Virus record (IMG/VR): IMGVR_UViG_3300029262_000344
Coordinates: 1 to 32,488 of that record
From: a virus
Strand: one strand, 5' to 3'
DNA: 32,488 nucleotides
Shown: positions 1 to 32,488 of the stretch, in pieces
Layout of the letters: each line of letters starts with the position of its first letter
Position numbering within the stretch: position 1 is the first letter of the stretch
Made by a program: the position numbers and the translations under genes
Notes under the pieces: generated by a model
What the model was told of the DNA's origin: nothing
Database searches by the model: none
Seen by the model: the letters and a program-made list of their open reading frames with translations, nothing else

Positions 1-156
1 ATCATATGTATCATTACCGTCCTTATCAAAAACAGACCATTGGTATTCGTTTCTACGAGGATGTTTTGTTATCTCTGCTTCCCATGAACCCCATTTATAT
101 GACCAACTTGTTTTTTCTTCTTTTAGGAATTTTCTAAATGTGTTTAATTCTTTCAT
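1..156 (-). CDS. Unknown protein, N-terminal 52 residues only
   Basis: The frame starts with ATG at 156 and is open to the window edge, giving 52 codons with no stop. The TAA stop of the preceding gene overlaps this ATG by one base (TAATG), which suggests translational coupling. The N-terminus MKELNTFRKFLKEEK is a short amphipathic stretch containing L-K-E, similar in style to the N-termini of several head-region proteins here and to the capsid-targeting peptides of T4 internal proteins. The rest is rich in aromatic residues (WSYKWGSWEAE). I do not recognise the family. The open frame and tight coupling make it likely to be real. Confidence 0.6.
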   Translation of the reverse strand, partial: MKELNTFRKFLKEEKTSWSYKWGSWEAEITKHPRRNEYQWSVFDKDGNDTYD

Positions 157-623
157 TATACTTCGATAATTTTATAAATTTTAGTATTTAATTGGCTTAA
201 GTCATTGTGTTGGGTAAGTAATACACAATTTCTATAATGTTGCCAATCTACTTGAAACTTAGTATCTACTACACCACCATTCAATTTCTTGATTAATTCG
301 TTGAGAGCGTTTATAGTATATAAAGTGTTAGATTCCTTTTTTCTATGTACCAATATAGTATTGTCTGGAATTGTTTGTACATTTCCTTGGTCTACATTAT
401 AAGTTACAACATATTCATCTTTACCCACGATTTCGAGGACAAACATTTTATTGTATATAATGGTGTATCTGCTTGTAATCTCTTCTAATAAAGAATCTAA
501 ATTCTCTAAATTTGTGAAGGTACAAAATAACTTATTGTTCAAATCTCCTATATTTTGGAATGACGTTATAACATCATAGTTCGTGTTATACGTATTCGGA
601 GAATTATTTAAAATCGTAGTCAT
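156..623 (-). CDS. Hypothetical protein, 155 aa
   Basis: Complete frame with ATG at 623 and TAA at 156. It begins inside the end of the polymerase-like gene (20 nt overlap) and ends on the start of the next gene, so it sits in a tightly packed, probably co-translated cluster. No signal peptide, membrane segment or catalytic motif is visible. The protein is rich in Asn, Thr and Ile, with a Leu-rich middle (NLENLDSLLEEI). It may be an accessory to the polymerase-like protein upstream, but position is the only argument for that. The family is not recognised. Confidence 0.6.
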   Translation of the reverse strand: MTTILNNSPNTYNTNYDVITSFQNIGDLNNKLFCTFTNLENLDSLLEEITSRYTIIYNKMFVLEIVGKDEYVVTYNVDQGNVQTIPDNTILVHRKKESNTLYTINALNELIKKLNGGVVDTKFQVDWQHYRNCVLLTQHNDLSQLNTKIYKIIEV

Positions 624-1872
624 AACCTTCTTTTGTTTTTGTATTTAATTTATACTTAGTGAATATATTTTTAATATCATCTATTACTTCTTTTTCACTA
701 TCATCAGCATCTAATAAGAAACTGTCATATGTGTAAAGTACTAATTTTGTTTTTTTACCTTTTAGTACTGATATCATATCCCATAATATACGAACGTTCA
801 TTGACGTCTCCAAATTTTGTAGCAAGTAATTAAAGAGTTTTTGTGGATTCATTTTATCCAGGTTCTCTTTTTTATAAACATAGTTAGAAATCGGACAAGT
901 AATTTTACCCTCTCTTTCAAAGTCTTCCCAGAGTTCTTTTACGTATATACTAATTTTACTAAAAAATTCTAGGTGTTCGTATTCTTTGAATACTCCTCCG
1001 TATAGTTGTTTAAATGTTAATTCCTTAGACTTTGCGTAGTCAACTTGATATAAATCTTGTAGATGACTATGAATATCAATAGAGGGGAAACTATAATTAA
1101 TGAGCATACAAGACAGACTAGGATGGTAAGCACTAATATCAATGTCAATAAACTTGTCATTGCTCGGGATAAAAGCTTTCCTACAACCGTTTTTATGGGA
1201 TAGAGCGGCATAATTTACGTTTTTAAATTTATTAGAGGGGCGTGTTGTGGTTGTCCTAAGGTTGTATTGAGTGTAAACTCGTTCACCATTAATTGGGTGG
1301 AAATGTTCCTCGAAGGTTTCCTTGTGTACTCGTATTCCGCTTCGTTCGAGGTAGTTGAACACCATGGATACTCTATTGTTAAAGAATTCATCATATTTTG
1401 TTTTTGGTATGTTAATATTCGCTTTTAGATCACTAAAAAGATTTTCGCAATACTCATAGTGTTTAACAATAGGGATAATAGCGTTAATTAGCGGTTCATC
1501 CTTATGTTTACTATAGAATATTTCGTGAGACTTAGGTTTAGCTGGTATATACGTAGTAGGTGGTGTGTCAATGCTATAAAAACTTTTGAACGGGTAATAA
1601 TGTAATATCTCTTTCTTATCTCTACAATATAACACATCAAATTTGCCTAATAATGCGTTTATTTCCGTTTTTAATGAATTTAAACCCTCGCTATGTGCAA
1701 TACATACAATAAAACCTTTAGATGCCGTAATTGGTCTAATGTACACAAGACTAACCCCATTTTGTGTTGGGTGAATTGTGTCATTATAGGGTATAACTTC
1801 GACAAATGCCTCTTTATGACCACTATTTTGTAAAACCTTTAACTTTTCTTTGTCTTCTATGAGCCAGTACAT
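604..1872 (-). CDS. Compact family-A DNA polymerase-like protein
   Basis: The 422-residue protein carries, in order, the polymerase motifs of the Pol I (family A) type. RTTTTRPSN (206-214) resembles the TTGRLSS region before motif A. DIDISAYHPS (243-252) is motif A with its metal-binding Asp. The K-rich helix AKSKELTFKQLYGG (280-293) resembles motif B (K...F..YG). LLQNLETS (350-357) resembles the QGTAAD region. YTYDSFLLD (380-388) is motif C with the second catalytic Asp, although the usual His before that Asp is Tyr. The roughly 200 residues before these motifs are too short and divergent for me to identify a proofreading domain. The protein is much shorter than typical Pol I (about 600-900 aa). 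T4 itself uses a family-B enzyme. Being the replicative polymerase is one possibility; a specialised or repair polymerase is another. The position after baseplate genes is unusual. Confidence 0.65.
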   Translation of the reverse strand: MYWLIEDKEKLKVLQNSGHKEAFVEVIPYNDTIHPTQNGVSLVYIRPITASKGFIVCIAHSEGLNSLKTEINALLGKFDVLYCRDKKEILHYYPFKSFYSIDTPPTTYIPAKPKSHEIFYSKHKDEPLINAIIPIVKHYEYCENLFSDLKANINIPKTKYDEFFNNRVSMVFNYLERSGIRVHKETFEEHFHPINGERVYTQYNLRTTTTRPSNKFKNVNYAALSHKNGCRKAFIPSNDKFIDIDISAYHPSLSCMLINYSFPSIDIHSHLQDLYQVDYAKSKELTFKQLYGGVFKEYEHLEFFSKISIYVKELWEDFEREGKITCPISNYVYKKENLDKMNPQKLFNYLLQNLETSMNVRILWDMISVLKGKKTKLVLYTYDSFLLDADDSEKEVIDDIKNIFTKYKLNTKTKEGYDYDFK

Positions 1873-1908
1873 ATAACCTATTTAGACGTGAATATACGAC
1901 AGATCTAT

Positions 1909-2793
1909 TTAATAGCCACTTTTTCTTTGGATGTTTTTTCTTATTGATGTTCCCACCTCATTATTAATCTTTACTTTAATATCTTGTTTTATTTCATCGG
2001 ATTTGAACGGTACTAATACTCTATGAAATGTTGGTTTGTGGAACTTACCCTCCATTATTACTCCACGGTTAGAATTAACATGGTAGTAACCCGAATAGTT
2101 TTCACTATCAATTTCTACCTTTAATTCCCCACCACTAGTATTAAAAAAGTTTTGTGTAGTTGGTTTATAGTATTTTACAAATTTGCCTCTAAAAGAAAAT
2201 TCAAAACCAAGTAAGTTTTGTGATTTCTCATTTAATAAAACTATATTTTTGTTTACAATATAAGTATCAATTGGGTTACCTGTAAGGTCCCAATTTATTT
2301 TAATAGGGGTGTATAGTTGATATTGTGTGTTGGGGTTTTCATTACTATAATTAATATATGTTTTATTGTTTACCTCTATATATAGTGAGGAATTAGATTT
2401 TTTTAGAAAATACCTTACAAACTCCCCAGTATTATATTCTTCTTCTGTTGGAAATGTGATGCTTGCAATAGGTGCAGGTGCACTACTCACCGGGAAAGGT
2501 ATTGATGATTGATAAGTAGGGGGTAGTAAATTTATAGTGGAATTAAGATTTAAGTCTAATTCAGTAGTTGTAAATGAACCTTCAAGACCCGCTTCAACAT
2601 CCTTTTGTGAATTGTTAGCTACATCTTGGACTAACATTAAATTAGGACCATCTTGTGGAGTATTACCTGTAAAGTAATTTCCATCAGATGTAGCATAATA
2701 ATTCCCAACATATGTCTCTCCATTGTCTAATAAGATAAATTCTCCATTAGAAGTAGATAAGTTTGTTGTTAATTGTGATAGTGGATAATACAT
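1909..2793 (-). CDS. Putative baseplate or tail structural protein, 294 aa
   Basis: This directly follows the hub-amidase gene with no spacer and is the last of the baseplate series, so a virion role is likely from context. Two similar Tyr/Gly motifs frame the protein: GETYVGNYYATSDGNYFTG near residues 26-44, and YSGYYHVNSNRGVIMEGKFH near 233-252. They resemble short MORN-like Y-x-G-x-Y units or a duplicated beta-hairpin. Between them lies a Pro/Ser-rich linker (residues 95-115) and a largely beta-type middle. No signal peptide or transmembrane segment is present. I recall similar proteins in marine T4-like phages but cannot assign a T4 gene number. Confidence 0.6.
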   Translation of the reverse strand: MYYPLSQLTTNLSTSNGEFILLDNGETYVGNYYATSDGNYFTGNTPQDGPNLMLVQDVANNSQKDVEAGLEGSFTTTELDLNLNSTINLLPPTYQSSIPFPVSSAPAPIASITFPTEEEYNTGEFVRYFLKKSNSSLYIEVNNKTYINYSNENPNTQYQLYTPIKINWDLTGNPIDTYIVNKNIVLLNEKSQNLLGFEFSFRGKFVKYYKPTTQNFFNTSGGELKVEIDSENYSGYYHVNSNRGVIMEGKFHKPTFHRVLVPFKSDEIKQDIKVKINNEVGTSIRKNIQRKSGY

Positions 2794-5700
2794 CTATAAG
2801 TTTCCTATTTTTATTAATAATTCTAATAATTCTTTTTGTGGGAACACGTCTGCTTTATCTGGTCTATATGAGTTGTGAGTATAAATACCGTCAACGAAAG
2901 TACTTGCAGATTTAGAATATTTACCTTTCTTAGGAAAAACATCATCAAAGTTATTATTATTTAGGTAAATATTAATGTTTTTAGTAGATTTCCAATTTAC
3001 TAGGACTTTTTCTAATTCAGACAGCATTGAAGGAGTGTATGACTGGTATCTTTTATATCCTTTATATCCCCCAGGCATTTTTACAACATTATTCTTATCG
3101 TCTAACATATAGGGTTCACTAGTATCACTAAAAGGGATTTCAGAATCAACATAACTATACCACTTACCATCCCTTTCTGTTAAAAAACCTATGGCTTCTA
3201 ACTCAATAGATAAAGATTGTTCATTTAATTTAACATTATTATATTTATATGGATTACCACTACCTGCACCTATACCTAAATGGTTAGACCAATATACATC
3301 AGGAAAAACATGTTCCGAGTGTCCTTCTCTTTCTATAATGTAGTGGGTTGCTATTGGGTATGATTTCTTAGTCCAGTTTGTACCAATCTCCTGTTTAGCA
3401 TTACTGCTTCCGGCGGTATGGTGTAGTACTATTTGATTTTTACCTGTACTTTTTGGGTAATAAATTAGGCCTGATTTTGTATTTTCATTCCGTACACTAT
3501 AACCTGTAGTTAATGTAACTTTAGGTGCATCTCCTTTATATACTACGTAATTATCTGATGCTAATTTTGTGATTTTACTAATCTCAGTATTAACAAACGC
3601 TCCTATATTTTGTTCTTTTGTTTTAGGGGTAGATATAGTAGTTAAGGAAGTAGTCCAATCATTGTTTGAAATTGTATGATTAACTTTGGAAATTACAAAC
3701 TCTAAAGCATCCGGATATTGTTGTGGTAAAAACTCTTGTCTAATATTTAGTTTTTGATACATTTTTATCCCAGAAATCCCGTCACAAGTTAAATCTAAGT
3801 TTAAAGGTATAAATCCTATTTTAGTAGAGGGTGTTCCTGTAGCAGCATATAGAGCATTATCAAGAATGTTGACATATCCTTTAAAGGATTGTTTTCCTTG
3901 TTTTATGTATTCGTCATTTAAATGAAAATAGTAACCTTTTAATTCTGTTTGACCCTGTATTTTTCCTCTAAAACCTTGAATCAAATATCTGATATAACCA
4001 TCTGCGAATTTTTGTAATTCTTCAGCTTCAGGTGGAATGCCACTTTCTACATCTTCTATTACTTCCTCTATATATTTAGCCCAAAAAACATTATTGTAGT
4101 TTTTATTAGTAACTGGGGAATTATCTACGTCCCTTTTACCTGTAGAGGACTTACCGAATATTGTAGAAACGGTGTCATTAGATGGTCTACTAGCACCAAA
4201 AAAGTTTCTCTTATCTAATACTCCCTTTGTAGTAAAATGTGTATATAACTCATTAACTTGTTTTAGGGTAAGAGGTGCGTAAATATTGTCTAAAGTTGTT
4301 AATTTGTCCTTGTTTATTTGTGGGGGGTCTTGAAGACCATATTGGTACTGATCTCTTAATCCAGTATTCCAACTTGAAAAAGCAGTTGCATCGTAATTTT
4401 TAGTTGATGAACCATTAGCTGTGGCTCCAATAGATATCATAGATGCTAAATCGGGACCAATACTTGTTTTAAATCCAAATTCTCTAACAATATTAGAGGT
4501 AGGTATTAATTTATTTCCTTCACCTCTACCTTTAAGGTTATAACCATAAAGCTCAAAACTTGAAGTACTATCAAATTTACTTTTAAACGAACTATTTTCA
4601 ATTCCCCTAATTCTATTTTGATCTTGGATCTTTATAACGTTATCATCACTTATAATAGGTTCTAGATTAGGTATTCCACCTAATGCACTATTAATACCGT
4701 CACATATTTCTTGTAGAAATTTAAATAGATATATTTCCCCTTTTTTAGTTACTTTATCTAAGGCATTAGATATAAAATCATAATTTAAGTAAATATTTAA
4801 GGTTTTTCCATATATAATACTTCCATCATTTTCAGTTACCATCCAATCATTCATCCTCTTAGCAAAGTCCCAATATGATTTTATGCCAGTTTTATTAGCA
4901 GCAAATTCATTATAGTTATTTAGGGAAAGATCATCTAGAAATTTAGGTTTTACTAGAGCAATTTTAGGATTTAAAGATATTTGATTAGGATATGCTGACA
5001 TTATAGTCTCATCCACATTCGTATCTACATCTAACATATAACCATTTGATAATCTAGGGATACAAAACTTTTTTATCTTTTGCAATAATTCTCCTAATGT
5101 TAAATAATAACCAAATCGGTCAATATCCACTCCTTCACCGTCATTTAGTGTTTTTATTTGAGCTAACATATCCCCTCCTGCTTTTTCTTCAGGTAGATTT
5201 AAACTCCAATACAAGTTTAAGTAGGGGTATTTTTCTCCCCACCACTTTGCACTTCCTTTACTATCTACAATATCTGTAAATAGATCATATGCTAATGGAG
5301 AGGTACCTGCATTTGTAACAAGGGTTGATTTAGCTAATGTAGCTTCTAAACCACTAATCCCAGTATCATACCCATTTATTATTTCCTCTATTTCTTTTTC
5401 TGTTTTAATATCTGCTGGGTTATTAACTTTTATTGATTCTATTACATCCCCTACTGATATTAAGTTTAAGGTAATATTATAAGTTCCATCTCGATCAAAA
5501 TCCCAAGAAAAATTAGAAACCTTGCCTATAAACCCATCGTAGTTACTACTATAAGTCTCTCTATATCTACTTACATCTTTAATCAATTTAGTAAAATTGT
5601 AAGTTTCAAAATCTTGAAACCAAATATCCTCCATTAAGGTATTACCCATTTGTTGGAGATTTCCTTCATTATTTATAAACTTATCATTACCCCATTCTAA

Positions 5701-6333
5701 CAACATAGTATACCCTAATCTTAAATACAGTAACTCTATTAATTCAAATTGGAATTTGTTGTGTGCTTTAATAGTAACTACAGCTTTTCTAATTGAACCC
5801 CTATTTAAGGCTTCTACTTTAGCATCTATTAGACCTGGAGGTGGTGTTAAACCTTGTTGGCTTCCTCCTAGACCATAGGCACTTGAATTGTTCCATATGT
5901 CACCGGTTTGACTTACACCTGATCTAAAATTATAATTACCTTGTGTTCCTTTTCCTTCTTTATCTTTTACAGAAGATATAACTTCAGAGGTTGAGTTAAA
6001 CAATACTGTTTTTTTTGCTAACCTATTACCCATAAAATCCTCAGAGTTTGGTAAACCTATAGCTTCTATTCTATCAGCACCATTCCTTCGGTTACTATTT
6101 TTATATTCTTCTTCTGTAAGATCGGGGGAGGTTTTTTTAAGTTCTGCTACAATTTCAGGGGTAGTTAGAAATCGGACTGATGAACCTAATTTTAAAAAAG
6201 AGTTTTGGTTATTTTGGATCTGGAGTTGCTCAGGTGTCCTACTACCATCAAAACCACTACCAGCAGTTTGTTGGCGGATAGTTATTTGGTTTTTTACAAA
6301 ATCGTCAAAAGCTTCTCCTACTAATTGTCCCAT
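2794..6333 (-). CDS. Baseplate hub protein with C-terminal N-acetylmuramoyl-L-alanine amidase domain
   Basis: This is a very large structural protein (1179 aa) in the baseplate cluster. The last ~220 residues read as an Amidase_2/PGRP-type zinc amidase. VLHHTAGSS (969-977) holds the first zinc His. THYIIEREG follows (about 996-1004), then SIELEAIGF near 1042-1050. THNSYRPDKAD (1152-1162) supplies the second His and the final Asp ligand. Such enzymes cut the bond between muramic acid and L-alanine in peptidoglycan. The first ~950 residues are probably the hub itself, playing the part of T4 gp27 and gp5; the stretch with IELLYLRLGYTMLLEWG near 200 looks like a structural domain. T4 carries a lysozyme in gp5 at the tail tip. 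Here an amidase seems to do the same job of local wall digestion during injection. Amidase call strong; hub call inferred from size and neighbours. Confidence 0.75.
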   Translation of the reverse strand: MGQLVGEAFDDFVKNQITIRQQTAGSGFDGSRTPEQLQIQNNQNSFLKLGSSVRFLTTPEIVAELKKTSPDLTEEEYKNSNRRNGADRIEAIGLPNSEDFMGNRLAKKTVLFNSTSEVISSVKDKEGKGTQGNYNFRSGVSQTGDIWNNSSAYGLGGSQQGLTPPPGLIDAKVEALNRGSIRKAVVTIKAHNKFQFELIELLYLRLGYTMLLEWGNDKFINNEGNLQQMGNTLMEDIWFQDFETYNFTKLIKDVSRYRETYSSNYDGFIGKVSNFSWDFDRDGTYNITLNLISVGDVIESIKVNNPADIKTEKEIEEIINGYDTGISGLEATLAKSTLVTNAGTSPLAYDLFTDIVDSKGSAKWWGEKYPYLNLYWSLNLPEEKAGGDMLAQIKTLNDGEGVDIDRFGYYLTLGELLQKIKKFCIPRLSNGYMLDVDTNVDETIMSAYPNQISLNPKIALVKPKFLDDLSLNNYNEFAANKTGIKSYWDFAKRMNDWMVTENDGSIIYGKTLNIYLNYDFISNALDKVTKKGEIYLFKFLQEICDGINSALGGIPNLEPIISDDNVIKIQDQNRIRGIENSSFKSKFDSTSSFELYGYNLKGRGEGNKLIPTSNIVREFGFKTSIGPDLASMISIGATANGSSTKNYDATAFSSWNTGLRDQYQYGLQDPPQINKDKLTTLDNIYAPLTLKQVNELYTHFTTKGVLDKRNFFGASRPSNDTVSTIFGKSSTGKRDVDNSPVTNKNYNNVFWAKYIEEVIEDVESGIPPEAEELQKFADGYIRYLIQGFRGKIQGQTELKGYYFHLNDEYIKQGKQSFKGYVNILDNALYAATGTPSTKIGFIPLNLDLTCDGISGIKMYQKLNIRQEFLPQQYPDALEFVISKVNHTISNNDWTTSLTTISTPKTKEQNIGAFVNTEISKITKLASDNYVVYKGDAPKVTLTTGYSVRNENTKSGLIYYPKSTGKNQIVLHHTAGSSNAKQEIGTNWTKKSYPIATHYIIEREGHSEHVFPDVYWSNHLGIGAGSGNPYKYNNVKLNEQSLSIELEAIGFLTERDGKWYSYVDSEIPFSDTSEPYMLDDKNNVVKMPGGYKGYKRYQSYTPSMLSELEKVLVNWKSTKNINIYLNNNNFDDVFPKKGKYSKSASTFVDGIYTHNSYRPDKADVFPQKELLELLIKIGNL

Positions 6334-6339
6334 AACCTT

Positions 6340-6660
6340 TTATCTTCTTTGATTTAATAAATCATATTCTGCTTGTATCGCTCCTATTGATGTAGGAATC
6401 CTTATTTGAACCCCTAAAGGTGGGAAATAAGAATCTTGTTTTAAAAAATCGTTCGCTGTTGTAATAATCCACCAAAGTGAAGAATTTCCATAATATTGTT
6501 GAGCTAAAATATCAAACCTATCCCCCTCTTCGGCATAAACATATATGTCCGAAAATTCTAAAGGAATTGCAGGATATTTAACACCTCTATAGTATGGAGT
6601 ACCCCTTAAACCTTTTTTAGTTTCTATTGAGGTAGTTTTTATTTTTGTATATCTGCTCAT
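6340..6660 (-). CDS. LysM-like baseplate protein (gp53 / gpX-like)
   Basis: A 106-residue protein with a LysM-type core near residues 42-70: YAEEGDRFDILAQQYYGNSS followed by WWIITTAN. This pattern of a turn, a helix with A..YYG and a W-W-I strand is typical of small tail proteins such as P2 gpX and of the N-terminal part of T4 baseplate wedge protein gp53. In tails these domains bind other baseplate components rather than peptidoglycan. It is tightly packed between the tube-initiator-like gene (2 nt gap) and the hub-amidase gene (6 nt gap). T4 gp53 is about twice as long, so this may correspond only to the LysM part. Confidence 0.7.
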   Translation of the reverse strand: MSRYTKIKTTSIETKKGLRGTPYYRGVKYPAIPLEFSDIYVYAEEGDRFDILAQQYYGNSSLWWIITTANDFLKQDSYFPPLGVQIRIPTSIGAIQAEYDLLNQRR

Positions 6661-6662
6661 TA

Positions 6663-8669
6663 TTATTTTTTAGGAATATAATTTAAGTTATCACCTTGAC
6701 CATCATAATTATTTCCTGACCCTGCTGCTAGGTTAATATAATGCTCTTTCCCATATTTTCCAACAAATGTTCCACCTGATCCTACTGGTTTTCCACTAGC
6801 AAAAGAATTTTGTTGTACTCTAGGAACAAAATCGTGAATTGGAATAAAATTAAACCCTGTTACTTTAACAATTAAGGGCATTTCTTTAACTGAGGGGTCA
6901 GTGAAAATTTCATTACCCTCTGCACCTGTTGTTAAAATATTATTATTATCAGGTATTGCTATTTCCCAAGGGGATTCTTGTGGTATATCAAAGTTAAGAC
7001 CCGTCATAATACCTACCTGTTCTTGAAAATACCCACCTACAGTTAAGGTTACTAAGTTACCCCTCATATATCCCGCATCTGAATAGTCAGGTGCACATAC
7101 TGATGCTAGGTAATTTAATTTTTGGTACATTGGTATAAGCTCTTGTTTAGATTGAGCAGCTACCGTCCAAGCCATGCTTACTTGTCTATCAAACCCACTA
7201 TATTTATAAAATTTTTCTCCTCTACCCATGTAAGAATTAGCTTTCCAATCTGCAGAATATGCATCTGAGAAGCTATCAATAAACGCCCTAAAATGGACAT
7301 AAGTTTTTAAAGATGGATTATCGTTATCTATAACACCAATTCTGAATTTTACTAAATCATTTTTAACTGTATTACCAGTTACACCACTTGATTGGTATAT
7401 AGGAAGGGCAGTGATTTTATCTAATGCTCCTCTTTCATTTAATAAAGCAGAGTCTGGTGTGTTTGTACCCTCTAATCTTTTACCAATAGTATAGCTACTT
7501 AAATTCCCACGCTTACCAGGATCACCTAGATTTACTCGGGATTCAATGTTTTTTCTTGTATAATCTAAAGTAGCAGGGATTTCTTGAGAACCACTAGGTG
7601 CAATTACAGTTGTAAATGATGGTTTATTTGTAATACCGTCTTTACTAGTAGGAGTATATTCTTCTATCTGTTTCTGAGTGAATACTTGTATTGGTGTTCT
7701 GTTTGAAATACCACTTCTTAATTTGTTGGTATCTGTTTTTAATAATGTTCCTGGTTGGTAAACACTGTCTGTACGAAAATCAATATAATCTTCTCTAAAT
7801 AATTCACTCGCCATTACTGGGTCAAGTGATGAATATACTAACTGTGGTGCTAAGAAACTTAGGGAAAATGGGGGGTTATTAAATCCATCTTTACCTAAAA
7901 ATATTTTAGAATTTTCAACAAGTTGTCGTGGTATAAATCTTGAGGATTTTGACTCATTATTTACTCCCGTTCTTTGGTCTCCCAACATCCTAATTTCAGT
8001 CTGTCCTACTCCTAAAGTAGCACCAGGTCCTCCACTATAAGTGTATAGTATGTTATCTTGTGATTTTGTGTTTATTTTATTTAATAGAGGCGCTAGTCTA
8101 CTTTTATTACCCTCAGAACTAGGTGTTGCAATAGTATTTAAGTATGTAGGTAAACCTAAAGGAGTATTTCCGTCTGGGGAACCTATTGTTGTATTAAGTA
8201 GAGGGTTAAAACCTTGTTTAACTAGATGGATACCTAGGGGGTTTGTAGCTGATTGGCCTATGGTACTTAGTGGAAGATATAGACCTTGATTTAGAGGGAC
8301 ATTTGTTTTTATAAAGTTACCAATAGCTGAAAGTACACCTCCATTTTCATCGGGTTTATATGATTCATATCCTACTTCAGAATTAACATTAGTTAAAGAT
8401 AGTACATTTTGTTTAGCAATAAATAGGGGACCATTAGGAGATTTAAAATCAAAGAACATTTGAGTCATCCTTGAAACATCTCTAGCTATAATCTTAGGTA
8501 ATAACGTACCCCCTCTTAGTAAAAAATCTGGACCTCCTGTTCTTCCTACATCAGAAAGGTCGTCTGGAATTTTTGTTACTATATAGGGTTGATTGCTATT
8601 TCCTCCTCCAACTGTGTCTTTACCATACCTTAAGGATTTAAGGTTGGTTGTCATGTTAACTAATGGCAT
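6663..8669 (-). CDS. Putative tail-tube initiator / baseplate protein (gp48/gp54-like position)
   Basis: A 668-residue, Gly/Asn/Thr-rich protein without signal peptide or membrane segment. It lies between the tape measure side and the LysM baseplate gene, where T4-like phages keep the proteins joining tube and baseplate. Its C-terminal third (about 455-610) contains a conserved-looking block: FRAFIDSFSDAYSADWK, then MGRGEKFYKYSGFDRQVSMA, then a helix with KQELIPMYQKLNYL and a strand-rich end. This looks like a tube-type beta-barrel domain. The same FRAFIDSFS string occurs in the gp15-like protein. I infer a tube-initiator or hub role; the exact T4 counterpart is uncertain. Confidence 0.55.
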   Translation of the reverse strand: MPLVNMTTNLKSLRYGKDTVGGGNSNQPYIVTKIPDDLSDVGRTGGPDFLLRGGTLLPKIIARDVSRMTQMFFDFKSPNGPLFIAKQNVLSLTNVNSEVGYESYKPDENGGVLSAIGNFIKTNVPLNQGLYLPLSTIGQSATNPLGIHLVKQGFNPLLNTTIGSPDGNTPLGLPTYLNTIATPSSEGNKSRLAPLLNKINTKSQDNILYTYSGGPGATLGVGQTEIRMLGDQRTGVNNESKSSRFIPRQLVENSKIFLGKDGFNNPPFSLSFLAPQLVYSSLDPVMASELFREDYIDFRTDSVYQPGTLLKTDTNKLRSGISNRTPIQVFTQKQIEEYTPTSKDGITNKPSFTTVIAPSGSQEIPATLDYTRKNIESRVNLGDPGKRGNLSSYTIGKRLEGTNTPDSALLNERGALDKITALPIYQSSGVTGNTVKNDLVKFRIGVIDNDNPSLKTYVHFRAFIDSFSDAYSADWKANSYMGRGEKFYKYSGFDRQVSMAWTVAAQSKQELIPMYQKLNYLASVCAPDYSDAGYMRGNLVTLTVGGYFQEQVGIMTGLNFDIPQESPWEIAIPDNNNILTTGAEGNEIFTDPSVKEMPLIVKVTGFNFIPIHDFVPRVQQNSFASGKPVGSGGTFVGKYGKEHYINLAAGSGNNYDGQGDNLNYIPKK

Positions 8670-8678
8670 ATCCTACTA

Positions 8679-8906
8679 TTAACCTGGAAGATTATCCAAA
8701 TATCTTGTAGGTGCGGTTGGTGATTCTAAATTTGAAGGTTGTGGTAGAACTCCGTTTAATGGTGTTACCGCGTTAGCATTTGGATTTCCAATAGTAGAAT
8801 ATTCTCTATGTAAAGTAGACTGTTGAAAATTTGGTGTGTTTGGTGTTAAACCACTCAAACTTGTAGCCGACGCCTGACCGGAAATTAATTTGTCTAATAA
8901 GCTCAT
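8679..8906 (-). CDS. Small Pro/Asn/Thr-rich protein, 75 aa
   Basis: A short frame between the tape measure gene and the tube-initiator-like gene, 9 nt from the latter. A copy of the late-promoter-like element lies 14 nt before its ATG, which supports it being expressed. The sequence begins MSLLDKLISGQASATSLSG and continues as a low-complexity Pro/Asn/Thr chain ending in YLDNLPG, so it may be largely extended and could thread along another tail protein. The family is not recognised. Possible roles are a tail completion or baseplate connector protein, judged by location alone. Confidence 0.55.
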   Translation of the reverse strand: MSLLDKLISGQASATSLSGLTPNTPNFQQSTLHREYSTIGNPNANAVTPLNGVLPQPSNLESPTAPTRYLDNLPG

Positions 8907-8920
8907 AATTGTGTGTTTTA

Positions 8921-8930
8921 TTATAAATAT
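8921..8930 (-). promoter_or_regulatory. Late-promoter-like element before the 75-aa gene
   Basis: Coding-strand ATATTTATAA followed by TAAAAC, 14 nt before the ATG at 8906, just after the tape measure stop. Confidence 0.5.
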
Positions 8931-8934
8931 TAAA

Positions 8935-11307
8935 TTATTGTACTTCGTATAAACCTACTGCTGATAATTGTGGTTGTTTTGTTTGTTGAGTAAGTAGTGC
9001 TTCTAATAAATCGTTTGTTTTATTAGCTTGTTTGATCATTGGGGAGTTATCATTTAAAGGTATTACAGCTTCAGGACCTGCTTCACCCACAAGTGCGTTA
9101 GTCGGGCCTGTTACTATACCACCTTTAGCCATTTCGGTCGGCCTGTCTTCCCCAAAAACATTACCACTAATTCCATAATTAGTCTGTGCTGATGCTTCAG
9201 CAGTTTGGATTTGTGCTTTAATAGCACTATCTCCAAATTCTCCCCCAAATAAGAAACCAATCCCATTAAGTAAATCTTCTATAGCTGCTACACCTACTAA
9301 TACGGTTTGAATCATAGGGTCTAAAAAAGACATAATTGCTCCCACAAAACCAAAAAGTTTTGATATTATACTTACTATGGGCATTATAGCATTTCCTACT
9401 GTAACAAATACCTCTTTTAGTTTTTCAACAGTAGCGTTAAATTTATCTTGAGCTCCTACTTGATTATTTAGTCCCTCAACTCCTTTTTCTTCAAGTATTC
9501 GCATTGCTTCCGCTTCCCCTACTTGAGCCCTTAACGTCTCAAATTTTTTCTGGGCTGCCTCCGCGTCTTTTGCTGTAAGGCCTGAAAGTTTGTCCTGCAT
9601 TAATAATGTAGATGCTAAATCCTCTCTACTCATACCAACAGATTTTGCTAAAGCTTCCTGTTGTATTCTATTTAGCTCTCCAAATTCAGCAGAATCTCCC
9701 ATTTGTTCAGAGATTTCTCTAGCTACTCCTGCTATATCGTTATTTAAAGCAAATTGTCTTGCTTTTTCTAGGTTTATGTCTCTACCTAATAGTAATTCTG
9801 CTTGTAACTCATTTTGAATAGAAGATTCAAAATCGAGTAAGCTACCCGCTATGGCATCTACTTTACCCATTTCCATACCTAGAGACTTAGTAGTGGCAAC
9901 TGCCTCCGCTATTAGTCCAGGGTTTTTTCCTAATGATAGGGTGGTTGATGCCGATATATTACCTATTTCTTTAAGTAATTTTTGTTCATTAAGTAAAACT
10001 CCATTTTGTGTAGCTGATATTCTAGCCTGTGCTAAGAACTCCCCTGTAATGTCTTCTGTAGTTTTACTAGTTCCTAGTTGTAAACTAGCAATTCCTTGTA
10101 GTTCTTCATTAGTAAAACCTGACATGGTTCTAAGTTTAGTAAAAGATATCGCCATATCTTCAGACATCATTGAAGATGTTCCTAAAGCAGAATTTATTCC
10201 TTCAAATGTTTCTCTAATTCCCTTAGTAGTAACAAAAAGTTCACCTGAGGCTGAAGCCATGTTGGTCATTTCCATATTCATACCTAAGGCATCATCATAT
10301 GTCATACCAAATTCTTTGGCCATTTTTGATGATGAGGCATCCACGCCTTTCATAGCATCGACCAGTTCTTTAAGTAGATATAAAGGTCCTAAAGATTTTA
10401 AAAGGCTTTTACCTAAGCTTTTAATACCGGCCTGCATCCCTGTAACCCCCTTCTTTGAGGATTTAGTAATGGACTTCATATCACCATCACCTATGCCCAT
10501 TTTAGTAGCCTTTTTAGAAGCTGAGGTTCCTGAGAGTACCTTCCCGTTTTTACCTAAAAGTTTATCTTCTAGGCCCATACGTTTTACAGCATCAATAGTT
10601 AAGTCTTTTCCTGACTTTAAGGCTTCTTTATCTAATTTCCTTTGGTCCTGTTTTGCAGCAACTATATCATCTTGAAGACCCTGTTCTACGGCACTATCTG
10701 TTGCTGCTTGTCTTGCGGCATCCGACGCATTTTGAAACATGCTAGTAAACTTTCCTAAACCTGGAATAGCATCTGATATTTCATTTAAGCCATCAAATAG
10801 TCTAACACCACTTTGATTGTTAATGCTAGTTTGAAATTTTTCTACTTTTTCTATTGATTTTAAAAAATCTTCAGATTGTTTTACTCTTTCTTTTACTTCT
10901 GCTAGTTGTGCCCCTTCAAGCATTCCTGATTTTGCTGCAATATCTAGTCTTTTAAATTCTTGTTTGACTAAAGATTTTTTCTGTTGGATTTGCTTATTAG
11001 TCAGGGTTACTTGACCACCAAGGACTTGAGTAAAGTCTTCTGCTATGTTAACTAAAGATTTAAATGATTTTTTTGATACAGCTAAAGCATAGTTACTCTT
11101 TTGAAGTTCTTGGATACTATCTCCTAGAGACTTTGCAAAGTAATCTACATCACTATTAATAGCAAGAAGTTCTCTTCTTAATCTAGATAATTCAGCATTA
11201 GATTCTTTTAAACCTCCAGTAAACTTTTTATCAAAGTCTACCTGCCCCAATTCCTTTCTAATAAGGCGGATTTGTTCGTTAATCTCGTTTAAATTATTCT
11301 TAGGCAT
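8935..11307 (-). CDS. Tail tape measure protein (T4 gp29 counterpart)
   Basis: A 790-residue, mostly helical protein. The N-terminal 200 residues form predicted coiled coil (regular Leu/Glu/Lys pattern). The centre is rich in Ala, Ser, Met and Glu. A hydrophobic segment at about 639-688 has the membrane-interacting character expected of tape measures. The C-terminus has the signature string AKGGIVTGPTNALVGEAGPE and then AVIPLN (727-752), seen near the ends of many tape measure proteins. Tape measures set tail length and pass through the tube at injection. At about 0.15 nm per residue the length predicts a tail near 115-120 nm, longer than T4's. The gene follows the frameshifted chaperone gene, the standard order for tailed phages. 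Confidence 0.88.
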   Translation of the reverse strand: MPKNNLNEINEQIRLIRKELGQVDFDKKFTGGLKESNAELSRLRRELLAINSDVDYFAKSLGDSIQELQKSNYALAVSKKSFKSLVNIAEDFTQVLGGQVTLTNKQIQQKKSLVKQEFKRLDIAAKSGMLEGAQLAEVKERVKQSEDFLKSIEKVEKFQTSINNQSGVRLFDGLNEISDAIPGLGKFTSMFQNASDAARQAATDSAVEQGLQDDIVAAKQDQRKLDKEALKSGKDLTIDAVKRMGLEDKLLGKNGKVLSGTSASKKATKMGIGDGDMKSITKSSKKGVTGMQAGIKSLGKSLLKSLGPLYLLKELVDAMKGVDASSSKMAKEFGMTYDDALGMNMEMTNMASASGELFVTTKGIRETFEGINSALGTSSMMSEDMAISFTKLRTMSGFTNEELQGIASLQLGTSKTTEDITGEFLAQARISATQNGVLLNEQKLLKEIGNISASTTLSLGKNPGLIAEAVATTKSLGMEMGKVDAIAGSLLDFESSIQNELQAELLLGRDINLEKARQFALNNDIAGVAREISEQMGDSAEFGELNRIQQEALAKSVGMSREDLASTLLMQDKLSGLTAKDAEAAQKKFETLRAQVGEAEAMRILEEKGVEGLNNQVGAQDKFNATVEKLKEVFVTVGNAIMPIVSIISKLFGFVGAIMSFLDPMIQTVLVGVAAIEDLLNGIGFLFGGEFGDSAIKAQIQTAEASAQTNYGISGNVFGEDRPTEMAKGGIVTGPTNALVGEAGPEAVIPLNDNSPMIKQANKTNDLLEALLTQQTKQPQLSAVGLYEVQ

Positions 11308-11318
11308 ATTCTATTTTA

Positions 11319-11328
11319 TTATAAATAT
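11319..11328 (-). promoter_or_regulatory. Late-promoter-like element before the tape measure gene
   Basis: Coding-strand ATATTTATAA followed by TAAAAT, 11 nt before the ATG at 11307, between the end of the frameshift extension and the tape measure start. Confidence 0.5.
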
Positions 11329-11330
11329 TA

Positions 11331-11630
11331 TTATCTATAACTTGTTTTACCCTTATATGCATTAGATTCTTGAGCAAATGCTGGTGTGTTTACTTTACCA
11401 TCAGATGAAATTAGAGTTTTATCCCCATTACCATTACTTTTTGCATCTTCCGTCGCTTTATTTCTATTTTCGTAGTAAGAATTCATTTCAAAAAGTGTAA
11501 ATTTACGTAACCATATAGGCATATTATATATAGTATGCCAATCATATCCCCCGTTACCGTGAAATACTATGCTATGGATAGTCTGAAATAAATCTTTCCT
11601 AAATTCGGGCGCTATATTAGGCGTCAGGCC
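11331..11630 (-). CDS. Frameshift-encoded C-terminal extension of the gp26-like tail chaperone (gp51-like)
   Basis: This frame is open for 99 codons from GGC at 11630 to TAA at 11331, in the +1 frame relative to the chaperone gene. Upstream in the same frame two TAG stops lie just before the T run, and the first ATG is only at 11522. Yet the 36 codons before that ATG encode a well-formed sequence (RKDLFQTIHSIVFHGNGGYD, then WHTIYN) that runs smoothly into MPIWLRKFTLFEMNSYYENR. This looks like one domain of the kind found in small T4-like baseplate hub assembly (gp51-type) proteins. The simplest reading is translation as a fusion, about 337 aa in total. A separate 63-residue protein starting at 11522 is the alternative. 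A copy of the late-promoter-like element overlaps the junction to the next gene. Confidence 0.75.
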   Translation of the reverse strand, partial: GLTPNIAPEFRKDLFQTIHSIVFHGNGGYDWHTIYNMPIWLRKFTLFEMNSYYENRNKATEDAKSNGNGDKTLISSDGKVNTPAFAQESNAYKGKTSYR

Positions 11631-12345
11631 AAAAAAAGTTAAGCCCTATGGGGACTAGAACTTCCTCCCCTCCATCAAGCACTACAGTCATGTCTAAATC
11701 TGGTGACAGATCTCTAACATATTCTCTGAAGGCTCTAGCATCTTTTGCTAAGAAATAATTATCTACAAAGTCTCGAATAGATTTTTTTTCTTCATCACCA
11801 TCTACTGATGTGATCATGTATTTTAATCTTGTTGTAAGTTCAGGTGAGGAATTGGGGGAAATTTTCTTTAAACCTTTTAATTCTCTTTCTATTTTTTTAT
11901 CATCATTTCCATCTAAAAGTTTAAAACCTAAAACAGTACCTGTTTGTTCTAATTTGTACGTAAATGAATTATGGGAATCTTCTAAAAGGGAATAATCAGT
12001 TGATTTTGGGTTAAGTTCTGTTAAATCAATAACTTCTTCTTTACCTCTTATAGTTACTTTATATTCTTTACCATACCCCAAAATACGAGTAGCTACAAAT
12101 AAAGCATTTTTATCACCTGTAAATAAATCATCTATTTTTATGTCTTTATTTATAATTACAGCCTGTAATAATTTATCTAATACTGTCCCTTTTTGGATAA
12201 AAGACTGGTTAGTTAGTATATCCTCTTCTTTAGCAGTCATGTACTTTAATTCCACCTTACCACTAGATAGGGGATGGTCTTTAGGATACAATAAGCCTTT
12301 GGATGGTAATTCAACTTCTTCAGTTGGGAATTTAAATTCACTCAT
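11617..12345 (-). CDS. Baseplate hub assembly / tail chaperone protein, gp26-like (T4_baseplate family)
   Basis: A 242-residue protein starting EFKFPTEEVELPSKGLLYP, with the block MTAKEEDILTNQSFIQKGT (residues 36-54). Both are typical of the proteins annotated as gp26 in T4-like marine phages. It is cytoplasmic, with no signal or membrane segment. The C-terminus ends in NFFWPDA, and the two Phe codons lie in a run of seven T bases where a +1 slip would lead into a further 99 codons. Its place immediately before the tape measure gene is that of the G/GT tail chaperones of lambda-like phages, which coat the tape measure during assembly. It is separated from the upstream tube gene by a terminator. 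The chaperone role is inferred. Confidence 0.78.
   Translation of the reverse strand: MSEFKFPTEEVELPSKGLLYPKDHPLSSGKVELKYMTAKEEDILTNQSFIQKGTVLDKLLQAVIINKDIKIDDLFTGDKNALFVATRILGYGKEYKVTIRGKEEVIDLTELNPKSTDYSLLEDSHNSFTYKLEQTGTVLGFKLLDGNDDKKIERELKGLKKISPNSSPELTTRLKYMITSVDGDEEKKSIRDFVDNYFLAKDARAFREYVRDLSPDLDMTVVLDGGEEVLVPIGLNFFWPDA
11631..11637 (-). other. Candidate +1 (or -2) ribosomal frameshift site
   Basis: The coding strand reads AAC TTT TTT TGG in the chaperone frame. tRNA-Phe on the second TTT can move one base forward and pair perfectly with TTT again, after which GGC is read in the extension frame. The next zero-frame codon is Trp TGG, and a stop follows three codons later. A -2 shift would reach the same frame. 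A -1 shift would soon meet TGA and is therefore unlikely. Confidence 0.65.
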
Positions 12346-12403
12346 ATAATCTTTATTTAATTAAAACGTTGTTATCACTTATACATATACAAAATACAAA
12401 AAA

Positions 12404-12421
12404 GCTTGGCGTGAGCCAAGC
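12404..12421 (-). terminator. Intrinsic terminator after the tail tube gene
   Basis: Perfect 7 bp inverted repeat (GCTTGGC / GCCAAGC) with a 4-base loop. On the minus strand it is followed by TTTTTTGTATTTTG. It lies 29 nt past the stop of the tube gene and before the gp26-like gene, so it should lower transcription from the abundant tube gene into the assembly genes. Confidence 0.85.
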
Positions 12422-12449
12422 AATTTTTGATAATTTATGTAATTGTTTC

Positions 12450-12938
12450 TTAGAAATTTAAGATACAGTAATCAGGTTGAACTGTTAATTGTAGTTCTAC
12501 TGCTGCACTTTCATCATCCCAACTATAATCTCCGAAATTAGCTTCAGTAATCATAGCTCCTTTGATAATCCATTCTGAAACGATATCACCTACAGGTCCT
12601 AATACGTTCATAGTTAAATCCTTTTTATAGAAATCACTATAACCATCTCTACCAGTTACTGATTCATGGTGTAATCTAACCCATTCCATACATGCTTGTG
12701 CACCACTTGGAGTAATTGGATCAAATAATGTCATTTGAATTGTATTCCAAAGTGTTTTACCTTTTACGTATCTTGCAACGTTGATATGGTTCAATTGAAC
12801 TGTACCTTGTGTTAATGAAACGGCTCCCATACCTTTAATTTGGTATGAAGGGATTCCATCTACATACAGTATAAACCTATTCTTTTGTTTAGGTTCGAAT
12901 GCTGTATAAAATATTTCGTTTGGGTCTAATACTGCCAT
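12450..12938 (-). CDS. 19: Tail tube protein gp19
   Basis: At 162 residues it matches the length of T4 gp19 (163 aa). It follows the sheath gene, as expected for contractile tails. Recognisable stretches are FEPKQKNRFILYVDGIPSY near the start (strand entering the tube fold), HINVARYVKGKTLWNTIQMT in the middle, and SAAVELQLTVQPDYCILNF at the C-terminus, a typical tube-protein end. The protein forms stacked hexameric rings that line the DNA channel inside the sheath. A late-promoter-like element sits 15 nt before the start and a strong terminator follows, in line with high expression. Confidence 0.9.
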   Translation of the reverse strand: MAVLDPNEIFYTAFEPKQKNRFILYVDGIPSYQIKGMGAVSLTQGTVQLNHINVARYVKGKTLWNTIQMTLFDPITPSGAQACMEWVRLHHESVTGRDGYSDFYKKDLTMNVLGPVGDIVSEWIIKGAMITEANFGDYSWDDESAAVELQLTVQPDYCILNF

Positions 12939-12953
12939 TGTTATATATTTTTA

Positions 12954-12963
12954 TTATAAATAT
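12954..12963 (-). promoter_or_regulatory. Late-promoter-like element before the tail tube gene
   Basis: Coding-strand ATATTTATAA followed by TAAAAA, ending 15 nt before the tube start codon and lying between the sheath stop and that start. Confidence 0.5.
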
Positions 12964-12977
12964 TGTAATTATTTTTT

Positions 12978-15017
12978 TTATTCAGGAAATGTTGCTCCAG
13001 TTGGTAAAACATTGAAATCTAAAATAACGAATTCCGCTGTTTTGGTTGGTTGTAAGAAAATCTGACCTACTAGCTCATTTCTATCAATTACATCCGGTGT
13101 ATTGTTTGTAGCATCCATTACTACTTTAAAAGCATATAATCCTTGTCTTTGTTGTACTGATTCTAAGTATGGGTTTACATTTGCTAAGAAGTTGTTTCTT
13201 GTTGCATTTGTATTTTGTTCAAATACTAAGTTATCTGATACTTGTGTTATATATCCTTTAAGTGCAATTAATAATCTACGCACATTTACTCTATCTAAAG
13301 CACTTGCTCTTTTCTGTAATGTTTTTTGTCCAAATACTACAACTCCACTTCCTGGGAATGTTGCTATTGGATTAACATTTGCTTCGTATAAAGTATCTCT
13401 ATTACCTGATGTTAATTTTCTTTCTGCTCTAACTACACTTCCCAACGCTCCTCTAAGCAAACCTGCTGGTGCGAACCATGGGTCTGATGATGCGTCTGTA
13501 AATGCGTATACTGCTGGAATATACGTTGAAGCTGGCGCCCAAACGGTTTGTCCAGTACCTGCGTCGACTGTTTGAAGCCATGGCCAATACGTCGCGGCAT
13601 ATGAACTATCATATTTTGTTGCTTCTGTTGTAACTGTACCAATTGATGCGTTAAACGCTACAGCATCAATTACTGCTATACAATCTGTTCTACCTTGTGC
13701 AAGTGTTACTAATTTTGTAACTGTACTCGAATGGTCTTGAGAATTTAATCCTGGTGCCGTAATTACATTAAATTGATAATCATCTGAATTGCTCAAAAGA
13801 TTAATTGATTCTGTGTAATTAGCTGGAGATAAACCTTGTATATCTGCTGCACTAATGTTTTCGTTAAATAATGCTGTTCTACTTCCAAAATTAACACCTG
13901 TAGCATTGTTAAATGAACCTGATTGTACTATTGGTAAACTACCTGTAAATACTGTTTTTGCAGTTCCATTATTGTCAAAATATTGTGGTGTAGGTAAGGT
14001 TACTGAGTCTACATAAATGTAAGCACTTCTTTGTGGATAATTACCGTTAGTTTTAACAAAGTAATCTGTTCCATCCTGTTCTACTGTATAATATGTGTCA
14101 CCAATAACTTTTGCTACATAATTTACTGCAGTTGGGTCTAATGATAAGTTATTATATGTTTCTAATACTGCTCTTGATGTTGCAGTATCGTTTCCTCTTC
14201 TTACTAATAGTGAGAATTGACCTGATGCCGTGTTTACAGATGCTACTTCCCATCTAATATTTTCTGCTGTACCTTCATTTAAAGTACCATTAGCTGAATC
14301 AACTGCCTGGTAGTTATTCATGTTAGCACCTTCAGATATTGTTTTAATTGTAAATGAAGCGGTTGCGTTTAAATCTGCGTTTGTAAGTGTAAATTGTGCA
14401 TCTGTTCCACCAGCTACTGTTGCCCCTAAGGATTGTGATGAAAAAGTTAATACCTCTCCTACTACATAGTCTGCACCTACAGTTGTAACTTCAATTGAAG
14501 AAACAGTACTTAAAGTTGCATCATTTGCTTGTGCAGCTAATTTAATTGTAAATACCGCACCTGCTCCTGCAAGGTCTGTTGTAGGTGTTAGAGATGGGAT
14601 TGATGTATTTCCTGTACTACCTGTAATGTTTAATGATGCCGCATCTTTAATTGAAGACAGTAATACGTTTTCACCTGATGCTATGGTACCGTTAGTTAAG
14701 CTACTAGGAACATCTGAGTTTGCTGGAGTAAAAGAACCTGTAACAACACGTGTTACTAGTAATGATTCTCCACCTTGTGCAAAGTAATTCCTTGCTGAGA
14801 TAGAATTTAAATATGTGTAAAATTGAGATCCACTTTCTACTGATGAACCAAAAATTGCTTCATATTGAGAAAAAGTAGACACCGCGGTTGGTATTCCAAC
14901 TGGTCCTTTTGTTGCTGGGCCAATAATAGCGGCACCAAAAGTAACAGGTCTAGCGCCAATAAACGATTGGTCATTTTCCCTTGCTAATACACCTGGAGAT
15001 AATAATGTTTCTGCCAT
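12978..15017 (-). CDS. 18: Tail sheath protein gp18
   Basis: A 679-residue protein, close to T4 gp18 (659 aa). The N-terminus has the sheath signature LLSPGVLARENDQSF and then TFGAAIIGPATKGPVGIP (residues 28-45). The C-terminal region holds the conserved sheath core: RVNVRRLLIALKGYI, FEQNTNATRNNFLANVNPYL and LQPTKTAEFVILDFNV. The middle (about 85-330) is a Thr/Ser/Ala-rich variable part, the surface-exposed insertion seen in many sheaths. The protein surrounds the tube and contracts at infection. It is preceded by a late-promoter-like element and by the small coiled-coil gene, and followed by the tube gene. Confidence 0.92.
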   Translation of the reverse strand: MAETLLSPGVLARENDQSFIGARPVTFGAAIIGPATKGPVGIPTAVSTFSQYEAIFGSSVESGSQFYTYLNSISARNYFAQGGESLLVTRVVTGSFTPANSDVPSSLTNGTIASGENVLLSSIKDAASLNITGSTGNTSIPSLTPTTDLAGAGAVFTIKLAAQANDATLSTVSSIEVTTVGADYVVGEVLTFSSQSLGATVAGGTDAQFTLTNADLNATASFTIKTISEGANMNNYQAVDSANGTLNEGTAENIRWEVASVNTASGQFSLLVRRGNDTATSRAVLETYNNLSLDPTAVNYVAKVIGDTYYTVEQDGTDYFVKTNGNYPQRSAYIYVDSVTLPTPQYFDNNGTAKTVFTGSLPIVQSGSFNNATGVNFGSRTALFNENISAADIQGLSPANYTESINLLSNSDDYQFNVITAPGLNSQDHSSTVTKLVTLAQGRTDCIAVIDAVAFNASIGTVTTEATKYDSSYAATYWPWLQTVDAGTGQTVWAPASTYIPAVYAFTDASSDPWFAPAGLLRGALGSVVRAERKLTSGNRDTLYEANVNPIATFPGSGVVVFGQKTLQKRASALDRVNVRRLLIALKGYITQVSDNLVFEQNTNATRNNFLANVNPYLESVQQRQGLYAFKVVMDATNNTPDVIDRNELVGQIFLQPTKTAEFVILDFNVLPTGATFPE

Positions 15018-15044
15018 TGTCTAAGTATTTGTTATATTGTTTTG

Positions 15045-15054
15045 TTATAAATAT
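15045..15054 (-). promoter_or_regulatory. Late-promoter-like element before the sheath gene
   Basis: Coding-strand ATATTTATAA followed by CAAAAC, 27 nt before the sheath ATG, in the spacer after the coiled-coil gene. Confidence 0.5.
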
Positions 15055-15072
15055 TAAAAATTATTTCAAAAA

Positions 15073-15324
15073 TTAAGTTATTGGTGTGAATTCACCTTTA
15101 TCTAAATCTATGTTACCAGTACCATACTTATCTTCTAATTTTTTGGCAGTTTTGTTTTGATCTTTAGATAATTTATTAAATTCCTCTAACAACTCTATTT
15201 TTTGTTTTTTTAAGGCATCAATCCTTATTTCTACTGTTCCTAACCCACCAATTATTTCATTGTTTCTTACTTGAAATTCTTGAAGAGTATTTATTTCTTC
15301 CTTTAATAACTTTTTAACTTTCAT
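15073..15324 (-). CDS. Small coiled-coil protein, 83 aa
   Basis: Almost entirely charged helix with heptad-like Leu/Ile spacing (residues 5-65), ending with a short tail LDKGEFTPIT. The N-terminus MKVKKLLKEEINTLQEF has the L-K-E pattern found on several other proteins in the window. It lies alone between gp15 and the sheath gene, with its own late-promoter-like element 18 nt before the start codon. The family is not recognised. A small tail or head-tail connector factor is possible; the only support is position and the promoter-like element. Confidence 0.6.
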   Translation of the reverse strand: MKVKKLLKEEINTLQEFQVRNNEIIGGLGTVEIRIDALKKQKIELLEEFNKLSKDQNKTAKKLEDKYGTGNIDLDKGEFTPIT

Positions 15325-15342
15325 ATTAACATTTTTAATTTA

Positions 15343-15352
15343 TTATAAATAT
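15343..15352 (-). promoter_or_regulatory. Late-promoter-like element before the coiled-coil gene
   Basis: Coding-strand ATATTTATAA followed by TAAATT, 18 nt before the ATG at 15324, in the spacer after the gp15-like gene. Confidence 0.5.
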
Positions 15353-15370
15353 ATAGAAAATTTCTCAAAA

Positions 15371-16315
15371 TTACATTCTTGTGCGTCCATCGTTTGTAGG
15401 ATTTAATATTACTTTAGTATCATTTAAATTACTAACTGCCTCTGAAGTAATACTTATCTTTGCTTTTGAATTGTATATTTTAGTAGAATTTAATTCTTTT
15501 TGGATTGTGTCAGGTAATATATACCCTCGCATTCTAATATTAAATGTTCCTTTTACTAATCGATCCTTACCTTGTGTTAATTCAGTTGTTGTACTGAAGC
15601 TATCTATGAAGGCTCTAAATTGAAACCTTTCAGGATTACCCCAATATGCGTCTGAGGCATACTCGCATGATTCAATTATTTTATTTAATTGTTCCATGTA
15701 ATAAGTTTGAACTAATACACTATATTCCAAATTAACATAATCGGGTTGGGCTACTACGTGGTATCTTTCAACTGGTTTCCTGTTATTTAAAGTTCCAAAG
15801 TTACTATAGAAGTTTTTTGGACTAAACTGTTTAGACCAAACTCCATATAAGTTAGGTTGGTTTGCATCTAATTTATTTGCTACCGATCTATCTTTTGTTA
15901 ATGAATCTCTTTTAATTACTATAATAGGAAGCATGATTGCTCCCGCTTTATCCCTATAATACCCATCACGTTGGAAAGATTTCCATCTTTCAGGTGCACC
16001 ATATATTACGGGTACTTCTCTTCGTTCACCATTTTGATAAACAAAAGGTTTTATCATATTGTTAAAATAATAAAATACCGCTTCATCTAAATCCTGTATG
16101 CCGACAGAATATTGTTTTGTATCATCACCTTTAAAACTCATCTGCTTAGACCTATTAAAGTCAATGCCCGTTTCTGTGTAATTTGGATTTGATGGTACAA
16201 TTGCAGAATTAGGGTTACCTTGTTCTCCTCTGCCTTCTATGCCTTCAAAGGCAGTTTGTTTTTCCTTACTAATTGCACGTTGGGTTTTTGGTACTGGTTT
16301 TCTAGGTTTTGCCAT
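15371..16315 (-). CDS. 15: Tail sheath stabiliser / tail completion protein gp15-like
   Basis: A 314-residue protein (T4 gp15: 272). After a basic, disordered N-terminus (MAKPRKPVPKTQRA) comes a block I associate with gp15 of T4-like phages: LDEAVFYYFNNMIKPFVYQN, then EVPVIYGAPERWKSFQRDGY and LPIIVIKRDSL (about residues 75-140). The order gp13, gp14, gp15 is the T4 order and supports the call. gp15 caps the finished tail and joins it to the neck. The string FRAFIDSFS (about 230-238) is shared with the tube-initiator-like protein. The gene starts directly at the end of the gp14-like gene, with one shared base. Confidence 0.7.
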   Translation of the reverse strand: MAKPRKPVPKTQRAISKEKQTAFEGIEGRGEQGNPNSAIVPSNPNYTETGIDFNRSKQMSFKGDDTKQYSVGIQDLDEAVFYYFNNMIKPFVYQNGERREVPVIYGAPERWKSFQRDGYYRDKAGAIMLPIIVIKRDSLTKDRSVANKLDANQPNLYGVWSKQFSPKNFYSNFGTLNNRKPVERYHVVAQPDYVNLEYSVLVQTYYMEQLNKIIESCEYASDAYWGNPERFQFRAFIDSFSTTTELTQGKDRLVKGTFNIRMRGYILPDTIQKELNSTKIYNSKAKISITSEAVSNLNDTKVILNPTNDGRTRM

Positions 16316-16845
16316 TACATTCTTTCTATATATGGTGAGATTGCTGCTTTATCTGCAGGAATATAATACGTTGATACTAATATTGAAATATTGTTACCAA
16401 ATTGATGTAATCCAGGATTTAGTGGGTTTGGTGTACCATCTGAATCATTATTAGGGTAATCAGGGTTTTTACCTCCCCAATATTGGTTAGCAATTGTGCT
16501 CTGTACTCCATAATATTTAGCTTCATATAAAACGATATCCCCTACTCGAGGTACTACATCTTTATCTACTAAATCATCTCTAAAAAAGTAAAAATTAATA
16601 CCCTGTTCAAATAAAACTCCTTCACCTGCTTCTGGGTATTGTTCGTCTCCTCTATCTATTAAAACATTAAATAGAAAAGGCCCATTATAATATTTTTCTT
16701 CAGCTGCTTCGCCATAGATATTTACTTTGGTTTCTTCTAATTTAAATTGATATAAGGCACATTGTTGGGTAATAATATTACCCATTAATTCTCTATTAAA
16801 CTTTCGCATAAGAGAAACATCCCTTTGTCTAGTGTACATTGCCAT
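16315..16845 (-). CDS. 14: Neck protein gp14-like
   Basis: A 176-residue protein (T4 gp14: 256) with the gp14-type N-terminus MYTRQRDVSLMRKFNRELMG and the segment VNIYGEAAEEKYYNGPFLFN. Its middle contains VPRVGDIVLYEAKYYGV, an SH3-like strand pattern found in head-completion proteins. gp13 and gp14 together form the neck to which the tail attaches. It lies 1 nt after the gp13-like gene and shares a base with gp15-like. The shorter length suggests a reduced neck protein. The T4 number rests on motif memory plus gene order. Confidence 0.72.
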   Translation of the reverse strand: MAMYTRQRDVSLMRKFNRELMGNIITQQCALYQFKLEETKVNIYGEAAEEKYYNGPFLFNVLIDRGDEQYPEAGEGVLFEQGINFYFFRDDLVDKDVVPRVGDIVLYEAKYYGVQSTIANQYWGGKNPDYPNNDSDGTPNPLNPGLHQFGNNISILVSTYYIPADKAAISPYIERM

Positions 16846-16846
16846 A

Positions 16847-18031
16847 TTACGCGATATAAATTGTATACGGAACCTTCTGTAGTTCCTGCATTTTAGATTC
16901 TCCTTCTTGTGCTCTTCTTTCTAATGAAGCCATTCTTGAGGTTTCATCTAAGTAAGTTCTTAATCTTTCTATTAACGCTGTTTTTTCTGCTGTTGCCGCA
17001 GCTATTAAATCTGATTGGTTTAAAACAACATCTGCATTTGGTATTGGTATGCTACCATATTTACCTCTTACATACCCTAACATCTCTTTAGATAATGATA
17101 AAGTATATTCAAATATCCATTGACGCCCTACACTGTTAATCTCATTATAATTAGGGTTTGTAAAATTAGCATTTGACACATTAGTAACTCTATCTGCTGA
17201 CTGCATTACTGAACTTTGTATTCTTTCATCTCTTAAGATATACTCAAACCATATTTTAGGTGGGGTATTTATATCAAAATTTTGGTGGTTTGGAATTGGA
17301 AATACTCTTAAATTATCGTTTCGGATTTCGAATGAGTAATTGTTTCTTCTAATAGTTTCACTCATTTCAATTTGTTGAATAACAGCAATTTCATAGTTTA
17401 AAGGAGCCATTAAGTATCCTCCTTCAGCACCAAATCCACCTATGCCCATTATACCGGCAGCCATTACTCCACCAAATCCAAAGCCTTCACCTGCTCCTAA
17501 CATGCGACCCGCTGCAGGATAAGGATTTTCATAAAATACTCTTTTTACTTCTAAACCATGCATGTATTCAGATCCTGTAAGGCCGCTTGCAGACATAAAA
17601 GTTGTAAAGTTATAATCTTGTACACTAGATGTTAGAGTAAACGAACCTGAATAGTATGTTACATTACCCCCACTACCTGCTTCTTCTCCATATTGTTCTG
17701 ATAGTCTAACTATTGGTTCAAAACTCGGTGTTATAACCGCAGTATTTAAGTTTGATGATGTTGGTAACCCCTCAAGAGACAATTGATTATCTCGTATTTT
17801 ATATGCGTAAATCTCGTTACCATATGTGGTTACAGCCTCCTCAAAGGCAGTAAAAAACGATCCTGATTGGAGTTCGATATCTACTAAAGGGTAACCTAAT
17901 CTTCTAGCACAAAAATCTGCTACTTTTGGAGCATCACTTACAAAATTAGTGTTAGCATCATAAAACCCAAAGGGGGTTTCATCAGAGTCTGGTGTATATG
18001 TACTTGTCCCGCCCCATATTGGTATGTTCAT
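16847..18031 (-). CDS. 13: Neck protein gp13-like
   Basis: A 394-residue protein (T4 gp13: 309). The N-terminus is of the type annotated as gp13 in marine T4-like phages: MNIPIWGGTSTY, TPFGFYDANTNFVSDAPKVA, then RRLGYPLVDIELQSGSFFTA. A Gly/Met-rich low-complexity patch (about 180-210, GEGFGFGGVMAAGIMGIGGF) interrupts the middle, and a helical tail (about 345-385, EKTALIERLRTYLDETSRMA) closes it. The product should complete the portal vertex after packaging. A late-promoter-like element lies 36 nt upstream, so it may head the neck and tail transcript. Confidence 0.72.
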   Translation of the reverse strand: MNIPIWGGTSTYTPDSDETPFGFYDANTNFVSDAPKVADFCARRLGYPLVDIELQSGSFFTAFEEAVTTYGNEIYAYKIRDNQLSLEGLPTSSNLNTAVITPSFEPIVRLSEQYGEEAGSGGNVTYYSGSFTLTSSVQDYNFTTFMSASGLTGSEYMHGLEVKRVFYENPYPAAGRMLGAGEGFGFGGVMAAGIMGIGGFGAEGGYLMAPLNYEIAVIQQIEMSETIRRNNYSFEIRNDNLRVFPIPNHQNFDINTPPKIWFEYILRDERIQSSVMQSADRVTNVSNANFTNPNYNEINSVGRQWIFEYTLSLSKEMLGYVRGKYGSIPIPNADVVLNQSDLIAAATAEKTALIERLRTYLDETSRMASLERRAQEGESKMQELQKVPYTIYIA

Positions 18032-18067
18032 ATTATGTTTTTTAAGCTATTGATATGTGTTATATGT

Positions 18068-18077
18068 TTATAAATAT
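18068..18077 (-). promoter_or_regulatory. Late-promoter-like element before gp13-like gene
   Basis: Coding-strand ATATTTATAA followed by ACATAT, 36 nt before the ATG at 18031, after the phoH-like stop. It has the longest spacing of the ten copies. Confidence 0.45.
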
Positions 18078-18089
18078 GAAAAAAGTTCG

Positions 18090-18776
18090 TTAATCTCTAA
18101 AGGTTTGATAAACCTTAAGGATAGGTGAAACTATTTCATGTCTATGGTTTTTTAATAGAGTAGAGGTTCTAAATCCTTCTACATTTTCTTCTATTCTAGA
18201 TAGAAATGAAAAACCAGTTTCTCGTTTATCTTTTAAATCGATTTGAGCCATATCACCACATATCACCATTTTAGAACCTTTACCTAATCTTCCGATTACA
18301 GTTTCCATCTGGTTGTGGGTAACATTTTGTGCTTCATCTACAATAACAAATGCTTTTAAGAATGTTCTACCCCTCATAAATGCAAAGGGTACAATTTCTA
18401 TATTACCATTTTCTATTTCTTTTTCTATTTTTTCTTGACTATATAACATATGTAAATTATGATATATAGGTGCTAACCAGGGATCCATTTTCTCTCTAAT
18501 ATCTCCAGGCAAAAAACCTATGTCTTCTTTGGATACTGTAGGTCTTGTAATAACTATTTTATCTACTTGTTTTGTAAATAGCATATCTAATGCTACTTGT
18601 GTTGCTACTAAGGTTTTACCTGAACCTGCCATTCCCTTAAGCACCGTTATTGGTGAATCTATAATTTTTGCTTTAGCTTCCTTCTGTTCATCGTTAAGCT
18701 GTACGTTAAATTTGATTGGGTTTTTAGGTCTTCTCTTTTGAACGAATACATCATCCGTGTGGTGTTTCTTTGGCAT
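18090..18776 (-). CDS. PhoH-like P-loop ATPase
   Basis: A 228-residue protein with the full PhoH set. Walker A is GMAGSGKT (48-55), TRPTVSKEDIGFLPGD is at 77-92, Walker B is FVIVDEAQN (143-151), and the sensor-like string GDMAQIDL lies at 174-181. The short basic N-terminus (MPKKHHTDDVFVQKRR) precedes an LNDEQKEA entry helix. PhoH proteins are widespread in marine and T4-like phages. They are cytoplasmic NTPases related to helicases, sometimes linked to RNA metabolism; their role in infection is unsettled. Here the gene sits between capsid and neck genes, after a terminator and with its own late-promoter-like element, so late expression is likely. Confidence 0.9.
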   Translation of the reverse strand: MPKKHHTDDVFVQKRRPKNPIKFNVQLNDEQKEAKAKIIDSPITVLKGMAGSGKTLVATQVALDMLFTKQVDKIVITRPTVSKEDIGFLPGDIREKMDPWLAPIYHNLHMLYSQEKIEKEIENGNIEIVPFAFMRGRTFLKAFVIVDEAQNVTHNQMETVIGRLGKGSKMVICGDMAQIDLKDKRETGFSFLSRIEENVEGFRTSTLLKNHRHEIVSPILKVYQTFRD

Positions 18777-18795
18777 ATAATAACGTTTTGGTTTA

Positions 18796-18805
18796 TTATA
18801 AATAT
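18796..18805 (-). promoter_or_regulatory. Late-promoter-like element before phoH-like gene
   Basis: Coding-strand ATATTTATAA followed by TAAACC, 19 nt before the ATG at 18776. It lies directly downstream of the capsid terminator, where a fresh promoter would be needed. Confidence 0.55.
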
Positions 18806-18817
18806 GAAACAGATAAA

Positions 18818-18841
18818 AAAACCCGACCTAAGCCGGGTTTT
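18818..18841 (-). terminator. Intrinsic terminator after the major capsid gene
   Basis: Inverted repeat AAAACCCG / CGGGTTTT (8 bp) with an 8-base loop. On the minus strand the right arm runs on into TTTTTTTATC. It lies 32 nt past the gp23 stop. Because both arms end in A/T runs it could also act on the plus strand. Confidence 0.88.
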
Positions 18842-18873
18842 AATAAATATGTATTTGATTTTAATTCTATAAA

Positions 18874-20553
18874 TTATAGAGAATCTAAACCACTTACAAG
18901 GATTTTTCCATAAAATTCTGGACGAACCATTTTCTTAGCATAACGAGTAAGTAAACCTTTTCTCGGTGTGAAAGTTTCTGGGTCATAAATTAATGGAGTC
19001 ATGATTAATGGAATGTATGGAGCAAATACTGCACCTGTTTCCAAGAATTGAGCACCTCTGAATCCTAATAGGATCGTGTTTTCAGTCATATATGGATTTT
19101 TGTACACTTTGTAACGTCCATTTAATTGACCAACTTTCTGTACACCAAATGCGTAAGAAGCTTTAGAAGCATCACCATCAGTATCAGCAGCAAATCCTGG
19201 AATTGATTCCATGATCGTTCCTACAGCTGGAGAACATACTAGGAAGTTTGCACCACCTCTTAATGTTTTCTGGTGAATAATATTACTTAACTTTTGGATT
19301 TTAGTTCCTAATGTTTGGAACCATTGTCCTTGAGAATTGTAAAATCCTAAACTTGTAGCGCTAACACCACCTGCAACTGTAATAGATTGGTTGTTAATAG
19401 CAGACCATACTTCCGTTCCAGCGGCAGCATTGTCAATTAACATACCAAGAATTTCCATATCAATTTCTAATGAAATATACTCGCTTAAGATTGAAGTTAA
19501 TTCAGCTTCAGCATCTAATGCATGGTATGCATTTAAATCCTGTGCAAATTCTGGTGTCCAAACTGCTTTCAATTTTCTAGTTTTAGCAACGATTGCAGAT
19601 GATTTCATCTGTACATTGATTTCTGGAATTGTAATTGAAGGTGAATTTTCTCCATTTGGAAGTGGGTTACCATCTTCAAAATCTCCTCTATCTCTATCAG
19701 TTGGTTGGATTTGGTAAACAACAACTGCTTGTGCATTTGCTGAAGCATATCCTGCTGCAAAGTTTGAATTATCAACGACAAAAGTTATATTTGCACCACC
19801 ATCATACTTTGTGAAAGCTGATACTTGTTGTCCTGCTGTTGATTCTTTATATTGATCTCCTGCTACTGAGGCAGAGAAAAATTGAAATGCTGCTACACCT
19901 TCTTTATCTACAAATAATAATGAAGCAGTTGGTACTGTAATTTTTGATAAAGTACCTGCTGCGATTGAAGCTGAGTATGCTGAGTCAAAGTTTGCATCTG
20001 ACCAAGTTGCTACTGATACTGTCATTGAAGCCGCTGCTGTTAACGATTGTGTATTCGCGATTGAATATGAAAAACGTCCTGCACCATATAATCCACCTGT
20101 TGCTTCGTTACCGAAAGGTGCTGTTGGTGCTGATGAGTTACCATATAATGAATCTCCTTTTCCGAAAGGTGTTTTATCACTTCCGTATTGGAAATCTAAG
20201 AAAAATACTAGACCTGAAGGTAAGTTCATTGGTTGAACTGAAACGAATTCTTTCGCTGCAATTTGTCCAAATACTTTTCTTACCAATGGTAAAGCAACTC
20301 CTGCCCACTGTCCACCAGTGTTAACACCAGTTTGTGAAGTAAACGATCCTGCTCCAGCACCACCACCTGTGTTAGATGATTCTACTACTAATTGTTTTGC
20401 TTGGTTTTCTAAAATGATACCCATGTTGTTTTTGTTGGCACCACCTAAGCCTTCTAAAAGACCTGTTTTTTCCCATTTGCTAGATAATCTAGCCGCATCA
20501 GACTGCATAGACTGATATGGGTTTGCGCTTTCTAATAATGAATTTAAGCTCAT
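18874..20553 (-). CDS. 23: Major capsid protein gp23
   Basis: A 559-residue protein (T4 gp23: 521). Diagnostic stretches include the N-terminal GIILENQAKQLV (45-56), TGGQWAGVALPLVRKVFGQI, QPMNLPSGLVFFLDFQYGS and, near the end, TPRKGLLTRYAKKMVRPEFY. In T4 the gp21 protease removes the first 65 residues after a Glu in an (I/L)-x-E context. Here E49 (ILE) and E58 (LVVE, just before a Gly-rich stretch) are the likely sites. The gene follows the scaffold by 31 nt and ends in a strong terminator. Its leader is A-rich without Shine-Dalgarno and, unlike many neighbours, lacks the late-promoter-like element, so it is probably co-transcribed with the scaffold. Confidence 0.95.
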   Translation of the reverse strand: MSLNSLLESANPYQSMQSDAARLSSKWEKTGLLEGLGGANKNNMGIILENQAKQLVVESSNTGGGAGAGSFTSQTGVNTGGQWAGVALPLVRKVFGQIAAKEFVSVQPMNLPSGLVFFLDFQYGSDKTPFGKGDSLYGNSSAPTAPFGNEATGGLYGAGRFSYSIANTQSLTAAASMTVSVATWSDANFDSAYSASIAAGTLSKITVPTASLLFVDKEGVAAFQFFSASVAGDQYKESTAGQQVSAFTKYDGGANITFVVDNSNFAAGYASANAQAVVVYQIQPTDRDRGDFEDGNPLPNGENSPSITIPEINVQMKSSAIVAKTRKLKAVWTPEFAQDLNAYHALDAEAELTSILSEYISLEIDMEILGMLIDNAAAGTEVWSAINNQSITVAGGVSATSLGFYNSQGQWFQTLGTKIQKLSNIIHQKTLRGGANFLVCSPAVGTIMESIPGFAADTDGDASKASYAFGVQKVGQLNGRYKVYKNPYMTENTILLGFRGAQFLETGAVFAPYIPLIMTPLIYDPETFTPRKGLLTRYAKKMVRPEFYGKILVSGLDSL

Positions 20554-20584
20554 GTTTTTGTTTTTTAAATTTTAATAATTGTTT

Positions 20585-21748
20585 TTAGATTAATCCCGCT
20601 AACTTACGCATACGGTCATACACCTCATTTGATTCAAGGATTGGTTGTTTATTTGCTTTTGGTTCTAAACCACTAGCTTTTGAAGCAGAACCCATTTTAA
20701 CTGATTCACTAATTCTTGAAGTTGTAATTGTGTTTACAATTCCTTCATTTAATGTTTCATAAATAGTTTTTGCTTGATTAACATCCATTGCTTTATCAAA
20801 TGCTTTTAATACCTTAACTTTTTTACTTTCAGTTAAGTTTTTTGCTTTGAAGATTTTATTAGTATAAAGTAACTTAGCATTTAAAAGATTAACTTCTTGA
20901 AGTTCTTGTTTAAGTTCTTCTAATTCACCCATATCTTTTTCTTCGCTACGCATCGCTGCTCCTGCACCTGCTCCTAAAGCTTGCAACATTGCTTTTGCTT
21001 TTGCTGCTGCGGGTCCTGCTGCTTTTGCTAATTTAGTTAACGAGTTTACGATGTTTTCTAATCCACCAGCTGCTGCGTTTACTTTAGCATCTTCATCTAA
21101 ATCATCTCCTGCATCCATTCCTTCTTTAAAACGGTCTGCTTCAGTTTCTTCTTCAGGTACGCTGTCATCTTCGTCTTTGTGTCTCATGTCAGGGTCTGAC
21201 ATTTCTTCATCAAGTTCAATAGCAACATCTACGTCTTCGTCTTCAACATCTACGTCTTCAACTTCTACGTCCTCTTCTGCAAATTCGTCGCCCGGCTCGA
21301 TTTCTCCAGCTGCAACCATGTCTTTAATAACATCTTCGATGAATGATTTTAAGTCGTCTTCTGATAGGTCTTCTAGATCAACGTCTTCGTCATCTATTTC
21401 ACCTTCGTCTTCTTTCTCATCTTCCATACCATCTACGTAGCCTTCTTCTTCTTCATCAGAAGCTTCGTCTTCGTCTAACTCAATTTCAGCTAATAATTCG
21501 TCAAGGTCGATTTCTTCATCAATCTTTTCGTCTTTTTTAACTTCCATTTCTTTAACTTCTCCCTTGTCGGATTTTTTTACTTCTTTATCTTCTTCATCAT
21601 CCATTTCCTGCAATTTAGCAGATAGTTGATTTTTAAGGTAAGGGGTAAAAGCTTCCTCTAGGGCAAGTTTTGCATTCTCGATGGCAGTGTCTTTAACTGA
21701 TTTAGCATCGGCGATTGCTTCTTTTAACAAATCTCTGTTGTTTGTCAT
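20585..21748 (-). CDS. 22: Prohead core scaffold protein gp22
   Basis: A 387-residue, strongly acidic protein, with Asp/Glu blocks from about 49 to 215. It carries the conserved C-terminal core of gp22-type scaffolds: LNAKLLYTNKIFKAKNLTES, KVKVLKAFDKAMDVNQAKTI and a C-terminus ending VYDRMRKLAGLI. It has the expected position between protease and major capsid genes. The scaffold fills the prohead and is cut up by the gp21 protease; several (I/L)-x-E sites are visible, such as ILES near the C-terminus and LLKEA at residues 7-11. An Ala/Gly stretch (about 230-270) splits the acidic and C-terminal parts. It is longer than T4 gp22 (269 aa), mostly because of the acidic region. A structured 190-nt leader precedes it. 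Confidence 0.88.
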   Translation of the reverse strand: MTNNRDLLKEAIADAKSVKDTAIENAKLALEEAFTPYLKNQLSAKLQEMDDEEDKEVKKSDKGEVKEMEVKKDEKIDEEIDLDELLAEIELDEDEASDEEEEGYVDGMEDEKEDEGEIDDEDVDLEDLSEDDLKSFIEDVIKDMVAAGEIEPGDEFAEEDVEVEDVDVEDEDVDVAIELDEEMSDPDMRHKDEDDSVPEEETEADRFKEGMDAGDDLDEDAKVNAAAGGLENIVNSLTKLAKAAGPAAAKAKAMLQALGAGAGAAMRSEEKDMGELEELKQELQEVNLLNAKLLYTNKIFKAKNLTESKKVKVLKAFDKAMDVNQAKTIYETLNEGIVNTITTSRISESVKMGSASKASGLEPKANKQPILESNEVYDRMRKLAGLI

Positions 21749-21775
21749 AATAATCCCAAAATTTAGTTTGTGAAA

Positions 21776-21858
21776 TACGGCTATTAAGAACCGTAATAGA
21801 AATAATAATTGTCCGTGTCATATAAGATACTCATGACACATTGCAGTCATACGTATGT
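21776..21858 (-). promoter_or_regulatory. Inverted repeats in the leader of the scaffold-capsid unit
   Basis: The spacer between protease and scaffold genes holds a 5 bp hairpin (TACGG / CCGTA, 21776-21795), a 7 bp inverted repeat (GTGTCAT / ATGACAC, 21815-21839) and a perfect palindrome CATACGTATG (21849-21858) flanked by GTCA- and TGAC-like bases. No copy of the late-promoter-like element is present here. It may be an operator or a structured 5' leader. Confidence 0.4.
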
Positions 21859-21880
21859 GACCTTTTGTTAAAAATACAAA

Positions 21881-21900
21881 AGACGCTCAAGTGAGCGTCT
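21881..21900 (-). terminator. Intrinsic terminator after the prohead protease gene
   Basis: Perfect 8 bp inverted repeat (AGACGCTC / GAGCGTCT) with a 4-base loop. On the minus strand it is followed by TTTTGTATTTTT. It lies 38 nt past the protease stop and separates it from the scaffold-capsid unit. Confidence 0.88.
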
Positions 21901-21938
21901 AATGTTTTAATCCATCGGTAGCGTCCGAAGAAATGTTA

Positions 21939-22544
21939 TTAAGTTATAGGACATGACCCTTTTGAACAAAGGATTTCATGTATTATACTATTTACTTTTG
22001 TGTAATTATGTTGTGGTGCTTCTATACCTTCTTTAATCATATGCATGTAGGAACCAGGATTTGATGGTGTTGAAACAAAGTCCCAACATAGTAGTTCAAA
22101 ATCATCTTGAACTTCCATTACACCTTCTCTATTTTCCTCTAATGAGCCCATACCACGAGATGATACTCCTACTGTTACACCATTACCTACGAGTGCTTTT
22201 AATATATTTCCAGCTGGAGTTGGCAGTACCTCTATCTTACCGATAATGTCGTTGCCTTCCCACCTGTAACCGCTTATAATGTGTGATACATTTTGTAAAT
22301 TTACTACTTGTGATTCGGGGTGGTCCAATTCTCCCATTGAACGTCTTTGTTCAATTAGTTCAGAATATTTATCCATTTCTCTTTCCCACAATTCCTTAGA
22401 ATAATATCTACCGTTACCGTTTTTAACTTCACAAGTAGCTAATATTCCCTCAACAACCATATTCCCATTTTCCTTATTAACACTTTCAGTTAATACGGTT
22501 GGGGTATAGTTAATTGTATGAGTTTCTATTAATAGCTTTCTCAT
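21939..22544 (-). CDS. 21: Prohead core protease gp21
   Basis: A 201-residue serine protease (T4 gp21: 212) of the herpesvirus-assemblin-like fold (peptidase family S80/U9). The catalytic His is in GELDHPES (71-78) and the catalytic Ser in GVTVGVSSRGMGS (122-134). DDFELLCWDFVSTPSNPGS (about 147-165) is the typical strand and loop after it, with the third acidic position probably in this stretch. The enzyme cuts scaffold, core proteins and gp23 after (I/L)-x-E during head maturation. It starts 2 nt after the 465-residue core gene and ends before a terminator. Its own LLIETH near the N-terminus could be a self-cleavage site, as an inference. Confidence 0.92.
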   Translation of the reverse strand: MRKLLIETHTINYTPTVLTESVNKENGNMVVEGILATCEVKNGNGRYYSKELWEREMDKYSELIEQRRSMGELDHPESQVVNLQNVSHIISGYRWEGNDIIGKIEVLPTPAGNILKALVGNGVTVGVSSRGMGSLEENREGVMEVQDDFELLCWDFVSTPSNPGSYMHMIKEGIEAPQHNYTKVNSIIHEILCSKGSCPIT

Positions 22545-22546
22545 GT

Positions 22547-23269
22547 TTATTTGTTTAAACCATAAGCTGAAGTTGACTGTCCTACTTTTTTAGGATCACG
22601 TTCACCTGCTGGCCCTTGTGTTGGGTTATTTTGTCTGTTCCAAGATACAGCATCCATTTCATCAATATCCTCTACTTCATCTACCATTTTTGATGGTGAG
22701 TAACTTTTACCGCAAGATTTTTCGTAGATTCTTTCCATTTGAGATTTTTTCTTCTCTAACGCCTTAATGTCCTTAGCCATTTCTTTTAATTTAGTCTTAT
22801 CCATTAATTCCAACATATTTTCGTCTTCATTAATTCCTGATAGTCTATCTTGTTTTTCACTAATGTGGTTAGTTAAAAATTCTAATTGAGCTTCCATTTT
22901 TACAGCTTCTGCTTCAGCTCCAATTTCTGCTAATTTAGCATCTATTGAATCTTTTTTAGGTTTTTTAGCTTTTTTATCTTTACCCGCTTTTTTCATAGAT
23001 TCTTCCTTATCTCCATCACCATCAATATCCATAAAATCTGGTTTAGGAGCTTCATCCATTGGTAATTTTTCTTCTTTATTTGACTCCGCATATAATGAAG
23101 CATGATATTGAGAACCTGCTTGGTCTGCTTGAAACCCATCTTCAGCCATTATTCTTCTAATTTCTCTACCTGATTGTGCAGCTAATGAATTTGGGTTTCC
23201 TGATGTTACTACACCACCTAATCCTTCTTTAATTAATTTTTTAAATAAACTTTCTTTAATTGGTTTCAT
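22547..23269 (-). CDS. Possible nested 240-aa product of the core gene (internal start)
   Basis: In-frame ATG at 23269 inside the 465-residue gene. The coding strand upstream reads AAAAAAAGGAGATACAAAA just before ATG, a textbook Shine-Dalgarno with 8 bases of spacing. The other start regions in this window lack one. The new N-terminus, KLIKEGLGG at residues 11-19, carries an I-K-E/G site. Nested scaffold genes with their own start are known in other phages (lambda Nu3 inside C). The purine run could simply be the codons for KKGD, so this is tentative. Confidence 0.35.
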   Translation of the reverse strand: MKPIKESLFKKLIKEGLGGVVTSGNPNSLAAQSGREIRRIMAEDGFQADQAGSQYHASLYAESNKEEKLPMDEAPKPDFMDIDGDGDKEESMKKAGKDKKAKKPKKDSIDAKLAEIGAEAEAVKMEAQLEFLTNHISEKQDRLSGINEDENMLELMDKTKLKEMAKDIKALEKKKSQMERIYEKSCGKSYSPSKMVDEVEDIDEMDAVSWNRQNNPTQGPAGERDPKKVGQSTSAYGLNK

Positions 23270-23944
23270 TTTTGTATCTCCTTTTTTTAATTTATCACTG
23301 TATCCACTACCTCCGTAGGTTTTACCTGAATTTTCTTGTACTTCTGCTTCTGTATATCCTATGCCTACTCCAAATTGGCCATTCTTAACATATGTTAATG
23401 GGTCTTTTGCTAGGTTTTTTATTACTTTTTCTTGTGCTTTTTCTAATGATAAAGATGGGTCTTCTTTAAGTTCAAAATAAACACCATTCATCATTTCTTG
23501 GGCATTAACATTATTAATGTTATCCTCTTTTGGTGAATAGTCGTAATTACGATCTTGAGTGTTTATTACTGTTTTAGATGTTTCTTTAGCATCCGCTTTG
23601 ATAGCTTCATCTTCCTTTTTTGTATTAACTTTTTCATCTTTGTTAATAATAGGTCTTAATGATTTTGCCTTTTCTTCATTAACAAAATCTTCATACTTAT
23701 TTTCCCAAGCTTGTTTATTTGGGTTGAAGTCTTCTGATGTTAATTGAACTAAAGGTTGTAAAGTAACAATACCTCCTAATTCTTCATTAATCATGCTTCT
23801 ACTTTTAAGTATTTTTTCAGCATCACTATAAGAAGTAATATTAGATATCATATCCGGAAATGTTCTTTTAGCTTCTTTTAAAAATAAATCCTTACGGCCT
23901 TTACCTTTTTGGATTAAATTGTATTGTTCTTGTAGTGTTTTCAT
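22547..23944 (-). CDS. Putative prohead core protein, 465 aa, with EF-hand-like loop and possible internal start
   Basis: Hydrophilic, Lys/Glu-rich protein immediately before the protease gene, in the region where T4 has core genes 67 and 68. The first half (1-225) is charged and low in hydrophobic residues; RKDLFLKEAKR near 17-27 contains L-K-E. The second half begins at an in-frame Met226 (MKPIKESLFKKLIKEGLGG) that looks like a fresh N-terminus and is preceded by AAAGGAGAT. Residues 306-315 read DIDGDGDKEE, an EF-hand or dockerin-like calcium loop, followed by a Lys-rich run and coiled coil (about 335-410). It is probably a scaffold or internal core protein that gp21 cleaves. No homologue named; the core role comes from position and composition. 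Confidence 0.65.
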   Translation of the reverse strand: MKTLQEQYNLIQKGKGRKDLFLKEAKRTFPDMISNITSYSDAEKILKSRSMINEELGGIVTLQPLVQLTSEDFNPNKQAWENKYEDFVNEEKAKSLRPIINKDEKVNTKKEDEAIKADAKETSKTVINTQDRNYDYSPKEDNINNVNAQEMMNGVYFELKEDPSLSLEKAQEKVIKNLAKDPLTYVKNGQFGVGIGYTEAEVQENSGKTYGGSGYSDKLKKGDTKMKPIKESLFKKLIKEGLGGVVTSGNPNSLAAQSGREIRRIMAEDGFQADQAGSQYHASLYAESNKEEKLPMDEAPKPDFMDIDGDGDKEESMKKAGKDKKAKKPKKDSIDAKLAEIGAEAEAVKMEAQLEFLTNHISEKQDRLSGINEDENMLELMDKTKLKEMAKDIKALEKKKSQMERIYEKSCGKSYSPSKMVDEVEDIDEMDAVSWNRQNNPTQGPAGERDPKKVGQSTSAYGLNK

Positions 23945-23948
23945 ATTG

Positions 23949-24191
23949 TTATTTTTCTAATAATGTTTTAATGTCCTTAATAAAATCCTTAATTAAATCT
24001 GTACCTGTTACTACTGAGTAGCTATTAGGGTTTTCCCTATAATATTTTATAGTTTCTATTTTTGCTTGTCTTAATGGTTTTATCAAAGACTGTAATTCGT
24101 CTTCTATTTCATTAAAGGCATTAACTCTTTCCTCTTGGAATTTTAGTTTAGCCTTATCCTCATCCTCTCTTATCAATTTATAATTATACAT
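23949..24191 (-). CDS. Small charged helical protein, 80 aa
   Basis: A short, highly charged, helical protein in the head-core interval, 1 nt after the 386-residue gene and 4 nt before the 465-residue gene. It begins MYNYKLIREDEDKAKLKFQE and has a coiled-coil-like middle (residues 15-50). In size and place it parallels T4 gp67 or gp68 (80 and 141 aa), small prohead core components, but no sequence match is claimed. Tight spacing on both sides supports expression as part of the portal-to-protease unit. Confidence 0.6.
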   Translation of the reverse strand: MYNYKLIREDEDKAKLKFQEERVNAFNEIEDELQSLIKPLRQAKIETIKYYRENPNSYSVVTGTDLIKDFIKDIKTLLEK

Positions 24192-24192
24192 A

Positions 24193-25335
24193 TTAATATA
24201 ATTTTTTTACTTCAAGTCCTGACCCTTTCTGAACGAATGTGCCATTATTTTTAGGAACTAATTTATATTTAAATTGCTTTACATATGCATTATCTTTAAC
24301 GCCATCTTCTGTTGCTTTAGGACCAGGTCCTAAATCTTCTCCAGGTTGTTCTGCTGATTCATCTATAATATTAAAATGGTTTGGTAGATTTTTTTGGAAA
24401 GTTTTTATATCTTCTCTGTTAAAACCTAACATTTGCTGGTTCATTACATTTAGATATACTCCTCTACCTGCACTTTCTTTACCGGTATATGACCAATACC
24501 CTTTGGTAATGTTCATATCATCGTACTTTATGTTCCGGTCTACTTCAAAGCTTGGATACTGAGATTCATCTTCTTTCACTACAGTATATCCTAATTCGGT
24601 ATATGCTTCATCATCAGCTTTAGCACCTTTTTTTCTAAAAGCATATGGTGTTAAATAACCACCTGCTCCACCTGAGGTAGACATTTCTTCTACTTCTTCT
24701 TCTTCTTCTCTTAAACTATATTTTAAAATTGCAGAAGGACCTTTACCTTCTAAATCAACCGAAATCTTACCTTTTGATAATCTTTCAACTTCTTTTTTAG
24801 TTTCATCAGGGGTTTGTGCTGCTTTATAAAATACGTTTTTAATGTTTGTTGATTGTCCTTGTTTTGCTTTAAATATAGTAACTAAATCTCCACCTTGATA
24901 TCCTGTTCCACCTACATTAACCCATCCTCTTGATGTGTTGTAATAGACTGGGTATCTTGATTTTGCATTTAATATTAAATCAACAACCGTATTATAAACA
25001 GAAGAACTTTCTTCGTTCATATTTTCCCTCATTGCATTTTTATAGTCATCTGGGTAGTTATTTCTAACATGAGTACGAATTACATTTCTTAATGACCTAG
25101 CTTCTTGATATATCTCTAAAAACTTTTTATCGTCTTTTGCTTTTTGGTATACCTTTTTAGCTGTGGATGTTAATTCGTCAACATCTTCAACTAATTTATC
25201 TATATTAGGTATCTGTTGGATAGACCAAGAAATAGCACCTGTAGTAGAGTCAATATCTGTAACAGTAGATTTAGTACCATTATCAACTTTTACATCCCCT
25301 ACCTCAAATTCTTTAAGTTTATATTTGTACCCCAT
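24193..25335 (-). CDS. Putative head core or capsid-associated protein, about 380 aa
   Basis: I prefer the ATG at 25335; an in-frame GTG at 25353 would add six residues. From the ATG it overlaps the upstream gene's end by 17 nt. The N-terminal part (to about 200) is mixed, with a helical segment KLVEDVDELTSTAKKVYQKA. An acidic stretch (EEEEEVEEM) near 217 is followed by STSGGAGGYLTPYAFRKKGA, a Gly-rich string I recall from head proteins of marine T4-like phages. The C-terminal third is globular-looking. No enzyme motif or membrane segment is visible. It lies between portal and protease, so a core, scaffold or internal head role is likely. Confidence 0.6.
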   Translation of the reverse strand: MGYKYKLKEFEVGDVKVDNGTKSTVTDIDSTTGAISWSIQQIPNIDKLVEDVDELTSTAKKVYQKAKDDKKFLEIYQEARSLRNVIRTHVRNNYPDDYKNAMRENMNEESSSVYNTVVDLILNAKSRYPVYYNTSRGWVNVGGTGYQGGDLVTIFKAKQGQSTNIKNVFYKAAQTPDETKKEVERLSKGKISVDLEGKGPSAILKYSLREEEEEVEEMSTSGGAGGYLTPYAFRKKGAKADDEAYTELGYTVVKEDESQYPSFEVDRNIKYDDMNITKGYWSYTGKESAGRGVYLNVMNQQMLGFNREDIKTFQKNLPNHFNIIDESAEQPGEDLGPGPKATEDGVKDNAYVKQFKYKLVPKNNGTFVQKGSGLEVKKLY

Positions 25336-26185
25336 TTGCTGTTTTAATTTCACTTACTAGTTCATAATATTGTAATAAATCAACTAAATTATCATTGTCT
25401 ACCTTATCGGTTTTTGTTAATTCTATTAAAAACTTAGTAACCTCTGTAATTTTAATCTTTATTGCTTGATCTTTTATATTTTCGGTTAATGAGTTTAAAG
25501 TTTTCTTAAGTTCTGATATTTTAGAATTATAAAAATTTCTTAAACCTGGGGTAGAATCTACTGAATATATAAATTCTTTAAGTACTTGTTTTTGTTCATT
25601 ACTTAAACCATCATATTTTTCATTAAATTTTTCTAACAATATTCTATAAGTTAAAGTCCTTACATCTTTATCGTAAGTAGAAAACTCTGCTAGTACTTCA
25701 TCTTTTCTAGTTTGGTTAATTTTGGTTTTAGTTAAATATTCTAATAATGTAATTTTATTATTAATTAACTGTCCATTATCTACAATATCCTTAGAATTAA
25801 CACCTTCAATTAGGGTGTATAAAGCAGCGATTTCTTTATAGTTTTTAATTTGTGATCCAAAAAAAGTATTTAAATCATAATGTTTTTTTATTTCATTAAT
25901 CAAGTTATACTTTTGTTTTTTTAGGATACTTCTATTAAATGCCTTTGAGCTATTTAAAGTTGTATCTAAATACATTGTAGCTCTAGATTCAGTTAATACT
26001 TTAGATTTGGATATTGATTCGTATAATTTATATTCACGGCCTAATTCTGTTTTAACAAAATATTCTTTTAATAAGTCAATGGCAGGTGAGTCCTTACCTG
26101 ACAAAGTATCAGCTGTGATTTGTCTAACAAGCAATTCAAATAATATGCCTGTATTTTTATACTTTGAGTGTTTAATTTTCATCAA
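25319..26185 (-). CDS. Putative prohead core protein following the portal, 288 aa
   Basis: Helical, Lys/Leu-rich protein starting MMKIKHSKYKNTGILFELLV. N-termini of this kind (SKYKNTGILFELL) are, as I recall, common in unassigned proteins placed after the portal in marine T4-like phages. Strongly helical throughout, with coiled-coil potential at about 195-245 (LSNEQKQVLKEFIYS onward). No signal peptide or catalytic motif is seen. A late-promoter-like element ends 12 nt before the start codon. Location between portal and protease suggests a core component such as a portal-associated scaffold. The gene is clearly real; its function is inferred. Confidence 0.65.
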   Translation of the reverse strand: MMKIKHSKYKNTGILFELLVRQITADTLSGKDSPAIDLLKEYFVKTELGREYKLYESISKSKVLTESRATMYLDTTLNSSKAFNRSILKKQKYNLINEIKKHYDLNTFFGSQIKNYKEIAALYTLIEGVNSKDIVDNGQLINNKITLLEYLTKTKINQTRKDEVLAEFSTYDKDVRTLTYRILLEKFNEKYDGLSNEQKQVLKEFIYSVDSTPGLRNFYNSKISELKKTLNSLTENIKDQAIKIKITEVTKFLIELTKTDKVDNDNLVDLLQYYELVSEIKTANGVQI

Positions 26186-26197
26186 AAATATATTTAT

Positions 26198-26207
26198 TTA
26201 TAAATAT
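26198..26207 (-). promoter_or_regulatory. Late-promoter-like element before the 288-aa core gene
   Basis: Coding-strand ATATTTATAA followed by ATAAAT, ending 12 nt before the ATG at 26185. Its upstream edge touches the last base of the portal stop codon. Confidence 0.45.
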
Positions 26208-28087
26208 TAAGATTTTAGTCGAGATTCATCAAGTAATGAAGAATCCGCTTTATCCTGTTCAAATATTAGTTGTTTTTTGTCTAAACCTTTAAATATGTCC
26301 TTATTTTTTAGGTAAGTAATTTTAGGGTCTTCAAATTCAGATAATCTAGGTTTTGGTTTTTCCATGTCTTTCATGGTTTTAACTCCTAAAGGATCTTTAC
26401 CAAAATTATTATCTTGTTTTCCTCTATTAGTAATACCATCTTTAGGGCGACCTAATTCTAAGTCATCAGCATATCCGTCGGGTACATTAGATGGGTCAGA
26501 CATTGTTCTACCTTTACCATATAATGAAGCTAAATCGTGAGGTGTTCCATATGATTGACCACTTTCTAAAGGATCGTTACCTTCTGCTAAAATTTGGTCA
26601 TTTCTGAATTTACGTTTAGAATCTTCACGAACCATATCTCTGTACTCATCGTATTGATCTTCACTAAAGTGATAAACATTATGATAAATCCAATCAGATG
26701 GGACTAAACCTTGTTCTAATAATGTACCTGCCAATTCGGATTTCGATTTCATTAACTCAATTCTTTCCTGATCATAAATGATAGAAGGAGTTGTCATTGA
26801 TAATTCAAAATTAGTTAACGTTTCATCTCTATACCCTTGTGTGTATAAATGAACTAAAGCTATTTTTTGTAATTCTGATAGTAGTATTCTTTGTATTCTA
26901 TCTATAGTACGAGCAAATCTAATGTCTTGTTGTGCTAAAGTAGATTTACCTGCTTCTCCTTCCCCATAACCCATAAATGATTTAGGTACTTTTAAGGCAG
27001 CAAATAATTTTTCTCTTAAATATTCAACATCAGCAATACCATCATATTGTAATCCAGGAGCGGTATCAATCTTAGTTGCACTATCATTACCACGAACAGG
27101 AATATAAAAATCTTCTAACATGTTTTGCATGTTATATTTTAAGTTATACTCCCCTGTTTTTTCATCCATCATTGGAGTACGTTTCATGTTATTGATAGTT
27201 TTCTGCATAAATGCTTCTACTTCATTAGGTGGAATTGCACCAACGTTTACATAAAATACTCTTTTTTCAGGGGCACGAGCAATTCTATGAATCAACATCG
27301 CGTCTTCCATTAATGTATATTGTTTAAATAATTTTCTAGCTGGTTCAATATAAGCTCTACCATAAGGTAAATAATTAACATCACCTACCATTCTAAAATG
27401 AGCCATTTCGTAGTTATCGTATATTATACCACTTCTATTGTCTCCTCCTTGATTAGGTACAGTATAACCACCACCTCCGTTAGAACCACCAGCAAATCCT
27501 TCAGGATTCCATCTATACTGTACTTCAGCAGGGTTTTTAGGGTTTTGTCCTTCAATTCTTTCAATATGGTACGCAGTATATGGTATTACGTTATAAACAC
27601 CAAATGTTTCAGCAATTTCCAATTTTAAGAAAAAATCACCATATTTACACATTTGTCTAACCCACATCCATAGATTAAATTCTACATTTAGTACATCATA
27701 GAATAAGTTGTATAGAATTTTTTGTACATCTTCATTAGAACTTCTAATTTGAAGTACTTCCCCCATATCATTTTTAAGTGTAGACTCATCTGCTATAATA
27801 TCAAGGGAGGATGCTATAATTGCATCTTGATCCATTATATCATATTCTGAATAGAGTTGTGTTCTTAAGTATTGATAGTTTAAATTAAACTGTGCCCCAT
27901 ATAATGAGGTAGGTGCTGATGAATAGACTCTATTGAATCTATCAACTAAAGCATTCGTTTCATACTGACCACTAGATTGGATATGACCCGAATCTATGGT
28001 CTTTACTTGGTCACCCCCTACGTTTCGTATTACTACGTCTGTTGAGAATAATCTCTTTAATCTTGTAAATACACTGTTATTCGCCAT
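26207..28087 (-). CDS. 20: Portal protein gp20
   Basis: A 626-residue protein (T4 gp20: 524). The gp20 signature YSEYDIMDQDAIIASSLDII with ADE after it is at 79-101. WMWVRQMCKYGDFFLKLEI is at about 138-156, and the helical clip/stem region has LIHRIARAPEKRVFYVNVG and then EVEAFMQKTINNMK. FARTIDRIQRILLSELQKIA follows in the stem or wing. The last ~120 residues are Gly/Asp/Lys-rich and probably disordered, which explains the extra length. Twelve copies form the DNA entry ring of the head, on which terminase docks. The gene follows terminase and has a late-promoter-like element 18 nt before its start. Confidence 0.93.
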   Translation of the reverse strand: MANNSVFTRLKRLFSTDVVIRNVGGDQVKTIDSGHIQSSGQYETNALVDRFNRVYSSAPTSLYGAQFNLNYQYLRTQLYSEYDIMDQDAIIASSLDIIADESTLKNDMGEVLQIRSSNEDVQKILYNLFYDVLNVEFNLWMWVRQMCKYGDFFLKLEIAETFGVYNVIPYTAYHIERIEGQNPKNPAEVQYRWNPEGFAGGSNGGGGYTVPNQGGDNRSGIIYDNYEMAHFRMVGDVNYLPYGRAYIEPARKLFKQYTLMEDAMLIHRIARAPEKRVFYVNVGAIPPNEVEAFMQKTINNMKRTPMMDEKTGEYNLKYNMQNMLEDFYIPVRGNDSATKIDTAPGLQYDGIADVEYLREKLFAALKVPKSFMGYGEGEAGKSTLAQQDIRFARTIDRIQRILLSELQKIALVHLYTQGYRDETLTNFELSMTTPSIIYDQERIELMKSKSELAGTLLEQGLVPSDWIYHNVYHFSEDQYDEYRDMVREDSKRKFRNDQILAEGNDPLESGQSYGTPHDLASLYGKGRTMSDPSNVPDGYADDLELGRPKDGITNRGKQDNNFGKDPLGVKTMKDMEKPKPRLSEFEDPKITYLKNKDIFKGLDKKQLIFEQDKADSSLLDESRLKS

Positions 28088-28105
28088 CTAATATATAATT
28101 ATTGT

Positions 28106-28115
28106 TTATAAATAT
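28106..28115 (-). promoter_or_regulatory. Late-promoter-like element before the portal gene
   Basis: Coding-strand ATATTTATAA followed by ACAATA, 18 nt before the ATG at 28087, just after the terminase stop. Confidence 0.5.
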
Positions 28116-28117
28116 GG

Positions 28118-29692
28118 TTATAGTAACCAACTAATATCCTCTGTTTCACCTTTATCATTTTTCATGCTATATGGGTTTTGAACTTGCCCACTAGCACCGT
28201 ATCCACCTTGATATGGTGTTCGATTAACTGTCATATTACTTAATGACTGTTTTGTTAAATCGATTCCTCTTTGTTTAAATTTTAATGCTGTATCTCTAAC
28301 ATACATACCCATTCCAAAAGCCATCACTAAATCATCATTATACCCCGATTGTGCCTCTGCTTTTCCATTTTTCCAAATGAAAACTTTCATTTCTTCTATT
28401 AATCTTCTAGAATTAATTGTTACCCCTTTATCAGCAATATATTCTTGAAATTTACCTATTATCATAGGTCTTGTTTTAGAAGACATTGTAAAACCAGCTA
28501 CCATTTTTGAATTGTCCTGATATCGGTCAAAATACGAATTAGCATTGGCTTCTCCACTCCGTTGTGAATAGTAAAGGTTAGAATAATTTCTATCTATTGC
28601 TACCTGTATTGTTGCCCAACCAATATTAGCATTTTCTATTACAAGTAATGCTTCATTATATTCTGTAGCTAAGCCGACTAATAAATGACCAAATTCTTTA
28701 GTACCTATTTGTCCTTTATACTCTGCTACTTGTACATTAGTTTCTACATCCATTACATGGCAAGTAGAAAAATCTTTTCCATCACCACGAGCTACATCTG
28801 CTAAAACCATATAAGATCTAGAATAATCTGCATTTTCCCAAACCCATAAATTCTGATCAGCACCTCTACGTTCTAAAGGATCCTTAACAAATGATTTTTC
28901 ATAATATTCTAAATGTTCATTATAAAATACTATATCACCGGATGTACTAAAATCACAGTCACATTCTTGAGCTGCTAATCTAGGGTCACCTAATAAATTA
29001 TCTTGAGCATCTCTCCATGCCTGATCTCTTTCAGGGTGAACATACCAAGGCAACTTAATAGGTAAAAAATCATTTTCTCCGGATTCTGCTTTAACCCATG
29101 TTTGGTGAAACCAATTACCTGTACCATAAGGGGTGGATAATACAATAGCACCACCACCCGTTGCTAGAGTTTGTTGGGCAGAGGCCCATGTTTCAGCAAT
29201 GTTGTCAATAAAGGCGGCTTCATCAATAATTAATAAAGATACTGCTTCTGAACGTGCAGCATCCGCATTTGAGGATTTTGCTTGTATTTTTGACCCATTG
29301 GTAAATCTAAGGGATAGTTTATTGTTTTCAACAGAATCTACCTTAAGCCATGAAGGTAAATTTTCCCACATGAATTGTACTTTAGTTACAAGATTTCTTG
29401 CTGTTGCTTGTGTAGTTGCTAATGCTAATACATTTCGATCTTTATGGAATGTCATTAACCACAAAGAGTACCCAGCGGTTAGTGTAGATATACCTAATTG
29501 CCTAGATTTTAATATTGCGCTATAATCATGGTTTTGAAATAACGTTAATACTTTTTCTTGGAATGGGTATAGGTTGAATTGTATGCGGCCACGTTGTGGG
29601 TGCTGTATATAACAGTATTTACGCATAAAATGTATGGGGTCTCGAGCACACTTAAGATACTCTTGGCGTATTACTTTTTTTAAGTCTGACAT
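28118..29692 (-). CDS. 17: Large terminase subunit gp17
   Basis: A 524-residue packaging motor (T4 gp17: 610). The N-terminal ATPase shows the variant Walker A SRQLGIST (63-70), Walker B LLIIDEAAF (153-161) with catalytic Glu, and the coupling motif VLSTPYGTGN (184-193). The C-terminal RNase H-like nuclease shows its acidic residues in VLADVARGDGKDFST (297-310), VIENANIG (351-358) and YNDDLVMAFGMG (451-462). The enzyme translocates DNA into the prohead and cuts the concatemer. It comes directly before the portal gene. No small terminase subunit is recognisable in the window. The gene starts 2 nt after the spanin-like pair. Confidence 0.95.
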   Translation of the reverse strand: MSDLKKVIRQEYLKCARDPIHFMRKYCYIQHPQRGRIQFNLYPFQEKVLTLFQNHDYSAILKSRQLGISTLTAGYSLWLMTFHKDRNVLALATTQATARNLVTKVQFMWENLPSWLKVDSVENNKLSLRFTNGSKIQAKSSNADAARSEAVSLLIIDEAAFIDNIAETWASAQQTLATGGGAIVLSTPYGTGNWFHQTWVKAESGENDFLPIKLPWYVHPERDQAWRDAQDNLLGDPRLAAQECDCDFSTSGDIVFYNEHLEYYEKSFVKDPLERRGADQNLWVWENADYSRSYMVLADVARGDGKDFSTCHVMDVETNVQVAEYKGQIGTKEFGHLLVGLATEYNEALLVIENANIGWATIQVAIDRNYSNLYYSQRSGEANANSYFDRYQDNSKMVAGFTMSSKTRPMIIGKFQEYIADKGVTINSRRLIEEMKVFIWKNGKAEAQSGYNDDLVMAFGMGMYVRDTALKFKQRGIDLTKQSLSNMTVNRTPYQGGYGASGQVQNPYSMKNDKGETEDISWLL

Positions 29693-29694
29693 GG

Positions 29695-30102
29695 TTATTT
29701 TAGTATAAGAATTACACCAGCGATTGCTATTAGACCTGCACTACCCATTAACTTAGTTTTAATTTTTTGTTTTTTTAAGGACAACATTAATTTTTTGTTT
29801 AAATCCTCTGCTAATTGAAATTGAGAAGACTTAGTATGTAATATAGAGTTAAAATTATTAATTTGAAAGTTAAGATTACTAATAACACTGTCCTTTAAAA
29901 ATAATTTATTTTCTAATAATGATACTTTTGTTGTTATTAAGGATAATTCCTTTTTAACACTATCACCATTTATTAAATCTTTAATTACGAGTTTTGCTAT
30001 TGGGGTTTTTAACTGTATCGAGGTACTGTCTATTGTATCGCTCTGTGAAAAACCTTTCAAGCTCATCATTGTTAAAAAAGTCAACAGAAATAATTTTTTC
30101 AT
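29695..30102 (-). CDS. Exported, C-terminally anchored protein; second member of a spanin-like pair
   Basis: A 135-residue protein with a clear signal peptide (MKKLFLLTFLTMMSLKGFSQ, cleavage likely after Gln20), a coiled-coil middle (about 50-110) and a C-terminal hydrophobic segment (LMGSAGLIAIAGVILILK, 117-134). It starts within the preceding gene in another frame, with 122 nt overlap, the arrangement of Rz/Rz1 lysis genes. Unlike Rz1 it has no Cys, so no lipobox. It would be tethered by its C-terminal segment rather than by lipid. The GFSQ-type signal end is typical of Bacteroidota. It could be a spanin component that joins inner and outer membranes at lysis, or another envelope protein made late. 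Confidence 0.6.
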   Translation of the reverse strand: MKKLFLLTFLTMMSLKGFSQSDTIDSTSIQLKTPIAKLVIKDLINGDSVKKELSLITTKVSLLENKLFLKDSVISNLNFQINNFNSILHTKSSQFQLAEDLNKKLMLSLKKQKIKTKLMGSAGLIAIAGVILILK

Positions 30103-30412
30103 TTGTTTGTTTTTTTAATGTGATAATCTTATTATCTTGTAGATTAATTTCTTTATCTAATTTTAATATATGTTGGTTTATTGAATCAATTTCATAAACT
30201 AACACATCATTTATACTATGTAATGAGTCTACTTTAGATTCTAATGTCTCTATTTGGATTTTATATTTATTTATATAAGACTCATCTTTAGGAGAAAATA
30301 AAATATAAAGGATGCCAGCAGACACAACAAATAAAGCTAAATAAACTATTACCCTCTCGCTAAAAGAACTTTTATATTGTCTGTGGTTATCAGTTGCTCC
30401 TTTATACGACAT
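29981..30412 (-). CDS. Inner-membrane coiled-coil protein; i-spanin (Rz)-like
   Basis: A 143-residue protein with a basic/polar N-terminus, one transmembrane segment (VIVYLALFVVSAGILYILF, about 21-39) and a long periplasmic coiled coil (about 48-112, ETLESKVDSLHSINDVLVYE onward). A C-terminal part contains NNDELERFFTERYNR. This N-in, C-out layout is that of the Rz i-spanins. It overlaps the next gene by 122 nt in a different frame. It begins 11 nt inside the end of the upstream 264-residue gene. I recall similar pairs in Bacteroidota phages. A spanin role is inferred from topology and gene arrangement, not from proven homology. Confidence 0.6.
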   Translation of the reverse strand: MSYKGATDNHRQYKSSFSERVIVYLALFVVSAGILYILFSPKDESYINKYKIQIETLESKVDSLHSINDVLVYEIDSINQHILKLDKEINLQDNKIITLKKQTNEKIISVDFFNNDELERFFTERYNRQYLDTVKNPNSKTRN

Positions 30413-31196
30413 TCTTTTCTAATTTAGCTACTAAAGACTCTAGTTCTTTTTTCTTAGCTGTTTTAGTTTTTAATTGGTCTTTAATTTTTTCTTTTTCAAC
30501 TCCATCTGCTTTACTATATTCACGAGCTATAGACTTCATCTCAGTAGTAATATCTTTTAATGCCTTAACAGCGATGTCTAATTTTTTATGTTTACCGCGA
30601 GCGGATTTTGCTAGTTTAACTGCGTCTTTTTCTGTATCTTTATCTGTATCATTATCTTCATTTTCATCTATTGATTTACCTTTAGTTTTAGCTTTTTTAA
30701 CTAAAGAATTCCAATTAGATAAATCATATTCATCCCAAGGTTCAACTTCCGTACCATTGAATGTTTTTTCTTGACCAGCTACGGGTTTAGAATTTAAATA
30801 ATGTATCTCATTTTGAGTTAATGAAAAGAATTTATTTACTTGGTCTTGAGTAGGCATTTTAGTTCTACCTTCATTTTCATTTAAACCAAGTGAACCTGCA
30901 CTATCTATTACGGCTTGAACAAATCCTTTTGTATAAGACTTAGTATCAGGTCTATTTTTTAAGATAGATTTATCAAAATGCATATCAAATGAATTTTCTC
31001 CAGCTTCATATCCCATTTCTTCTAAATCAGCTAAACCAATATTAGCTTCTTCGATACCAGCTTCATCTTTTGCTTTTTTTAGATCTTGAACGGCTGCTGT
31101 TAAATCTTTAGTTTGTGAAATTTCATCTTCAGTATTTTCAGATAATGAAGATAATATATTTTCTTTAATATAGTTTTTTAATGCTAATTTTTTCAT
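30402..31196 (-). CDS. Lysine/glutamate-rich protein of unknown function, 264 aa
   Basis: Soluble, hydrophilic protein. The N-terminus KKLALKNYIKENILSSLSEN contains I-K-E and looks like the short amphipathic leader of several head-region proteins here. A middle region (about 65-165) appears globular (SYTKGFVQAVIDSAGSLGLN, then YDLSNWNSLVKKA). The C-terminal 100 residues are Lys/Asp/Glu-rich and coiled-coil-like. There is no catalytic motif. It is preceded by a late-promoter-like element, and so may be a late virion or core protein that starts the unit running through the spanin-like pair, terminase and portal. A position two genes before terminase invites the idea of a small terminase, but nothing in the sequence supports it. 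Confidence 0.6.
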   Translation of the reverse strand: MKKLALKNYIKENILSSLSENTEDEISQTKDLTAAVQDLKKAKDEAGIEEANIGLADLEEMGYEAGENSFDMHFDKSILKNRPDTKSYTKGFVQAVIDSAGSLGLNENEGRTKMPTQDQVNKFFSLTQNEIHYLNSKPVAGQEKTFNGTEVEPWDEYDLSNWNSLVKKAKTKGKSIDENEDNDTDKDTEKDAVKLAKSARGKHKKLDIAVKALKDITTEMKSIAREYSKADGVEKEKIKDQLKTKTAKKKELESLVAKLEKNVV

Positions 31197-31221
31197 TGTA
31201 TAATATTATAGTTAGGTTTTA

Positions 31222-31231
31222 TTATAAATAT
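31222..31231 (-). promoter_or_regulatory. Late-promoter-like element before the 264-aa gene
   Basis: Coding-strand ATATTTATAA followed by TAAAAC, 25 nt before the ATG at 31196, right after the stop of the NadR-like gene. As the first copy in transcription order it may mark the start of the late region. Confidence 0.5.
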
Positions 31232-31232
31232 G

Positions 31233-31763
31233 TTAAAGTCCTGTAATAGTTAATATTTGTTGGATTCGTTCCTCTGTAGACCCCGATATTTTTTCTACTT
31301 TGCCTGCTTTATGTCCATGTCTTTTAATTAAAGATGTAATAGTAAAATCAATTAAATCCCTATAATGTTCATCTGTTTCCCTAACTCCGTTATCTTCTAT
31401 GTCTAAACCATGAGGAGATATATAAAATATATAATCATATTCTCGAATGAATTCACTAGCATACGTCTCAAATGCTTCTTTATCTTGATAAGGTATTGAT
31501 TTAGCATTCATAGTAAATGCCATTACATCTAATATCGTTCTATCTGTAATAATACTATCATGCATTAATTCACCACAACGTTCAGCTAAAAATACTGTTT
31601 GTCCCTTTAATGTTGAATCTGTATTTAATGGAATACCTAAAGACATTAAATGTTGACTGCGTTCTGTTGCAAACTTGTACCCTTTAAATTGCTCTAATTC
31701 TTTTAAAGCATTTACTAATGTAGTTTTACCTACACTCATTGTTCCACATAACCCTATTTTCAT
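31233..31763 (-). CDS. NadR-like P-loop ATPase/kinase (AAA_28-type)
   Basis: A 176-residue single-domain nucleotide-binding protein. Walker A is GTMSVGKTT (7-15) and follows a classic first strand MKIGLCG. SIITDRTILDVMAFT at about 70-84 fits the Walker B / lid-side Asp-Arg motif of small kinases. YDYIFYISPHGLDIEDNGVR matches the strand and loop seen in the kinase half of NadR and related phage proteins. Substrate could be a nucleoside or nicotinamide riboside, but only the fold can be argued here. It lies 5 nt after the HREDGPA-like gene. A cytoplasmic metabolic helper is the most likely role. Confidence 0.72.
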   Translation of the reverse strand: MKIGLCGTMSVGKTTLVNALKELEQFKGYKFATERSQHLMSLGIPLNTDSTLKGQTVFLAERCGELMHDSIITDRTILDVMAFTMNAKSIPYQDKEAFETYASEFIREYDYIFYISPHGLDIEDNGVRETDEHYRDLIDFTITSLIKRHGHKAGKVEKISGSTEERIQQILTITGL

Positions 31764-31768
31764 ATTTT

Positions 31769-32026
31769 TTAGTTTCTATGATTAGCACCTTTTGCCGCAG
31801 GTTTTTTATACCAAGGCAATCCTGATTGTTGTGATATTGCTTCTTTCCAATCGTCTTTTGACATTGGGATACCATATAAATAGTATTCTCCTTTTCTATC
31901 AATTCCTTCAGGTATCAAAGCGGGACCTTCCCAATTATGTAACTTACCATCCCAAATATAAGCAATGGTACCATCTAATTTTTTTAACTTTTGGCTTTTA
32001 GGCCACTCTGTTGATTGTTTCTTCAT
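31769..32026 (-). CDS. Small HREDGPA-repeat-like protein, 85 aa
   Basis: The core reads GTIAYIWDGKLHNWEGPALI followed by KGEYYLYGIPMSKDDWKEA. KLHNWEGPA is a variant of the KLHREDGPA unit that occurs in tandem in many phage and bacterial proteins of unknown function, and the YYLYG string matches the companion strand. Only one unit is present. No signal or membrane part is seen. The C-terminus LPWYKKPAAKGANHRN is basic. It is closely spaced with the kinase-like gene (5 nt). Function unknown. Confidence 0.6.
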   Translation of the reverse strand: MKKQSTEWPKSQKLKKLDGTIAYIWDGKLHNWEGPALIPEGIDRKGEYYLYGIPMSKDDWKEAISQQSGLPWYKKPAAKGANHRN

Positions 32027-32049
32027 GGTGTTAATATACGTAAATTAAT

Positions 32050-32488
32050 TTAATTATCCAATAAAATTTGTTCAGCAACTAATGTCCCTTGTGCACCACT
32101 TACCGTTATACCTCTAGCAGAAAGAGCGTCTCCAACAAAATGAACGTTGGGATACTTCGTTAAAGCAAGATTGGTATAATCGACAAGTGGCTCAGGTGAT
32201 AGATATTTTACTTCGGGCACGTAAATACCCCAATCGTCTTTTAATGTAGGGAATACTTTTTTCATATCCTCTATAAAATCATATACATACATAAAGTATG
32301 GTTGCATTGATTTTGCTATTTTATGTAATGTATCTACTTGTATAGCGGATACATTTTCACCTTCTGATGTTGTAGATGGTTTACGTGTTGGGCTATAATA
32401 TAATCCTGTACCATCTATTTGTAATTTTTTAACTACATCTCTTGACCATTCAAATGGTTTATCAATTCCTTGAACCTCCATTAATATA
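32050..32488 (-). CDS. C-terminal part of an FAD-dependent dehydrogenase-like protein (cut by window edge)
   Basis: The frame is open past its first in-window ATG (32481) to the window edge, so this is probably only the end of a longer gene. The last 30 residues, PNVHFVGDALSARGITVSGA followed by QGTLVAEQILL, have the form of the C-terminal FAD-contacting segment of two-dinucleotide-binding oxidoreductases (GD....RG...A...G...A). YVPEVKYLSPEPLVDYTNLA before it resembles the same region in the uncharacterised FAD-dependent dehydrogenases of the COG2509 type. Such enzymes are rare in phages; it may be an auxiliary metabolic gene. The cofactor-binding N-terminus lies outside, so the substrate cannot be judged. 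Confidence 0.6.
   Translation of the reverse strand, partial: ILMEVQGIDKPFEWSRDVVKKLQIDGTGLYYSPTRKPSTTSEGENVSAIQVDTLHKIAKSMQPYFMYVYDFIEDMKKVFPTLKDDWGIYVPEVKYLSPEPLVDYTNLALTKYPNVHFVGDALSARGITVSGAQGTLVAEQILLDN

Follow-up and report, generated by a model that had tools for sequence, protein, structure and literature searches.

Repeated elements at the gene junctions of a head-tail cluster

The stretch of viral DNA analysed here (IMG/VR record IMGVR_UViG_3300029262_000344, positions 1 to 32,488, hereafter the window) carries the head and tail genes of a T4-related myophage in a cluster. Among named phages, its closest relative is Flavobacterium phage immuto, with a portal 55% identical and a capsid protein 67% identical over the aligned pieces, followed by 'Microcystis' phage Mel-JY01 (portal 47% and capsid 48% identical). 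Relatives of the portal are encoded in at least 598 IMG/VR stretches, and at least one member of the clade infects Flavobacterium.

Ten exact copies of the 10-mer ATATTTATAA were identified on the minus strand of the window, which is the coding strand, and all of them lie at gene junctions, 11-36 nt before a start codon. The copy at 8921..8930 is located 14 nt before gene 8679-8906, and the tape-measure gene 8935-11307, identified through its immuto homologue, follows the copy at 11319..11328 after 11 nt. The tail-tube gene 12450-12938 and the tail-sheath gene 12978-15017 are preceded by the copies at 12954..12963 (15 nt) and 15045..15054 (27 nt), and gene 15073-15324 by the copy at 15343..15352 (18 nt). 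Gene 16847-18031, a homologue of the putative head completion protein of immuto, and the PhoH-like gene 18090-18776 begin 36 nt and 19 nt past the copies at 18068..18077 and 18796..18805, respectively. Of the remaining three, the copy at 26198..26207 has its last base in common with the portal stop codon and is separated by 12 nt from gene 25319-26185 and by 15 nt from the ATG of that gene. The other two, at 28106..28115 and 31222..31231, precede the portal gene 26207-28087 by 18 nt and gene 30402-31196 by 25 nt. The positions, strand, exactness and distances to the start codons all agree with a first-pass annotation of this DNA.

Two intrinsic terminators are present on the same strand. One of them, with a 10-bp stem and a T run (18818..18841), follows the capsid gene and comes just before the element at 18796. 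The other, with a 7-bp stem and a T run (12404..12421), separates the tail-tube and hub genes, and its hairpin was scored on the plus strand too. Directly past this second terminator, a one-base variant of the element, ATATGTATAA (12379..12388, minus strand), precedes the tail-hub ('gp26-like') gene 11617-12345 by 33 nt, an arrangement shared with the related genome G001. The scaffold, capsid and terminase genes are without the element, as the first-pass annotation had stated; the gp26-like gene, which it had placed in the same group, carries the one-mismatch copy. Another occurrence of ATATGTATAA, at 24184, was rejected as a promoter, being a conserved start codon plus coding sequence.

Counting both strands, 1.07 copies of ATATTTATAA are expected by chance in the window, and the 11 copies present (the ten above and one on the plus strand at 7200) were reached in none of 100 shuffles. 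Non-coding DNA amounts to 1105 nt by our gene list, or 3.4% of the window, and holds all ten coding-strand copies, nine of them wholly and the tenth except for one base that belongs to the portal stop codon; dinucleotide-shuffled junction DNA is expected to contain 0.116 copies. The count of both orientations inside and outside genes, proposed earlier as a check, thus gives ten coding-strand copies at junctions and a sole antisense copy, which lies inside a gene. Copies with up to one mismatch are at the background level over the whole window (25 including the 11 exact ones, against 22.5 expected), so only the exact copies and the post-terminator variant ATATGTATAA carry weight.

Conservation of the element among related phages

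The strand bias of the element extends to the relatives of the window. The 80 best related environmental contigs contain 263 coding-strand copies of ATATTTATAA and 5 antisense copies, the latter all inside genes. In 333 distinct non-coding stretches the numbers are 129 and 0, and almost every variant with a single changed base stays at the background level. Upstream of the portal gene, [A/C]TATTTATAA is kept in 48 of the 48 distinct regions compared, within a junction that varies in length and sequence. In immuto, ATATTTATAA is found eight times on the coding strand and never on the other, and 15 of the 17 [A/C]TATTTATAA sites precede a start codon in the orientation of the gene. In Mel-JY01 the core takes the form ATATTTATAT; it mostly precedes late genes by about 30-38 nt, a Shine-Dalgarno sequence separating the two. 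No recurring element was found in the first 50 kb of RM378.

We further derived a consensus from 75 non-redundant elements of ten genomes, in which only the flanks are informative, the core being the search pattern. The first base is A in 67% and C in 33% of cases, and TATTTATAA is followed by T (67%), A (76%), A (91%), A (89%) and A (67%). Across these 75 elements there is no conserved sequence upstream of the core; flank conservation is restricted to the gene side, where an AAA tract is located. The final T after the core is only 41-67% conserved, and the ATATTT that precedes it varies only at its first base (A/C), which argues against the first-pass suggestion that TATAA(T) could be the working core. 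The distance from element to start codon ranges from 3 to 57 nt. The spacing is compatible with a T4-like transcription start about 6 nt past the octamer, except for a few copies only 0-6 nt from the annotated start codon, which are too close for it.

Direction of reading and alternative explanations

The first-pass annotation had regarded the element as a mirror of the T4 late promoter and had offered three options: a late factor that reads the mirror sequence, a TATAA(T) core on the coding strand, or antisense transcripts that start at gene junctions. The plus strand indeed reads TTATAAATAT, which includes the T4 octamer TATAAATA. The mirror, however, dissolves on inspection, since TATAAATA and the coding-strand octamer TATTTATA have in common the frame TAT-NN-ATA, which is its own reverse complement; finding the T4 octamer on the opposite strand therefore amounts to seeing two bases changed on the coding strand. 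Aligned in one orientation, element and T4 octamer differ only in the two central bases, AA in T4 and TT here, and no flipped machinery is required. In a late stretch of T4 used as a control, TATAAATA is found 11 times on the coding strand and once on the antisense strand.

Terminators, the gene-side flank and the tolerated variant bear on the direction of reading. A strong terminator on the coding strand closes the capsid transcript right ahead of the element in the window and in many relatives, with stems that differ in sequence between phages, so that a promoter of its own is needed for the gene that follows. ATATGTATAA stands in the place of the element after terminators in three relatives (L014, L019 and L022), as it does before the hub gene in the window and G001. 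In T4 numbering, the change in ATATGTATAA affects -10 if the element is read on the sense strand and -9 if it is read on the antisense strand, and T4 gp55 inserts the bases at -12, -9 and -8, not -10, into its pockets (PMC7892883). Judged from the sequence, these three features point to a late factor that would read the element on the coding strand, along the genes, as does the placement of antisense copies inside genes, and this is the option we favour among those offered.

A second motif in these genomes, TTG-N17-21-CGTATATT, is found mainly in the early half. It resembles the host-type promoters of Bacteroidota, whose consensus has TTG at -33 and TAnnTTTG at -7. The TATTTATAA element belongs mainly to the virion half. 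With the late and early halves drawn by us from gene content, the element occurs 11 times late and 3 times early in immuto, against 2 and 10 for the early motif; the corresponding numbers are 11/7 against 0/14 in the relative G015 and 11/2 against 1/5 in G001, and G013 follows the same trend non-significantly (9/3 against 4/5). These two distributions bear on whether the element could be an ordinary host promoter, served by the Bacteroidota housekeeping sigma factor or acting as a sigma70-type TATAAT box. It is AT-rich and can overlap TAnnTTT if preceded by a T, and some immuto copies are fused with the early motif (CGTATATTTATAA). Nevertheless, TTG is present at the right distance upstream of 41 of the 56 early motifs but only 7 of the 67 late elements. 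The T that opens TAnnTTT precedes only 17% of the late elements, and the weakly conserved final T fits a TATAAT box poorly. The TTG-bearing early motif is a class of its own and is distributed differently along the genome; a host promoter appears improbable.

Two other explanations were weighed, and both fare worse. If the opposite strand were read as a T4-like TATAAATA promoter, as the octamer within TTATAAATAT could suggest, antisense transcripts would arise at the junctions. That resemblance costs nothing in a palindromic frame, and such a reading would leave the late genes past terminators without a sense promoter. It also has the conserved flank on the gene side against it, together with the antisense copies located inside genes, and it would have ATATGTATAA alter a base that T4 gp55 holds in a pocket; we regard it as very improbable. 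A role in the RNA, either enhancing translation starts or marking a site of mRNA processing, would suit the A-rich surroundings of the element and its position 11-36 nt ahead of the start codon. However, only some genes carry the element, often the first past a junction or terminator, and the distance to the start codon is far from constant. Furthermore, the Shine-Dalgarno sequence between core and gene in Mel-JY01 argues against a ribosome-binding signal, and a strict 10-mer directly past terminators is a better fit to a promoter; we regard the RNA-level role as the least probable of the alternatives.

A candidate gp55-type sigma factor

The T4 gp55 family model (phrog_234, identified via T4 gp55) gave one weak match in immuto, gp118 (E 0.008), annotated as 'hypothetical protein'. 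Relatives of gp118 are encoded by Mel-JY01 (E 1.6e-38), by RM378 (weak, E 5.4e-7) and in at least 600 IMG/VR stretches. Among 23 family members, 15 match Sigma70_r2 weakly, below the cut-off, and 10 match phrog_234, also weakly; the second late-sigma family, phrog_12791, has no match in any relative. The comparison with gp55 by hhalign is marginal (probability 1.5%, E 0.034), and the sigma profile had no match among PDB sequences.

The structural comparison was based on an AlphaFold model (pLDDT 76) of a homologue 91% identical to gp118. Foldseek alone returned nothing below E 0.001 from the PDB, and re-alignment by VIA ranked T4 gp55 in the open complex first (7d7c_F, Z 10.1, 123 residues, rmsd 9.3 Å, the large deviation probably being caused by displaced domains). 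The next rows are region 2 of many sigma factors, which align at 2-3 Å over about 90 residues. For helical models, VIA alignments with a Z below about 13 may lack specificity, and the sigma region 2 fold is accepted because almost the whole list consists of sigma factors. The predicted fold of the gp118 family is thus of the sigma region 2 type, with T4 gp55 as its best match.

We compared the promoter-pocket residues of T4 gp55 (N13, L54, R57, F86, H95, Y97 and T99) with the gp118 family in a joint alignment that is itself marginal: Tyr97 is invariant and F86 is kept, and N13, R57, H95 and T99 are replaced. In T4 gp55, Tyr97 holds A-12, Asn13 and His95 form the A-9 pocket, and Thr99 serves A-8 (PMC7892883). 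The replacement of Asn13 and His95 would be in line with the change from A to T at -9, which we put forward as a hypothesis.

The sigma gene, the portal gene and the element occur together in immuto, G013, G015 and several shorter contigs. The sigma gene is absent from the window and from the portal-bearing window-type contigs searched, in the latter case because the fragments stop short, and one BLAST run of window-type proteins against the sigma loci revealed no close overlap. The group of the window was traced through G004, whose portal is 82% identical to that of the window, and from its tail-fibre side to G037, which matches G004 at up to 93% identity in its genes. G037 encodes a sigma protein 45% identical to immuto gp118. 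None of its eight elements is on the antisense strand, and the first of them lies 17 nt past the sigma stop codon. The gp118 family, of predicted gp55 type, is probably the reader of the element.

A probable late promoter and its relation to known systems

Collectively, these observations support, with a probability of about 0.87, the view that [A/C]TATTTATAA(T)AAA is the coding-strand late promoter of a large clade distantly related to T4, probably read by a phage gp55-type sigma factor; the late promoter of sigma-gp55 type proposed by the first-pass annotation is well supported. We infer start sites, timing and sigma-element binding as follows. The phage-encoded sigma would guide host RNA polymerase to the element and, by analogy with T4, TATTTATA would be placed at about -13 to -6, with no contact at -35. 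Transcription would begin about 5 nt past the 10-mer, giving short A-rich leaders of about 7-32 nt in the window.

No description of the element or the sigma was found in the open-access full text searched. The element may provide a readable late-gene signal, with a named candidate sigma, for an abundant and little-studied phage group, and may make promoter-guided annotation of late operons possible in uncultured phages. Comparing T4 with this clade would be a natural way to ask how specificity shifts in a one-domain sigma, and the cultured phage immuto makes the late-promoter reading testable, including the need for a sliding clamp.

The element resembles the T4 late promoter (PMC2988020, PMC7892883) in being an AT-rich -10-like box, short and strict, that precedes virion genes, with no -35 element and AT-rich DNA just downstream, in phages that also encode a predicted gp55-like sigma-region-2 protein. 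In contrast to T4 TATAAATA, the coding strand has TATTTATA, with TT in place of the central AA, so that the strict T4 consensus is not matched; the apparent specificity is one base wider each way ([A/C] before, A after) and runs into the AAA tract, and the sigma here, of about 230 aa, has only marginal sequence similarity to T4 gp55. The late system of T4 consists of gp55, the co-activator gp33 and gp45, with the clamp gp45 activating late transcription (PMC2988020, PMC7892883). The gp45 clamp family phrog_223 was not detected in ten records of relatives; the clamp loader gp44 was found in the window-type G001 and in Mel-JY01, and was not found in immuto and G013.

The element shares AT-richness with host-type promoters of Bacteroidota, which the early motif of the same phages matches, but the late element has neither the TTG at -33 nor the T that opens the -7 box. 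A closer parallel is provided by Aeh1, a T4-related phage with a variant late promoter, CTAAATA from -12 (PMC1524935), in which a changed late box accompanies a diverged gp55. In Aeh1 the changes affect -13 and -12, whereas here -10 and -9 are changed and -12 is kept. A tentative scenario, which we consider possible but rather doubtful, is that the clade re-tuned its late sigma and promoter as a pair, with AA becoming TT as the residues of the -9 pocket were replaced, and that the immuto branch, with no detectable T4-type clamp and loader, may run late transcription clamp-free.

Probable early-type and late promoter motifs

A second strand-biased motif, CGTATATT, lies on the minus strand of the window at 1891-1898 and 32033-32040, and is also present in Flavobacterium phage immuto and in the related environmental contigs G013, G015 and G001. 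A TTG stands, as a rule, 17-21 nt upstream of the motif in the relatives. CGTATATT is likely an early promoter for the host sigma. In immuto, the fused motif CGTATATTTATAA at 90657-90669 (locus L009) and 128568-128580 (L010) joins the early -7 motif with the late element, and these sites are possibly dual early/late promoters.

The late element of 'Microcystis' phage Mel-JY01 (PP395634.1; L093, L232), which its portal, capsid and sigma place among the Flavobacterium phages, is the variant ATATTTATAT, and the leaders contain a Shine-Dalgarno sequence. Three loci of relatives carry doubled late elements spaced 27 nt apart immediately past the capsid terminator (L043, 13691/13718; L070, 13924/13951; L088, 9282/9309).

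Other genes of the window and its relatives

A gp44-like clamp loader is encoded at 17516-18412 of the window-type contig G001 (E 3.9e-76) and none is detectable in immuto, so the replication machinery may not be the same even among closely related phages. On the minus strand of the window, the C-terminal end of a 1179-aa baseplate-region protein (2794-6333), read by eye, looks like an N-acetylmuramoyl-L-alanine amidase domain (LHHTAGSS...THYIIEREG). Two small overlapping minus-strand genes at 29695-30412 appear, on the same kind of inspection, to encode a membrane anchor in one and a signal peptide in the other, a layout that resembles a spanin pair.

Follow-up and report, generated by a model that had tools for sequence, protein, structure and literature searches.

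Locus and encoded proteins

The window analysed here is the whole of a 32.5-kb IMG/VR virus record (32,488 nt), which carries T4-type genes for the Gp23 capsid, gp20 portal, terminase, sheath and tube. On its minus strand, a gp26-like gene for the putative short tail assembly chaperone (TAC-N; 11617–12345, 242 aa by standard translation) lies directly downstream of a gene for a gp19-like tail tube protein (12450–12938; phrog_4542, E = 1.3e-22) and directly upstream of a putative tape measure gene on the same strand (8935–11307, 790 aa). The latter was assigned by size and position and shows no significant family match in Pfam or PHROG, and the matching gene in phage immuto is annotated as a tail tape measure protein. 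The order sheath, tube, TAC, tape measure is common to the window and its relatives, which places the locus between tube and tape measure genes, as expected of G/GT-type chaperones. Elsewhere on this strand, a 1179-aa baseplate-region protein (2794–6333) has an Amidase_2 (N-acetylmuramoyl-L-alanine amidase) domain at its C terminus.

Read directly from the minus strand, the gp26-like frame ends with AAC TTT TTT TGG CCT GAC GCC TAA. This is the NFFWPDA end, with Phe codons inside seven T bases, given in the preliminary description of this DNA: the zero-frame stop is at 11617–11619, the T run at 11637–11631, and the candidate slip site TTT TTT TGG (U7GG) at 11629–11637. Over the slip, the +1 frame reads TTT TTT GGC CTG ACG and continues as a +1-frame extension, TAC-C (11331–11636, minus strand), of 101 codons plus a stop (11333–11331); the 99 sense codons described earlier are recovered by counting from after the two Phe codons to that stop. 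The +1 frame is closed on the 5′ side by the two TAG codons that had been reported just upstream of the T run (11657–11655 and 11648–11646), and our census of ATG, GTG and TTG agrees that no usable +1-frame start precedes the ATG at 11522. A single four-base step at the first TTT yields a TAC-NC fusion of 337 aa, the approximate length predicted before.

By its match to PF12322/phrog_150, which T4 gp26 and gp51 both match as well, TAC-N is predicted to be a member of the T4 gp26/gp51 chaperone family. It matches phrog_150 (baseplate hub) with E = 8e-9 and PF12322 with E = 2e-4, a value that by itself is under the Pfam cutoff; PF12322 is matched by 21 of 35 relatives, the best at 6.7e-16. We modelled TAC-N and TAC-C separately. 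The predicted TAC-N model has a pLDDT of 90, and among viral proteins that carry a name it is closest to T4-like baseplate hub/assembly proteins; against the PDB, Foldseek returned nothing significant for TAC-N (the HK97 chaperone 2ob9 was a weak hit, E = 2), a Foldseek search with TAC-C gave no match, and sequence searches of solved structures gave nothing useful. By hhalign, cyanophage gp51 matches both TAC-C of the +1 group (probability 89.5%, E = 2e-6) and the C terminus of T4 gp51 (88%, E = 2.8e-6), while direct comparison of +1-group TAC-C with the single T4 gp51 was not significant. On these comparisons, TAC-C is homologous to the C-terminal domain of gp51 transitively, through the cyanophage link. 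Gene order and homology agree with the earlier description, in which a gp26-like chaperone is extended by a gp51-like domain immediately ahead of the tape measure gene; gene position together with homology also suggests a chaperone function.

Both reading frames in relatives

We collected relatives by scans with the ORFs of the window, Flavobacterium phage immuto and Microcystis phage Mel-JY01, and every scan gave at least 586–600 confirmed relatives, of which 80 were kept. Among the matches listed are 245 loci of the +1 class, and for 237 of them, from the three main families, the slip site served as an anchor; hosts of the relatives include Flavobacterium, Microcystis and Rhodothermus. In these 237 listed loci, the zero-frame stop follows the first slip TTT by 15–36 nt and the +1 domain, where complete, is 67–116 codons long. 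None of the 237 fuses TAC-N and TAC-C in frame, and the relatives have no conserved start of the second domain's own near 11630, two arrangements that the preliminary description had set against its own reading. It had also proposed a comparison of related phages, and in the relatives both frames are conserved. The motif TTT TTT TGG, or a one-T variant of it, stands in register in 198 of the 245 +1-class loci among the matches listed, and the remainder are UUU-Y variants (TTT CTT TGG, TTT CTA TGG, TTT TTT TAC, CTT TTT TGG, etc.), with UUU-U still present in the three loci that have CTT TTT TGG.

Upstream of its first ATG, TAC-C evolves under purifying selection in the +1 frame alone. Over 5733 codons, the +1 frame contains 0 stops, whereas the counts for the two remaining frames are 351 and 948. 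Between the zero-frame stop and the MPIW ATG, dN/dS is 0.20 in the +1 frame, versus 1.3 and 1.8 in the others, which bears out the earlier remark that the codons before the ATG at 11522 encode well-formed protein. For TAC-C as a whole, the median dN/dS is 0.28 over 964 pairs, with every pair below 1. In 82 of the 237 loci among the matches listed, the first ATG, GTG or TTG after the upstream +1 stop comes no sooner than 45 nt beyond the slip, and in 53 of the 237 a mere 5 nt separate the +1 stop from the TTT that follows it. These start-free stretches and nearby stops indicate that the +1 frame is entered within the short overlap. By both dN/dS and start-codon census, TAC-C is a second frame that is translated with no start of its own, as in G/GT-type systems. 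The stretch AAC TTT TTT TGG CCT GAC shows zero synonymous variation in 61 distinct sequences of the window's family; dual coding explains part of the invariance of the slip codons, which contrasts with a share of TTC among Phe codons of 24% elsewhere in these genes.

The public records of immuto (L001, 3139–3249) and Mel-JY01 (L002, 2989–3225) list TAC-C as a hypothetical protein of its own, whose annotated start is late or spurious. A +1 overlap with a UUU-Y slip is also found in Listeria phage LIS04 and relatives (L190, L351, L352), Streptococcus phage GXN1 (L005) and RM378 (L004).

Elements upstream of the slip site

While accurate on the coding facts of the site, the preliminary description had overlooked two elements upstream of it, both on the minus strand. 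These are an SD-like purine-rich element, GGAGGGGAGGAA, at 11662–11673 (−36 to −25 from the first slip TTT), and a hairpin region at 11638–11661 (−24 to −1), where AGTCC (11656–11652) forms the core stem with GGGCT (11646–11642).

An SD core at −36 to −22 occurs in 31 of 31 window-clade representatives (less than 85% identical to one another), versus 19% in a codon-preserving null, and in other segments of the gene its frequency is at most 10% in the window clade and 0–18% overall. The immuto family has it in 62% and the Mel family in 68% of cases, versus 21–23% in the null. Since the residues encoded by the element differ by family (G-E-E; E-E-G, D-G-G or E-G-G; R-R-E or V-K-E) and the Glu codon at −30 is GAG in 59 of 59 cases in the window's family against a background of 8%, the SD-like signal looks to be at the nucleotide level. 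The distance from the end of the core to the slip, ~24 nt, falls outside the spacings known to stimulate shifting, which are 3 nt upstream for +1 and 9–14 nt for −1 (PMC5009743).

The 3′ end of the hairpin is 4 nt before the slip in the window and, across stems, usually 1–6 nt before the TTT. Recurring stems vary in sequence and register (AGTCC/GGACT, GCCC/GGGC, GACCA/TGGTC, GACATCC/GGATGTC and CGCATCC/GGATGCG), and a distant 484-kb phage genome has a 7-bp hairpin, CGCATCC-CGTT-GGATGCG, immediately 5′ of AAC TTT C. Single-register covariation within families placed paired cells only modestly above the codon-preserving null, since the register of the stem varies, and we base the case for the hairpin on its stability. 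In the window's clade, the minimum free energy is −5.8 kcal/mol versus −1.5 kcal/mol in codon-preserving shuffles, with p ≤ 0.05 in 31 of 31 representatives, and the excess of stability is confined to the last segment of the gene before the slip. A significant hairpin was found in 39% of Mel-family and 20% of immuto-family representatives, and some +1 members, e.g., RM378 and GXN1, have a weak hairpin or none. In the LIS04 group, GXN1 and RM378, which are distant +1 phages of other hosts, we saw no consistent hairpin or SD-like element. Structure 3′ of the slip gave only a weak signal, with z of about 0 to −6, a range inflated by relatedness, and we make no claim for it; the z-scores for both SD and folding share this inflation, and counts of representatives are safer. 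The conserved layout of SD-like element, hairpin and slip site may act as a +1 stimulator.

Nature of the probable shift and its place among known systems

Natural variants bear on the direction of the slip. The frame relation is unchanged where the site reads ACC TTT CTA TGG (L201, L212, L223 and L226), AAC TTT CTA TTC (LR756508) or GAA TTC TTT CGT (GXN1), and what the characterised +1 members all share is UUU with a pyrimidine after it (UUU-Y). Of the "+1 (or −2)" shift first proposed, the +1 reading is the better one. A backward slip of two bases would reach the same frame, and U7 would let UUU re-pair at −2, but the variants TTT CTA TGG, TTT CTA TTC and TTC TTT CGT keep the frame relation when no such re-pairing is available. 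Cognate re-pairing of tRNA-Phe in them is possible only from UUU to UUC at +1, which disfavours −2 and leaves it highly improbable. Slippage of the transcribing polymerase on the T7 run, giving +1-frame mRNAs, would suit the seven-T homopolymer of most members, yet the run is broken (TTTCTTT, TTTCTAT, TTCTTTC) in the immuto clade, LR756508 and GXN1 with the frame relation kept, and such slippage has no need of a conserved upstream RNA signal; we regard it as extremely unlikely.

TAC-C might instead be a separate short gene with independent initiation or reinitiation, at an ATG such as that at 11522 or at a non-canonical CTG in the overlap. The ATG (NMPIWLR) is indeed frequent in the window's family, and gene callers do call short downstream ORFs in immuto and Mel-JY01. 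Against this stand the strong purifying selection that acts on the +1 frame ahead of that ATG, the replacement of its Met by I, L or F in several relatives and, for the CTG, the presence of CTA in Mel-JY01 and ATA in RM378 where others have CTG. We consider such initiation very unlikely. That a single in-frame gene has been split by a sequencing error, or is a pseudogene, would be a natural suspicion at a homopolymer in a metagenomic contig, but it is refuted by the relatives, since the same overlap recurs in all 237 loci among the matches listed, from many samples and annotated phage records, and none is fused; its probability is negligible. We therefore regard a programmed +1 ribosomal frameshift at this T4-type tail assembly chaperone locus as highly probable. 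It is supported by the conservation of both frames, the lack of a canonical start for TAC-C, re-pairing at +1 only and RNA elements conserved beyond coding; slippage in cells, by a minority of ribosomes, is predicted from these.

With a programmed +1 shift, most ribosomes would stop at 11617 and yield TAC-N. In a minority, the P-site tRNA-Phe on UUU would re-pair one base forward on UUU (UUC in variants), and these ribosomes would read TAC-C to give the 337-aa TAC-NC. If the pair works like lambda G/GT, TAC-N and TAC-NC would each bind the tape measure protein, with the C domain serving to recruit tail tube subunits. The hairpin and the SD-like element 5′ of it may stimulate the forward slip in several ways. 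The hairpin could occupy the place of an SD:anti-SD helix and do its mechanical job; it could loop out sequence and bring the SD nearer (~8 nt would stay unpaired in the AGTCC/GGACT type); or it could zip up as the mRNA emerges from the ribosome, a mechanism proposed for T4 gene 60 (PMC5009743). That a hairpin in or at the ribosome exit channel replaces or repositions the SD helix, that it arose at the switch of direction in the T4-like lineage, and that it perhaps suits Bacteroidota with an occluded anti-SD, is a tentative idea that we think somewhat more likely wrong than right. Ribosomes of F. johnsoniae have an occluded anti-SD and prfB shifting is nonetheless kept (PMC8710568), which makes the question of the hairpin interesting if the hosts are Bacteroidota.

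The closest comparison is with the cyanophage gp26/gp51 pairs (S-PM2, P-SSM2). Like the +1 group, these have a phrog_150 TAC-N, an overlapping TAC-C homologous to the gp51 C terminus, a slip on poly-T shortly before TAC-N ends and the tape measure gene downstream. In contrast, cyanophages slip −1 at TTTTTTC, while the +1 group slips +1 at UUU-Y, and the SD-like element ~24 nt upstream with a hairpin between is replaced in cyanophages by one at ~9–12 nt and no hairpin. Across 40 representatives of the −1-shifting relatives, the SD-like element lies ~9–12 nt before TTTTTTC, and no excess of hairpin stability was found. The window locus has neither a −1-frame extension nor an SD 9–14 nt upstream. 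A conserved SD-like GAGGG in −1 cyanophage loci, including L120 and L180, fits the canonical −1 spacing of 9–14 nt. In Stenotrophomonas phage IME-SM1 (L184, ~1860–2090), a TAC-C-like RIFRLMLPEG stands in the +1/−2 frame though its relatives shift −1; the T run there appears shorter, and an indel or another mode of recoding is possible.

In T4 itself, genes 26 and 51 are separate, on opposite strands and with no frameshift, although their proteins are homologous to those of the TAC locus. Lambda G/GT resembles the present locus in having a short form and a frameshift-extended long form just before the tape measure gene but differs in shifting −1, with no sequence relation shown here. A long form made by frameshifting, binding of tape measure and tube, and absence from the virion are G/GT-type features predicted here by analogy. 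As in prfB (RF2), a pyrimidine P-site codon would slip +1 (UUU-Y in the characterised +1 members, CUU-U in prfB and UUU-U in a few prfB), with an SD-like element upstream and a duplex just 5′ of the slip. However, prfB has UGA in the A site and an SD at 3 nt, whereas here the A-site codon is sense (UGG, CUU, CUA or UUU) and the SD is ~24 nt away. In the window, UGG is used at 8.3 per thousand, neither a stop nor clearly rare. An intramolecular hairpin sits where the SD:anti-SD helix of prfB would be.

To our knowledge, the G/GT shift has long been described as universal in long-tailed phages except T4. Frameshifted tail chaperone genes, of the −1 kind, were reportedly identified in T4-like phages by Vladimirov, Gautam and Davidson (Virology, 2022). 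Papers citing that work mention T4-like groups with separate short and long chaperone genes (PMC10885494) and poly-T −1 signals in other T4-like groups (PMC12846349). The earlier proposal of a G/GT-type system built from T4-type genes is thus supported, but not its novelty, as far as can be judged from these citing papers, given the 2022 publication and the −1 shift of cyanophage gp26/gp51 pairs. In the open papers, including those through which the 2022 study is known to us, we found no earlier description of the +1 class or of the hairpin signal. What appears new, provisionally, is the +1 direction across a broad clade and the conserved upstream signal of SD-like element and hairpin.

Taken together, these findings suggest that a +1 slip is very probably programmed in a large phage family that is related to T4 and mostly marine, and that the chaperone gene is mis-annotated as two ORFs in sequenced relatives. 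A large T4-related group would thus keep a G/GT-type shift in the direction opposite to that of cyanophages. The SD–hairpin–slip layout is a compact candidate for a +1 stimulator which, if true, would add an element beyond the 3-nt rule for SD spacing. With homologous chaperone pairs that shift −1, shift +1 or are encoded by separate genes, the evolution of recoding direction would become directly comparable.
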